Shown piece after piece: positions 1 to 47,794 of a DNA stretch of 47,794 nt. Below the pieces are notes generated by a model that did no database searches, had not been told where the DNA came from, and worked only from the letters and a program-made list of their open reading frames with translations. This stretch comes from a virus. A program made the translations under genes and the position numbers. Position 1 is the stretch's first letter; every line of letters begins with the position of its first letter. The stretch spans positions 1 to 47,794 of the IMG/VR virus record IMGVR_UViG_3300042296_000097; one strand, written 5' to 3'.

Positions 1-74
1 GCTGAGCGAGCAGCCAGTGCGGCTTCGTTGGTTGCGTCTTGCACGGCGTCCAGGTTAAAGTCTTTAGCGTTCAT
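1..74 (-). CDS. 5' end of a small phage protein (partial)
   Basis: Only the first 24 codons lie in the window; the gene runs off the left edge. Translation begins MNAKDFNLDAV and continues with an Ala-rich stretch. The start is chosen because AAGGAG lies 8 bases upstream of the ATG and a consensus promoter sits a further 30 bases up. It is the last unit of the minus-strand early cluster visible here. The product is not recognised. Confidence 0.7.
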   Translation of the reverse strand, partial: MNAKDFNLDAVQDATNEAALAARS

Positions 75-107
75 TTAAAAGCTCCTTAGTGCGTTGTTGA
101 TGTATGT

Positions 108-136
108 ATTATAACAAGGTTTTACCACCTTGTCAA
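108..136 (-). promoter_or_regulatory. sigma-70 promoter, TTGACA-17-TATAAT
   Basis: Perfect -35 and -10 boxes with a 17-bp spacer and an extended -10 TG. The spacer carries the recurring GGTAAAACC motif inside an AAGGT/ACCTT inverted repeat. It drives the partial gene at 1-74. Confidence 0.9.
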
Positions 137-139
137 CTG

Positions 140-340
140 TTATTTGCTGGTGCTGTTGTGGCTTTTAAACAACATGCCGCAGAGGAAGTTCAAGCCCCAT
201 GCTTGGAACAGAGTGACTTCCTTCAGTCCAAACAGTTCGGGCATCAACCAGTCCCACAGGAGCATAGTGGGCAGGGCCATGATCAAGCTGATGCCAACTA
301 GAGTTGCAACGGCTAGGACAAAAGCGGCGACGGTTTGCAT
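140..340 (-). CDS. Small two-segment membrane protein
   Basis: 66 residues starting MQTVAAFVLAV. The start at 340 is preferred over an upstream in-frame ATG because AAGGATC lies just before it and the upstream extension covers the tail of the previous gene. A long hydrophobic segment spans about residues 3-29 and a second weaker one about 45-58, so it probably sits in the inner membrane. It is the third gene of an operon with 575-709 and 355-573. Its stop lies only 3 bases before the next promoter's -35 box. No family is recognised; a role in altering the host envelope is only a guess. Confidence 0.75.
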   Translation of the reverse strand: MQTVAAFVLAVATLVGISLIMALPTMLLWDWLMPELFGLKEVTLFQAWGLNFLCGMLFKSHNSTSK

Positions 341-354
341 AGTGCGATCCTTGT

Positions 355-573
355 TTACTTGTTCAACTTGTTCAGGGCATCCAGGTGCTCTGCTTTGGCC
401 AGCTCGATGTCGTAGACCATCTTGCACAGATAGACTATCATGCCTACGCAGAAGCCAATGCCAATCTGTTCTACGGTGAAGTAGGTGAACACTACGTTGG
501 CACAGAAGCCTGCGATAAGGGCAATGCCCAGGAGTTTGCCCATGTTGAGCAGTGCGGTTTGTTTAGGAGTCAT
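355..573 (-). CDS. Small membrane protein
   Basis: 72 residues starting MTPKQTALLNMGKLL. Two hydrophobic stretches (about 10-30 and 33-48) suggest a helical hairpin in the inner membrane, followed by a charged tail rich in Lys and Glu. AAGGAAAATGAA precedes the ATG, and the start nearly overlaps the TGA of the upstream gene, so the two are probably translationally coupled. An upstream in-frame ATG at 612 would overlap that gene and has no better ribosome site. The function is unknown. Confidence 0.75.
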   Translation of the reverse strand: MTPKQTALLNMGKLLGIALIAGFCANVVFTYFTVEQIGIGFCVGMIVYLCKMVYDIELAKAEHLDALNKLNK

Positions 574-574
574 T

Positions 575-709
575 TCATTTTCCTTTAGTTTGTTTGGCTT
601 CCTGAGCGGCAATCTTGCCGGAGTAGGCTTTGCCTGCGGTGTGGATCAGACCAGTCTTGGTGTAGGTAATAACGCCGCCGGTGCTTGATGGAATTGATTT
701 CTGTGTCAT
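575..709 (-). CDS. Small hypothetical protein
   Basis: 44 residues starting MTQKSIPSSTGG, ending in a Lys-rich tail (AKQTKGK). The start has AAGGAC 6 bases upstream and follows a consensus promoter at 737-765. It is the first gene of a three-gene unit whose other two members are membrane proteins. It is soluble and basic, with no recognisable domain. Confidence 0.7.
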   Translation of the reverse strand: MTQKSIPSSTGGVITYTKTGLIHTAGKAYSGKIAAQEAKQTKGK

Positions 710-736
710 TGTGTGTCCTTGTTTGTTTATGTGTGT

Positions 737-765
737 ATTATAGCACGGAAAAGCCTCGGTGTCAA
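737..765 (-). promoter_or_regulatory. sigma-70 promoter, TTGACA-17-TATAAT
   Basis: Perfect boxes and 17-bp spacer. It heads the operon 709 to 140. A 49-bp inverted-repeat element abuts its -35 box. Confidence 0.9.
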
Positions 766-812
766 CCCCTGCGAAGTACCCAGGCGAGTTGCAGGGTCTA
801 GTGGCAGGGGTT
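764..812 (-). repeat. 49-bp intergenic inverted-repeat element, copy 1
   Basis: Arms AACCCCTGC and GCAGGGGTT (9 bp, perfect) enclose a 31-base interior that itself holds CCCTGC and GGGT segments. It lies 14 bases after the stop of the gene at 827-1066 and runs into the -35 box of the next promoter. A second copy at 5852-5900 matches at 47 of 49 positions. There is no U-tract, so it is not a classical intrinsic terminator. It could be a 3'-end stabiliser, a processed RNA or a protein-binding hairpin. Confidence 0.7.
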
Positions 813-826
813 GGCACTCCGGCCAA

Positions 827-1066
827 TTATGCTATTTCTTTAAAGACTTTGTAGCCACGAGCGGTCAAGGTTGAGATAGCCTGTTGGATCTCTACGGCCT
901 TACCGTGCTCCCACTCCAGCATCTCTTTGGCACCCTTGATGGTGTCTTCATCGCCGTACTGGTTGAAGAAGTTGTGCTTGTAGGAATAGAACTTACGACC
1001 ATCCTCGTCCAGTCGCATCTGGATGGTGCCAAGGCCCCTGTAGTCTACGATCTCGTTTAGCTTCAT
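827..1066 (-). CDS. Hypothetical early phage protein
   Basis: 79 residues starting MKLNEIVDYRGLG. AGGAG lies 7 bases before the ATG. It looks soluble and compact: a basic-aromatic centre (KFYSYKHNFF) then a helical C-terminal half. It is monocistronic, with its own promoter at 1099-1127 and the hairpin element at 764-812 just after its stop. No family is recognised. Confidence 0.75.
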   Translation of the reverse strand: MKLNEIVDYRGLGTIQMRLDEDGRKFYSYKHNFFNQYGDEDTIKGAKEMLEWEHGKAVEIQQAISTLTARGYKVFKEIA

Positions 1067-1098
1067 CTTTTGCTCCTAGTGTGTTAGTGTATGCTTGT

Positions 1099-1127
1099 AT
1101 TATAACGCCAATTTACCAGAGTGTAAA
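1099..1127 (-). promoter_or_regulatory. sigma-70 promoter, TTTACA-17-TATAAT
   Basis: One mismatch in the -35 box, perfect -10, 17-bp spacer. It drives the gene at 827-1066. Confidence 0.85.
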
Positions 1128-1151
1128 CCAATAGCCCTTGCGGGCTAAGGG

Positions 1152-1538
1152 TTATACCCAGCCTTCTACCATCATAACGGGCTTCTTAAGGGCTCGCTTA
1201 ACAAAGGTCTCGGGCTCGTCGTCAACCCGCACTAGCATGTAGCCAAATGCCTCTACCAAGTCCACTTCTGCCACTTCTAGTTCCACGCCTGCTTTCTCAA
1301 AGGCAATGTTCATCTTTGTTAGGGCATACTTAACGCCTGCACAGAAGGCCTCGTGCTCGCTGTCTGTAACGTCTTCAAAGTCGAACGCTTCTACCATCAC
1401 TGCCTCGTAGTCCTGTCCGTCTGCTACAATGAACGGGCGGATCTTAGCCCAAGCCTTCTGGTCCACGCAGTCAAAATGGTCACAGGCTTCGTTAAGGTCG
1501 AAACTGTTAAACGCATCATAGTTTACTTTTTTAGCCAT
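1152..1538 (-). CDS. Hypothetical acidic early phage protein
   Basis: 128 residues starting MAKKVNYDAFNSFD, strongly acidic. The start is set at 1538 by AAGGGGCG 5 bases upstream; an in-frame ATG at 1601 would place the promoter inside the gene. The centre has helix-like acidic runs (FDFEDVTDSEHEAF) and the end is more hydrophobic. Monocistronic. Acidic early phage proteins often bind host enzymes or mimic DNA, but nothing here proves that. Confidence 0.75.
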   Translation of the reverse strand: MAKKVNYDAFNSFDLNEACDHFDCVDQKAWAKIRPFIVADGQDYEAVMVEAFDFEDVTDSEHEAFCAGVKYALTKMNIAFEKAGVELEVAEVDLVEAFGYMLVRVDDEPETFVKRALKKPVMMVEGWV

Positions 1539-1568
1539 CTGTCGCCCCTTTTGTGTTAGTGTGTATGT

Positions 1569-1597
1569 ATTATAACTTCGTTTTACTACTCTGTCAA
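1569..1597 (-). promoter_or_regulatory. sigma-70 promoter, TTGACA-17-TATAAT
   Basis: Perfect boxes, 17-bp spacer. It drives the gene at 1152-1538. Confidence 0.9.
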
Positions 1598-1599
1598 CC

Positions 1600-1618
1600 A
1601 CCCTACGCTCTGTAGGGT
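1600..1618 (-). terminator. Short hairpin ending the 1602-1726 transcript
   Basis: ACCCTAC-GCTCT-GTAGGGT gives a 7-bp stem with a 5-base loop, directly upstream of the next -35 box. There is no T-run, so intrinsic termination is uncertain. Confidence 0.45.
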
Positions 1619-1726
1619 TATTATATCCGTTGCCCCACCTAAGTGCCCCAGTTCCTCTAGGGCTTTAACACTGTTCCTCAGCGTCCTTAAATGCTCTTTA
1701 CTTCAGCAACCTTATTCTTTCTTCTT
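1602..1726 (-). ncRNA. Candidate small non-coding RNA
   Basis: A perfect sigma-70 promoter (1733-1761) points into this stretch, yet it holds no ATG on the minus strand, and the few GTG or TTG starts stop within a handful of codons. The predicted RNA has a 7-bp hairpin at 1645-1663 (GCCCTAG/CTGGGGC, loop AGGAA) and ends at the hairpin 1600-1618. GAGGAAC occurs twice, once in and once just before the hairpin, and could act as an exposed seed or ribosome-site mimic. The promoter is observed; function as an RNA is inferred. Confidence 0.5.
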
Positions 1727-1732
1727 GTATGT

Positions 1733-1761
1733 ATTATAACGTCTTTTCAAAGACCTGTCAA
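1733..1761 (-). promoter_or_regulatory. sigma-70 promoter with no gene behind it
   Basis: Perfect TTGACA-17-TATAAT. The last codons of the gene at 1747-1965 run through its spacer and -35 box. The only downstream target is the non-coding stretch at 1602-1726. Confidence 0.85.
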
Positions 1762-1965
1762 CCTAAAGGGTTTTAGAACTTCTTTGGCTTCTTTGTACTG
1801 TGGCAATTTAGCCACAGCCGCATCGATGGTCATTAAGTGGGCCTGCACCAACAATTCTTCTGCATACAGGCGGTCGTCTTCCGACACTTCCGTGTACCAT
1901 TGTTTGAGCTGTTTGGTAGGCAGGTTCAACAAGAACATTAGGTTACCCTTATCGTGATCGTTCAT
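1747..1965 (-). CDS. Hypothetical early phage protein
   Basis: 72 residues starting MNDHDKGNLMFLLNL; probably all-helical (KQLKQWYTEVSEDDRLYAEELL). The ATG overlaps the TAA of the upstream 27-residue gene (TAATG) and has GGAG 9 bases upstream, which fixes the start. Its C-terminal FRLTGL codons are written over the promoter at 1733-1761. It is the third gene of the 2272-1747 operon. No family is recognised. Confidence 0.75.
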   Translation of the reverse strand: MNDHDKGNLMFLLNLPTKQLKQWYTEVSEDDRLYAEELLVQAHLMTIDAAVAKLPQYKEAKEVLKPFRLTGL

Positions 1966-2048
1966 TAAAATTCTCCCATGATAATCATTGCAAGACCCAT
2001 GACGATCACGGGCATCAGTACTATGGCTAGGTTGATCATTGCTTGCAT
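1965..2048 (-). CDS. 27-residue single-pass membrane peptide
   Basis: A very short gene starting MQAMINLAIVLMPV and ending IIMGEF, almost wholly hydrophobic: one transmembrane helix. AAGGAGTGG lies 6 bases before the ATG, the ATG overlaps the upstream stop (TAATG), and its own TAA overlaps the next ATG (TAATG). The coupling on both sides and the strong ribosome site make a real gene likely despite its size. Small phage membrane peptides can modulate host membrane enzymes or exclude other phages; no specific role is visible. Confidence 0.7.
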   Translation of the reverse strand: MQAMINLAIVLMPVIVMGLAMIIMGEF

Positions 2049-2272
2049 TAGATCCACTCCTTATAGTCGCCATGTTCTTCGTTGTCGTTGAAGCCTGCGG
2101 TGTAGGCCACGATCTCATTGGGTGTCATATCCTTGAGAGTGACACGCCCTGAGGCTTTGGTGTCACCTAGGTAGTAGTGGGGATTGTAGTCCCTGCGGTA
2201 ATAGCTGTCTGCCATGCCGCGATCATAAGGACCACCGTGTCGTGTGTCCATCTCGATGTGTTCTCTAATCAT
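2048..2272 (-). CDS. Hypothetical early phage protein
   Basis: 74 residues starting MIREHIEMDTRHGGPYD. It is rich in Tyr, Arg and His in the first half (SYYRRDYNPHYYLG) and acidic at the end. AAGGAGCAAAG precedes the ATG. First gene of a three-gene coupled operon with the 27-residue membrane peptide and the 72-residue protein. Not recognised. Confidence 0.75.
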   Translation of the reverse strand: MIREHIEMDTRHGGPYDRGMADSYYRRDYNPHYYLGDTKASGRVTLKDMTPNEIVAYTAGFNDNEEHGDYKEWI

Positions 2273-2298
2273 CTTTGCTCCTTAGTGTCTATGTGTGT

Positions 2299-2327
2299 AT
2301 TGTAACAGGAATTCAAAGCCCTGTCAA
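2299..2327 (-). promoter_or_regulatory. sigma-70 promoter, TTGACA-17-TACAAT
   Basis: Perfect -35, one mismatch in -10, 17-bp spacer. It heads the operon 2272-1747. Confidence 0.88.
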
Positions 2328-2339
2328 CCACTAAGGTCT

Positions 2340-2657
2340 TTACCAAACCAACTCTTTTGCTGGGTAACGGATGGAACCTTCGTAGTCCAACTGGCTCTGC
2401 TCAAACTCTGTGAGGTAGTCGTCCTTGACAATGCGGAAGTCGATCACTGTTTCACGGAAGTGATCGTTGTCTGACTCAATCTGTGCTCGCAGGCACATGA
2501 CCGCCATGGTAGCATCGGCAGAGCCACCTTTGAACTTCTTGACCACGTAGTCCGAACCGCCCTTGGCTTTCCAGTACTGTGGGCACTCGTTCTTGCCGTC
2601 CCAATCATGGGCACCGTAGTTCTCGTAGTATTGTGTAGTGATTAACAGTTTAGCCAT
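2340..2657 (-). CDS. Hypothetical early phage protein
   Basis: 105 residues starting MAKLLITTQYYENYGAHD. Starts with a beta-like strand, then an aromatic Tyr/Trp-rich part (NYGAHDWDGKNECPQYWK), a helical middle and an acidic tail. The leader (ATCGCAACAAGGAG) is shared with other early genes. Monocistronic. I recall similar small proteins from large phages but cannot name a domain. Confidence 0.75.
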   Translation of the reverse strand: MAKLLITTQYYENYGAHDWDGKNECPQYWKAKGGSDYVVKKFKGGSADATMAVMCLRAQIESDNDHFRETVIDFRIVKDDYLTEFEQSQLDYEGSIRYPAKELVW

Positions 2658-2683
2658 TGTGTGCTCCTTGTTGCGATGTATGT

Positions 2684-2712
2684 ATTATAACATCAAAAAG
2701 AAACCCTGTCAA
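2684..2712 (-). promoter_or_regulatory. sigma-70 promoter with -35 in a hairpin loop
   Basis: Perfect TTGACA-17-TATAAT. The -35 box lies within an AACCCTG/CAGGGTT hairpin (2702-2722) that could end the upstream tRNA transcript, so terminator and promoter are superimposed. Confidence 0.88.
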
Positions 2713-2725
2713 GTGCAGGGTTATT

Positions 2726-2800
2726 TGGTCCGGCCACCAGGAATCGAACCTGGATTGACTGCTTAGAAGGCAGATGTTCTGTCCATTGAACTATGGCCAG
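2726..2800 (-). tRNA. tRNA-Arg, anticodon TCT
   Basis: A complete cloverleaf can be drawn: 7-bp acceptor (CTGGCCA with TGGCCGG, one G-U), D arm GTTC/GAAC, anticodon loop CTTCTAA giving TCT, T arm CCAGG-TTCGATT-CCTGG, and an encoded CCA. The anticodon stem has a mismatch at its first pair. It decodes AGA, a codon frequent in the AT-rich late genes here, so it may supplement a host poor in this tRNA. It lies 6 bases after the stop of the gene at 2807-3094 and may be co-transcribed with it. Confidence 0.93.
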
Positions 2801-2806
2801 GAATCT

Positions 2807-3094
2807 TTATCTACAGTGAGTGCGCCAGCCAAAGAACTGACCATAGCCGTTATAGACCGGAGTATGGTAGCATACCGGCTGTGGGGGCAAGGGTTGGTAG
2901 ATGATCTGCGGTTGTGGTTGGTAGATCACAGGAGGTTGTTGAACGATTACAGGAGGCTGAACGGGCTGTTGTTTAGCCATTGAATTGCCTATGAATCCGC
3001 CTAGGATGATACCCAGCAAGACATCCTCTGGACCAGCTGCCTGTGCAGTGCCCAAGGATGCGATCAGTGCGATTGAAGTAAGGATTCGTTTCAT
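2807..3094 (-). CDS. Secreted Pro/Gln-rich small protein
   Basis: 95 residues. A typical signal peptide (MKRILTSIALIASLGTAQA) is followed by a glycine-zipper-like segment (LLGIILGGFIGNSMA), then a Pro/Gln/Val-rich region (repeated QPPVI and PQPQIIYQP) and a C-terminal part with two Cys. The design fits a periplasmic or outer-membrane-associated protein made in the infected cell. The ATG lies 6 bases after the -10 box, so the message may be leaderless. It could be a host-derived envelope gene. Confidence 0.75.
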   Translation of the reverse strand: MKRILTSIALIASLGTAQAAGPEDVLLGIILGGFIGNSMAKQQPVQPPVIVQQPPVIYQPQPQIIYQPLPPQPVCYHTPVYNGYGQFFGWRTHCR

Positions 3095-3100
3095 AGTTCT

Positions 3101-3129
3101 ATTATACAGTCAATTATTTATCAAGTCAA
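3101..3129 (-). promoter_or_regulatory. sigma-70 promoter, TTGACT-17-TATAAT, for a leaderless message
   Basis: The ATG at 3094 follows TATAAT by 6 bases, about where transcription should start. No ribosome site can fit. Confidence 0.75.
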
Positions 3130-3330
3130 CTCTTTAAATGTTCGCCCTTTGAGATCCAGCTTGAGCGGTGTACGGAACTTCTTTACCTGATCTGTGCCCG
3201 CAGGTATGTAGGCAATAGCTGTGGCACTTCGACCTGTAACCCGCTCGTTGAAGATGTAGACATGGTTACCGGCGTTGCTGTCTGTCCACTGTGTGGTTTC
3301 CTGATAGACTTTAATCGATTTGGATGTCAT
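3121..3330 (-). CDS. Hypothetical early phage protein
   Basis: 69 residues starting MTSKSIKVYQETTQWTD. Beta-rich, soluble. The start overlaps the end of the upstream gene by 20 bases and has GAGGG 8 bases before it. Last gene of the 3692-3121 operon. Not recognised. Confidence 0.7.
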   Translation of the reverse strand: MTSKSIKVYQETTQWTDSNAGNHVYIFNERVTGRSATAIAYIPAGTDQVKKFRTPLKLDLKGRTFKELT

Positions 3331-3496
3331 GTATCTTACCCTCGTTGAAGATGTAGTAAAGGTTCATAGAACCGTAGTAGACCCAGATGCAGTCATTGCC
3401 CGGAGTCATTGTGTAGTGTGTGATTCCCTTGCGGGCCATGTCCTCTTCGACTAGGATGACCTCTAGTGGGTTAAGGTCTGGATGTATCTTAAGCAC
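3311..3496 (-). CDS. Hypothetical early phage protein (GTG start)
   Basis: 61 residues starting (GTG) MLKIHPDLNPLEVIL, ending EGKIHDIQID. The GTG overlaps the last codons of the upstream gene and has GGAG 9 bases upstream. Middle gene of a three-gene operon with overlapping ends. Mixed alpha/beta with many aromatics (CIWVYYGSMNLYYIF). Not recognised. Confidence 0.7.
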   Translation of the reverse strand: MLKIHPDLNPLEVILVEEDMARKGITHYTMTPGNDCIWVYYGSMNLYYIFNEGKIHDIQID

Positions 3497-3692
3497 GTTT
3501 CAGCACTCCGAAGATCGAGTTCTGGAGTTCAGCGGCTTCCTCAGTCTCGAGGTAGAAGTCAGTCCGTGGATCCCAGTAGCGGCCTTCCTTAGGATCGTAG
3601 TAGGCAACACGGCCATTGGGATAGTGGAAGGGTCCTTCAAGTCCTTTGCGTGGACCGTATTCCTTGTTGTGTTTGAAAACAATGTAGCTCAT
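3489..3692 (-). CDS. Hypothetical early phage protein
   Basis: 67 residues starting MSYIVFKHNKEYGPRKG. The N-terminal half reads as short beta strands and turns (VAYYDPKEGRYWDPRTDFY), then a helix (ETEEAAELQNSIFGVLKRA). First gene of the operon. The leader GCAACAAGGAGCAG is the common early type. Not recognised. Confidence 0.75.
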   Translation of the reverse strand: MSYIVFKHNKEYGPRKGLEGPFHYPNGRVAYYDPKEGRYWDPRTDFYLETEEAAELQNSIFGVLKRA

Positions 3693-3909
3693 TGACTGCT
3701 CCTTGTTGCGATGTATGTATTATAACACCGGGATAGTATTCTGTCAACCAATTCCTTGCGTCTTGTAGGGTCTTTAAGGGCTCTTCTCTATCGCTGAGAA
3801 CACGATGGTTTCCACAGGCTCGGACATGATAGCCTACTTGATCATTGCCTATGATACGAAAGCTTCGATCTCTGCGGAACCATTCTTCGTCGACATTGTT
3901 TAAGTTCAT
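3637..3909 (-). CDS. Hypothetical protein read through the next promoter
   Basis: 90 residues starting MNLNNVDEEWFRRDRSF. The first 55 residues look like a real small protein. The frame then runs through the promoter at 3719-3747 (encoding YYPGVIIHTSQQGAV) and ends inside the gene at 3489-3692, so the tail is probably incidental. The ATG lies 6 bases after its own -10 box with no ribosome site, suggesting leaderless translation. Confidence 0.5.
   Translation of the reverse strand: MNLNNVDEEWFRRDRSFRIIGNDQVGYHVRACGNHRVLSDREEPLKTLQDARNWLTEYYPGVIIHTSQQGAVNELHCFQTQQGIRSTQRT
3719..3747 (-). promoter_or_regulatory. sigma-70 promoter, TTGACA-17-TATAAT
   Basis: Perfect boxes. It heads the operon 3692-3121 and lies within the frame of the gene at 3637-3909. 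Confidence 0.88.
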
Positions 3910-3915
3910 GTATGT

Positions 3916-3944
3916 ATTATAGCAAGGTTTTACCACTCTGTCAA
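3916..3944 (-). promoter_or_regulatory. sigma-70 promoter for a leaderless message
   Basis: TTGACA-17-TATAAT with GGTAAAACC in the spacer. The ATG at 3909 follows the -10 box by 6 bases. Confidence 0.85.
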
Positions 3945-3964
3945 CCTCTTTTGGTGTTGTATTT

Positions 3965-4060
3965 TTGCCACAAAAGGTGAGCCCCGCAACAGCTTCACAG
4001 CGTGGCAGGGCTCGGGGGTTTGCCTGGGACACTACCCCCAGGACTTCGGAGCGAACTCTC
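3965..4060 (-). other. Hairpin-rich intergenic segment
   Basis: After the stop of the gene at 4064 the minus strand holds CCTGGG/CCCAGG (6 bp, 8-base loop) and then GAGCCCTGC/GCGGGGCTC (9 bp with one G-U). A T-rich tract (CCTTTTGTGG) follows. No open frame is seen. It may be a 3'-UTR with a terminator, or a small structured RNA. Confidence 0.45.
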
Positions 4061-4063
4061 TAC

Positions 4064-4333
4064 TTACGCAAGGCCGAGAGCCATAGCCTTGTAACCTGCG
4101 GCAATGATCTTGCGGCTTGGTTGACCCATAACATACTCGGTCACTTCAACACCGTTACCGGCTTTGCGGTTGTTTGCATACACTGCGAAACCGCTTTGAC
4201 GAATACGGCTGACTTCAGCTGTGACATTCTTGATACCGAAACGCTTTGCAGCCTGTGCAGGAGTCAATGCCTCGCCTGCTTTCAATGCTGTGAATAGTTT
4301 CCCGGCTTTGGTTTCTGGATTAATCGTTTTCAT
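4064..4333 (-). CDS. Helix-turn-helix DNA-binding protein
   Basis: 89 residues starting MKTINPETKAGKLF. The segment ALTPAQAAKRFGIKNVTAEV (about residues 22-41) has the spacing of a helix-turn-helix, followed by a recognition-type helix (SRIRQSGFAV) and a short beta wing (VEVTEYVMG), as in small winged-helix phage regulators. AAGGAAG precedes the ATG, and upstream ATGs have no site. It has its own promoter. It could regulate the early promoters around it, but the target is unknown. Confidence 0.75.
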   Translation of the reverse strand: MKTINPETKAGKLFTALKAGEALTPAQAAKRFGIKNVTAEVSRIRQSGFAVYANNRKAGNGVEVTEYVMGQPSRKIIAAGYKAMALGLA

Positions 4334-4373
4334 TTTGTCTTCCTTGTTAGATACTGCTGTGCAGTTATTATCT

Positions 4374-4402
4374 ATTATAGAGAAGACTGACTGGTAAATC
4401 AA
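4374..4402 (-). promoter_or_regulatory. sigma-70 promoter, TTGATT-17-TATAAT
   Basis: It drives the helix-turn-helix gene. The -35 box overlaps the stop of the gene at 4399-4617. It lacks the GGTAAAACC spacer motif seen in most other early promoters. Confidence 0.8.
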
Positions 4403-4617
4403 GCACTAATTTTGCCAAATTCACGATCGACATAATGTCCGATCAGTTTACGCTGGATAAGGGTAATCAAATCCCCGTGCTGATCCGAAACAATGAATCG
4501 AACAGGGCAACGACCCCAAGTACCGGACCTTTGGAACTCTGCAAACCATTTGCGGTGTTGCTTGTTCTCCGGATCGAATGCCGTCCAAGGACGACCAATA
4601 TAATCTAATCTACTCAT
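4399..4617 (-). CDS. Hypothetical early phage protein
   Basis: 72 residues starting MSRLDYIGRPWTAFDPE. Rich in Arg, Trp and His in the first half (NKQHRKWFAEFQRSGTWG), then a beta-like segment. GAGAG lies 7 bases before the ATG. An in-frame ATG at 4647 is possible but has no ribosome site. No clear consensus promoter is found upstream, unlike its neighbours. Not recognised. Confidence 0.65.
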   Translation of the reverse strand: MSRLDYIGRPWTAFDPENKQHRKWFAEFQRSGTWGRCPVRFIVSDQHGDLITLIQRKLIGHYVDREFGKISA

Positions 4618-4701
4618 AGTGTTCTCTCTGAATACCCCGTTATACATGTTATCGAAGAGGACTTATTGACATTGCCTCTACGCACACTGCAGGGGTTATT
4701 C

Positions 4702-5121
4702 TTAGTAAGGGGCGTCTTCCATGTCAGCCAGCTGGGCAATCACTTGGGCTTTAGTAGGAGTGGGTTTGGCTTCTGCCTTCTTAGCAGCCACCTTGGCTTC
4801 GATAGCCTTCATAGTAGGCTTGGCCTTTGCAGCTTTGGCAACCTTAGCCTCTTTAGCAGGCACTTCGCTACGCTTGTCGATCTCAGCAGCCAGTGCAGCC
4901 AACACATCAGCATTGGTCTTGCCGTTGGTAGTGGCAAAGTCGATCTCCATGAGATAAGCAACAGCGTCCTCTTTGGTCATAGCGTGTTTCAGCTCGATGA
5001 TATCAATATCGGTATGACCGTTCTTGATCAGCACCTTGGTACGCAGTGCGTCATTGGCAAAACGAACTTTGAATTGGCCATCTTGTTTAGAAACGCCAGC
5101 ATGGGTAAAAGATTTAGACAT
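4702..5121 (-). CDS. Phage protein with Ala/Lys-rich histone-like tail
   Basis: 139 residues from MSKSFTHAGVSKQDG. Residues 1-85 form a compact domain of a type I recall from T4-like marine and freshwater phages. Residues 90-125 are an Ala/Lys/Pro repeat (AKVAKAAKAKPT, KVAAKKAEAKPTPTK) like histone H1 tails. The basic tail suggests nucleic-acid binding. GGAAATTTT precedes the ATG. A second in-frame ATG at 5172, 6 bases after the -10 box, would add 17 residues from a leaderless start. Confidence 0.8.
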   Translation of the reverse strand: MSKSFTHAGVSKQDGQFKVRFANDALRTKVLIKNGHTDIDIIELKHAMTKEDAVAYLMEIDFATTNGKTNADVLAALAAEIDKRSEVPAKEAKVAKAAKAKPTMKAIEAKVAAKKAEAKPTPTKAQVIAQLADMEDAPY

Positions 5122-5178
5122 AAAATTTCCTTTGTGTTTGTCTGTGTGTACGAACAGCACCGCGCTGTCCATGTATTA

Positions 5179-5207
5179 ATTATAACCTCTTTTGGAGGAA
5201 CTGTCAA
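5179..5207 (-). promoter_or_regulatory. sigma-70 promoter, TTGACA-17-TATAAT
   Basis: Perfect boxes. The TGA within TTGACA is also the stop codon of the gene at 5204-5383. Confidence 0.9.
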
Positions 5208-5383
5208 CCAAAATATGGCGAATAGACTTCCTCCTCTTGTGGCGTATCAGCAACACTGTTGCCTTCAATCCAACCGTAGACCATCTCCACGGGGCAATCC
5301 AATGTCAGTGCAATCATTCTGGCACTCATGCCATCGATGTACAGTTGCTCAATGTCGTATGCCAGTTCAGCGATCTTGCTCAT
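5204..5383 (-). CDS. Small helix-turn-helix-like protein
   Basis: 59 residues starting MSKIAELAYDIEQLY. A likely helix-turn-helix covers about residues 8-42: helix, GMSARMIALTL, turn DCP, then VEMVYGWIEG, like the C-terminal DNA-reading domains of transposases and sigma factors. The ATG overlaps the TGA of the upstream gene (ATGA), so translation is coupled. Its stop is supplied by the next promoter's -35 box. Confidence 0.7.
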   Translation of the reverse strand: MSKIAELAYDIEQLYIDGMSARMIALTLDCPVEMVYGWIEGNSVADTPQEEEVYSPYFG

Positions 5384-5793
5384 TCCATTTCCTCCTCTTG
5401 CTTCTCTTGTTCAAATGCCAGTTCTAACGGAATCCAATTCTCTTGTGTGCCGTAGTGACGAACATACCACTGAGCCTTGCCTTTCCAGTTCATGCTGAGG
5501 ATGTAGTCGTACTCCTCGCCGCTGACATTTTTGTAATAGTCCTCAATGTCTTTGTATTTCTCAATCGACAACTCTTCACCGCGTTGTGTGTAGGCACCCT
5601 GTTTAGTTTCCTCAACAGAGTCGCACAGGCTTGAGAAACCGCCCAAGTCAATCAAGTCACGCAGTTTGAACGGATCGCTGTAGTGCTTGAGCAAGAGCTG
5701 GCCGTTGTGTGCCAGGTAGCCGTCCCAGTGACAGTAGACTTGCTGTACTGTGCCATCTGCAAACTCAAGTGCGATAGTGCTTCGTGTACCCAT
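5380..5793 (-). CDS. Conserved phage protein (MGTRSTIA type)
   Basis: 137 residues starting MGTRSTIALEFADGTV, with YCHWDGYLAHNG near residue 20, a pattern I recall from small proteins of many phages and some bacteria. The pattern of Cys, His, Trp and Asp early on is distinctive, but I cannot name a reaction. The C-terminus is very acidic (EQEKQEEEME). Start 5793 has GGAGCACAC upstream. First gene of a two-gene operon with the helix-turn-helix-like protein. Confidence 0.8.
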   Translation of the reverse strand: MGTRSTIALEFADGTVQQVYCHWDGYLAHNGQLLLKHYSDPFKLRDLIDLGGFSSLCDSVEETKQGAYTQRGEELSIEKYKDIEDYYKNVSGEEYDYILSMNWKGKAQWYVRHYGTQENWIPLELAFEQEKQEEEME

Positions 5794-5824
5794 TGTGTGC
5801 TCCAGTGTGTTTGTGTAAGTGTTA

Positions 5825-5853
5825 ATTATAGCAAGGTTTTACCAAACTGTCAA
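5825..5853 (-). promoter_or_regulatory. sigma-70 promoter, TTGACA-17-TATAAT
   Basis: Perfect boxes with TTGGTAAAACC in the spacer. It drives the operon 5793-5204; the second copy of the 49-bp hairpin element abuts it. Confidence 0.9.
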
Positions 5854-5900
5854 CCCCTGCGAAGTACCCAGGCGTGTTGCAGGGTCTAATGGCAGGGGTT
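5852..5900 (-). repeat. 49-bp intergenic inverted-repeat element, copy 2
   Basis: Same as 764-812 except for two substitutions, both inside the hairpin loop and not in the 9-bp arms. It lies 6 bases after the stop of the gene at 5907 and abuts the next -35 box, the same placement as copy 1. Confidence 0.7.
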
Positions 5901-5906
5901 GACATT

Positions 5907-6149
5907 TCAGCAATCGGGATCAAAGTCTGCCCACTCTTGCGCTTCGTCGGGCTGTCCGTCAGCTTCCTCTTGCTCCAGGCGCTCTGCACAGTCCAGGAAG
6001 TTTTGGCACAGCTCGCGCATATACTCATAAGCTGCTTTCTCAGTGCGGCTCAAGTCCAGCTCGCTCATAGAGTCCGCATTGTCCATTGCTTCCACGCAGT
6101 GACGCAGATCATTCATTGTGTTCTCAAACATGCAGTAAGACATATTCAT
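5907..6149 (-). CDS. Acidic helical early phage protein
   Basis: 80 residues starting MNMSYCMFENTMND, strongly acidic and nearly all helical, with four or five scattered Cys and the tail EQEEADGQPDEAQEWADFD. AAGGAGCTGAT precedes the ATG at 6149; the ATG two codons on is less well spaced. Monocistronic. A small acidic helical early protein may be a protein-binding inhibitor; unproven. Confidence 0.75.
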   Translation of the reverse strand: MNMSYCMFENTMNDLRHCVEAMDNADSMSELDLSRTEKAAYEYMRELCQNFLDCAERLEQEEADGQPDEAQEWADFDPDC

Positions 6150-6176
6150 ATCAGCTCCTTTGTTGTGTATGTGTGT

Positions 6177-6205
6177 ATTATAACACTGTTTGGCTACCCT
6201 GTCAA
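6177..6205 (-). promoter_or_regulatory. sigma-70 promoter, TTGACA-17-TATAAT
   Basis: Perfect boxes. It drives 5907-6149. Confidence 0.9.
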
Positions 6206-6221
6206 CCAAAGACCCTACAGC

Positions 6222-6485
6222 TTACTCGGGCTTTACGCCCATAGCTTCAACAGCTTTCACGCCCTCTGCTGTAAGATAAAGTACACGATTGCGGGTAGCT
6301 GTAACAACAAACACAGCGCCCTCTTGCCCATCGTTCCAGCTGTCGTAGCGCACAGCAGGGTTTTTAAGCAGAGCAGTTATAGCCATCTTACGAGCACGTT
6401 CGCCCTCGTTGTAAGTGCCATTGCATCCGCACATGCAGCCGGGCTTGCCAGTGTAAGAGCGGGTAGTTTGATTGACTGTAAGCAT
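6222..6485 (-). CDS. Cys-motif early phage protein
   Basis: 87 residues starting MLTVNQTTRSYTG. A GCMCGCNGTYN motif near residue 18 looks like a small metal-binding knuckle, though only three Cys are close together. The rest is mixed alpha/beta. The leader GCAACAAGGAGTAG is the common early type and fixes the start. Monocistronic. Function unknown. Confidence 0.75.
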   Translation of the reverse strand: MLTVNQTTRSYTGKPGCMCGCNGTYNEGERARKMAITALLKNPAVRYDSWNDGQEGAVFVVTATRNRVLYLTAEGVKAVEAMGVKPE

Positions 6486-6510
6486 GTCTACTCCTTGTTG
6501 CGATGTATGT

Positions 6511-6539
6511 ATTATAACAAGATTTTGCCAACTTGTCAA
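6511..6539 (-). promoter_or_regulatory. sigma-70 promoter, TTGACA-17-TATAAT
   Basis: Perfect boxes. The TGA in TTGACA is the stop codon of the upstream gene at 6536-6760. Confidence 0.9.
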
Positions 6540-6760
6540 GCCAGCGTAGCAGAAACCTTATCCGCTGTAGGGTCATACTTGAGGAACAGTTTGCCCGCAC
6601 CGTCATCAGTGTCTGTCACAAGGTAGCAGAACTCGTGCCCGTTGGTGATGCCCAGGAAGCGGGCTGTCTTGAGTTTGGGTCGGCCTTTGACGGGCAGTGC
6701 CTGCTCTAGCATAACTGCTGGCATGTTGGTGAGGAGTTTGAGTTTGTCCGCTGTAATCAT
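6536..6760 (-). CDS. Hypothetical early phage protein
   Basis: 74 residues starting MITADKLKLLTNMPA. The second half reads as a small beta-rich domain (KTARFLGITNGHEFCYLV). Its ATG overlaps the TGA of the upstream 51-residue gene. Its own stop lies in the next promoter's -35 box. Not recognised. Confidence 0.72.
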   Translation of the reverse strand: MITADKLKLLTNMPAVMLEQALPVKGRPKLKTARFLGITNGHEFCYLVTDTDDGAGKLFLKYDPTADKVSATLA

Positions 6761-6912
6761 TCCGCCTCCAACTCGCAGTCCTCTAACACAGCATCTGCGG
6801 TCTCAATAAAGCCCAACAGCTCATTGCCTGCACAGTTCTTGCCCTGTGCAAACAGGAAGTCCGCAAACTGTTCCATCTTTCCCAACAGCTCTTCAACATC
6901 TGTACGCTTCAT
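6757..6912 (-). CDS. 51-residue acidic helical protein
   Basis: Starts MKRTDVEELLGKMEQ; two amphipathic helices around a CAGNELLGF turn and an acidic end (VLEDCELEAE). It follows a consensus promoter, with GGAGCAGAC before the ATG, and overlaps the next gene by ATGA. Helical hairpin proteins of this size are common among early phage genes. Not recognised. Confidence 0.7.
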   Translation of the reverse strand: MKRTDVEELLGKMEQFADFLFAQGKNCAGNELLGFIETADAVLEDCELEAE

Positions 6913-6939
6913 GTCTGCTCCTGTTTAGTGTATGTGTGT

Positions 6940-6968
6940 ATTATAACGCAAAAGGGCACTGCTGTCAA
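6940..6968 (-). promoter_or_regulatory. sigma-70 promoter, TTGACA-17-TATAAT
   Basis: Perfect boxes. It heads the two-gene unit 6912-6536. Confidence 0.9.
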
Positions 6969-6994
6969 CAATGCCCTTCCACTTTACTGTACTA

Positions 6995-7381
6995 TTAAAT
7001 GCCCTCGCACTCCGCAATCACAGCGTTAACATGCTGGGGGTCCAAACGCATTAAGCCCGCAATAAACTTATCTCCTACATCGCACGACACGTAATTGTCG
7101 CCCTGCATACCCTGCTCGCTGTACTCCACGTCGTTTGCTTCTGCTTGCGTAAAGCCCAACGTAACCAAGTACTCACGCAGTTCTGCTTTAAACTGCTTGT
7201 CTGTGTAAATTAGTCCCATTGTGTTAACGTCCCAGCTGTCTGCTGTAAAGTACACACACAGCTCGCCGAAGTCTCTCTCGTCGTTAATGAACTGCAAGTC
7301 TAGTTTCGTAACGTCTACAGCTTTAGCTGTGCGGCTCCAGTAGCCGAGTCCGTTTGTGTGCAGTGTAGTGTATGTTTGCAT
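6995..7381 (-). CDS. Hypothetical early phage protein
   Basis: 128 residues starting MQTYTTLHTNGLGYW, mixed alpha/beta and acidic. AAGGAAATTAAA precedes the ATG at 7381. An in-frame ATG at 7405 lies 6 bases after the -10 box and would add 8 residues from a leaderless start; the neighbouring gene at 7465 shows exactly the same arrangement. Monocistronic. No domain is recognised. Confidence 0.75.
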   Translation of the reverse strand: MQTYTTLHTNGLGYWSRTAKAVDVTKLDLQFINDERDFGELCVYFTADSWDVNTMGLIYTDKQFKAELREYLVTLGFTQAEANDVEYSEQGMQGDNYVSCDVGDKFIAGLMRLDPQHVNAVIAECEGI

Positions 7382-7411
7382 TTTAATTTCCTTTTCGTTT
7401 AACATGTGTGT

Positions 7412-7440
7412 ATTATAACGCAAAAAGGTACACAGGGCAA
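7412..7440 (-). promoter_or_regulatory. sigma-70 promoter, TTGCCC-17-TATAAT
   Basis: Perfect -10, degenerate -35. It drives 6995-7381. Confidence 0.75.
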
Positions 7441-7446
7441 CCAAAG

Positions 7447-7465
7447 ACCCTATGTGCTGTAGGGT
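7447..7465 (-). terminator. Hairpin after gene 7465-7641
   Basis: ACCCTA/TAGGGT (6 bp, 7-base loop) overlaps the stop codon and lies just upstream of the next promoter. No T-run. Confidence 0.4.
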
Positions 7466-7641
7466 TATAAAGTAAACACTGCTACAGTGTCTCCTGCTTG
7501 CTTAATGCTTTGTGTTGCATGTGCGAGCATAGTTTTATATTTGTACATGCTTGCTTTATTTTTTTGTGCTACTGCTAGCGGCACAAATTTTCCTGCAATT
7601 AGATAAGTGTTATTGCGTTGCAGTGTATACATTTTTAACAT
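7465..7641 (-). CDS. Small basic early phage protein
   Basis: 58 residues starting MLKMYTLQRNNTY, basic (Lys-rich middle, KNKASMYKYK). AGGAACCAAA precedes the ATG. As in the neighbour at 6995, an in-frame ATG 8 codons upstream (7665) sits 6 bases after the -10 box. Visibly more AT-rich than genes further left. Not recognised. Confidence 0.68.
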   Translation of the reverse strand: MLKMYTLQRNNTYLIAGKFVPLAVAQKNKASMYKYKTMLAHATQSIKQAGDTVAVFTL

Positions 7642-7671
7642 TTTGGTTCCTGTTTGTTTTAACATGTGTGT

Positions 7672-7700
7672 ATTATAACACTGTTTTGTAAAACGAGCAA
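7672..7700 (-). promoter_or_regulatory. sigma-70 promoter, TTGCTC-17-TATAAT
   Basis: Perfect -10, weaker -35. It drives 7465-7641; the upstream hairpin AGCCC/GGGCT (7705-7718) may end the previous transcript. Confidence 0.75.
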
Positions 7701-7724
7701 CCAAAGCCCCTGGGGGCTGTAGGG

Positions 7725-8273
7725 TTATTCTTGATCCTCTTGGTTCTCTTCTTCCCAGTCAGCCATACTCTCGCTGATGCAGAAGTAGTCGTCTAACTCC
7801 TCGCCGATCATGTCACGCACCGTGTCAGCAGTTGCGCCACCGTACTCACAGCAGTCGTCACTACCGTTGTCCCACTTGCCCACAAACTGCATGCCAGGCT
7901 CGTAGTAGAAGGCCACTAGATCAAAGCCCAAGTCCATCAACTGCTCATATGCACGGATGGGTGGTGCCCAGGCACTGTCGAAGCCAGCTGTGACAGTGTT
8001 AGCATCCTCGATCTCTACATTGCTAGACTCTACATCCCACTTGGTGCCCCAGTTGGCCACATTGAAGTCATACCAGGAACTGTATCCGTACTTCTCTCGG
8101 TTAGCTTTTTCAGCATCGTTGGTGCCCATCTGAGCCACAGTGTCCAGCAGTTCGGCAGGGCAAGGAATGAACTCCTGCAGGAACTTGCCCTCTTGCAGAG
8201 CCTTGGCGGCCCGCTGGATCATTTGGGGGTCTGCGTGACGCAGTGTAATACCGTTTGAACACCAATTAGGCAT
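7725..8273 (-). CDS. YubB/Api92-like protein (MPNWCxN family)
   Basis: 182 residues starting MPNWCSNGITLRHAD. The opening MPNWCxN signature and the later WGTKWD and FDSAWAPP blocks match the YubB ferredoxin-like family (formerly DUF1281) found on phages and conjugative plasmids, where its role is not established. It also has two adjacent Cys (DDCCEYGG) and an acidic tail. The ATG at 8273 overlaps the end of the upstream gene. Third gene of the 8747-7725 operon. Confidence 0.85.
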   Translation of the reverse strand: MPNWCSNGITLRHADPQMIQRAAKALQEGKFLQEFIPCPAELLDTVAQMGTNDAEKANREKYGYSSWYDFNVANWGTKWDVESSNVEIEDANTVTAGFDSAWAPPIRAYEQLMDLGFDLVAFYYEPGMQFVGKWDNGSDDCCEYGGATADTVRDMIGEELDDYFCISESMADWEEENQEDQE

Positions 8274-8478
8274 CGTAGCTCTCCTCGCCAAGTTCAGTAA
8301 TCTCTTCTTCCACCACACTGATATCAACAATGCGGAACCGTTGTGTCATATCGCTAACACCACAGAACGCATCTGTGAAGCTTTGGTTCTCTGCCAGAAA
8401 CTCCAGCACACTTTGACGATCCGTGCCCTCGGGCACTTCAATCTCCTGACGGAGAACAGTTGTAACCATTGCTTTCAT
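8266..8478 (-). CDS. Hypothetical early phage protein
   Basis: 70 residues starting MKAMVTTVLRQEIEV. A ferredoxin-like beta-alpha-beta outline with an acidic tail. The ATG overlaps the upstream TAA (TAATG). A second start MVTTVL three codons on is possible. Middle gene of the operon. Not recognised. Confidence 0.72.
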   Translation of the reverse strand: MKAMVTTVLRQEIEVPEGTDRQSVLEFLAENQSFTDAFCGVSDMTQRFRIVDISVVEEEITELGEESYDA

Positions 8479-8747
8479 TAGATGATCTCCTCTTCCCACT
8501 CGTAAAAAGAAACAGCCGGGTCCAACTTCTTCAACTGCTTTGCCGCAGTCATCAGTTCCTTGTAGCGACGATTGACTTCTGTGCGGCTCAGTTCGCCATC
8601 ACAGGTCAAGTTCTCCGGACTCAATGCGGCATCGATCATGTCTGCGATACGCTGGCGACCCTTGGCACTCTGGATCTCGTATTGCTCGCCTTTGAAGAAA
8701 CTGTTCCAGTGATTCTTCTGCTCGATAAACTTCTCTAGTGCTTTCAT
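8478..8747 (-). CDS. Helical early phage protein
   Basis: 89 residues starting MKALEKFIEQKNHWN. Mostly helix with basic patches (AKGRQRIADM, RTEVNRRYKEL). AAGGAGCAAAG lies before the ATG. First gene of a three-gene operon coupled by TAATG and overlapping ends with the YubB-like gene. Not recognised. Confidence 0.75.
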   Translation of the reverse strand: MKALEKFIEQKNHWNSFFKGEQYEIQSAKGRQRIADMIDAALSPENLTCDGELSRTEVNRRYKELMTAAKQLKKLDPAVSFYEWEEEII

Positions 8748-8773
8748 CTTTGCTCCTTAGTGTGTAAGTGTGT

Positions 8774-8802
8774 ATTATAGCAAGAAAACAGGGGATTGTC
8801 AA
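8774..8802 (-). promoter_or_regulatory. sigma-70 promoter, TTGACA-17-TATAAT
   Basis: Perfect boxes. It heads the operon 8747-7725 and abuts the 3' end of the candidate RNA at 8804-8984. Confidence 0.9.
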
Positions 8803-8803
8803 C

Positions 8804-8984
8804 TACCCGTTAGTCCGTCTCTAACGTTCGGTGTGCCAAACATTACGCCCTAGTTCCCCGTCAGCAACTCGTGTAAACTTTCGTTTACAACTGCCTTCAT
8901 GCCCCACAGCAACCTGTCCCCGTCGGAACTCTTCGCTTGCTGTGGGCCCTAACGGACTAGGTAACCCTGTTTATTTCTTACTAT
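8804..8984 (-). ncRNA. Candidate structured non-coding RNA of about 180 nt
   Basis: A perfect sigma-70 promoter (8990-9018) transcribes a stretch with no convincing frame but dense complementarity. CCCACAGCAA pairs with TTGCTGTGGG (10 bp). GTAAAC-GAAA-GTTTAC is a 6-bp stem with a GAAA tetraloop. TCCGTTAG near the 5' end can pair with CTAACGGG at the 3' end, closing the molecule, or the 3' end can fold alone as CGTTAG/CTAACG. GTTGCTG occurs twice, so CAGCAA could switch partners. It does not resemble tRNA, tmRNA or RNase P as far as I can tell. Confidence 0.65.
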
Positions 8985-8989
8985 GCCTT

Positions 8990-9018
8990 ATTATAGCAAG
9001 GTTTTACCAACTTGTCAA
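8990..9018 (-). promoter_or_regulatory. sigma-70 promoter of the structured RNA
   Basis: Perfect TTGACA-17-TATAAT, extended -10, spacer with TTGGTAAAACC. The TGA in its -35 box ends the gene at 9015-9245. Confidence 0.9.
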
Positions 9019-9245
9019 CCAAATGCTTTGTATAACCCTACAATGCCTATGGCTAATGATACAACGTTGACCACAGCCTGTGGCTTATTTGCCACACGGA
9101 TAGCCCATGCCAAGAACGCTACAGTGCCCACAGCGAACGCGATAATATTGTAAGGATAGACACTGGGACCTATTGCGTTGAGTACGTGCCCGGCAATGAT
9201 CGCCACGGCACCCACCCACTGTAGTACTTCATTCTTATTAAACAT
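9015..9245 (-). CDS. Small polytopic membrane protein
   Basis: 76 residues starting MFNKNEVLQWVGAVA. Three hydrophobic segments (about 7-27, 33-53 and 56-74) separated by short polar turns: an inner-membrane protein. It overlaps the upstream gene by 8 bases, so the two are coupled. Its stop is the TGA of the next -35 box. A start two codons upstream of the overlap is not excluded. Function unknown. Confidence 0.75.
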   Translation of the reverse strand: MFNKNEVLQWVGAVAIIAGHVLNAIGPSVYPYNIIAFAVGTVAFLAWAIRVANKPQAVVNVVSLAIGIVGLYKAFG

Positions 9246-9618
9246 CAACACCTTCACGATCAACCATGTCGCTCAACTCAGCGAATTTTTGTTTGTACTT
9301 GTAGACTTCGCGTTTGGCTTCGTGCAGTGCTTCGCCGATGCAGTCCTCTGCGGTGCCGTCTGTCAGTACTTCGCGAGCATCCTTGTACAGACATCCGCCC
9401 AGGTAGTGCGAACCCATCTCAAGGCTGTCAACCATTACACGCACTCGCAACATGAACCAATCCAAGTTGCCATTGTCGATGTCTTTACACATCTTGCTAA
9501 CTTCTTCTTCACTATCAAAGTCAAAGCAATCACGTGGGTTCAGGTCTTCGTAGCTCTTGTCTACGATCACAGTAAAGCCATCGCGCTCGTAAGTTGCCAG
9601 TTCATCGTAGTATCGCAT
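9238..9618 (-). CDS. Hypothetical early phage protein
   Basis: 126 residues starting MRYYDELATYERDG. Acidic N-terminal half (DFDSEEEVSKMCKDIDNG), helical C-terminal half with basic runs (EAKREVYKYKQKF). AAAGGC lies before the ATG, and the upstream gene ends 9 bases earlier. Middle gene of the 9858-9015 operon. Not recognised. Confidence 0.75.
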   Translation of the reverse strand: MRYYDELATYERDGFTVIVDKSYEDLNPRDCFDFDSEEEVSKMCKDIDNGNLDWFMLRVRVMVDSLEMGSHYLGGCLYKDAREVLTDGTAEDCIGEALHEAKREVYKYKQKFAELSDMVDREGVDV

Positions 9619-9627
9619 AGTTGCCTT

Positions 9628-9858
9628 TCAATAGTGGTGACGTGAGCCGGGATCGCAGAAGTCTGCATTGTCGGGAGTCCACTCCTCGTCTTCTTCAACA
9701 ATGGTGTCCTCATCCTCTTCGTCCAGGATGTCGTTAGCACGGCACATGTCTTTAACATCGTCCTCGCTCATGTAGGCCAATGCCATCTCTGCCACAGCTT
9801 CTGCTGAGATCAAACCCTCATCCATCATCTCTAACAGCTTCGTAGTGTACTTGCGCAT
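9628..9858 (-). CDS. Strongly acidic early phage protein
   Basis: 76 residues starting MRKYTTKLLEMMDEG. A helical N-terminal half (LISAEAVAEMALAYMSEDDV) is followed by a run of Asp/Glu (LDEEDEDTIVEEDEEW). The charge pattern resembles DNA-mimic or protein-binding early phage factors, but this is inference. The GCAACAAGGAGCTG leader fixes the start. First gene of a three-gene operon. Confidence 0.75.
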   Translation of the reverse strand: MRKYTTKLLEMMDEGLISAEAVAEMALAYMSEDDVKDMCRANDILDEEDEDTIVEEDEEWTPDNADFCDPGSRHHY

Positions 9859-9883
9859 ATCAGCTCCTTGTTGCGATGTATGT

Positions 9884-9912
9884 ATTATAACAGGTTTTAC
9901 CAACCCTGTCAA
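9884..9912 (-). promoter_or_regulatory. sigma-70 promoter with -35 in a hairpin loop
   Basis: Perfect TTGACA-17-TATAAT. AACCC/GGGTT (9902-9922) brackets the -35 box, again merging a possible terminator with the next promoter. Confidence 0.88.
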
Positions 9913-9920
9913 CCGAAGGG

Positions 9921-10277
9921 TTATTCAACGCCCACAGACACATCGACCTCAATATCTGTAACGTCGCCAGCGAGATCGTACTTAATACCCGTCACAGCCG
10001 CGCCGTAGTTGACCTGCTTGAGACGCTCTCTGATCATGCTTTCGAGGTCGCCCATCATATCGCCAATGAAGTCAGTGGCGCTGTCTTTAACGCCACGCAG
10101 GGTTTCGTTGATCCCATTGCGCGACATGTCCTCTTGCCCGTCCATGATCATCTCAATGAAAGCTTCTGTCTGGCTGATCAGTACTTGCTCTACAACGGCA
10201 TTGACCAGTTCGCGCTTGCCAAACAACAACTCAACGGCCTTAAAGGTCTGCTCACCTGCTTTATACACTACAGTCAT
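9921..10277 (-). CDS. Hypothetical early phage protein
   Basis: 118 residues starting MTVVYKAGEQTFKAV. Central long helices (VVEQVLISQTEAFIEMIM) with many Met, then a beta-rich end (VTDIEVDVSVGVE). AGGAGAAGACG precedes the ATG. Monocistronic. Not recognised. Confidence 0.75.
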   Translation of the reverse strand: MTVVYKAGEQTFKAVELLFGKRELVNAVVEQVLISQTEAFIEMIMDGQEDMSRNGINETLRGVKDSATDFIGDMMGDLESMIRERLKQVNYGAAVTGIKYDLAGDVTDIEVDVSVGVE

Positions 10278-10303
10278 CGTCTTCTCCTGTTAAACAAGTA
10301 TGT

Positions 10304-10332
10304 ATTATAACACGGTTTTACCAAAGTGTCAA
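10304..10332 (-). promoter_or_regulatory. sigma-70 promoter, TTGACA-17-TATAAT
   Basis: Perfect boxes with TTGGTAAAACC in the spacer. It drives 9921-10277. Confidence 0.9.
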
Positions 10333-10601
10333 GCGGTTTCTAACATATTTGCAGGCACCCTCCACAGGCCCTGGTTAGTACGAACTGTTACGTATTTGAT
10401 CGCGATCTTGTCTACGACACCCTGCATAGTGATGCCTGTTTTAGTGCTAGTGAACTTCACAGCACTGCCCAGCGTGACAGAGCGTTTGGTCTTCTCTGCA
10501 AGGCGTGCTCGGGCAAATTTCACAGCGTCGATGATGCTGGTCAGTTGATCGTTAGTGAAGTTGCCTGCAAGAATCTCATTGTTGATAGATTGAACGGACA
10601 T
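10329..10601 (-). CDS. Small beta-domain early phage protein
   Basis: 90 residues starting MSVQSINNEILAGNF. A helical first half with Arg/Lys (KFARARLAEKTKRS), then a beta-barrel-like half (AVKFTSTKTGITMQGVVDK) that resembles KOW/SH3-type folds in outline only. AAAGGAGCTGAT precedes the ATG. A nucleic-acid-binding role is possible but not shown. Confidence 0.75.
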   Translation of the reverse strand: MSVQSINNEILAGNFTNDQLTSIIDAVKFARARLAEKTKRSVTLGSAVKFTSTKTGITMQGVVDKIAIKYVTVRTNQGLWRVPANMLETA

Positions 10602-10627
10602 ATCAGCTCCTTTGTGTGTAAGTGTAT

Positions 10628-10657
10628 ATTATACGGTAAAACCGATAACCTTGTCAA
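10628..10657 (-). promoter_or_regulatory. sigma-70 promoter, TTGACA-18-TATAAT
   Basis: Both boxes match; the spacer is 18 rather than 17. It drives 10329-10601. The end of the gene at 10629-10790 runs through it. Confidence 0.82.
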
Positions 10658-10790
10658 CCATTGGGTTTTTGCGAGCCACAGCCCGCCATGCCCGATTGGC
10701 CTTGGTCCATTGTTCGTGATTGGTGGTAAAGCCCGGGAATCGATCCTTGGCCCAGATCACAAAGTTCAAACGTTCAATTTCGTTCTTCAT
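10629..10790 (-). CDS. Small basic protein
   Basis: 53 residues starting MKNEIERLNFVIWAKD. Basic, with Trp and Arg repeats (WTKANRAWRAVARKNP). The ATG overlaps the TGA of the upstream gene (TGATG), with GGAGCATGTG before it. Its last codons lie over the promoter at 10628-10657. Not recognised; it could bind nucleic acid. Confidence 0.68.
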   Translation of the reverse strand: MKNEIERLNFVIWAKDRFPGFTTNHEQWTKANRAWRAVARKNPMVDKVIGFTV

Positions 10791-11065
10791 CACATGCTCC
10801 AGTAGAGTTCGCTTGACGGATCGCAACTGCGGGGAGTGTCGTGTGCGATCTCAACCATTGCCCCAGTCATCAAGTTCTTAACAGTCTTCATGCTGGGAGT
10901 CCAGTCGAAGCGGAAGCCGTCTTCTGGCCTGTACAAATGGAACAAGTCCGCTACAGTGCGGCGCATGGCATTGTCATCCGCTACGGGCCAAACTGTAGTA
11001 GAGAACAAGCGCTCTCCGGTCTTTGTACGACGATCTGCTTTGTAGATGTATAGTGTATAACTCAT
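10790..11065 (-). CDS. Hypothetical early phage protein
   Basis: 91 residues starting MSYTLYIYKADRRTK. The start at 11065 has GGAG 5 bases upstream; the ATG one codon earlier is too close to that site. Beta-alpha outline, with a basic N-terminus and a central acidic-aromatic segment (FRFDWTPSM). First of two coupled genes. Not recognised. Confidence 0.73.
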   Translation of the reverse strand: MSYTLYIYKADRRTKTGERLFSTTVWPVADDNAMRRTVADLFHLYRPEDGFRFDWTPSMKTVKNLMTGAMVEIAHDTPRSCDPSSELYWSM

Positions 11066-11091
11066 CATTGCTCCTTAGTGTGTAAGTGTCA

Positions 11092-11120
11092 ATTATAACA
11101 CGGTTTTACCAACTTGTCAA
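11092..11120 (-). promoter_or_regulatory. sigma-70 promoter, TTGACA-17-TATAAT
   Basis: Perfect boxes with TTGGTAAAACC in the spacer. It heads the unit 11065-10629. Confidence 0.9.
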
Positions 11121-11139
11121 GTGTTACTTGAAGTGACAC

Positions 11140-11478
11140 TTAGTCCCCACGAACGTCTGTATTTAAAACAGGCTTAACCATTCTGCGGATCTCTACTTCA
11201 CGCTTGTGGGCTTCTGCCTTGCCTCGTATAACTTCATGCACGTATACTTCAATCTCGCTCTTGTCGCTCAGTGTGCGCAACTCAGCACAGAGCAGCCAGT
11301 TCTTAGTCTCAGTCTTGGCACGATAGAAGTGTTTAGCGGCACGACTCAAAACACTCTTGTTCACAGTGCTCTCTGTCTTAGCTGTGACGCCAATGTAGTT
11401 CTTGCCGTTGACCACAAGCTCATAGATGATATGATTGCGGTCTACACGCTTCTTACGGGTTACTGTTTGTGTCGTCAT
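11140..11478 (-). CDS. GIY-YIG-like nuclease domain protein
   Basis: 112 residues, basic. HIIYELVVNGKNYIGVT (about residues 16-32) matches the paired strands of GIY-YIG nucleases, with IIY replacing GIY and the second YIG intact. The end, KREVEIRRMVKPVLNT, matches the Glu-containing helix and Pro/Asn motif that close this domain, with the metal-binding Glu present. Such domains act as homing or repair nucleases. No extra DNA-binding module is attached, so it could be a repair or host-DNA-cutting enzyme. The ATG is 5 bases after the -10 box with no ribosome site. Confidence 0.7.
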   Translation of the reverse strand: MTTQTVTRKKRVDRNHIIYELVVNGKNYIGVTAKTESTVNKSVLSRAAKHFYRAKTETKNWLLCAELRTLSDKSEIEVYVHEVIRGKAEAHKREVEIRRMVKPVLNTDVRGD

Positions 11479-11483
11479 AGTGT

Positions 11484-11512
11484 ATTATAGCAAGGTTTTA
11501 CCAATCAGTCAA
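11484..11512 (-). promoter_or_regulatory. sigma-70 promoter, TTGACT-17-TATAAT, leaderless
   Basis: TTGGTAAAACC in the spacer. The ATG of the GIY-YIG-like gene is at about the expected +1. Confidence 0.82.
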
Positions 11513-11550
11513 CCAAAGACCCTCCAAATGATCTGTGTTCAAAATACAAC

Positions 11551-11579
11551 AAGACAGGCACTCCAAAAGATGCTATAAT
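11551..11579 (+). promoter_or_regulatory. sigma-70-type promoter, AAGACA-17-TATAAT
   Basis: Perfect -10 and a partial -35. It drives the lone plus-strand gene at 11606 and diverges from the minus-strand early cluster. Confidence 0.65.
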
Positions 11580-11605
11580 ACATACTTAAACAACAAAGGA
11601 AGCAC

Positions 11606-11857
11606 ATGTCAAAAGTATACACTGCAAACACTGCAAAAGCTAAAATTGTATATAATAAAGAAAAAGAAGTATATACTATTATCTGCGCTTTTAATGTTAC
11701 AGAACAAACAGATAAAGGTGCTTGGAAGTTTCCCACTCGTGCTAAATGCGATTTTGTTAGCGGAGATTTTGTTTGGGAAACTATACAAAAAGATAAAGAG
11801 CGTATTATCTCTACTGCAAAACAAACTATGCGTACAGATAATATTGAGTTTGTTTAA
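11606..11857 (+). CDS. AT-rich hypothetical protein
   Basis: 83 residues starting MSKVYTANTAKAKIV. Beta-rich first half (KEVYTIICAFNVTE) and a basic helical end. AAAGGAAGC precedes the ATG. Unlike its neighbours it is on the plus strand and clearly more AT-rich, with Lys/Ile/Asn-biased codons, so it may be a recent arrival. It borders the gene-free region at 11858-12626. Not recognised. Confidence 0.75.
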   Translation: MSKVYTANTAKAKIVYNKEKEVYTIICAFNVTEQTDKGAWKFPTRAKCDFVSGDFVWETIQKDKERIISTAKQTMRTDNIEFV

Positions 11858-11949
11858 AAGATAATCCAGATAATCAGTTATTGATTATCTACATAATAGA
11901 CTATACTGTATATAGTGAGATAATACTCCAATATACCAGTATAGTCATT

Positions 11950-12171
11950 ATATATCCCGTATATACGCAAGTGTCATTATACGGGCCCGCAGACCTTGTT
12001 CCTGCTCAATGAGCTAGACTTTGCCGCTTACCACATTCCGGCCGGTCTTTCACTGTATAGTACACAGGTCTAGGACTTCTGCTCATGTACTTGGTCCCCA
12101 CTCCCATCCGGTAAGCGACTGTGGTTAAGCTCATACACTACCTATACAGTTACGGTTTTCTCTACTGTATG
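11950..12171 (-). ncRNA. Candidate structured RNA in the gene-free region
   Basis: The promoter at 12177-12205 would transcribe this stretch leftwards. The RNA can form ATACAGT/ACTGTAT (7 bp, near 5' end), GCTTACC/GGTAAGC, or alternatively ACCACA/TGTGGT, which share bases and are mutually exclusive. At the end it forms CCCGTATA/TATACGGG (8 bp), followed by AT-rich sequence that could end transcription. No frame longer than a few dozen codons fits. The exact 3' end is a guess. Confidence 0.5.
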
Positions 12172-12176
12172 CGTAT

Positions 12177-12205
12177 AGTATAACATCATTAGCTAGTTTG
12201 GGCAA
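12177..12205 (-). promoter_or_regulatory. sigma-70-type promoter, TTGCCC-17-TATACT
   Basis: Same -35 variant as the promoter at 7412-7440, 17-bp spacer, one mismatch in -10. It has no gene downstream for about 700 bp. Confidence 0.6.
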
Positions 12206-12465
12206 CTGTGGGGCTGAAAAACCCTGCTAATAACCGGTGTATTTCCAGCATTTCTGTGGCGAAAATGCCACTTTTCCAGCATAAGATGCTGTGGTTTGGC
12301 TGTGGATTCACCGTGATTTCTAGGGTGCGGGCTGTGGTGGGGCCATGGTGAAGAGAGGTTATCGTAAAATGGTTTTCACCGTTCTTCCTCAGGTTCTCTC
12401 AGGTTCTCCCACCGCCAATCATTGTAGAAGTTTGAGTTCTCTTTACTGTGTGAGGGGCCTCTTAT

Positions 12466-12600
12466 AGCGGGGTATTTGACTATGTGTATATACGCTGTAT
12501 GACTAATCCCCAATAGACCTACAGCGGGGTATTTGACTATGTGTATATATAAGAATCCCGCTATAACGTATTAGGCTGTAGCGGGGTATTTGGGTGTATA
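12466..12600. repeat. 57-bp-period direct repeat (iteron-like)
   Basis: A 27-bp sequence beginning AGCGGGGTATTTGACTATG occurs identically at 12466-12492 and 12523-12549, and its first 13 bases recur at 12580; the three starts are exactly 57 bp apart. TATAGCGGG (12463) and CCCGCTATA (12557) form a 9-bp inverted repeat across the array. It lies just downstream of the glycosyltransferase gene ending at 12627. It could be an origin iteron, a regulatory array or a recombination relic. Confidence 0.7.
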
Positions 12601-12626
12601 CAGTGTAGTGTATATATACTGTGTGT

Positions 12627-13358
12627 TTAGAACTTAATCCATGTCCAGTCCATACCGTGTACAGGTGTTAGTCCCACATGACTTCTTGGTATAAAGTATT
12701 TGTCCGTTTTGATCTTTAATTGATCAACTAGATTACTATACACACTGTCGACCATTACTAGACTTTCTGCGCCTTCTATGATCTTTAGCCAGTCGAAGAT
12801 GCTGTCAGTTTCCGCTTTGATATACACTGTTTGCCAGTCGCTGGGTATTATACTGGGATCGAAGTTGGCCGTGTGATCGCTGCCTTCTAGATGTACTACT
12901 GCGTATTTTTCATTGGTAATGATCTTGTCATATAGACGTTGTTCTCTTTGTGCATCACGCTGAATACACTCGCTAAGTTTCCACTTGTTTAAGAATGGTA
13001 CGCCCGCTTTGATGTACTTGTATTGATCAAACTTGGTCTGTTGAAAGTACAGTTCTTCGTGGAATTTATGGCCCGTCAGTGCTTGATACAGGGGGATGAT
13101 CTCGTCACAATGAAAGTTCTTCAGGGCCTTCATGGGTTGGTCGTAGAAGAAACTGCCCGGGTCTGTCTGCACTGGAATCCATTTGATCCAGGGTACTGTG
13201 TGTTCAAAGTGCGAGATGAATTCTGTACATATGGGCCACAGAATATCCCAGCCTTGATCGTGATAAAATTTAGCTATGGGCAGAGCTATCACTATGTCGC
13301 CTAGACCTCTTGATTGTACTATGCCCAGTTTGGGTCTACGTGGAGATTTTGCTGTCAT
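12627..13358 (-). CDS. Heptosyltransferase-like glycosyltransferase (GT9 type)
   Basis: 243 residues from MTAKSPRRPKLG. The N-terminal GIVQSRGLGDIVIALPIAKF block matches the first Rossmann domain of GT9 (ADP-heptose:LPS heptosyltransferase) enzymes, and the C-terminal ESLVMVDSVYSNLVDQL block corresponds to the sugar-nucleotide-binding half. It is shorter than bacterial heptosyltransferases (about 320-350 residues). It follows another GT9-like gene by 8 bases and shares its late promoter. It may add sugars to a virion protein or host glycan. The upstream in-frame ATG overlaps the neighbour. Confidence 0.75.
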   Translation of the reverse strand: MTAKSPRRPKLGIVQSRGLGDIVIALPIAKFYHDQGWDILWPICTEFISHFEHTVPWIKWIPVQTDPGSFFYDQPMKALKNFHCDEIIPLYQALTGHKFHEELYFQQTKFDQYKYIKAGVPFLNKWKLSECIQRDAQREQRLYDKIITNEKYAVVHLEGSDHTANFDPSIIPSDWQTVYIKAETDSIFDWLKIIEGAESLVMVDSVYSNLVDQLKIKTDKYFIPRSHVGLTPVHGMDWTWIKF

Positions 13359-13366
13359 ATTGTTGA

Positions 13367-14125
13367 TTAAAAGTATTCGCCGCGGGGATGATCCGGGAAC
13401 CAGCATTCATTGCGTTCCTGTGGTAGATCTCTGCGTAGTTCACAGGCCCAGTCCGCTCCCAGTCCTATGGCCAGACTCAAACCTAGGCTTTGATTGCCCA
13501 CGAACTGATCCGCACCCGCAATGACTTCAGCCAACTCCAGTAGGGTCTCTGTGGGATGATAGGGTATGGCCCAGTTGGCAAACTTACAGAACTCTTGATG
13601 CTCTTCGGGTAGACCCACAAACACAGCTCGATCTTCTGCTTGATCACGAATGGCTGTCCAACCTGTTAGACTGTCGGGACTGTTCCAACGAGCGGACCTG
13701 TTGACCACTATTTCCGCAATGGGCGTGGGCTTGGGCACGGTGAGCCAGGGTTGATTGCGTAAAATTGTGCGCAGACCCGGCTCTCGGATCTTGAATGCTT
13801 CTGCGTAGCAGTCCACATAGTTGCCCGGGTGACCCACGAACAAGGGTCTGAATAGATCCAAATTGTGCGTGATTTCCTCTTTGGGATCCAGTGCATCACA
13901 GCGTGTGATGTAGTCCTGGGCCAGGAAAAAGCTCTGCATGAAGTCTAGATCTTTTGGGGTCATGCGACCCTGATGGAATGGGTTTGGGGGGCTACCGTAG
14001 TAGTGTTGACCTATCCAGTCAACTTGATTGAGGTGTAGATAAAATTCTCCACCGCCAAAGTGACGCATTATGGGCAGAGCATATATGATGTCGCCCATGG
14101 TACCTGAATGTTTGTATCGTTTCAT
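13367..14125 (-). CDS. GT9-like glycosyltransferase
   Basis: 252 residues from MKRYKHSGTMGDII. The opening GTMGDIIYALPIMRHFGGGE mirrors the GT9 N-terminal signature (G-GDI--ALP), and the late GADQFVGNQSLGLSLAIGLG segment mirrors the donor-site loop of the C-terminal domain. The start at 14125 is preferred because a late box (ATTAAATA) lies 8 bases upstream; a start at 14170 would put the box inside the gene. First of two tandem glycosyltransferase-like genes, divergent from the virion gene at 14201. Confidence 0.75.
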   Translation of the reverse strand: MKRYKHSGTMGDIIYALPIMRHFGGGEFYLHLNQVDWIGQHYYGSPPNPFHQGRMTPKDLDFMQSFFLAQDYITRCDALDPKEEITHNLDLFRPLFVGHPGNYVDCYAEAFKIREPGLRTILRNQPWLTVPKPTPIAEIVVNRSARWNSPDSLTGWTAIRDQAEDRAVFVGLPEEHQEFCKFANWAIPYHPTETLLELAEVIAGADQFVGNQSLGLSLAIGLGADWACELRRDLPQERNECWFPDHPRGEYF

Positions 14126-14133
14126 AATGTTAG

Positions 14134-14141
14134 TATTTAAT
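14134..14141 (-). promoter_or_regulatory. T4-like late promoter box ATTAAATA
   Basis: It lies 8 bases upstream of the GT9-like gene start, on the minus strand, 31 bases from the oppositely oriented late box at 14172. Confidence 0.65.
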
Positions 14142-14171
14142 CTAAGCTGATTTGTCAATGTCGAGATCAAG

Positions 14172-14179
14172 GATAAATA
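14172..14179 (+). promoter_or_regulatory. T4-like late promoter box GATAAATA
   Basis: It lies 21 bases before the ATG of the first plus-strand virion gene. Confidence 0.7.
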
Positions 14180-14200
14180 TCACACTATTGTAACATCATT

Positions 14201-15028
14201 ATGACCTATCCACTATATTCCAGTCCATTGACTCTAATCCAGATCGACGACTACAACACCATCTACAACAATGTGGAAGAAATTCTGGGCACGGGCATAG
14301 ATGGCTATGGGTTGACCTGGCTGAACAGTGTGCCCGTGACCAATCGCAACAGGGTCACAGCCCAGGGTTGGCATAACTTGATTGCTGACATTAATCAAAT
14401 ACATCTTCACGTACTAAACGTCACTACATCAACAGTGGGCCCCACAACAGGCACTACCCTGGTCTCCACAGCCACACATAATGATCTACACTACAGAGCT
14501 CTTTGGCTCTTGGACGATGTGCGTCGGTACACTTGCCATCCTAGCCAGTACTTCTCAGATGGTGGTAATACTATAGATCGCACAGGCGCTGTGACCACAA
14601 GCCCTTATAGAGGGGGTGTTAGTACCAGTACAACTACATCATGGGTTGGGGAAATCAGCCATGTGGTCACGGCCAGTTGGACTACTAGCCTGCTAGGTCA
14701 CTATTTCTTTAACACTGGGGGTGAGTTTGTTTGGAGCAGTTTCTACGATGACACCACGGGGGTCAACGATCTAGATCAGGAGTGGGCTGCATTTATACTC
14801 TATATACAGGATACCCAGAACTGGAAATATACCAGAACACAGTGGCGCGACACAGCCTGGCCCACTACCAGTACCTACTGGACCAGTGGTACCCTGCAGA
14901 TCAGCATGGTAGCACAAAAGGACGTTAACACCGGCAAGGGTGTGGAATTTACCATAACCTATACAGATACCACGGCTCCTGGCTTTATCATCACGCCCAA
15001 GACCCATTTTGAGAACATCGTACTATAA
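14201..15028 (+). CDS. Virion structural protein
   Basis: 275 residues starting MTYPLYSSPLTLIQ. Rich in Thr, Ser and Trp, with repeated beta-like segments (TSWVGEISHVVTASWTTS) and few Lys, typical of baseplate or fibre-associated phage proteins. A late promoter box precedes it, and the next gene starts 15 bases after its stop. I recall similar proteins among T4-like phage structural genes but cannot give a specific position in the particle. Confidence 0.72.
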   Translation: MTYPLYSSPLTLIQIDDYNTIYNNVEEILGTGIDGYGLTWLNSVPVTNRNRVTAQGWHNLIADINQIHLHVLNVTTSTVGPTTGTTLVSTATHNDLHYRALWLLDDVRRYTCHPSQYFSDGGNTIDRTGAVTTSPYRGGVSTSTTTSWVGEISHVVTASWTTSLLGHYFFNTGGEFVWSSFYDDTTGVNDLDQEWAAFILYIQDTQNWKYTRTQWRDTAWPTTSTYWTSGTLQISMVAQKDVNTGKGVEFTITYTDTTAPGFIITPKTHFENIVL

Positions 15029-15043
15029 AAGAGAACAACATAT

Positions 15044-15868
15044 ATGGCAGCGGGAAACTTTAAACTATACAACAACAGTGCAAACACCATCACTGTTACC
15101 ACATTCTCTTTTACAATTGACAACACTAAGATACTGCAACACGCGAATCTCACAGTATTTGGAGAGGGCAGTGACATTACCACAACGCCCATTACCCTGG
15201 CTAGTCCGTTGGTGTTGCCCCCACGTACATACAGTTCTGAATTTACCACATTCCATACTTCGGCCACACTGGTCACAGGTGACTATCTCAGTGTTTTAAC
15301 AGTGTCTGGTCAGTACCCGGACGCTAGTTCAACTACTACATCAGAGACCACAACAGTGCGTATTTCTGGAACATCGCAGCCAGACCCAGAAGTTCCTTAC
15401 ACACCTACAGGTGACGGCGGTGGTGGCGGTGGTGTTTCTTGTGCTGACAGCAACAGTAGTAGTTGCTCGGCCAGCGGCAGCGGCAGCGGCAGCGCCGGTG
15501 CTTGCGTAGTAGCAACAGCGTTGACTACCGCTGGCACTTGGTCTTTATCTGAAAAAATGGAATTAGTAAAGTGGTGCGAAAATGCTTTACATGATACAAT
15601 GTTAGGTGAAACATTTCGACGCGGTTATCAGGTTATTGGATCAAAAATCATTCTTCCTTTATTGTTTAAAAACGGAACAAGGTGGACATCTAAATATGTA
15701 GAATGGTCATTTACTAATGCTACAAATATGTTACGCGGTAACAGATTTAATAAATTATCTATACCAAATAGTGTTGTTTGGTTAGCGGCAATGACTGTAA
15801 CTGGTGCTGTTGTAAGTAAAAGATATGCAAGAAAATCGTGGATATCCTTATATAGGAAAAACAAATAA
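15044..15868 (+). CDS. Virion protein with Gly/Ser linker and CVVATAL-type C-terminal domain
   Basis: 274 residues starting MAAGNFKLYNNSANT. Residues 1-125 are a beta-rich Thr/Ser domain. Residues 125-152 are a flexible linker (GDGGGGGG, then SGSGSGSAG) with two Cys. Residues 152-274 start with CVVATALTTAGTW and contain FRRGYQVIGSKI, resembling the Cys-x-x-ATA motif domain at the C-terminus of various secreted or phage proteins. The base composition falls from GC-rich to AT-rich at the linker, so the gene may be a recent fusion. Second gene of the virion trio. Confidence 0.72.
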   Translation: MAAGNFKLYNNSANTITVTTFSFTIDNTKILQHANLTVFGEGSDITTTPITLASPLVLPPRTYSSEFTTFHTSATLVTGDYLSVLTVSGQYPDASSTTTSETTTVRISGTSQPDPEVPYTPTGDGGGGGGVSCADSNSSSCSASGSGSGSAGACVVATALTTAGTWSLSEKMELVKWCENALHDTMLGETFRRGYQVIGSKIILPLLFKNGTRWTSKYVEWSFTNATNMLRGNRFNKLSIPNSVVWLAAMTVTGAVVSKRYARKSWISLYRKNK

Positions 15869-15871
15869 GTC

Positions 15872-17401
15872 ATGGCAAATAATTTTGATACTAATCTAAG
15901 AATTACCAGTTCACTCGGATTTAGAATATCTGGTGGCGCTGTTAAAGGCCCAGTTCCAACATTAGAGACACTGAAATATCTATGGGAACCAGTTAAGAGG
16001 GCACCTACGGCTGTTACTCAAACAAAGATATTACGAGTAACACCTAATCCCGTTCCTACCTTTGTATTTCCACCAGCTTCGACCAGTACCACAGATCTTG
16101 TTTTGCAAAATCCAACTAACTGGGCAGATTTGTTAAAATGGTACAGTACTGCTACACGACAGACTCTTACCCTACATAATGACGGAAATACTCCTTTGAC
16201 CGTAGGAGACACTGATGGTAATGGTATTAAACGATCTTTTCCTAACGGAGTCTTTCCAATATTTCATACTACCAGTTCCTTTGTTATCCCTCCGGGCGGC
16301 AGTCAAAACTTTATTATCTCTTATTATGGAACTGAAGTAGGTCAATATTCTAATTTCTTAAATATTGTTTCTGATTTTGATGCTGTAAACTATAAGATAC
16401 CTACATTTCAAAATGTAGAACGTACCTTTAGTATGCGTGTAAGTCCCATCACTGCAACTACCACGGCAACACAGCTAGGAGAACAAGTACGTCAAAGTTT
16501 TGAAATTATGCCCGTATATGATCTAATTGATCAGCCAGATGTACTATTAGATTTTACTACATCGTTTGGAAACAACAACCCAGGATGGAGCATCGTTGAT
16601 AAAGCCAACAATACCTTTACTGTAAGATTGCGTGTGCTAGAGCTAAACAACACACCCGGAACCTATACTAACAATGTAACTATTGCATCTGAAGGCGGTG
16701 TTGGAATTAACTCTGTAGTCACAGTCACTAACATAGTTAATGTAGCTATTGACCTTTCGAGATTTGAATCCTTGGGTTATTGGGTAAGTCCTGCTGCACC
16801 GTATAACAGTGTTATAGGAATGAGTTACGACAAGATTGATCAAGTTAAAGTTCTTACCATAGGTGTAGGTACAGGTGGAGATGGCACAGATTTATATGGT
16901 GCTGGTGGTCAAGTCTTTACAGCAACCAGCACATTGGGCTATCTTGCCACAGCTACAGACTATCCGTATAGTGGATGGGCCACTGTATATAGATTCCCGT
17001 TATCGTCTACTGGACCTGTACAGCATCTCAGTAGCGCCACAAATAGTGACGGCCTGCCACTGTATAAGGTAAAGAGTACACCAGGATTGGACTACGAAAC
17101 ATCTTTTGGTTTAGAATCTTCTGTAGGATCTATGTTCATTGTCAATGACGACGGCAACGGAAACGTTAATGTTTCATTAAATCAGTTGAGGGACATATCG
17201 GATCTTAACAGTGATTTTGATACAACACTAAAAAATCTAACTAGAGCATTCCATTATTATTCGAATGTTGATACTCCGCCTAGGTATTACCAGTTAGACT
17301 CCGGCGCTATACTTGATGGAACAGTGACACGTAAATTTATAGGATTTGACAATTCGGGTACAGTACTGACCAGCATTGTGTCGCTGCCTAAGAGTTTCTA
17401 A
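15872..17401 (+). CDS. Virion structural protein with Ig-like regions
   Basis: 509 residues starting MANNFDTNLRITSS. It has several beta-sandwich-like regions (FVIPPGGSQNFIISYYG, FTVRLRVLELNNTPGTYT) with the look of Ig-like folds that end in NNVTIAS-type strands, then a C-terminal region rich in Asp/Asn and Tyr. It starts 3 bases after the previous stop. Probably part of a baseplate or fibre. The family is not recognised with certainty. Confidence 0.72.
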   Translation: MANNFDTNLRITSSLGFRISGGAVKGPVPTLETLKYLWEPVKRAPTAVTQTKILRVTPNPVPTFVFPPASTSTTDLVLQNPTNWADLLKWYSTATRQTLTLHNDGNTPLTVGDTDGNGIKRSFPNGVFPIFHTTSSFVIPPGGSQNFIISYYGTEVGQYSNFLNIVSDFDAVNYKIPTFQNVERTFSMRVSPITATTTATQLGEQVRQSFEIMPVYDLIDQPDVLLDFTTSFGNNNPGWSIVDKANNTFTVRLRVLELNNTPGTYTNNVTIASEGGVGINSVVTVTNIVNVAIDLSRFESLGYWVSPAAPYNSVIGMSYDKIDQVKVLTIGVGTGGDGTDLYGAGGQVFTATSTLGYLATATDYPYSGWATVYRFPLSSTGPVQHLSSATNSDGLPLYKVKSTPGLDYETSFGLESSVGSMFIVNDDGNGNVNVSLNQLRDISDLNSDFDTTLKNLTRAFHYYSNVDTPPRYYQLDSGAILDGTVTRKFIGFDNSGTVLTSIVSLPKSF

Positions 17402-17440
17402 AAGATTCGGAAGCATTCTCTACTAAGATAATTAGTAGTA

Positions 17441-20386
17441 ATGCTTCTAGATCAATACCCCAAAATCAATACAGACCTAATCAAAGAAATCCCCTGGGGA
17501 GGGGATGAGTTTTATTATGACCAACAATTATACAACTTAGGTGAAGGCGATACTGAATTCTTAGTGATAAATCCTTATGCAAGACATTCTAGTGTCTTGA
17601 ACTTTGTAAATGATGTGCCTAAAACAAGAAAATGTCTAGTTTGGACATACAAAGGTGAGTGGGTAGCCAAACTGTTTAAAGATGGGTGGCACCCATATGC
17701 TGGATATGAAACACATGAAATAGAAGTACCAAAGAATCACATGTGGGCAAAAACGCCTATCTGGAAAAAGAATTCTGCAATAGCAAGTTCTATTACATTT
17801 GAATTTAATCCTATAGAAAGTTATGTATATAATCAAGACGATGCTGACTATACGTTAGTTTGGTACATTGATCCTAGAGTCAATCCTTTAGAAGATAAAA
17901 TATGGGCATTTACTTGTGAGGTGCCTGGCGCCAACGTTAAAGGCGAGAAAGACATGGGATACGTTATGCCTGAAATGCGAGTTACATGGAATCCTGATCT
18001 TCCTAAACTACTCATCGATGTCAACGAATGTTATCCGCCATTTTGGTTTCTGGATTACGTTACTGCACTTGAGCTGGATCCTAACTACAGTCCAAAACCA
18101 GGTACTTGGTTGATTAAGTTTGAACCTAAACGTAAAAAAACTTCTAAATGGGAATGGTTAGGCACAGTTAGTCCTGAGTTTAAAATTGAACAAAATCCTA
18201 GCCTACCAGAAATGCGTTTTGATTTAGATTACGACATTCCTTGGCACGATCTAGCCTATGAACATATATGGTATCTAGACAAAGAAATAAACGGGGAGAA
18301 GATTTGGGCTTTGAAAATTACTCCCAGTGCAGAGATTGTGGGTGTTAAAGAAATAGGAACAGTTACTCCTCTGATTGCCGAAACACTGGATGTAATCTTT
18401 ATTAGTTACCATGAATCTAATGCAGAAGAGAATTGGCAGCGTGTTTTAGAAAAAGCACCACATGCCAAACGTGTGGATGGTGTTACTGGTATCTTTGAGG
18501 CACATAAGGCAGCGGCTAAGTTATCCAAGACTGACATGTTCTATGTAGTCGACGGTGATGCTTACTTAGTCGATGACTGGCAGTTCGACTACCAACCAGA
18601 GATATTTGATAGAGACTGTACATACGTCTGGCACAGTAAGAATCCTGTTAATGATTTAGAATATGGTTACGGTGGCGTTAAATTATTCCCTAAGCGGGCA
18701 TTTGGCAAAATCAAAGTTTGGAAAACATTAGACCTACTGACGACTATTGTTCCTAAATTAAAAGTCTTCGATAAAGTCAGTAACATTACAACATTTAACA
18801 CAGACGAGTTTGCCACATGGCGAAGTGCATTTAGGGAAACAATTAAGTTATGCAATACCATTGCACAAGATCCCGATAATGCTGAAGCTATTGATAGATT
18901 GGCAGCATGGGAGACTCTGGGAGTAGATAGGCCGTTCGGTAATTATGCATTATCTGCTGTACATTCTGCTAAAGAGTTCTTTGATGCAAATAAAAATACA
19001 CCAACATTACAACAAATAAATAACAGGTCCTGGTTACTCACAATGTTCAACTCAAAAAAAATAACTGCCTTCGATTACAAACCTATTAAAATTGTCAAAA
19101 AAGAAGATGTAGTTGCAGTTGCAACAAATACAACCACAATATGTGCAGTGCCCTGGATGCATCTTGCATTTGAACCTAGTGGAAAAGTAATTCCGTGTTG
19201 CCTAACCTCTGTACATAATTATTTTGCTGGTGATCTAACACATCAGAGCATTGAAGAAATTTGGAACAGCGGCAATATGAAATCTTTAAGAAAAGATATG
19301 ATAGGGGGCAAAGAGCCCGAAATATGCCGTAAATGTTTTGATAGAGAACGGGTCACTGGTGAAAGTGGTCGTTTCTATCACAATAGAGACTTTCCAGAGG
19401 TAGTAAAAAAAATTCCAGAAATTACACTAGCAGACGGAACATGCACTACTATGGAGTTGAAGTATTGGGATTTCCGTTTTAGTAATCTTTGCAATTTTAA
19501 ATGTCGTAGTTGCGGACCACGTTACAGTTCAGCATGGGTGCCGGATGCTAAAAAATTAGGCCTCACTGATCAAGAAAAAATATGGAGCATCGAATCAGTA
19601 GATGATAAGAATAACTTTGATTTTCTAAAAGATCAAATTAACCATGTGGAAAGAATTTACTTTGCTGGAGGCGAACCTCTACTCATGCCTGAACACTGGC
19701 AAATTTTAGAAATGTTGGTAGAAAAACAACGATTTGATGTTAAACTATCATATAACACAAATGCATCAGTGTTATCTTATAATAAGAAAAATGTTATTGA
19801 CTACTGGCGGCGATGGAACTTTGGCAAATTAGAAATATGGCCCAGTATCGATGAAGTTGGAGAACGTGCAGAACTCATTCGAGCCGGCACTGTATGGTCT
19901 AAGGTTGAGTCAAATCTAAAAGAATTGATGACATTAGATAATGCTATCATACGCCCGGGTATTACTGTAGGTGCTTGGAATGTTGGCAGATTTCCTGAAA
20001 TTATTAAACATTTGATTTCAATAGGAGTTATACGTCAACATCCTAAAACCAAATTTATTAATTACAATAATTTCTTCATCAATTTGTTAGAACATCCTTC
20101 ACATTATCATGTTAGTATTCTACCCGATGATTATCGTGCAGAGACTGTAATTAAATTAGAAACTTTTGTCAAAGAGCACAACGAAACATATAATACAAGC
20201 ATAGATCATCTTTTAACACATATCATACATGAATTAAAAAAACCATTTGATTTAACATCAGCAAAGAAATTTGTAACAGTGACGGAACAATTGGATAAGT
20301 TAAGAGGTGAGAATACTTATGAAATCATACCAGAAATGAAATTAGTGTTAGAAGCAACAAGGAATAATGAATATGGACAAGATTGA
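17441..20386 (+). CDS. Fusion: N-terminal repeats, glycosyltransferase-like domain, twitch-type radical SAM
   Basis: 981 residues. Residues about 120-320 hold roughly three imperfect repeats of one unit (VWYIDP..KIWAF..., later HIWYLD..KIWALKI, with GTVSPEF-type ends). Residues 325-500 resemble a GT-A glycosyltransferase, with DVIFISYHESNAEENW and a DGD motif (371-373) in place of DxD. From 568 an N-terminal twitch Fe-S domain follows (C568, C586, C587, C629, C632), then a radical SAM core with C684-x3-C688-x2-C691 (CNFKCRSC) and GGEP at 743-746. Radical SAM enzymes cleave S-adenosylmethionine with a 4Fe-4S cluster. The substrate is unknown; a glycan or peptide is suggested by the fusion. It overlaps the next gene by 20 bases. 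Confidence 0.85.
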   Translation: MLLDQYPKINTDLIKEIPWGGDEFYYDQQLYNLGEGDTEFLVINPYARHSSVLNFVNDVPKTRKCLVWTYKGEWVAKLFKDGWHPYAGYETHEIEVPKNHMWAKTPIWKKNSAIASSITFEFNPIESYVYNQDDADYTLVWYIDPRVNPLEDKIWAFTCEVPGANVKGEKDMGYVMPEMRVTWNPDLPKLLIDVNECYPPFWFLDYVTALELDPNYSPKPGTWLIKFEPKRKKTSKWEWLGTVSPEFKIEQNPSLPEMRFDLDYDIPWHDLAYEHIWYLDKEINGEKIWALKITPSAEIVGVKEIGTVTPLIAETLDVIFISYHESNAEENWQRVLEKAPHAKRVDGVTGIFEAHKAAAKLSKTDMFYVVDGDAYLVDDWQFDYQPEIFDRDCTYVWHSKNPVNDLEYGYGGVKLFPKRAFGKIKVWKTLDLLTTIVPKLKVFDKVSNITTFNTDEFATWRSAFRETIKLCNTIAQDPDNAEAIDRLAAWETLGVDRPFGNYALSAVHSAKEFFDANKNTPTLQQINNRSWLLTMFNSKKITAFDYKPIKIVKKEDVVAVATNTTTICAVPWMHLAFEPSGKVIPCCLTSVHNYFAGDLTHQSIEEIWNSGNMKSLRKDMIGGKEPEICRKCFDRERVTGESGRFYHNRDFPEVVKKIPEITLADGTCTTMELKYWDFRFSNLCNFKCRSCGPRYSSAWVPDAKKLGLTDQEKIWSIESVDDKNNFDFLKDQINHVERIYFAGGEPLLMPEHWQILEMLVEKQRFDVKLSYNTNASVLSYNKKNVIDYWRRWNFGKLEIWPSIDEVGERAELIRAGTVWSKVESNLKELMTLDNAIIRPGITVGAWNVGRFPEIIKHLISIGVIRQHPKTKFINYNNFFINLLEHPSHYHVSILPDDYRAETVIKLETFVKEHNETYNTSIDHLLTHIIHELKKPFDLTSAKKFVTVTEQLDKLRGENTYEIIPEMKLVLEATRNNEYGQD

Positions 20387-21716
20387 TCAATTAAGAACAG
20401 AAATTATTGAAAGTGAGACATTTTGTTTTTATCCTTTTACACAACTAAGTTCTAATCCCGCTGGCCACCTTAAACCGTGTTGTAATTATGTAGGAACAAT
20501 GACACACCCGAACGGAGATATCATTAGCATTTTATCCGGGGATAATTTTAGTGATGCGTGGAACAGCGAACACCTTGTTGATTTAAGAAAAAAATTACAT
20601 ACAGGAGATACTCCTGATGCTTGCAGGCGTTGCATTCGAGACGGCGACGTTAGTATGCGTACACGGTCAATTGAAGATTATAAAAATAATCGAAAAACAT
20701 TAGAGATAGTTGCCAACAGCATAAACAACAGTTACGAAGTGTTACACCAACCAACATATTTAGAATTAAAGCCTAGTAATTTGTGCAACCTTAAATGTGT
20801 CATGTGCAACAGTTACGACAGTAGTCAGATTGCTAAAGAGTTAGGTGAACTTAATAATAAATTTGGTGGCATCAAAGTATTAGATGGAAGATTTATTGAA
20901 ATTTCCAGTGTGTTTGGAATCACTGAACATAATAAAACATGGAAAGATGTCGAACATCCCGATTGGTCTGATAATGAAGAAATATGGGAAAGTTTTACAA
21001 AATTAGCACCTGGACTAGAAGTATTAAGTTTTGCCGGTGGTGAACCTACAATTATGCCATTTGTGTTAAAGGCACTGCAATATGTTGTAGACAATGATCA
21101 TGCTAAAAATATTACTGTATTTTTGTCCAGTAACTTTACAAACCTAAATAAAAACTTTTTAGAGTTAATGCCTAAGTTTAAAAAGTTTGAACTCATTGCC
21201 AGTATTGACGGGTTTGATAAAGTCAACGATTATGCTAGATATCCTAGTAAATGGCGCCAGGTATCAAAGAATTACATTGAAGCAAAGAGTTATATGAAAC
21301 ACAGCAATGTTAAGATATTGAATAATATCACCGTTAGCTCATTGAACATTGTTAACTTAGATAGCCTATTATATTTTATAGAAGAACAGGCCAAAGTGCA
21401 TCCATACTTTAAAGAGTGGCCATATAACATCAACTTAATTATGTTTCCGATGGAACAACAAATATCAATGTTACCACAGTCTCTGAAAGATTTAGCTACA
21501 CAGAGATTAACAGCATATCTAGAAAATAGTCAAGTCATTAAAGATTTTCCCGGACTAGATGGAAAGATACACTTGTTATTAAATGAATTAACCAAGCCTG
21601 ACAATCCGAAACTGTTTAAGGTATTCAAACATAGAATTAAAATACTTGATGACCATAGAGGAATTTCAATCGGCGATTATATTCCAGACTTGAAAGATGC
21701 TTTTAAACATGACTAA
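20367..21716 (+). CDS. Twitch-domain radical SAM protein
   Basis: 449 residues starting MNMDKIDQLRTEII. Like its neighbours it opens with a half-SPASM (twitch) Fe-S module (C20, C38, C39, C86, C89) placed N-terminal to the radical SAM barrel, the arrangement NCBI calls N-terminal twitch radical SAM. The core has C140-x3-C144-x2-C147 (CNLKCVMC) and FAGGEP for SAM binding. The C-terminal 150 residues are helical and family-specific. The start overlaps the upstream gene, with AAGGA before it. Translation is probably coupled across all three radical SAM genes. Confidence 0.88.
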   Translation: MNMDKIDQLRTEIIESETFCFYPFTQLSSNPAGHLKPCCNYVGTMTHPNGDIISILSGDNFSDAWNSEHLVDLRKKLHTGDTPDACRRCIRDGDVSMRTRSIEDYKNNRKTLEIVANSINNSYEVLHQPTYLELKPSNLCNLKCVMCNSYDSSQIAKELGELNNKFGGIKVLDGRFIEISSVFGITEHNKTWKDVEHPDWSDNEEIWESFTKLAPGLEVLSFAGGEPTIMPFVLKALQYVVDNDHAKNITVFLSSNFTNLNKNFLELMPKFKKFELIASIDGFDKVNDYARYPSKWRQVSKNYIEAKSYMKHSNVKILNNITVSSLNIVNLDSLLYFIEEQAKVHPYFKEWPYNINLIMFPMEQQISMLPQSLKDLATQRLTAYLENSQVIKDFPGLDGKIHLLLNELTKPDNPKLFKVFKHRIKILDDHRGISIGDYIPDLKDAFKHD

Positions 21717-22944
21717 GACATATTGCCCGTTAGCATGGAATCATTTTTCTACACACACTGATGGCAATATGCGTCTTTGTTGTAATTCTACTAATGCAGG
21801 AAGATTAAAGAAAGATGGCAAGTTTGTAAAAATAAATGAGATAACAAGTTTGATTGAATTTTACAATATTGATCAATTAAAAAATATAAGAAAGAAAATG
21901 ATAGACGGCGAGCGGGTGGCCGAGTGCCAGCATTGTTATAATGTTGAGGACAATGGGGGTGAAAGTGTTAGAAATTGGTTTGTAAAGAGATGGCCGATTG
22001 AAGATATTATAACAAACACTGAAATGCATACGGGCAAGTTAGAATCTGTTGATGTAAATTACTTAGATTTAAGTTGGTCGAATAAGTGTAATCTACAATG
22101 CAAGATGTGTACCCCGGGAGCTAGCGATCAACTAATAAAAGAATTTAAATTCCTCAACATTAAACCATGGGGTGAAAAAGAAAGTGATTATAAAGCTCAA
22201 TGGAACTATGATCAAATTAAACATATCCTTGACCTAGTAAAGACTGACGGATTAGTGCAGATATTAGTAACCGGTGGTGAACCATTAATCAACAACGATT
22301 TTTATACATTTTGTAAAGAACTAATTAGTTCAGGTTTATCTAAACAGGTTGACTTATCTATACATACAAATTTAACTGTGACACCGTCAAAATGGTTTGA
22401 CATCTGGAGCCATTTTAAGACTATGACTATTAAAGTAAGTATTGATGCTGTTGCTGATATGTACGAATATATTAGATATCCTGGAAAATGGAACATTGTT
22501 AAAGATAATATTGATAGCATAGTTCAATATTCGAATGAAAACGAAAATATTGGTATCGAGTTTCACACTGTGTTTTCTATTTTTAATACACATAAATTTA
22601 CAGAATTGTTAGATTATATTGTGAGGTTGGAAGGAAAGAATATTTTAAACTTTCCTCACATAAATTATATCTACGATCCAAGCTATGCATCCCCGAGTAA
22701 TTTACCAACAGCTTATAAAAATACAGTGTATCAAGAAATTGCAACCTGGTTTGAAAACAATAGAGAACTACTTGAAAAAGATGCAGTTAAAGAAAAGGCT
22801 AACATATTGAGTGCAATGATTACATTTTTAATCGGAACACCTGAGTCAGATATAAATTTTAAAAACAGTGTTTCGATAATAAAAAAGATGGATGCTTATC
22901 GAAATCACAATACAGAAAAATATTTGCCGTGGTGGAAAAATTAA
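21709..22944 (+). CDS. Twitch-domain radical SAM protein
   Basis: 411 residues from MTKTYCPLAWNHFS. Twitch module at C6, C24, C25 and the later ECQHC pair; radical SAM motif C127-x3-C131-x2-C134 (CNLQCKMC); VTGGEP for SAM binding. The start at 21709 overlaps the upstream stop by 8 bases; an ATG four codons earlier overlaps more. It ends 3 bases from the convergent methyltransferase gene. Together with the two genes before it, it forms a tandem set that probably arose by duplication. Substrate unknown. Confidence 0.88.
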   Translation: MTKTYCPLAWNHFSTHTDGNMRLCCNSTNAGRLKKDGKFVKINEITSLIEFYNIDQLKNIRKKMIDGERVAECQHCYNVEDNGGESVRNWFVKRWPIEDIITNTEMHTGKLESVDVNYLDLSWSNKCNLQCKMCTPGASDQLIKEFKFLNIKPWGEKESDYKAQWNYDQIKHILDLVKTDGLVQILVTGGEPLINNDFYTFCKELISSGLSKQVDLSIHTNLTVTPSKWFDIWSHFKTMTIKVSIDAVADMYEYIRYPGKWNIVKDNIDSIVQYSNENENIGIEFHTVFSIFNTHKFTELLDYIVRLEGKNILNFPHINYIYDPSYASPSNLPTAYKNTVYQEIATWFENNRELLEKDAVKEKANILSAMITFLIGTPESDINFKNSVSIIKKMDAYRNHNTEKYLPWWKN

Positions 22945-22947
22945 CTG

Positions 22948-23730
22948 TTAGGTATATTTTATAAAATTAGTTCTATCCCAGTCCGGACCACGAAACTCCA
23001 TTCTGTCATCAGTCCATCCTATGGGTTGATACCCGTAACAATCAAAATCCTGAGGATAAGTTGTTTTAGTTATAGTTACAGGATATTTTCGGTCTTTCAT
23101 ATCTTTAGATAATACATCTATGCAAAACGTTTTATAAAAATCAAATGCTGGCGGTCTGCATAGATATGCTTTATTACATTGACCAACTAAAAACATTTTT
23201 AAATTTAATGGATGTTTTTCTAAATATGAAAAAGTGCTAGCTGTAACCTGAGGAAACATGGTTGAAAAGAAATCATCAACAATAACAACTCCATAGTCAG
23301 ACAAAAAATGATCAGCTAAAATTAAATCTTTATAGCATTGTGCATAACTATGATCGCCATCAATATGAAACCATGAATAATCGCGAGAATGTTCTTGAAA
23401 AATAGAATAATGAAAATGCACCAAACTGTTAGAATAATCATTTATTAATCTTAGATTTAATCCCTCAATCTTTGATAGTAAATTTGAATAAGTTGTGTCC
23501 ATCCATTCACCGGGATCTACAATCACCTGCTGTGTGTTGTTGGCCTGTGCATATAGCCCACTTAGCATTGCAGACTTTCCATGTAATACACCTATTTCTA
23601 AAAAATTACGCACAACTTTATTTTCGGTTTGATAACCTAATAACGAGTCCCATACTAATGCACTGGGAAATTGTAAGGACCCTGGTATATCTTCAGATAT
23701 AACATTATATTGATTTAAAAAACTTTTCAT
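22948..23730 (-). CDS. Class I SAM-dependent methyltransferase (Methyltransf_24-like)
   Basis: 260 residues starting MKSFLNQYNVISED. Motif I is FLEIGVLHGKSA (about 43-54), and the later FHIDGDHSYAQCYKDL and YGVVIVDDFF blocks are the hallmark of the Methyltransf_24 family, often associated with sugar or small-molecule methylation. It overlaps the B12 radical SAM gene by 4 bases (ATGA), so the two are co-expressed from the late box at 25697. This pairing suggests methylation or rearrangement of a common substrate. Confidence 0.85.
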   Translation of the reverse strand: MKSFLNQYNVISEDIPGSLQFPSALVWDSLLGYQTENKVVRNFLEIGVLHGKSAMLSGLYAQANNTQQVIVDPGEWMDTTYSNLLSKIEGLNLRLINDYSNSLVHFHYSIFQEHSRDYSWFHIDGDHSYAQCYKDLILADHFLSDYGVVIVDDFFSTMFPQVTASTFSYLEKHPLNLKMFLVGQCNKAYLCRPPAFDFYKTFCIDVLSKDMKDRKYPVTITKTTYPQDFDCYGYQPIGWTDDRMEFRGPDWDRTNFIKYT

Positions 23731-25691
23731 TTTTTAAAATCTATTTCTGTGTAATTAACTATCTTAATAGGGATAACTTTGCTAGGCTCCTCTAAAACAG
23801 TTATTAGTTTTGGCCAACCAACTTGATCTCCATCTAAATGAGTGCCGTCGAGGTGTATTACAATACAATCATTTTCAAAATTATCTTCAACTCTAATTAT
23901 TTTTCTTGTTTGAAGATCTGAAAACTGTACAATTTTACCAACTGTTAATTCTTCTAAAATGTAAGGAACATGTGAAAATAATATTGCAGGCCCCCAATTT
24001 CTAGCAACACCATTTAACCAATTCTCATCCGAATGCCGGCTAATTGCATAAACATTTGAACTTGGGGTACTTTTTAAGAAACCTGAATATTCGAATAAAA
24101 ACTTTTTAGCTATTTGATCTTCGGGATGATCTTTAACCCATTCTGTGTAATAGTATATTGCTTTTTCTGGTTGACCTATTGCAATATAATATTGGGCAAT
24201 GACTTGATTTCTATTGAGAAGATATGTCGACGGATAAGTGGTTTTTATACCTAAGTCGGAAACTAATCGACAAAAATCTTCAAATCTTTTTAATCGAACT
24301 AGGAATGTGTTATTACCATCTACACTTTTCCAAAAAGTTCCGCCGAGTGTTTTGTCAATACCGAATTTTTCTGCGTTCTCCCATCCAGGAGTTCCGTTAG
24401 CAAATCCGCAAAATGCTGCACTGGGATTTACATATAATTTATTTTTTGAATTACGTCTTAAAAACTCTAAGACCATTAATGAATCTTCTTCAGTTTCTCC
24501 CGGTAACCCAAACATGACATTGTAAACTGCATTAAGTCCGGTCCTTGCATGAGATTCAGCAATTTTATCAATATCGGCACCTTTTGATAATAACTTTCCT
24601 ACACTCCTCATAAGTGTAGGGTTTGGAGTTTCTAATCCGTAGGCCATGACCACACATCCGGACTGTTTTAATTTTATCATCAGTTCTTCGGTCATTTCTT
24701 TTCTAATAACTGCCTGTCCGGCCCATTGTATTTTAATTTTATTTTCAATGAGGTATTCGGCAAACTTTTCAATTGCGCTTATCTTCCCGTTACATAAACT
24801 ATCTTGAAAGTCAATAAAGTCAATTTCAGGATATAATTTTAATTGGTACTTAACTTCTTCAATCATGCTTTCTGCAGACCGAAATCGATATGATTCCCAA
24901 TAAGGTTGCTCATTACAGAATATACATTTATTAGGACACCCTCGACTAGACGCCATTGGTAATCGTGTTGGGGATAGGTAAGGAGCTAATGAAAAATCAC
25001 TGTAGTGGGGTATCGGAAGAGTGTCGATTTTTGGAATCATTGGCCTTGTTGGAGTAGCATGTACTGCTCCGTCTTTAAACACTAACAATCCAGGGCAATC
25101 GAGCAATGATTGATTTTTTCGAACACGCTCAATTATGTCTACTAATGTTTCTTCTCCCTCAGCCTGGGCGACTGCATCTATTAACGGATTTTTTGCCAAA
25201 ACATTACCAGCTAGATATCGGTGGGCATGAGGACCACCGACAATAATCTTTAGCTCAGGCTTACGTGCTTTGAGCAGTTTGATAAGATGCATCGAAGTAT
25301 GCATTGAAGTGTTGTATAAACTAAATCCAACTAATGGTGTATTAGTCGACACCACTAACTCGACAAAGTCATCAATTTCTTTTTTGTATTCGGTTAACAG
25401 GTCATTAACGCAGTCTTTAGATTCCCAAAACCACTGAGATTGATCTATGTCCCACATTATGGAAAATTTCTCAGGTCTAATAGCAAAAAATTCAACATTT
25501 AAATCTAATGGTAAAATCTTGTATCCTTTCTGCCGAACATAGGCTGAAAGTGATGCTAAAGAAAGCGGAGCTGTTTGCACTCCCCATCCAGGTGCCTGGA
25601 CTAGTATTATATCGGGATTGTTCAAATTACCATGATTTGTAGTTGAATTTGGAAAAACATCAGTTAGTAATTGTATAGATCTATCAGGCAT
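23727..25691 (-). CDS. Cobalamin-type radical SAM enzyme
   Basis: 654 residues starting MPDRSIQLLTDVFP. Residues 25-195 are a B12-binding-like Rossmann domain (ILVQAPGWGVQTAPLSLASL near the start, IIVGGPHAH later); the classical DxHxxG motif is absent, as in many enzymes of this class. The radical SAM core has C252-x3-C256-x2-C259 (CPNKCIFC). A helical TPR-like stretch (about 490-545) and a C-terminal domain of unknown type follow. Known relatives (BchE, P- and C-methylases) methylate or cyclise unreactive carbons. The late box is 5 bases upstream. Confidence 0.85.
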   Translation of the reverse strand: MPDRSIQLLTDVFPNSTTNHGNLNNPDIILVQAPGWGVQTAPLSLASLSAYVRQKGYKILPLDLNVEFFAIRPEKFSIMWDIDQSQWFWESKDCVNDLLTEYKKEIDDFVELVVSTNTPLVGFSLYNTSMHTSMHLIKLLKARKPELKIIVGGPHAHRYLAGNVLAKNPLIDAVAQAEGEETLVDIIERVRKNQSLLDCPGLLVFKDGAVHATPTRPMIPKIDTLPIPHYSDFSLAPYLSPTRLPMASSRGCPNKCIFCNEQPYWESYRFRSAESMIEEVKYQLKLYPEIDFIDFQDSLCNGKISAIEKFAEYLIENKIKIQWAGQAVIRKEMTEELMIKLKQSGCVVMAYGLETPNPTLMRSVGKLLSKGADIDKIAESHARTGLNAVYNVMFGLPGETEEDSLMVLEFLRRNSKNKLYVNPSAAFCGFANGTPGWENAEKFGIDKTLGGTFWKSVDGNNTFLVRLKRFEDFCRLVSDLGIKTTYPSTYLLNRNQVIAQYYIAIGQPEKAIYYYTEWVKDHPEDQIAKKFLFEYSGFLKSTPSSNVYAISRHSDENWLNGVARNWGPAILFSHVPYILEELTVGKIVQFSDLQTRKIIRVEDNFENDCIVIHLDGTHLDGDQVGWPKLITVLEEPSKVIPIKIVNYTEIDFKK

Positions 25692-25696
25692 AGCGG

Positions 25697-25704
25697 TATT
25701 TATT
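25697..25704 (-). promoter_or_regulatory. T4-like late promoter box AATAAATA
   Basis: It lies directly upstream of the B12 radical SAM gene start (25691) on the minus strand. Confidence 0.7.
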
Positions 25705-25800
25705 AAATAAAATACTGTTATATTAACAACATTTGATCTCTCAGTAAATAGATGCTATATTTAGGGTTCCTAGTCTTGAAAAAAATATTGAAATTAAAGT

Positions 25801-26352
25801 ATGATAGTGAATAAGGATGCATTTAGTAGCGGTCAAATAGGAAGTAAGATTTGGCTCTGCGAAGAATTAGAAAAACTTTTTGATTCTGTCGATAGTATTT
25901 GGATCTACGGCGGATGGTATGGAGTAACAGCGTTCCTATTAAACAGTCGAGGCAATATACAGATTGGAAAGATACGCAGTTACGACGTTGATCCAAAATG
26001 CGAAGCTGTGGCGGACATGATCAACGAGAATTGGGTTATAGATAACTGGAAGTTTAAAGCTAAAACCCAGGACTGTAATCTACTTGATCTGGACTGGCAC
26101 GGCCCAGATTTGGTTATAAATACAAGCACCGAACACTTCGAAAGTTTGGATTGGTGGAACAGTATCCCAAAAGGAACCACTGTAGTACTTCAAGGCAACA
26201 ATATGCCGCACGAAGACCACCACATACACAGCAGTAGTTTAGACGAGTTCATCGGGACTTATCCAGTTAGTAACCTACTGTACCGCGGCCAAAAAGACTT
26301 TGAGTACCCCACTTGGAAGTTCTCAAGATTTATGCTTATTGGCATTAAGTAA
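25801..26352 (+). CDS. SAM methyltransferase-like phage protein
   Basis: 183 residues starting MIVNKDAFSSGQIG. IWIYGGWYGVTAFLL looks like motif I of a class I methyltransferase (GxxxG), IRSYDVDP like the acidic motif II, and DLVINTSTEHFES like the central strand. I recall similar proteins near structural genes in T4-like marine phages. A late-type box (AGTAAATA, 25743-25750) lies 50 bases upstream; the ribosome site is weak. The target is unknown. Confidence 0.75.
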   Translation: MIVNKDAFSSGQIGSKIWLCEELEKLFDSVDSIWIYGGWYGVTAFLLNSRGNIQIGKIRSYDVDPKCEAVADMINENWVIDNWKFKAKTQDCNLLDLDWHGPDLVINTSTEHFESLDWWNSIPKGTTVVLQGNNMPHEDHHIHSSSLDEFIGTYPVSNLLYRGQKDFEYPTWKFSRFMLIGIK

Positions 26353-26374
26353 TCCTAGATTTTACCAAAACCGG

Positions 26375-26420
26375 TTGCTTTTTACCAACTTTGACTGTAT
26401 AATAGTCATTGTTGTATAAT
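26375..26420 (+). promoter_or_regulatory. Two overlapping sigma-70 promoters before the lysin
   Basis: TTGCTT-17-TATAAT (26375-26403) and TTGACT-18-TATAAT (26391-26420) overlap. The spacer of the first carries TTTACCAAC, the reverse complement of the GTAAA motif in the early promoters. A strong AAGGAGG site lies before the ATG at 26452. Confidence 0.8.
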
Positions 26421-26451
26421 TATTTTACCACTAACGAAAAAGGAGGTCTAT

Positions 26452-27033
26452 ATGACTGAGTTAACGCTAGATAGGGATCAAGATACACAGGTGCAAGTTT
26501 CTTCGACTTTGTTGAAGATCATCACATTATTGTTGATGATTGTAGCTGCTTATGGATCTGTATCTCTATTACAATGGGCCATTGCTAACAAGCAATCTAA
26601 TTATCAAGTAACAGATAGTTCCCAAATTACAACAGAAGTTCGCGAAAGACAATTAGCTTGTCTCGCCAAGAACATCTATTATGAAGCAGGCAATCAGCCG
26701 TTTGAGGGCAAGGTTGCAGTTGCACAAGTTACAATAAACAGAACTGAAAGCGGGCAGTATCCAAGCGATATCTGCAAGACAATCTATCAAAAGAACATTG
26801 TCTATGAAAAGGTCCTATGCCAATTTAGTTGGGTCTGTGACAGGACTGTTCCAACTAGGGCAGTGAACAAGGCTTCTTTTAAAGAAAGCGAAGAAGTCGC
26901 TAAGAAAGTTCTACTAGAAGGATTTCGCCTTCCTAGCCTAAAAGAGGCCATGTACTTCCACGGTGATTATATCAATCCAGGCTGGAAGAGAGAACGTATC
27001 ACTAAAATCGGCAATCACATTTTTTACAAGTAA
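26452..27033 (+). CDS. SleB-type cell wall hydrolase (probable endolysin)
   Basis: 193 residues. A single N-terminal hydrophobic helix (about 19-42) precedes a Hydrolase_2 domain: CLAKNIYYEAGNQPFEGK (catalytic Glu at about 78), VAQVTINR, CQFSW and the final YFHGDYINPGW, all typical of SleB-like peptidoglycan lytic transglycosylases or amidases. The uncleavable-looking helix suggests a signal-anchor endolysin held in the inner membrane until release. The next gene encodes a holin-like protein. Unlike most genes around it, it uses sigma-70 promoters. Confidence 0.9.
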   Translation: MTELTLDRDQDTQVQVSSTLLKIITLLLMIVAAYGSVSLLQWAIANKQSNYQVTDSSQITTEVRERQLACLAKNIYYEAGNQPFEGKVAVAQVTINRTESGQYPSDICKTIYQKNIVYEKVLCQFSWVCDRTVPTRAVNKASFKESEEVAKKVLLEGFRLPSLKEAMYFHGDYINPGWKRERITKIGNHIFYK

Positions 27034-27041
27034 GGACAAGT

Positions 27042-27362
27042 ATGTTTATCATTGATCAAATTAAAGACGCAGTATTATTTCTTGTTAAATTTGCTAAAGA
27101 TCACCTTGGGCATGTAAGTGCCCATACATTAGGTTGGGTTACAATTATCCTACTGCATCTGTCTAGTATTCCTACTCTTGTAGCAGTATTGATGGCGCAG
27201 AGCGATAAGCTGCCTCCTGTAGATTTAATGGTATTTGTTTGGAGTGCATTGATCACGCTGTTTTTTAAAGCTCTTATTGAACGTAACTTCTTGTACATTG
27301 CTACTATCTGTTTGGGCTTTGCGGCACAGACAGTAATTATGAGTTTGATCCTATTCAAATAA
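27042..27362 (+). CDS. Three-helix membrane protein, possible holin
   Basis: 106 residues starting MFIIDQIKDAVLFLV. An amphipathic N-terminal helix is followed by three hydrophobic segments (about 30-51, 60-80, 82-104). Size, topology and its place 8 bases after the lysin gene suggest a holin or spanin-like partner, but it matches no holin family I can name. AAGGACAAGT precedes the ATG. Its TAA lies inside the next late promoter box. Confidence 0.7.
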   Translation: MFIIDQIKDAVLFLVKFAKDHLGHVSAHTLGWVTIILLHLSSIPTLVAVLMAQSDKLPPVDLMVFVWSALITLFFKALIERNFLYIATICLGFAAQTVIMSLILFK

Positions 27363-27365
27363 ATA
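27358..27365 (+). promoter_or_regulatory. T4-like late promoter box AATAAATA
   Basis: It contains the stop codon of the upstream gene and lies 5 bases before the ATG at 27371. Confidence 0.65.
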
Positions 27366-27370
27366 AATCT

Positions 27371-27622
27371 ATGCGAATCACAGAACTACTTGCCGAAAAG
27401 AAAATAGCCGCACCTACTGCTAGCCAATGCTCTATTGGGCGTTCTAGATTGAGTAATGTGCGCTATTCACAATGCGTGAGCCGCGGCATGCTTAAACATG
27501 ATAGCAATCATACTGACGGTACGGGTACACAGGGCAAGGCAGGCAGCGGTGTAAGACTCAAAGGCAAAAAGTCTAAGAGTGAATTACACGGCGGCCCTGT
27601 TAAAGACTACGACAGTAAATGA
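27371..27622 (+). CDS. Small basic late protein
   Basis: 83 residues starting MRITELLAEKKIAAP. The N-terminal MRITELL helix resembles the starts of two other late genes here (MRATEII at 33990, MRAKEF at 36887). The rest is polar and basic with two Cys and a Gly/Lys-rich end (GSGVRLKGKKSKSE), likely disordered and nucleic-acid- or virion-bound. It ends base to base against the convergent gene at 27623. Not recognised. Confidence 0.7.
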   Translation: MRITELLAEKKIAAPTASQCSIGRSRLSNVRYSQCVSRGMLKHDSNHTDGTGTQGKAGSGVRLKGKKSKSELHGGPVKDYDSK

Positions 27623-27976
27623 TTACCACTCGTCATTCTGATTGAGTTTCAGCACGGCCGTTTCTAACAACTCGTGATGATCTAACTCGGCGAAACACTT
27701 GTCGAGTTCATATATTTTTTCTTCGTTATTAAAATTAGTTTCCCATTCCGAAACGCCTAACATTTCCATTAGTTCTGTAAACGTTATAGTCTCTCCCCGA
27801 ACCTGGCTAACCCAAATACAGGTTAAGAAACTGCACATAAAAATCACACGTTGATTTTCTATACCGTATTCTTCGCACCATTCTAAAGTTTTATTCAAAT
27901 AGTAGTCGATGTCGTCAATACGATGCTCTAACTGTATGATCCATTCTTTAGTATCATCTCTAGACCAGTATGCCAT
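27623..27976 (-). CDS. Hypothetical late protein coupled to the Cys-rich protein
   Basis: 117 residues starting [15 protein letters not shown]. Helical and acidic, with three Cys (LEWCEEYG, MCSFLTCIW). The ATG overlaps the TAA of the upstream ten-Cys protein (TAATG), so the two are translated together and may interact. No family is recognised. Confidence 0.75.
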   Translation of the reverse strand: MAYWSRDDTKEWIIQLEHRIDDIDYYLNKTLEWCEEYGIENQRVIFMCSFLTCIWVSQVRGETITFTELMEMLGVSEWETNFNNEEKIYELDKCFAELDHHELLETAVLKLNQNDEW

Positions 27977-28140
27977 TAATTGTACCCTCTGCTATTATCT
28001 AATTCTATGCACTCTGGACATTCGCAGTCCGGGCAGTATTCGCATTCAGTACAACTATGATTGCAGTGTGCAGGACATCCGCATTTGCATTTAGCTGTAA
28101 ATCGTTTGTAGTTTTGAAAGTCATCCATGTATTGTTCCAT
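27976..28140 (-). CDS. 54-residue protein with ten cysteines
   Basis: Residues 18-44 hold ten Cys with the spacing CxCxCx3Cx3Cx2Cx2Cx2CxCx2C, plus two His. This density means zinc or iron-sulfur binding, or a metallothionein-like metal store. GGAG lies 6 bases before the ATG; a perfect TATAAATA late box is 18 bases upstream. It is divergent from, and shares its control region with, the A-type Fe-S carrier, and is coupled to the gene at 27623. No exact family is recognised. Confidence 0.78.
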
Positions 28141-28158
28141 GTTTTTCTCCTGCTTGGA

Positions 28159-28166
28159 TATTTATA
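28159..28166 (-). promoter_or_regulatory. Perfect T4 late promoter TATAAATA
   Basis: Drives the Cys-rich operon leftwards; it lies 1 base from the opposing late box at 28168, so the two divergent late promoters share one site. Confidence 0.8.
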
Positions 28167-28167
28167 G

Positions 28168-28175
28168 TGTAAATA
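28168..28175 (+). promoter_or_regulatory. T4-like late promoter box TGTAAATA
   Basis: It lies 5 bases before the ATG of the Fe-S carrier gene at 28181. Confidence 0.65.
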
Positions 28176-28180
28176 GTAGT

Positions 28181-28504
28181 ATGATCAACATAACATCAAA
28201 TGCTAAGACAAAGATTACAGACCTCCTAATGGAGGAAAATAATCCAAAACTTGCCTTAAGAACCTTTGTACAAGGTGGCGGCTGTTCTGGATTTAGTTAC
28301 GGATTTACCTTTGATGAAGAATTTAACGAAGATGATTTCCAATTTCCAATTGGTGAATTTAAAGTCGTAGTAGATGCTATGAGTATGCAGTATCTACAAG
28401 GTGCCGAAATTGATTACAAAGAAGATCTTTCCGGATCTAGCTTTTCAATAAAAAATCCAAACGCTCAATCCACTTGCGGCTGCGGCAGTAGCTTCTCCAT
28501 TTAA
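28181..28504 (+). CDS. A-type iron-sulfur carrier (ErpA/IscA/HesB family)
   Basis: 107 residues starting [15 protein letters not shown], the usual family length. The three conserved cluster ligands are present: C35 in [11 protein letters not shown], and C99 and C101 in the terminal CGCGSSF. These proteins carry 2Fe-2S or 4Fe-4S clusters to target enzymes. HesB-like genes are known from cyanophages. Here it sits beside four radical SAM enzymes that all need 4Fe-4S clusters, so it may mature them. The start is set at 28181 by the late box; an upstream frame opening lacks support. Confidence 0.92.
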
Positions 28505-28522
28505 ATTTTGGTAAAATGTCCA

Positions 28523-28551
28523 TTGACACTGTTCCAAAAATGTTGTATAAT
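28523..28551 (+). promoter_or_regulatory. sigma-70 promoter of the ligase gene
   Basis: Perfect TTGACA-17-TATAAT, with TTTTGGTAAAA just upstream (28506-28516), the motif shared with the early promoters. Confidence 0.88.
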
Positions 28552-28582
28552 TGTCTTATCGTAACACACTAATGAAACACAC

Positions 28583-29875
28583 ATGACAACTCCTTGCGAT
28601 GCAGTAATCCGCAGTCTGGAAGAACACTCCAGCCGACTAAACAAAGAAGCAATCCTAGAAGCAGAAATCGACAACGTAGAGTTGTTTGAAGGCTTTCAAC
28701 TGGCTCTAAGTCCATTTATTACATTTGGTGTAAAGAAAGTACCTACCAGCACAGGTGGTAGCGGACAGGGTCTGCCTTGGGTTGCATTTAAAGAACTGTG
28801 CGAACTTCTACGCACTCGACAACTAACAGGCGATGCCGCACGTGATGCAATCGAATTGGCATTGAGTGCAAGCACACAGAAGCAATGGAATGATTGGTAT
28901 CGTCGTATCCTAATCAAGGATCTCCGTTGCGGTGTTAGTGAAAAGACTATCAATAAGATTAAGAAAGACGCTGTACCATTGTTCGAGTGCATGTTGGCTC
29001 ACGACGGCGCCAACCACGAAAGCAAAGTCGCAGGTAAGAAACTGCTTGAGCCTAAACTGGACGGTGTTCGTGCTGTGTTGATTGTTGATGCCGATGCTAA
29101 GACTGCAACTGTCTACAGCCGCAATGGCAAAATTTTAGAAAACTTTGGACACATTACCAAAGGCATTGAAGATAACATCGAACTGTTTGATCGCAGTATT
29201 GTCATTGACGGTGAAGTGGTTAGCTCTAGCTTCCAAGCACTAATGAAACAGGTACATCGTAAAAGCGATGCAGATGCCAGCGATGCACGACTGATGGCCT
29301 TTGATGTTCTTCCACTTAGTGAATTCCGAAAAGGTAAAAGCATTCTGGGACAACGCCGTCGTAGTAATCTCCTACGCAGTATGCAGTCTGTACTGGATAA
29401 GATTGGGAACATTGATATTATTCCTCAACTTGAAGTGGATCTAGACACAGCAGTTGGTGAAATGCAATTTAAACAATATAACAAAGATGCCATTGATGCA
29501 GGGTTTGAAGGCATTATGATCAAAGACATTGATGCACCTTATGTCTGTAAGCGTCATGTGGCGTGGCTCAAACAAAAGCCATTTATCGAAGTAAGTTTAA
29601 CCATTGTGGGCATCGAGCCAGGAACAGGTAAAAATGAAGGCAAAATGGGCGCAGTTATCTGCGAAGGCGAAGAGGATGGCAAGTTCATCCGTGTTAATGT
29701 TGGCTCTGGCTGGACAGATGATCAGAGAGCCGAAGTTGACGATGAGGTTATTGGTCAAGTCTTGGAAGTGCGAGCAGATGCAATTACTCGGAGCCAAGAT
29801 AGTGAAGACGTATACAGCCTCCGATTTCCACGGGCTCTTCGATTCCGAGGTTTTAAAGCAGGTGAGAAACTATAA
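28583..29875 (+). CDS. ATP-dependent DNA ligase (T4 gp30-like)
   Basis: 430 residues. An N-terminal helical domain (WNDWYRRILIKDLRCGVS) precedes the adenylation domain with the nucleotidyl lysine at K158 in EPKLDGVRA. DGEVV, AFDVLP, EGIMIK and WLKQKP follow as motifs III to V, and the C-terminal OB-fold ends with RFPRALRFRGFKAGEKL. It seals nicks in replicated phage DNA. It is slightly shorter than T4 gp30. It has its own sigma-70 promoter, in keeping with early or middle expression, unlike its late-promoter neighbours. Confidence 0.95.
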   Translation: MTTPCDAVIRSLEEHSSRLNKEAILEAEIDNVELFEGFQLALSPFITFGVKKVPTSTGGSGQGLPWVAFKELCELLRTRQLTGDAARDAIELALSASTQKQWNDWYRRILIKDLRCGVSEKTINKIKKDAVPLFECMLAHDGANHESKVAGKKLLEPKLDGVRAVLIVDADAKTATVYSRNGKILENFGHITKGIEDNIELFDRSIVIDGEVVSSSFQALMKQVHRKSDADASDARLMAFDVLPLSEFRKGKSILGQRRRSNLLRSMQSVLDKIGNIDIIPQLEVDLDTAVGEMQFKQYNKDAIDAGFEGIMIKDIDAPYVCKRHVAWLKQKPFIEVSLTIVGIEPGTGKNEGKMGAVICEGEEDGKFIRVNVGSGWTDDQRAEVDDEVIGQVLEVRADAITRSQDSEDVYSLRFPRALRFRGFKAGEKL

Positions 29876-29876
29876 T

Positions 29877-30119
29877 ATGGATAAAGAAGCTGTTAAAAAT
29901 TTAATGTTCGGAGGCTTCTGCGAGTTGGCCAGGGACGATCGATTCTACCACCGCAGTGCCGTAGGTCCAGAATACTGTTATTTTACTGATCGGGGCAAGA
30001 TTGCCATAACGGACTTTATGATTCAAATGGCAGTAAATATACACAAAGCTGAAGTAGCTGATTTAGATAGGAGAGCTAAAGAAATGGTCATTAAAGGACT
30101 TAAAGGAGAAAGTGTTTAA
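29877..30119 (+). CDS. Hypothetical protein downstream of ligase
   Basis: 80 residues starting [15 protein letters not shown]. It has aromatic and charged segments ([18 protein letters not shown]) and a helical basic end. It starts 1 base after the ligase stop and is followed at once by the IF-1 gene, so the three form an operon. Not recognised. Confidence 0.75.
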
Positions 30120-30121
30120 TC

Positions 30122-30340
30122 GTGGCTAAAGAAGATATGATCAGCCTTGAGGGCAGGATCGAAGAAGTACTACCCAACGCAATGTTTCGGGTAAGGTTGG
30201 AACAAGGTTCCGCAGTTCTGGGATTCATCTCGGGCAAGATGCGACAGAACAGAATTCAAATACTGTTAGGGGATAGAGTTAGGGTAGAAATGAGCCCATA
30301 CGACTTAACTAAATGTCGTATAGTATATCGTTCAAAATAA
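30122..30340 (+). CDS. infA: Translation initiation factor IF-1
   Basis: 72 residues, the usual length of bacterial IF-1, read from a [50 protein letters not shown] and the C-terminal RIVYRS follow the family signature almost throughout: a single OB-fold that binds the ribosomal A site during initiation. AAAGGAG lies 13 bases upstream. It ends the ligase operon and is followed by a terminator. A phage copy could favour phage mRNAs or replace host IF-1. It may come from a proteobacterial host gene. Confidence 0.93.
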
Positions 30341-30355
30341 AATTTGGGTCATAAA

Positions 30356-30377
30356 AAAAGCACCTTACGGTGCTTTT
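30356..30377. terminator. Bidirectional intrinsic terminator
   Basis: AAAAGCACC-TTAC-GGTGCTTTT forms a 9-bp stem with A/T runs on both flanks. It ends the ligase-IF-1 operon on the plus strand and the HNH gene on the minus strand. Confidence 0.88.
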
Positions 30378-30380
30378 CTT

Positions 30381-30893
30381 TTATCCTAAGTAGTTGGCCC
30401 ACGATGGGTGTGGTATATCCCACTTTTGCTGTCTACGCTTGTCTACTAATTGATAGTAGGTGGGCTTAACTGGCTTGTGCTTTGGCACAATCTTCTTGTC
30501 GTTACCCTTGTTTGCATTACAGCTCGCGCAGGCGCAGACAGTGTTTTCAAAGGTAGTCTTACCACCGTGACTAACTGGCAGCACGTGGTCTAACGTGGCT
30601 GTTTTACGGCTTACATCATCCCCACAGTACTGGCATGTATAGCCATCACGAAGGAACACATTATGTTTGGAATAACGAATTGCAGTCTTGCGCTTTTCGT
30701 ACTCGCGAAGAATCATAACGGCAGGAACCTGTGTTTCCCAGTTTGCACTATGCACGACCCAATTATCGTAGACATCTAACACAGTGGCTTTTTCAAGCAC
30801 TATGAACTTAATAGATTCTTCCCAGGAAATTGTGCTCAACGGTAGCCAAGAAATCGGGGCTCCGTCTGCATTTAACAATAATGTCGAACTCAT
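30381..30893 (-). CDS. HNH endonuclease
   Basis: 170 residues. CQYCGDD (about 87-93), LDHVLPVSHGG and NTVCACASCNANKG make an HNH/HNH_5-type nuclease with a zinc-binding Cys4 cage and the catalytic His in the DHV motif. The N-terminal 80 residues resemble those of phage HNH proteins that recur near structural genes. Likely a homing-type or DNA-processing nuclease. Its promoter region overlaps a late box. Confidence 0.9.
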   Translation of the reverse strand: MSSTLLLNADGAPISWLPLSTISWEESIKFIVLEKATVLDVYDNWVVHSANWETQVPAVMILREYEKRKTAIRYSKHNVFLRDGYTCQYCGDDVSRKTATLDHVLPVSHGGKTTFENTVCACASCNANKGNDKKIVPKHKPVKPTYYQLVDKRRQQKWDIPHPSWANYLG

Positions 30894-30923
30894 TTACTAC
30901 TTTCAAAGGTTGTTGTGACCCAG

Positions 30924-30957
30924 TATTTATTATACAGTCATTTACCATAAAGAGCAA
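30924..30957 (-). promoter_or_regulatory. Overlapping sigma-70 and late promoter elements for HNH
   Basis: TTGCTC-17-TATAAT (30929-30957) overlaps AATAAATA (30924-30931) on the minus strand, so the gene may be read by both transcription programmes. Confidence 0.65.
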
Positions 30958-30964
30958 CTAAATA
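30957..30964 (+). promoter_or_regulatory. T4-like late promoter box ACTAAATA
   Basis: It lies 5 bases before the ATG at 30970; it opens the fibre block. Confidence 0.65.
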
Positions 30965-30969
30965 GTCAT

Positions 30970-31257
30970 ATGAGTCACTCAACTTTTATACATTCCGGCA
31001 TTGTAAACCCTGCCAAACCAAATATTACAGTAAAGGAGTCCGCAGATGCTGTTGATACAGTAACATTGGATATTCCATTACTTACTCGAATTTTAGAACT
31101 AGCCCGCGAGGACGTAAAATCGGATGCAGACCTGCACTTTGTTATCACTAACATTTTGGCTATTAAGAACAAGGGTGTACTCACTATGCAAGATTATGAC
31201 AAGATTCTAGAGAAACCGGATCAGTTAGAGTCAATTAGAAAACTAGCAGGATTATAA
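30970..31257 (+). CDS. Small late protein
   Basis: 95 residues starting [15 protein letters not shown]. The second half is helical and acidic ([19 protein letters not shown]). It starts the fibre block and lies 2 bases before the collagen-like fibre gene, suggesting a chaperone or an attachment subunit of that fibre. Not recognised. Confidence 0.7.
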
Positions 31258-31259
31258 AA

Positions 31260-33959
31260 ATGACCATTCAAGTTATCAATACAGGTTCTAATGCAAACTC
31301 AGGCGACGGTGACAGCATACGATCTGCATTTATCAAAGTAAATCAAAATTTTACAGAAATTGCCACACTGCTAGGAACAACTGGTACTGATTTTACAGAA
31401 GCAGTAGCAGACGCTGGTGCTACGCTATTAGTTCATAGTAGTCATAGTGGCATGACTGCTGTATATAATGATGCATTAAATATTGTTCAATTTACTGTAG
31501 CTGCCGGTCCTACCGGCCCTGCTGGGCCACAAGGTGAGACTGGCCCAACTGGCCCTGCCGGTACCGGGGGCGGATTTTCAACCACGTCGTCTCTGGTTAA
31601 CGGATCTTTTGTTACTAGTCTAAATAGCTTTGGAAACTTAGTAACTTCCGGTAATGTATTACCCAATGCTAGTAACCAATTTAACTTAGGATCTGACCTA
31701 CGTAGATGGAATACCGTCTATGTTAACACACTTACCATTCGTCAAGCTATTGTTGTTGGAGGTTATGATAGTGACAATTATAGTAGAATACGTCACTTAG
31801 AATCAACTCCATTTACCGGAGGTGAATATCGAGCATACGGATTCGCCTCGGCATACGAGCAATCAACAGTTTTAGTAAATGAAGATGCAAACATAAATCA
31901 AGTTTTATTTCTAGGGGATACGGGACCGGGTGATTCACAGACATTATTCGGTATCGGTGTTGCTGACAATTCATTTGAAACCTATACAGTCCCTACCACC
32001 GGACAGGAAACTACCTGGGTTAAAAAGTTAGAACTAACTGGACAAGGCAATCTATACCTAAACAGTGGAACGATACATGTAGCATCTACATCCATGTACT
32101 TTGACAATTACCAAGTATCTGTAGATCCAACAACCGGAATTAGTATAGATGGTATTAGACAAGGAAGAGTAAATCCTGGTCAATTTGGAAGATTTGCACT
32201 CTACGGAACAACTAATAATACAGAAATTTCTCCTAGTTTAGCAATGTCTTACAATTTCGATAGTCAGGTAATTTTTATTGGTGGTGCTACCTCTAATACT
32301 GGTACAAGTGTTGCTTGGTCTAGAGAACTTTTTATACCAGGTGCCGCAGGTTGGTCATTTTCACAACACTTTGATCAACCAGATGCATTAGATTTTAGAT
32401 GGGTTAGAACTAGAGGAACAGCAACTGCACCAACACCTTTGTTAGAAAATGATAATATTGCAGAGCTTGTGTTTTCAACTCGAACTCCAACACAATTCAT
32501 GGCTCCCGCAAGAATACACGTTCGAGTTGAAAACACAGGGACTTTCCCCACTGCCAAGTTTATGTTTTTTACTAACTCCGGAACTACTACTACTAGCATA
32601 GTTTCATCGGAGCTTTCATCAACAGGAACATTTAAGTTTACAAAGATAGGGTCACTGGCAACAGGTACAGACTTACAAGTGCAAAACAGTTTAATTCCAA
32701 CAGATGATATAAGATTTGATTTAGGTAGTGCTGATAAACAATGGCGTAGTTTGTATGTTGGGACTAGCACCGTATATTTTGGCGGTATTCCTTTGCAAGT
32801 TACACTCGAAGGTGATATAAGTGTAAATGGTATTGTAGTTGCAAGTACCGGATCACAAGGACTAACTGGCCCACAAGGACCTGCTGGTGGTCAAGGAGCT
32901 GTAGGTCCAACTGGTCCTGCTGGTCCACAAGGCGTTCAAGGAGACGTGGGTCCAACTGGCCCTGCCGGTGGTCAAGGATCGGTAGGTGCAACTGGCCCTG
33001 CTGGTCCACAAGGCGTTCAAGGAGACGTGGGTCCAACTGGCCCATCCGGTGGCCCGCAAGGTCCACAAGGCGTTCAAGGAGACGTAGGTCCACAGGGGCC
33101 TACTGGTGCAACTGGCCCTGCTGGTCCACAAGGCGTTCAAGGAGACGTGGGTCCAACTGGCCCATCCGGTGGCCCGCAAGGTCCACAAGGCGTTCAAGGA
33201 GACGTGGGTCCAACTGGCCCACAGGGTGTTCAAGGAGCTGTAGGTCCAACTGGTCCAACTGGACCATCAGGTGCTCAAGGAATTCCAGGCGATACAGGAC
33301 CTACAGGTGCAGGCCCAACTGGTCCACAAGGACCATCTGGTGATACAGGACCTACTGGCCCATCAGGCGCCACTGGACCAGCAGGACCGGCAAGCGCAGT
33401 AGCAGGACCTTCGGGTCCTACTGGGCCATCGGGACCCACAGGAGTCGACGGGGCCACAGGACCCACCGGGCCAACCGGGCCATCAGGACCTAGTGGAGCA
33501 AACGGCATAGGATTTATTGGACCATCAGGGCCAACTGGGCCAAGTGGTTCACAAGGCGTTCAAGGAAACGTAGGTCCAACTGGTCCACAAGGAGTAACTG
33601 GACCACAAGGACCACAAGGCGATACAGGGCCAACTGGCCCTAGTGCTTCTATTACGTGGTCAGTATCATCTACTGGAACTAGTGATTACGTATTCAGCGG
33701 ACCCGGTGTAGTTGCAGGCAACACTAATGATCCTGTGCTATATCTATACAGAGGATTTACCTATACTTTTATCAACACTACGGGTGGCAGTCATCCCTTT
33801 GCTATTAGAGTAAGTGACGGCGGCGCAGCTTATACTGACGGCGTTTCAGGCAGTCAAGCAGGCACACAGACATTTACTGTGCCAATGAATGCACCATCTA
33901 CACTGTATTATCAATGCACTATCCATGGCGTAATGGGTAATGTTATCAACATAGTCTAA
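31260..33959 (+). CDS. Collagen-like tail fibre with cupredoxin-like tip
   Basis: 899 residues. A conserved N-terminal part ([17 protein letters not shown]) of T4-like fibre or virion type is followed by two beta-rich segments, then a Gly-Pro-Thr/Gly-Pro-Gln collagen-like tract at about 525-795 that should form a trimeric stalk. The C-terminal 105 residues resemble a cupredoxin: SHPF early and CTIHGVMG late provide His, Cys, His and Met at the spacing of a type 1 copper site. This may be an adhesive or metal-binding tip. Confidence 0.82.
32986..33205 (+). repeat. 120-bp tandem repeat in the collagen-like tract
   Basis: The interval 32986-33085 recurs with near-perfect identity 120 bp later (33106-33205). 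The copies agree at synonymous positions, indicating recent duplication or gene conversion rather than protein-level constraint alone. Confidence 0.8.
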
Positions 33960-33975
33960 TCAGTGTTAACTTACG

Positions 33976-33983
33976 AGTAAATA
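33976..33983 (+). promoter_or_regulatory. T4-like late promoter box AGTAAATA
   Basis: It lies 6 bases before the ATG at 33990. Confidence 0.65.
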
Positions 33984-33989
33984 CACATT

Positions 33990-34292
33990 ATGAGAGCAAC
34001 TGAAATTATTCGTGGCGTACTGGATCTTATTGATCAAGTTGAGTGCGCCCAACAATCTACACAGCAAGATCCGATCGGTGGTGCCTTTGCACAACTGTTT
34101 GCACAATTATCAGCAGAACCTGTAGAAGTTAAATCTGCTGGCATGTATGACAACAGTCCAGACGTGCATGTACAAGGCATTGACAGCGTGACCACAGCCG
34201 CAGGGCTAGGCGGACTAAACGGTCCTAAAAACCCTAGTGACATTAGATCAGACAGCGTAAGCATGTATCCAAACTTTCAAACCAAGGAATAA
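33990..34292 (+). CDS. Small late protein (MRATEI type)
   Basis: 100 residues starting MRATEIIRGVLDLID. A helical N-terminus (VLDLIDQVECAQQSTQQ) and a Gly/Ser/Asn-rich disordered end. It is the first of three small genes with nearly no spacing leading to the structural protein at 34588. Resembles other MRxxE late genes in this window. Function unknown. Confidence 0.7.
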   Translation: MRATEIIRGVLDLIDQVECAQQSTQQDPIGGAFAQLFAQLSAEPVEVKSAGMYDNSPDVHVQGIDSVTTAAGLGGLNGPKNPSDIRSDSVSMYPNFQTKE

Positions 34293-34294
34293 CA

Positions 34295-34585
34295 ATGAGT
34301 AGATATCACACCCTTTATGCTAGCAATAGCGCCACTCCAAAATTCACCACACTGCAAACAGGTGCAGCCAGTGTTAATACAGCAATTACCGCAAGACGTA
34401 TTACTGTAGTAACCAACGGTACTAGCCAGTTCATGTCATTCGGTACAGGAACTGTTGCTGCAACGACTGCCAGCTGTGTAGTTCCTGCAAACTCTATGAT
34501 GGATTTTAATGTTACTACAGGAACGCACGTTGCGTTTATCAGTCCAACGGGTTTAGGTTACGTTACACTTATCGACGCTGATTAA
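34295..34585 (+). CDS. Small virion protein
   Basis: 96 residues starting MSRYHTLYASNSATP. Beta-rich, Thr/Ser/Ala-heavy, typical of head- or tail-decorating phage proteins (SFGTGTVAATTASCVVPANS). It follows 33990 by 2 bases. Not recognised. Confidence 0.7.
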   Translation: MSRYHTLYASNSATPKFTTLQTGAASVNTAITARRITVVTNGTSQFMSFGTGTVAATTASCVVPANSMMDFNVTTGTHVAFISPTGLGYVTLIDAD

Positions 34586-34587
34586 TT

Positions 34588-36300
34588 ATGGCGGTTGATC
34601 GCTATCAGAACAGCACAGCCTATGAACATCCACAGGAGAGCAATCTTCTAAATATTCATAAGACTATGCAGTACAACAGCCAGGGGCAACCCGTGGCTCG
34701 TGTACATGTTGATGGTATCAATCTTGAAGGTGATGTTATTGTTGACACTGTAAGTTTAAGTACATCAACACTGGCTGCATTAGAAAGCATTAGTGTTCGT
34801 CAAGAAGGCACCTGGACAGTTAGCATAGGAACCAACGGACAAGTTGTAGTCAGCAATTTTACATCAACTGTAAATATTTCTTCTCTACCTGCTATCACAG
34901 GAACAGTCACAGTAAGTAATTTTACTTCAACTGTATTTGTAAGCAATACACTGACAATCAGCAACACCAGTTTTGCTGTAACTAACTTTCCAACCACCTC
35001 CACAGTATACCAAGGTACAATACCGTGGACTATAACTGGCACAGTTGCTATCTCAAGCCTTCCGGAAGTAGAGATTAAAAACGATTCAGGTAATCCTATA
35101 CCCGTCAGTGGTACGGTAACTGCCACACTAACTGGCACTAACACATTTACATTGGGCACAGGATCTACTGATGCGTTTGGTAGACTGCGAGTCAGTGAGC
35201 CTTATACACTGTTTGACAGTAGAGCAAGATATTACGACCACAATGATTTTAGCAGTAGCACCAGCACTGGCGGCACAGTGGTCTACGAAACAGACAGTTC
35301 TACATTTAGACTGGCAGTGAGCACAAGTAATGGATCCAGTGTCATACGAGAAACCAAAAGAGTTTTTCCTTATCAGCCAGGCAAGAGTCTGCTGGTGTTG
35401 GCCACTTTTGCCATGAACACTCCCAAGGCCAACCTGCGTCAGCGTGTGGGATATTTTACCACCAACAACGGAGTCTATTTTGAAAATGATGGCGCATATA
35501 ACTATTTGGTAATAAGAAGTTATAGTACAGGTGCGTTGGTTGAAGATAGGATAAGACAAGACGCTTGGGACAATCCATTCGCCGCATTAAATGTAGACAG
35601 GACACAGATATTTTGGACAGACATTGAGTGGTTGGGCGTGGGAAGTGTTCGCTGTGGATTTGTTGTCAACGGTGCTTATGTGCTTTGCCACACATTCCAT
35701 CATGCCAATGTTGTGAATAATACCACCACTTATATGACCACGGCTGTACTGCCAGTGCGTTATGAAATAACCAATACTGGAGCCACTGCTTCATCCAGTA
35801 TGATGAGACAGATATGCTCCACTGTAATCAGCGAAGGTGGCTACAACGCATTTACCTACAGCGAATCAGCAGGACGTGGCACCAGTGTGTTGAGATTGGT
35901 CAATGCCGGAACATACTATCCGTTGGTCAGCATTAGATTGGCCAGCACAAGATTAGATGCTATTGTGTTGCCCAGACAAGTGGATGTGCTGAGTCCCACA
36001 GTGAATTACTATCGTTGGAGATTGGTGCTAAACCCTACCCTAACTGGTGCTACTTGGGCAGGAACCAGTACTTCAGGAACTGTTGAATATGACACGGCCG
36101 CCACAGGAGTTTCGGGCGGTATAGAACTACAAACTGGTTATGTCAGCAGTAGAGAACTATCGGAACTAGGAGCAGATGCGTTTGCGTTTCAGTTAGGCAG
36201 AACATTGGCAGGAGTCAGCGATATTGTGACACTAACTATGGCAGCAACATCAAACAACGCAGACGTGCTGGCACAAATTGGCTGGCAAGAAATTACTTAA
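34588..36300 (+). CDS. Virion structural protein (fibre or baseplate)
   Basis: 570 residues starting MAVDRYQNSTAYEHP. The N-terminal 200 residues hold repeated NFTSTV and TGTVTV-type beta strands, followed by the FGRLRVSEPYTLFDS motif that I recall from phage structural proteins, and an extended beta-sandwich C-terminus with a LGRTLAGVSDI-type end. Its TAA lies within the late promoter box of the thermonuclease gene. Probably a fibre or baseplate protein. Confidence 0.75.
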   Translation: MAVDRYQNSTAYEHPQESNLLNIHKTMQYNSQGQPVARVHVDGINLEGDVIVDTVSLSTSTLAALESISVRQEGTWTVSIGTNGQVVVSNFTSTVNISSLPAITGTVTVSNFTSTVFVSNTLTISNTSFAVTNFPTTSTVYQGTIPWTITGTVAISSLPEVEIKNDSGNPIPVSGTVTATLTGTNTFTLGTGSTDAFGRLRVSEPYTLFDSRARYYDHNDFSSSTSTGGTVVYETDSSTFRLAVSTSNGSSVIRETKRVFPYQPGKSLLVLATFAMNTPKANLRQRVGYFTTNNGVYFENDGAYNYLVIRSYSTGALVEDRIRQDAWDNPFAALNVDRTQIFWTDIEWLGVGSVRCGFVVNGAYVLCHTFHHANVVNNTTTYMTTAVLPVRYEITNTGATASSSMMRQICSTVISEGGYNAFTYSESAGRGTSVLRLVNAGTYYPLVSIRLASTRLDAIVLPRQVDVLSPTVNYYRWRLVLNPTLTGATWAGTSTSGTVEYDTAATGVSGGIELQTGYVSSRELSELGADAFAFQLGRTLAGVSDIVTLTMAATSNNADVLAQIGWQEIT

Positions 36301-36303
36301 ATA
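36296..36303 (+). promoter_or_regulatory. T4-like late promoter box CTTAAATA
   Basis: Contains the stop codon of the upstream gene; the ATG at 36308 follows 4 bases later. Confidence 0.6.
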
Positions 36304-36307
36304 CATT

Positions 36308-36748
36308 ATGAAAAAACTATTATTAACCCTATTATTAGCAGTGGCGGCAGTTCCTGCTCTAGCACAAAAGACACCTAAAGGTGCAACTTATGACGCACAG
36401 ATTATACGTGTAAGCGACGGTGACACTATTGTGATTGCAGCACCATTCCTTCCTGCTCCACTAAAGCCAGAACTAGCAGTTCGTATATTTGGTGTTGATA
36501 CTCCGGAAAAAGGACACAGAGCACAGTGCCCGCAAGAAAACGAGAGAGCATTAGTGGCCAGCAAATTTACCACACATGCGATTCAATCCCACCCTAAACA
36601 TCAAGTTATCATCTACGGTTGGGACAAGTTTGGCGGTCGCATTCTAGGAGACATCTTAGTCAATGGACAGAGCATTCGTCAAGGATTAATTGCCAACGGT
36701 CTAGCACGCGAATATTACGGCGATGCTAAACAAAGTTGGTGTAACTAA
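36308..36748 (+). CDS. Exported thermonuclease (SNase family)
   Basis: 146 residues. A signal peptide (MKKLLLTLLLAVAAVPALA) precedes a staphylococcal-nuclease domain. The calcium and catalytic set can be matched: D37 and D39 in DGDT, R59, D64 and E67 in VDTPEKG, and R111 in GGRILG, so the enzyme looks active. It should cut DNA and RNA in the periplasm. Release of such an enzyme by a phage may destroy DNA of competing phages or free nucleotides; both are inference. It has its own late box. Confidence 0.88.
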   Translation: MKKLLLTLLLAVAAVPALAQKTPKGATYDAQIIRVSDGDTIVIAAPFLPAPLKPELAVRIFGVDTPEKGHRAQCPQENERALVASKFTTHAIQSHPKHQVIIYGWDKFGGRILGDILVNGQSIRQGLIANGLAREYYGDAKQSWCN

Positions 36749-36874
36749 ACCACCTTAGGTCCGTTGTCGTAACGGTTAGCCCACCGGGCAGGCGTCCGTC
36801 TAGCAAACGTAAATTGCCGGCGTAATTACACTGCTGAGCCATAAAAAATTCGGCGCCGGATTAAGTAACCGGCA
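36749..36874. other. Palindrome-rich intergenic segment
   Basis: 126 bases with no gene. It holds GCCC-ACC-GGGC, GCCGG/CCGGC (36857-36875) and several CGGC/GCCG repeats, ending at the next late box. Part looks tRNA-D-arm-like (GTCGTAACGGTTAG) but no cloverleaf can be closed. It could be a terminator plus an RNA element. Confidence 0.45.
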
Positions 36875-36882
36875 ACTAAATA
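36875..36882 (+). promoter_or_regulatory. T4-like late promoter box ACTAAATA
   Basis: It lies 4 bases before the ATG at 36887. Confidence 0.65.
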
Positions 36883-36886
36883 CATC

Positions 36887-37177
36887 ATGAGAGCAAAAGA
36901 ATTCACCATTAATGTACCTATTACCATTACAATTAATGGTGATGAAGATCCTGTGGTTAATGCTGCTGGTCAAAACCCACCCGAGGAAGCCGATACAGAA
37001 TTGCAGCAAAATCCTGTGATGATCAGCCCACAGCAGCAAGAACTAGAACTTGCTAAAGCCGCAGCAGGCAAAGACAGCCCTGTTATAGACAAACTAACAG
37101 GTCAGGAAACAGTGGGCGAAGAGCCCCCTGAGCAGAACGACATTATTCAACAACTAAAAGCATTAATGTCAAGATAA
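36887..37177 (+). CDS. Small acidic late protein
   Basis: 96 residues starting MRAKEFTINVPITIT. A beta-strand start, then an acidic, Pro/Gln-rich disordered stretch (QNPPEEADTELQQ), and a helical end (DIIQQLKALMSR). Same MRxxE start type as 27371 and 33990. Function unknown; perhaps a virion-assembly adaptor. Confidence 0.7.
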   Translation: MRAKEFTINVPITITINGDEDPVVNAAGQNPPEEADTELQQNPVMISPQQQELELAKAAAGKDSPVIDKLTGQETVGEEPPEQNDIIQQLKALMSR

Positions 37178-37185
37178 CAGCATAC

Positions 37186-37193
37186 GATAAATA
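37186..37193 (+). promoter_or_regulatory. T4-like late promoter box GATAAATA
   Basis: It lies 5 bases before the ATG at 37199. Confidence 0.7.
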
Positions 37194-37198
37194 TCGTT

Positions 37199-38890
37199 AT
37201 GCCAATCTATAAAATACAAGCCGGTAGAATAATAACTGTCAATTCTTACGACTGGGTAGGGGACAAGGGCACAATTTGGTATGATGAGACATTAGGGGAC
37301 CTACGCATAGGTGACGGCGTTACCCCTGGCGGCAGATTACTGCAATTTAATGGTTCGGGTAGTGGCGTTACTATTACAGGCAGCGTATCTAATAGTACTC
37401 AATTGGAAACTAGTTACGCAGGCGATTCCGGTGATGGATTTATTGAAGAAGCCACTGGAAATTTATGGGTATGGGACGGGACAGTTTGGGTTGATGTAGG
37501 AAAAATACAAGGCCCTACAGGCTATACAGGTTCGCAGGGTAATATTGGCTATACAGGCTCGCGTGGAGATACCGGGTACACTGGATCTCAGGGAAATCTC
37601 GGATATACGGGCTACACAGGCAGTCAAGGTTTTACAGGTAGTCAAGGGAATGTAGGTTATACTGGATCAGTTGGTGATACTGGATTTACTGGTAGTCAAG
37701 GCAATACTGGATTTACTGGAAGTGCCGGTGTTGATGGATCAGTTGGTGATACTGGATTTACTGGTAGTCAAGGCAATACTGGATTTACTGGAAGTGCCGG
37801 TGTTGATGGATCAGTTGGTGATACTGGATTTACTGGTAGTCAAGGCGATATAGGATTTACTGGAAGTGCCGGTGTTGATGGATCAGTTGGTGATACTGGA
37901 TTTACTGGTAGTCAAGGCGATATAGGATTTACTGGAAGTCGTGGATATACTGGATCACAAGGTTTTACCGGATCACAAGGTGAATTAGGATTTACAGGTA
38001 GTCAAGGTGATCTAGGTTTTACTGGAAGCATTGGATACTCGGGTTCACAAGGAGAATTAGGATTTACAGGTAGTCAGGGAAATGTGGGCTATGTGGGTAG
38101 TCGAGGTACTGACGGTACTAGTGTACAGATTTTAGGTAGTACTTCTACCTACGCAACTCTCCCCGGGTCCTATCTAGGAAATATCGGTGATGGATACATT
38201 ACATCTGATAATGGCCACTTAAACATTTGGGTCGGTGATGATTGGTTAGATGTTGGAAATATTGTAGGACCGCAGGGAGAGTTAGGGTATACTGGAAGTA
38301 TTGGTTTTACTGGTAGCCAAGGCATAGATGGATATACTGGTTCACAAGGCGATGTGGGCTATGTAGGTTCGAGAGGCAACGTAGGTTATGTAGGTTCGCA
38401 GGGAGAAAAAGGCGATGTGGGCTATGTAGGTTCACAAGGCGATGTGGGCTATGTAGGTTCGAGAGGCAACGTAGGTTATGTAGGTTCGCAAGGAGAAAAA
38501 GGTGATGTAGGCAGCGCCGGTGATCTAGGTTATACAGGTAGTATTGGATTCACAGGTAGTGCAGGTGTTGACGGTGTAATAGGACGTGATGGTTATACAG
38601 GTAGTCAAGGGGACATTGGCTATACAGGTAGTGCCGTAGAAGGTCTTGTTTCAGACGGTATCGGTTCTATTACTATACAATCGGGTTACACCCTAGTATT
38701 TCCAGATGGCTCGGGACAACTGTCAGCTGCACCTAGAATGTATACCAATGCAGATGCTGCAAACGGATTAAGCCTAAGCGATCTTAAACCCGGTGACTAT
38801 TACTATGATGATGTCAATGCTGCTATATTCATTTGTTACGATACTGGATTAGGATATTTTGACATATTAGACTTGACAGTGAGAGCATAA
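37199..38890 (+). CDS. Collagen-like fibre protein (GYTGSQG repeats)
   Basis: 563 residues. The N-terminus contains [15 protein letters not shown], a motif of phage fibre and hyaluronidase-like repeats. A first GYTGSQG-type collagen-like tract (about 105-305) is followed by an [16 protein letters not shown] module (about 305-360), then a second tract (about 360-480) and a folded C-terminus (about 480-563). The Gly-Tyr-Thr-Gly-Ser pattern is a variant of the Gly-X-Y triplet. Likely a trimeric fibre. Confidence 0.8.
37664..37930 (+). repeat. 72-bp tandem repeat in the fibre gene
   Basis: A 24-codon unit containing GTTGATGGATCAGTTGG begins at 37730, 37802 and 37874, exactly 72 bp apart, with nearly identical codons. 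A second internal repeat of 90 bp occurs at 38351 and 38441. Confidence 0.8.
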
Positions 38891-38898
38891 TAAAATAG

Positions 38899-38906
38899 GG
38901 TAAATA
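38899..38906 (+). promoter_or_regulatory. T4-like late promoter box GGTAAATA
   Basis: It lies 7 bases before the GTG at 38914. Confidence 0.6.
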
Positions 38907-38913
38907 TAATACT

Positions 38914-41900
38914 GTGACCATTTATTACTTTCCCTATCCAACAGCTCAACCTGCACCCGCTACTGTAGCAGGTGACAATTACTTCGGTGCTCAAGACGCT
39001 TATATCAACCAAAACGGCGCTGCCAGAACGGGCGTATTAGGTACTGGGTTGTCTGCTGGTAAGATTACACTGGGCAACTACGATTTAACAAAACCTTACC
39101 TGGGCGTAACAGGTTCTAGATTTCCCGGTCTAGCTTCACCTCCTACTCCGCCTAATATTGTAGCAACGACCTTAGTTCCTACATTGAATTTTACACAAGG
39201 CACACTGGCCACCTTTAATCCGGTAAGTGTGTACGGCGGAAGTGCGATACCAACTGAAATTTTAAATGTTAGTATCAATCCTGCACTGCCTGCTGGACTT
39301 GCTATTAAAAAAACTAGAGTTGATCTAAATGTCTCTGGCACTGCTCCTACTATATCAGGATCTGGAACTTCGTGGTCTGTAACATATCAATATACTTCTA
39401 ACGGACAAACTCCTGTTGCTGGAAGTTTTTACGCAGTAAGAGGACAAACTAAAACCAGCTACAACGGAATATGGGAATGTACTGCTGTTACAGTATCCAC
39501 AATCACGCTTAGATATAATGCTAATCCTAGTCTAAGCGGAGGAACATCACCGATAGGACAGGTTGCGTGGAATACAGGTGCAACTGTTAGTATCACTGAT
39601 GCTACTGTTAAATCGATAACAGCAGCGGACACAGTTAATTACTGGTACAACTATCTTGATATTGTTATCGCCGGAACTCCTACAGTAGCATCGCCATCTA
39701 CTTCATATGTAATGACTTTTACAGATGCTAGCGGTCAAACAGGCAGTGCAACATTTACATTAGCTGTTGCCGCAGGAGCAACCCAATTGGGTTCTACACT
39801 AGACACGGCAAGTAGAACACTTACACAAAATTTATCTATTACCGCATTTAAACCAGTTAATGGTACAGGCGGAATTGGAACTTTAACATATTCTATCAAT
39901 CCTGCATTACCTGCAGGACTAACATTTAATACTGCAACAGGATTTATTTCAGGAACACCATCTGTATCTTTTGCACAGAATAATTTTGTTATTACTGTTA
40001 GCGACAGTTCTGGTGCTACTAGCAGTAAGACTTTTAGTTTAGAAATACTTCCTCCGGCGCTAATTACTGTACAAAATGTTTCTAGTAGAACTCTAATTAG
40101 AACTATTGCGTTCACAGCATTTACTCCAGTAACTGCTAGCGGTGGTATAACGCCTTTAGCATTTTCAATTAGTCCAGCATTGCCTGCTGGGTTAAGTTTT
40201 AACACATCAACTGGGGTAGTATCGGGCACGGCCACTGAAGCCATTGCAGCTTCGACTTACACTGTATCAGTTACTGACTCTAGTAGTCCTTCACAAGTTA
40301 GCAGCAAAACTTTTAGTTTAACAGTTGAAGCATTACCTGCTCTTAATTCAACACTACTAGTTGCAACTAGTACATTCATTAAAAATACTACCATTACGGC
40401 ATTTACTCCAGTATCTGCTAGCGGTGGGTATTTAACTTTATCTTATGCAATTAGTCCGGCACTACCTGCTGGATTAACATTCAGTACTACAACTGGTCAA
40501 ATATCTGGTCGTCCTACTGTTACTTCTACTCAGACGCAGTATACAGTTACCATAACGGATCAAGCAACACAAACTACATCAAAACAGTTTACTATTCTAG
40601 TTGGCCCACCTGTATTATCAACGACACTGGCGATTTCTTCTAGAACATTGATTCAGAATTCGCAAGTTAGTGCTCCCTTTACACCGGTAACTGCAAGTGG
40701 TGGCGAAGGTACACTGACATTTGCAATTAGTCCTAGCTTGCCCTCAGGATTGTCATTTAATACTGCGACTGGACAAATAACAGGATCTTCTACAGTTGTA
40801 AGTGCTAACACCAACAACACTGTTACAGTAACTGACAGTAATAGTACCCCACAGACTAGCAGCAAAACATTTAGTCTTAAAGTAGACCCTGCACCTATAT
40901 TGATAATTTCCAGTATTGGTACTAAGACACTGGTTCAAAATCTAGCAGACACTCCTTTTATTCCAATAACTGCAACTGGCGGATTTGGTACACTGACATT
41001 TGCAATTAATCCAGCACTCCCTACAGGTTTAAATTTTAACGCAGCAACTGGACAGGTATCAGGCACCGCTACTATTTTCCGTACTGCTACCAATCATACT
41101 GTAACAGTCTCAGATCAGGCTACACAGTCTGCTAGCGAGAGTTTTAGTTTAACAGTTGAAACGCCTCCATTACAAGCACAACAATCTGTTGCAGGTTCGA
41201 CACTGATTAGAACTGTACCAATTTCAGCATTTACACCAGTGACTGCTACAGGCGGGTCTTTAATTTATTCTTACGGCGTAGCACCAAATTTGTCTGCAGG
41301 GCTAGCATTTAGCACTTCAACTGGACAGATCACTGGAACCCCTACAGTTGTATCAACAGAAACAACTTATACAGTTACTGTTACAGACAGTTTAAGTCAA
41401 ACAGCCAGCAACACATTTAAAATAACAGTAAATGAGCCGCCACCATTAACTACCACTTTGGTTATATCGTCTGCTACATTTAACAGAGTAACCGACACAA
41501 TCAGCATAGTCCCGGTAAGCGCATCCGGCGGCTTTGGTTCAATAAGTTTTGCTATTAGCCCAAGTTTGCCCGCAGGATTAAGTTTTAACAGTGGCAACGG
41601 TAGAATCAGCGGTGTTGCCACAGTATTAGTTAACCAAACTTATACTATTACGGCAAATGATTCTATTGCACAAGTCAGTAGTAAACAATTTAATTTAACG
41701 TTGAACAATCCACCTGTTACTGCAACAACGGTGATTGCTTCAACTACTGCAACAAGAACAAAAGAAACAACAGCATTTAAACCAGTGAACGGCGCTGGAG
41801 GTATTGCTCCTTTGGTTTACAGCATAAGCCCTTCATTACCTGCAACAATGACATTAAATGTCAACACTGGACTCGTTGGCGGTAAACCTAATTCTTTGTT

Positions 41901-43536
41901 GACAGCTACATCTTTTACTGTTATTGTGTCTGACAGTGTAGGGTCTTCAAATTCTTCCACATTCTTGTTAACTGTAATAGATCCTCCGCCAGTTAACACT
42001 GTGTTGAGTACTGCGTCAGTTGAGCTAGTTATAAGTCAAACGATCACACCCGTTATTCCAGTTACTGCCACAGGCGGCGATGGTACACTAGTATTTTCTA
42101 TCAGCCCGAGTTTGCCAACTGGTTTACAATTTGCCAGCAGCACAGGAAGAATAACAGGAACACCTGTTGCACTATTAACTTCTACTAATTTTACTGTTAC
42201 AGTAACTGATAGTTTATCGCAAACCAGCAGTAACACTTTTAGTCTATCTGTAATCGCACAACCGTTAGTTGCCGTAGTTAATAATCCAACTATTGTATTG
42301 ACAGAGTATGTTCAAATTACAGCAGTCAGCCCTGTCACTGCTACAGGCGGCACTGGATCTAAAACATATAGCATTAGTCCTTCGCTTCCTATCGGATTGA
42401 CATTTAACACCGCCAGCGGACAAATTACAGGAACCCCTACTACTGAATCCTCAGCAACTTATACAGTAACTGCATTGGACAGTGTGGGCATAACTGCGTC
42501 GGCTAACTTTAACTTAGTAGTAAATGATGCTGTTCCTCCGTCGTTAGTTGCTGCACCGCAAAACAGCGATGTTGCTTTAGAATTAAACGCTGAAACAGAA
42601 TTTCAGCCAGTGATCGTGTCCGGGGGCTTTGGTGCAGTTACTTATTCTATCAGTCCTAATCTTCCTGCAGGTCTAAGTTTCAACACTGCTACAGGATTTA
42701 TCACTGGTATTCCTACTGTACTGACGAATTCTGCTGCTTTTACTGTGACAGTGCAAGACACAGTTCCACAAACAGCATCAGCAACGTTTAATTTAATTGT
42801 TGTGTTTACACCTGTTGCCGGCGGCAAGGGCTTTACGGGTAGTAAAGGTTATACAGGCAGTATTGGATTTACAGGTAGTCAAGGCATTACAGGTTTCACT
42901 GGTAGTCAGGGTATTGCCGGCGATTTAGGTTACACAGGTAGTCAAGGAGTTGGATTTACAGGTAGTCGAGGCGAATCTGGATTTGTGGGATCAGTTGGAT
43001 ACACTGGCAGTATTGGATTTACTGGTAGCCAAGGAGCTGGATTTACAGGTAGTCAAGGTGAAACTGGATTTGTGGGATCAGTTGGATACACCGGCAGTCA
43101 AGGAACCGGATTCACAGGTAGTCAAGGTGAAACTGGATTTGTGGGATCAGTTGGATTTATTGGCAGTATTGGATACACCGGCAGTCAAGGATCTGGATTT
43201 ACCGGTAGTCAAGGTGAAACTGGATTTACCGGAAGTAAGGGCGATCTAGGATACACTGGTAGCCAAGGTATCCCGGGTGAATATGCTGCTGTTGGTTACA
43301 CTGGTAGCGCCGGATCAGGATCTTCTATTAAAATTGTCGATCAAACAACTACTATAACTAACACCGTTACAAGTATCACATTCTTAGGGGACGGAGTGTC
43401 TGCTGTGTCAAGTGGCACAGGAGCCGTCGTAGTTACTATATCGGGTGGCAGCGGCGCATCCGGTAATTACGATGGCGGGACTCCGGACTCAAATCATGTG
43501 GGCATTACTGCCTTAGATGCAGGCTACATTGTTTAG
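38914..43536 (+). CDS. Giant adhesin-like fibre: twelve Ig-like (He_PIG) repeats plus collagen-like tail
   Basis: 1540 residues from a GTG. About twelve units of 90 residues follow one pattern (TASGG....FSISPALPAGLSFNT.TG.ISG......YTVTVTDS...FSLTV), the putative Ig (He_PIG) fold of adhesins; the first unit carries an insertion. A GYTGSQG collagen-like tract (about 1305-1455) and a folded tip end the protein. Likely a long flexible side fibre for receptor or surface search. No catalytic motif is seen. Confidence 0.82.
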   Translation: MTIYYFPYPTAQPAPATVAGDNYFGAQDAYINQNGAARTGVLGTGLSAGKITLGNYDLTKPYLGVTGSRFPGLASPPTPPNIVATTLVPTLNFTQGTLATFNPVSVYGGSAIPTEILNVSINPALPAGLAIKKTRVDLNVSGTAPTISGSGTSWSVTYQYTSNGQTPVAGSFYAVRGQTKTSYNGIWECTAVTVSTITLRYNANPSLSGGTSPIGQVAWNTGATVSITDATVKSITAADTVNYWYNYLDIVIAGTPTVASPSTSYVMTFTDASGQTGSATFTLAVAAGATQLGSTLDTASRTLTQNLSITAFKPVNGTGGIGTLTYSINPALPAGLTFNTATGFISGTPSVSFAQNNFVITVSDSSGATSSKTFSLEILPPALITVQNVSSRTLIRTIAFTAFTPVTASGGITPLAFSISPALPAGLSFNTSTGVVSGTATEAIAASTYTVSVTDSSSPSQVSSKTFSLTVEALPALNSTLLVATSTFIKNTTITAFTPVSASGGYLTLSYAISPALPAGLTFSTTTGQISGRPTVTSTQTQYTVTITDQATQTTSKQFTILVGPPVLSTTLAISSRTLIQNSQVSAPFTPVTASGGEGTLTFAISPSLPSGLSFNTATGQITGSSTVVSANTNNTVTVTDSNSTPQTSSKTFSLKVDPAPILIISSIGTKTLVQNLADTPFIPITATGGFGTLTFAINPALPTGLNFNAATGQVSGTATIFRTATNHTVTVSDQATQSASESFSLTVETPPLQAQQSVAGSTLIRTVPISAFTPVTATGGSLIYSYGVAPNLSAGLAFSTSTGQITGTPTVVSTETTYTVTVTDSLSQTASNTFKITVNEPPPLTTTLVISSATFNRVTDTISIVPVSASGGFGSISFAISPSLPAGLSFNSGNGRISGVATVLVNQTYTITANDSIAQVSSKQFNLTLNNPPVTATTVIASTTATRTKETTAFKPVNGAGGIAPLVYSISPSLPATMTLNVNTGLVGGKPNSLLTATSFTVIVSDSVGSSNSSTFLLTVIDPPPVNTVLSTASVELVISQTITPVIPVTATGGDGTLVFSISPSLPTGLQFASSTGRITGTPVALLTSTNFTVTVTDSLSQTSSNTFSLSVIAQPLVAVVNNPTIVLTEYVQITAVSPVTATGGTGSKTYSISPSLPIGLTFNTASGQITGTPTTESSATYTVTALDSVGITASANFNLVVNDAVPPSLVAAPQNSDVALELNAETEFQPVIVSGGFGAVTYSISPNLPAGLSFNTATGFITGIPTVLTNSAAFTVTVQDTVPQTASATFNLIVVFTPVAGGKGFTGSKGYTGSIGFTGSQGITGFTGSQGIAGDLGYTGSQGVGFTGSRGESGFVGSVGYTGSIGFTGSQGAGFTGSQGETGFVGSVGYTGSQGTGFTGSQGETGFVGSVGFIGSIGYTGSQGSGFTGSQGETGFTGSKGDLGYTGSQGIPGEYAAVGYTGSAGSGSSIKIVDQTTTITNTVTSITFLGDGVSAVSSGTGAVVVTISGGSGASGNYDGGTPDSNHVGITALDAGYIV

Positions 43537-43544
43537 AATAAATA
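43537..43544 (+). promoter_or_regulatory. T4-like late promoter box AATAAATA
   Basis: It lies 24 bases before the ATG at 43569. Confidence 0.6.
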
Positions 43545-43568
43545 TCCTGTCAACTGGAATATATAAAA

Positions 43569-45812
43569 ATGGCAATACAGATTCAATTTAAAAGGGGGAC
43601 AGCAGCGGAATGGGCTAGCGTTAACCCTGCCCTAGCTGTAGCCGAAATGGGTATAGAAACAGATACTGATCTGTTTAAAATAGGTAACGGCCAGGACAAC
43701 TGGCTAGATTTAGACTACGGCGGGATTCGCGGCTATACAGGTAGTGTAGGTTATGCAGGTAGCGTGGGCAACATTGCAGTCGATAATGTTCTGTATGTTA
43801 GTGAAAGCGGCAACGATGCAAATTCTGGAACTGCACTAAATTTAAGCAAAAGAACTATCAAAGCAGCGTTAGCTATTGCTACTCGCGGTACTACAGTTTT
43901 TGTCAAGAGCGGGGACTACACTGAAGCAAATCCTATCACAGTACCAGATTTTGTATCTGTAATTGGTGATAATTTAAGATCTGTTACAGTTCGTCCACAA
44001 ACTCCCACTAACGACTTATTCTACGTAAACAATGGATCTTACCTAGCACACATGACATTTAAGGATCATGTAAGCCCCTCCGCAGCAGTGGCATTTGATC
44101 CGGACGGTAGTGCAGGTGTTATATCTACTAGTCCATATGTGCAAAACTGCACCAGTATGACCAGCAGCGGTACTGGTATGCGTGTTGACGGGGATCATGC
44201 ACTGGGTACAAAGAGTATGATGGTTGATGCGTTCACGCAGTATAACCAGGGCGGCATCGGCATACATATGTTAAACAGTGGATATGCATCTTTAGTGTCA
44301 GTGTTTACCATTTGCTGCGATGTGGGATTTTTGTGTGAAACAGGCGGATTCTGTTCTATTACCAACAGTAACAGCAGTTTCGGTAACTATGCATTAAAAG
44401 CAGTAGGAGTAAGTCCCGCAAAATACACAGGCAAGGTAGTCAGCACATCTAGTGGTAGAACAATTACTATTGATAATTTAAGTATTAAACCATCCGTGGG
44501 AGATGCTATCAGTTTCGGTACTAGTACATACTATACCATTGTCAGTGCAACTGCATTTAAAACGGGCAACACAGACATTGTCTATCCTATATTAACAGCA
44601 GAAGATGCAGGTTTAAGAAATTCTAGACAAGTTATACTCAACGAAAAGCCAAAATTACAGGTGATGACTATTAATCATGTTCTTGAAACATTTCCAGGAT
44701 TTGATTTTAATCAATTCAAGTGCAGTAGAGACGTAGGTGACATTTTAAATGCTGTGGCATACGACATGGTGTTAAACACTAACTATCAAACTGTGAAAGC
44801 AGGCACGAGTTATTATAGAGCAGCAAGTTTAGTAGTCGTAGAAGATCAATTAACTGAAACATTAAGTGCTATCAGTTTCTTAAAAACCAAGACACTGGCT
44901 TTATTAACTCCGGCAACTACTGCCTATACACGCACATCTAATCTGTTTGATATATTATTAAACATATTAGAGAATGGCGAATCGGCAGCGCCTGCACTGG
45001 CTTATAATACACCAACAGGTGCAAGTACTTCTACTGTTAATGCAGTTACTTTACTTCAGTCTAATAGAGCATTCATTGCAGAAGAAACTATAGCCTATAT
45101 TGCTGATGAATATCCTTCTCTTGTCTACAATACAGGCACCTGCAAGAGAGATGTAGGATATATTATAGATGCAGTAAGTTACGATGTATTATACGGGGGC
45201 AATAGTCAGACTGCCGATGCTGCCGATTCCTACTACGACGGAGCAGTGTTTAGAATACCATTAGAAGAAAAACCTGCTACTATTGCAGCATATGATTTTA
45301 TCAGTACAATTGTAGATGATTGTATATTAGCAACAGCCGTTACTCCATTGCAGTCTAGTGTAGTGCAGAATACTAGTACCACAGCAGGAACATCTACTGA
45401 ATCAGCAAGAGCACAGGCATTAGTAGCAATCGTATCTAACATATTAGAAAACGCTTACTCGAGCACAGTTACCTTACAGTCGTCAGTTAGTCCGGCTGTT
45501 GCGGACAACACTGTGGTATCATTCCATCAATACAGTCAAATACAGAGTTCGGCACACAACTTTGAATGGATTGGTGCAGGTATAAACATCAATTCGGCCT
45601 TGCCCTATCTAGGCGGTGAACCCAACAGTGATAATCAAGCAGTGGCATTAGATGGGGGGAAAGTCTACTATACCGGTACAGACCAGCAGGGAGATTTCCG
45701 TATTGGTAATGACCTGGTTATAAATAACAGCATAGGAACAATATCTGGTAGAACATTTACCAAGAGTCTGTTCGCAGTAATGACGCCATATATACTGGCA
45801 ATAGGATCCTAA
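43569..45812 (+). CDS. Tail spike or fibre with right-handed beta-helix
   Basis: 747 residues. The N-terminus RGTAAEWASVNP, ending in IGNGQDNW, is the phage fibre module also found in major tropism determinants. A short GYTGSVGY linker follows. From about residue 80 a right-handed beta-helix (LYVSESGNDANSGTA, then turns such as VFVKSGDYTEANPITVPD) resembles pectate-lyase-type spikes, some of which cut polysaccharides. Two alike Cys-containing domains (RDVGDILNAVAYDMV and RDVGYIIDAVSYDVL) follow. Enzyme activity cannot be judged from sequence alone. Confidence 0.8.
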   Translation: MAIQIQFKRGTAAEWASVNPALAVAEMGIETDTDLFKIGNGQDNWLDLDYGGIRGYTGSVGYAGSVGNIAVDNVLYVSESGNDANSGTALNLSKRTIKAALAIATRGTTVFVKSGDYTEANPITVPDFVSVIGDNLRSVTVRPQTPTNDLFYVNNGSYLAHMTFKDHVSPSAAVAFDPDGSAGVISTSPYVQNCTSMTSSGTGMRVDGDHALGTKSMMVDAFTQYNQGGIGIHMLNSGYASLVSVFTICCDVGFLCETGGFCSITNSNSSFGNYALKAVGVSPAKYTGKVVSTSSGRTITIDNLSIKPSVGDAISFGTSTYYTIVSATAFKTGNTDIVYPILTAEDAGLRNSRQVILNEKPKLQVMTINHVLETFPGFDFNQFKCSRDVGDILNAVAYDMVLNTNYQTVKAGTSYYRAASLVVVEDQLTETLSAISFLKTKTLALLTPATTAYTRTSNLFDILLNILENGESAAPALAYNTPTGASTSTVNAVTLLQSNRAFIAEETIAYIADEYPSLVYNTGTCKRDVGYIIDAVSYDVLYGGNSQTADAADSYYDGAVFRIPLEEKPATIAAYDFISTIVDDCILATAVTPLQSSVVQNTSTTAGTSTESARAQALVAIVSNILENAYSSTVTLQSSVSPAVADNTVVSFHQYSQIQSSAHNFEWIGAGININSALPYLGGEPNSDNQAVALDGGKVYYTGTDQQGDFRIGNDLVINNSIGTISGRTFTKSLFAVMTPYILAIGS

Positions 45813-45815
45813 AAA

Positions 45816-46151
45816 ATGGCAACGCTACCCTTAAATTCGTTTAAAACTATGGCATTCGAGTTAACAACATCGACGCAGACAATATATGAAACGCCGGCTG
45901 ATATTACTACCATCGTACTAGGCGCTCAGGCAAACAACATAGGTAATGACCCAGTTACTGTTAGATTTACCTTGATTAAAAATGATACAAATTTTGTCAT
46001 GTTAAAAGATTTTGAAATCCCTGTTAATGATGCGGCTGAAGTAACTACAGGTAAATTGGTAATCGAAACAGGTTCATCTGTTACTGCCAGCGCCGGTGCC
46101 AATAACAGTGTAAATTTAATTCTAAGTATTCTAGAAACAAGCAATGAGTAA
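45816..46151 (+). CDS. Small virion protein
   Basis: 111 residues starting MATLPLNSFKTMAFE. Beta-rich, similar in style to tail-fibre-assembly or head-decoration proteins (TTIVLGAQANNIGNDPVTVRF). It lies between the spike gene and the next fibre, overlapping the latter by 8 bases. Not recognised. Confidence 0.72.
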   Translation: MATLPLNSFKTMAFELTTSTQTIYETPADITTIVLGAQANNIGNDPVTVRFTLIKNDTNFVMLKDFEIPVNDAAEVTTGKLVIETGSSVTASAGANNSVNLILSILETSNE

Positions 46152-47794
46152 GAGCAGACTCTTCAGCGGTAAGATAAAAAAGTTAAGCGGAGGGCAACTC
46201 TCCGTTGATCGCTACGAATATTTAGATGTAAGTCAAGCGGAACCTGACTTGGGTCTACCCAACGATGACAATTCTGTATTATTAGGTAGTATCGATGGTT
46301 TAAGATATTGGTCACAAACATTAACTAATCTAACTTTAGATTTTGTTACAATAACTACAGGAACTGTAAGCGGTATCCTATCAATAGTCAATGACACAGA
46401 ATCTACTAGCACTACAACGGGTGCATTGGTTATTTCTGGCGGCCTAGGAGTCGGTGGCAATATATACTTTGGCGGTGACCTATATCAGAATGGAACGTTA
46501 TTCACTAGTGGAATAAATGCCAATTCTACTATAACTGCTGCCAGCATAGTGTTGACAACTGCAACACAGTCAACATCAACTGTTACGGGCTCATTAGTAG
46601 TAGCAGGCGGAGTGGGCATCGGCGGAAACCTATATGTAGGTGGTGAGATTGTTGCTGAAAAGTTAACAATACAGCTGACTACAATTACTACAACATCTAT
46701 TGTCACTGATGATGTATTCACAGTGGACAATGATACTAACTCCGTATCAACAGAAACTGGTGCGTTAGTAGTTGCCGGTGGCGCGGGCATTGGTAAGGAT
46801 CTACAAATTGCCGGAGAGATATTCAGAAATGGAATCAGTGTAGGCTACGGATATACTGGATCTAGAGGCTATGACGGATCACAAGGGTATACTGGTAGTC
46901 AAGGCGATACGGGATATACAGGTAGCCAAGGAGACCCGGGTACAGACGGTACTAATGGCTCAGATGGCGCTGATGGTTATACTGGCAGTCAGGGAGATAT
47001 TGGCTATACTGGTAGTCAGGGATTTACTGGTAGTCAGGGATTTACTGGTAGTCAGGGGTTCACTGGTAGTCAAGGTTATACAGGTAGTCAAGGAGATATT
47101 GGCTATACCGGAAGTCAAGGATTTACTGGTAGTCAAGGTTATACAGGTAGTCAAGGAGATATTGGCTATACCGGAAGTCAAGGATTTACTGGCAGTGTTG
47201 GATTTGTGGGTAGTCAAGGAGATATTGGCTATACCGGGAGTCAAGGATTTACTGGCAGTGTTGGATTTGTGGGTAGTCAAGGAGATATTGGCTATACCGG
47301 AAGTCAAGGATTTACTGGCAGTCAAGGTTATACAGGTAGTCAAGGAGATATTGGCTATACTGGATCACAAGGAGTCGGATTCACTGGTTCGGCAAGCACT
47401 GTTATTGGATATACTGGTAGTCAAGGATATACTGGTAGTCAAGGAAATGACGGAACTTCTGTGGCTATCGTTGGGTCTACTTCTACTTACACTGCGTTAC
47501 CTGATCCTTATTCAGGCAATATAGGCGACGGATACATTACAACAGACAATGGATATCTTAATGTTTGGACTGGTTCAACATGGAATGCAGTTGGCAGCAT
47601 TGTTGGGCCGCAGGGGGATATTGGCTATACCGGTAGTCAGGGATTTACTGGCAGTGTTGGATTTGTGGGAAGTCAAGGATTCACTGGTAGTCAGGGAGTT
47701 GGATTCACTGGTAGTCAAGGTATTAATGGATATGACGGAAGTCAAGGATTCACTGGTAGTCAGGGAGTTGGATTCACTGGTAGTCAAGGTATTA
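46144..47794 (+). CDS. Collagen-like fibre protein (runs off the window)
   Basis: An open frame from the ATG at 46144 to the window end (over 550 codons, no stop). The first 240 residues hold three copies of a TGALVVAGGVGIGGNLYVGG-type beta repeat found in phage fibres. Then GYTGSQG triplets continue, with an IGDGYITTDNGYLNVW module near residue 460 almost the same as in the 37199 gene. The start overlaps the previous gene by 8 bases. A fibre related to, and probably exchanging modules with, the 37199 and 38914 proteins. Confidence 0.8.
   Translation, partial: MSKSRLFSGKIKKLSGGQLSVDRYEYLDVSQAEPDLGLPNDDNSVLLGSIDGLRYWSQTLTNLTLDFVTITTGTVSGILSIVNDTESTSTTTGALVISGGLGVGGNIYFGGDLYQNGTLFTSGINANSTITAASIVLTTATQSTSTVTGSLVVAGGVGIGGNLYVGGEIVAEKLTIQLTTITTTSIVTDDVFTVDNDTNSVSTETGALVVAGGAGIGKDLQIAGEIFRNGISVGYGYTGSRGYDGSQGYTGSQGDTGYTGSQGDPGTDGTNGSDGADGYTGSQGDIGYTGSQGFTGSQGFTGSQGFTGSQGYTGSQGDIGYTGSQGFTGSQGYTGSQGDIGYTGSQGFTGSVGFVGSQGDIGYTGSQGFTGSVGFVGSQGDIGYTGSQGFTGSQGYTGSQGDIGYTGSQGVGFTGSASTVIGYTGSQGYTGSQGNDGTSVAIVGSTSTYTALPDPYSGNIGDGYITTDNGYLNVWTGSTWNAVGSIVGPQGDIGYTGSQGFTGSVGFVGSQGFTGSQGVGFTGSQGINGYDGSQGFTGSQGVGFTGSQGI
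47089..47363 (+). repeat. 63-bp tandem repeat in the last fibre gene
   Basis: CAAGGAGATATTGGCTATA starts at 47089, 47152, 47215, 47278 and 47341: five copies exactly 63 bp (21 codons) apart, nearly identical at synonymous positions. Confidence 0.85.

Follow-up and report, generated by a model that had tools for sequence, protein, structure and literature searches.

A candidate exchangeable cassette of glycosyltransferase and radical SAM genes next to rapidly evolving, probable surface-protein genes of a large aquatic phage

The whole stretch of DNA analysed here, the window, comprises 47,794 nt (positions 1 to 47,794 of IMG/VR record IMGVR_UViG_3300042296_000097). Its region at about 12.6 to 25.7 kb may well be an exchangeable cassette for building and tailoring a glycan, located by fast-evolving surface-protein genes of a large aquatic phage, a reading that we favour tentatively. 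The gene identities, folds, slot edge, co-occurrence, TwiB–TwiC pair and fusions described below are observed, whereas what each enzyme does, in what sequence, and whether the virion or the host surface is the acceptor are inferred. Three glycosyltransferase units, GT9a, GT9b and the GT-A front half of TwiA, would attach sugars. TwiB, TwiC and the rear half of TwiA, each predicted to bind one [4Fe-4S] cluster with SAM and a second, auxiliary cluster in the twitch domain, would use radical chemistry to oxidise, epimerise or deoxygenate, for example, the sugar or the residue that carries it. A methyl group would be added to carbon by the B12 radical SAM enzyme and, probably, to oxygen by the Methyltransf_24 enzyme. 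The likeliest acceptor would be the phage's own fib1–fib3 proteins, the main alternative being a host surface glycan. If this is true, viruses vary surface glycans by means of radical SAM chemistry; the radical SAM arrays reported in marine phages, hitherto without explanation, would then be accounted for, and new glycan-tailoring enzymes could be drawn from this source.

Enzymes encoded by the cassette

Three tandem plus-strand genes, TwiA (17441..20386), TwiB (20367..21716) and TwiC (21697..22944), successive genes overlapping by 20 nt, encode N-twitch radical SAM proteins. This agrees with the original prediction, since all three exceed the 170-bit cut-off of the N_Twi_rSAM model NF033640 near full length (353, 306 and 324 bits, respectively), and CxxxCxxC and GGEP are seen in each. 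When 14 chosen relatives were aligned, the radical SAM cysteines (C140, C144 and C147) and the twitch cysteines (C20, C38, C39, C86 and C89) were invariant, and CxxxCxxC is kept in 151/156 Twi frames from the first loci. By sequence, the closest solved radical SAM enzymes include peptide maturases (SkfB and others), viperins and a nucleoside-sugar decarboxylase, a mixture that does not decide the substrate of the Twi enzymes. Arrays with at least three matches over the cut-off occur in 11 of the 24 whole records searched, the matches being clustered in eight (P at most about 0.01); in the other three the clustering is not significant. Because viral Twi proteins rarely have their closest relative in their own locus (6/129, with 104/129 in other viral loci), these arrays appear to have been assembled rather than freshly duplicated.

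As modelled, TwiA is a fusion in which an N-terminal region is followed by a GT-A fold (aa about 312–469, DxD at 371–373) and then by the N-twitch radical SAM part (aa about 553–973). Foldseek with aa 312–469 gave glycosyltransferases as best matches (E 2e-5), topped by the peptide S-glycosyltransferases SunS and ThuS, while in structure comparison (Z 11.0, rmsd 3.0, 139 aligned) glycosyltransferases were tied with nucleotidyltransferases. GT-A folds include the latter too; sugar transfer is a predicted role for TwiA. The DxD aspartates D371 and D373 are invariant in 27 GT-A sequences. This fusion had escaped the original prediction. Elsewhere, Twi domains are fused to a carbamoyltransferase, to a sulfotransferase plus an aminotransferase, to Wzt (polysaccharide export) and to DUF6492 plus Methyltransf_24; in locus L129, a relative of the GT-A part of TwiA is followed by a Radical_SAM domain. 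The Methyltransf_24 domain of locus L012 has no significant similarity to that of the window (E 0.014).

Two GT9-like glycosyltransferases had been proposed. GT9a (12627..13406, minus strand) has a predicted structure (pLDDT 77) with a GT9 (heptosyltransferase) fold, the best Foldseek matches being TibC, WaaC and GT9 (E 4e-5, query TM 0.4–0.5). Since it has no sequence-profile match (Pfam, PHROG, NCBIfam or PDB), we call it GT9-like and do not file it as GT9. For GT9b (13367..14170, minus strand), which matched no profile in Pfam, PHROG and NCBIfam scans, the proposal is based on motifs; its alignment shows 56–66% identity across five phages, and its true start is probably an internal ATG near 14125.

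Convergent to TwiC, the Methyltransf_24 gene (22948..23730, minus strand; PF13578, 46.8 bits) overlaps by 4 nt the gene for a B12-binding radical SAM protein (23727..25691, minus strand), and both products pass Pfam, in line with the original prediction. The latter protein combines B12-binding PF02310 (54.1 bits) and Radical_SAM PF04055 (49.5 bits), both over cut-off, the domain content of class B (B12-dependent radical SAM) enzymes. Its nearest NCBIfam models were ApyD (113.7 of 750 bits) and rSAM_ocin_1 (112.9 of 281.85 bits), scores so far under the curated cut-offs that we rejected its assignment as a RiPP C-methyltransferase. The GC content of the part spanning the Twi, Methyltransf_24 and B12 genes is 32–36% versus 43% overall.

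The slot edge and its surroundings

Considering similarity pieces of >150 bases, DNA similarity to the window starts at 25,772–25,816 in 8/8 relatives compared, which is where MT2 starts; L153 alone has two short, weaker matches to the left. Left of this edge lies the cassette slot, and MT2 through ErpA is backbone. The block, first delimited as 12627–28504, thus has its right limit at 25,772–25,816, and neither MT2 (25801..26352, plus strand) nor ErpA (28181..28504, plus strand) belongs to it. MT2, a backbone marker for which IMG/VR gave 101 relatives, 80 of them retained, had been counted as the second methyltransferase of the block; it is SAM-methyltransferase-like by motif and alignment, with no Pfam match. 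The identity of ErpA as an A-type Fe–S carrier was upheld by model NF010147 (161.4 bits versus a cut-off of 117, scored from the longer frame 28127–28504), whereas its membership in the module was not. Among 34 distinct loci with the ligase in view, ErpA (at least 60% identity) is present in 18/23 with nearby radical SAM genes and in 11/11 without, and it is therefore not module-specific. No Fe–S carrier was found in three records holding 11–21 Twi matches, which are fragments.

On the plus strand between the glycosyltransferase genes lie fib1 (14201..15028), fib2 (15044..15868) and fib3 (15872..17401), which are probably surface-protein genes of the virion. None of the three matches PHROGs, so that we can only infer a fibre role; fib1 has no Pfam match either and is 31–38% identical in relatives. 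As to the claim that fibre genes flank the block, three frames (31260-33959, 37199-38890 and 43569-45812) match tail-fibre PHROGs, but for the unmatched fib1–fib3 it is conjecture. The GT-A domain gene directly follows fib3 in 23/23 loci from eight distinct phages, four of which (the window's, L010, L153 and L176) were also recovered through other baits. GT9a, fib3 and GT-A occur together in 7/7 distinct phages with upstream sequence, in all of which GT9a adjoins fib genes, with GT9b in 6/7 and fib1 in 5/7. When the window is compared with L153, the cargo, fib3 and the GT-A gene have all diverged, while the backbone is still 78–98% identical.

Late promoter boxes had been predicted for the glycosyltransferases, the B12 operon and the Fe–S carrier. 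The exact TATAAATA, which we take to be the T4-type late promoter consensus, occurs 3 times versus 3.3 expected (77 versus 75.7 with one mismatch allowed) and lies within 60 nt upstream of 0/52 genes. The prediction survives in looser form for the B12 operon, one of 7/52 genes (0.9 expected) with NATAAATA upstream, and for ErpA, which has TAAATA upstream; it fails for the two GT9 genes, upstream of which neither NATAAATA nor TAAATA was found. Of the T4-like hallmarks Gp23 (capsid) and Gp20 (portal), neither was found in contig G001, a 207.8-kb sequence that is possibly incomplete; relatives of rIIA and rIIB are present.

Co-occurrence and competing readings

Of the slots of 26 distinct phages, counting the window's own, 18 carry radical SAM genes and 19 carry genes for sugar nucleotides or sugar tailoring; 11 carry both, and there is none with neither. 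A gene was labelled as a sugar gene if it fell into any of five clusters of sequences, which take their names from the Pfam matches of a single member apiece: NDP-sugar epimerase, CTP_transf plus mannose-P isomerase, carbamoyltransferase, UDP-sugar dehydrogenase and sugar C-methyltransferase. A Pfam scan of 21 slot proteins of relatives gave 7 sugar enzymes, 6 others or weak matches and 8 without match, and Pfam, PHROG and NCBIfam scans recognised no nucleotide-sugar gene in the window's cassette. Counting the window's phage once, Twi genes lie within 10 kb in 33/54 distinct loci found with MT2 as bait and in 15/23 found with the TwiA GT domain. All viral loci were recovered by TwiC, GT-A or MT2, and counts of these three in their own-bait loci are therefore meaningless. 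The cargo differs between close relatives, and because slot content varies from phage to phage, one fixed system is not supported. The joint system originally proposed is thus partly supported: co-occurrence, the TwiB–TwiC pair and the fusions speak for it, while a fixed gene set, membership of ErpA and late promoters on the glycosyltransferases are not supported. The genes are found elsewhere together, rather than singly and scattered.

TwiB and TwiC have long been partners: they occur together in 13/14 genomes of the TwiB clade (phages and mostly Bdellovibrionota), despite shuffled order and orientation in both phages and bacteria. The pairs in Bdellovibrionota and similar MAGs are likewise related and adjacent (27–38% identical for TwiB, 25–32% for TwiC), but unlike the phage cassette they lie on chromosomal contigs, and they are patchy: at E 1e-120, 2 of 144 Bdellovibrionota genomes have TwiB and 3 have TwiC. 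Nine neighbouring proteins scanned at bacterial loci L035–L039 included no glycan enzyme (two PpiD-like proteins, PEPCK, a penicillin-binding protein, a LysR regulator, a TRCF helicase and three without match), which suggests that the pair may act on something else.

In weighing the cassette reading, we counted for it the TwiA fusion, the fusions of other Twi domains with carbohydrate enzymes, the slot contents in 26 phages, the GT9a–fib3–GT-A grouping, the divergence of fib3 and GT-A with the cargo, the lasting TwiB–TwiC pair, the assembled arrays, the low GC and the QD01 genes (below). Against it we counted the glycan-free bacterial neighbours, the mixed Pfam results for slot proteins of relatives, a window cassette without a nucleotide-sugar gene, the varied substrates of the nearest solved radical SAM enzymes, the tie of the GT-A domain with nucleotidyltransferases, the dissimilar Methyltransf_24 domain of L012 and the fact that fib1–fib3 are not proven virion proteins. 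A more far-reaching version is possible but doubtful: next to rapidly evolving surface-protein genes, aquatic phages would have a plug-in slot for ready-made radical SAM units that are exchanged, each phage's fibres bearing a chemically different radical-tailored glycan. The units in question would include the ancient TwiB–TwiC unit common to Bdellovibrionota and the GT-A radical SAM fusion.

It is rather unlikely that the radical SAM enzymes alter amino-acid side chains in virion proteins such as fibres, in the style of RiPP maturases, with the glycosyltransferases acting on the modified residue or separately. The SkfB-like structural neighbours, the RiPP C-methyltransferase models (albeit under cut-off), SunS and ThuS as top GT-A matches and the adjoining surface-protein genes would fit such peptide modification; the mostly carbohydrate-enzyme fusion partners and the sugar genes in 19/26 slots would not, nor was a small precursor noticed in an unsystematic look at the window's cassette. 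It is similarly improbable that the block has no joint function and is a hypervariable site at which accessory genes, unrelated to one another, have accumulated. Different cargo in close relatives, the low GC, the bacterial TwiB–TwiC pair apart from glycan genes and published pelagimyophage host-recognition clusters termed hypervariable (PMC7029224) are in keeping with it, whereas the pair outlasting the shuffling, the Twi fusions and radical SAM or sugar genes in 26/26 cassettes speak against it. That the radical SAM enzymes and glycosyltransferases act on phage DNA or RNA bases is very unlikely: a QueC-like gene does lie near Twi-like genes in KVP40-type phages, with a full-length QueC match in KVP40 and K566, but the contig of the window's phage has just weak partial PP-loop matches, and the genes are grouped with probable surface-protein genes. 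Least probable of all is a single Fe–S cluster-managing unit of ErpA and radical SAM enzymes, as suggested in outline for marine phages that combine up to 12 radical SAM genes with a gene for a carrier (PMC5332604), for although ErpA is 2.5 kb away, it is equally common without radical SAM genes and is absent from the three Twi-rich fragments.

Relation to known phages

Arrays of radical SAM genes close to structural genes of phages have been published before, as observations with no function tested; new here are the slot edge, the GT-A fusion, the TwiB–TwiC partner pair and the decoupling of ErpA. The module is thereby set apart from Fe–S metabolism, with sharp limits on the set of genes to be studied together, and some cultured phages can be named whose genes are related, if more divergent. 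The pelagimyophage host-recognition cluster (PMC7029224) is likewise a variable region near tail fibres with glycosyltransferases, in which cassettes of radical SAM genes set two related genomes apart. Unlike here, the accessible part of that account describes no slot edge, enzyme pair, fusion or radical SAM function, and no pelagimyophage identity is claimed for the window's phage. A T4-like marine phage genome likewise combines many radical SAM genes (12) with an A-type carrier (PMC5332604), read there as Fe–S cluster metabolism, whereas the carrier in the loci compared here occurs independently of radical SAM genes. Aeromonas phage 332-Vera, a cultured member of the Chimallinviridae, also has an array of eight radical SAM genes in its structural cluster (PMC12390700).

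No GT-A or MT2 relative was found by tblastn in the phage records searched, which included Vibrio phages K566, KVP40 and QD01; what these three have in common with the window is Twi-like radical SAM genes. K566 has six Twi profile matches, two of them over cut-off, and KVP40 has three full-length matches of 114–131 bits, under the NF033640 cut-off. Phage QD01 of V. natriegens, which like KVP40 carries a QueC-like gene, has three genes annotated as radical SAM, in which two places resemble TwiB, near an annotated RfaF-type (GT9) gene.

Cassette genes and the TwiA fusion

The genes named in the original prediction exist. TwiA (17441..20386), TwiB (20367..21716) and TwiC (21697..22944), all on the + strand, each score above the cut-off (170 bits) of the NCBIfam N-terminal twitch radical SAM model NF033640 (hereafter Twi), and an alignment of 14 sequences shows no variation in their radical SAM or twitch cysteines. 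The TwiA/TwiB and TwiB/TwiC overlaps are 20 nt each, an operon-like arrangement. Convergent to the Twi genes is a second pair, in which a gene for a B12 radical SAM protein overlaps one for a Methyltransf_24 enzyme by 4 nt. The predicted fold of GT9a, one of two GT9-like glycosyltransferases, matches GT9 heptosyltransferases; a PDB sequence search returned no convincing match for either GT9a or GT9b.

When residues 1-560 of TwiA were modeled (pLDDT 87.7), residues about 312-469 formed a GT-A domain, whose top Foldseek matches are glycosyltransferases, although nucleotidyltransferases of the same fold score equally upon structural realignment (Z 11). Both aspartates of its DxD motif are invariant in 27 sequences. 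TwiA is a GT-A domain joined to a radical SAM enzyme. In most other phages seen, the gene for the GT-A domain has no Twi part; in locus L129 the domain occurs together with a Radical_SAM domain.

Late promoter boxes had been proposed for several of these genes; exact TATAAATA late promoters were rejected, and QueC-type DNA modification in this phage was unsupported. The hexamer TAAATA is found upstream of 13 of the 52 window genes (2.6 expected), starting 10-13 nt before the start codon in eight genes, 26-36 nt in four and 56 nt in one; it is possibly a late promoter or leader signal of this phage.

An exchangeable slot bordered by backbone genes

In all eight relatives chosen from the 80 loci fetched with the methyltransferase-like marker MT2 (25801..26352, +), DNA similarity to the window (pieces over 150 bases) starts at 25,772-25,816, i.e., at the start of MT2, and extends rightward, while two contigs of the window's own phage, used as controls, matched throughout. 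Left of this edge, the content is replaced in the relatives, the exception being two short matches (67 and 72%) in L153. The backbone order after the edge is MT2, SleB, a membrane protein, the A-type Fe-S carrier ErpA (28181..28504, +) and DNA ligase.

ErpA had been counted as a member of the radical SAM module, which was not borne out. Among distinct loci with a ligase, ErpA is present in 11/11 without nearby radical SAM genes and in 18/23 with them. Among 17 whole records, an A-type carrier is found in G003, which has no Twi gene, and is missing in G014, G016 and G017 despite their many Twi genes, these three records being fragments. On these counts, ErpA tracks the backbone and is no special partner of the radical SAM genes. 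Its start is probably 28181 (MINIT..., compare the homolog in L164) rather than 28127 (window 28127-28504). In two relatives (L155:11813-12843 and L177:12190-13206), an IscU-type gene, for which the NifU_N match was tested in L155, adjoins two A-type carrier genes in what looks like a small phage Fe-S assembly set.

In 26 distinct cassettes at this slot (window's phage included) with at least five genes upstream of MT2 and the MT2-SleB order, radical SAM genes are present in 18 and sugar-nucleotide or sugar-tailoring genes, assigned by named sequence clusters, in 19, with both classes in 11 and neither in none. Once near-identical contigs were merged at 95% identity, from 80 MT2 and 39 GT-A loci (L008 added), Twi genes lie within 10 kb in 33/54 distinct loci fetched with MT2 and 15/23 fetched with GT-A; the unmerged counts, which include near-identical contigs, are 49/79 and 27/38. 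An early locus comparison covered 34 loci, and a later one omitted eight that were redundant or overlapping. The 21 slot proteins of relatives that we scanned comprise seven sugar enzymes, six others or weak matches and eight unnamed proteins. A conserved protein of 73-78 aa (L013:12750-12986 and 12 other loci) is encoded near MT2-type genes in the arrays and is absent from the window.

Origin and spread of the Twi genes

Twi matches were detected in 22 of 24 whole records searched, with none in G003 and G011. In the 11 records with at least three over-cut-off matches, the other 13 having fewer, Twi genes are clustered in eight (P ≤ 0.0105); G004, G015 and G016 show no significant clustering (P 0.06, 1 and 1). 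The densest of the 24 is G016, the 72.7-kb record of L024, where 11 of the 21 matches exceed the cut-off. In L092, filed under a Candidatus Pelagibacter MAG and probably a phage contig, five Twi genes follow a GT-A gene.

An origin of these arrays by recent tandem duplication was rejected on the basis of a phylogeny of 311 Twi domains (at least about 280 residues and 120 bits, copies >90% identical removed). Of 129 viral copies, only 6 have their closest relative within their own locus; for 104 it lies in another viral locus and for 19 in a bacterial contig. The TwiB clade (node support 0.82) has 14 members, five of them from phages and nine from bacterial contigs. A TwiC-clade gene accompanies TwiB in 13; for the L013 type, the tree's TwiC member is a near-identical copy from L016. 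The two genes are adjacent in 12, in varying order and orientation; one Twi gene separates them in L011, and L057 is the sole member without a nearby TwiC. The node uniting phage and bacterial TwiC has a support of 0.70. The pair is uncommon in the sampled bacterial phylum (Bdellovibrionota): in 144 genomes, TwiB was found in two and TwiC in three (E 1e-120), and TwiC adjoins TwiB in both TwiB-bearing genomes. TwiB-TwiC looks like a mobile two-enzyme unit.

Glycan reading, genome context and relatives

Overall, we judge the cassette association to be real, conserved and mobile. It is wider than one fixed system, and its right limit had originally been drawn too far. A glycan role is plausible, being suggested by the Twi fusions with carbohydrate enzymes, the sugar enzymes in the slot and the proximity of GT9a, GT-A and fib3, a probable virion surface protein. 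The fusion partners of Twi are GT-A (window's phage), carbamoyltransferase, sulfotransferase with aminotransferase, Wzt, and DUF6492 with Methyltransf_24. A Methyltransf_24 fusion in L012 was dropped as proof of a partnership between TwiC and the window's Methyltransf_24 enzyme because the two Methyltransf_24 domains are not significantly similar. GT9a, fib3 and the GT-A gene occur together in 7/7 distinct phages having upstream sequence, and the GT-A gene directly follows fib3 in all eight phages where fib3 was detected, half of which were fetched with GT-A as the only bait. Among these phages, fib3 identity is 27-44%, compared to 52-67% for the glycosyltransferases. Because the glycosyltransferase genes keep close to fib3, we lean toward the phage's own surface proteins as the acceptor. 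Against this reading, the closest radical SAM enzymes of solved structure have many different substrates, and no glycan enzyme was found among nine scanned neighbor proteins of the bacterial TwiB-TwiC pair (L035-L039).

The window is a portion of a large phage genome: an identical TwiC protein is encoded on further IMG/VR contigs, including L009 (21,245 bases identical to the window by DNA alignment) and the longest, of 207.8 kb (G001). This phage encodes rIIA and rIIB relatives, ribonucleotide reductase and several tail-fiber proteins; neither Gp23 nor Gp20 was found in the longest contig. A further Twi gene (L227:8858-13049; about 94-98 kb of G001) lies near genes for, on sequence inspection, a probable glycosyltransferase, a methyltransferase, a short-chain dehydrogenase and an oxygenase. 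Elsewhere in this phage (L229:12752-17566 and L230:11203-12246), we noticed by eye an apparent Bug/TctC-type receptor, a Rieske-like protein, a further possible B12 radical SAM enzyme and a PstS-like protein.

Radical SAM genes in phages have been noted before, according to the portions of the sources available: as cassettes inside the host-recognition cluster of pelagimyophages (PMC7029224), as 12 genes plus a carrier, interpreted as Fe-S metabolism, in a T4-like marine genome (PMC5332604), as enriched in Tasman Sea viromes with RmlD, methyltransferase and glycosyltransferase genes (PMC7150976), and as eight genes within the structural cluster of 332-Vera (PMC12390700); large aquatic phages have core glycosyltransferases (PMC12619734). 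Those portions assign no tested function to the radical SAM genes, and the partial texts retrieved by our literature search held no earlier description of the slot edge, the GT-A fusion or the TwiB-TwiC pair. Among 50,697 phage records, there is no close relative of the window at the DNA level. Protein queries matched two records for TwiA (E 1e-5), 38 for TwiB (E 1e-3; Vibrio phages except one), two for the B12 enzyme and none for GT-A or MT2 (E 1e-3). Three divergent Twi-like genes occur in KVP40. In QD01, the radical SAM genes annotated as such number three (QD01_266, QD01_267 and QD01_278) and are similarly arranged; this phage also has an annotated RfaF-type gene, and since its host is V. 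natriegens Vmax it offers a practical test bed.
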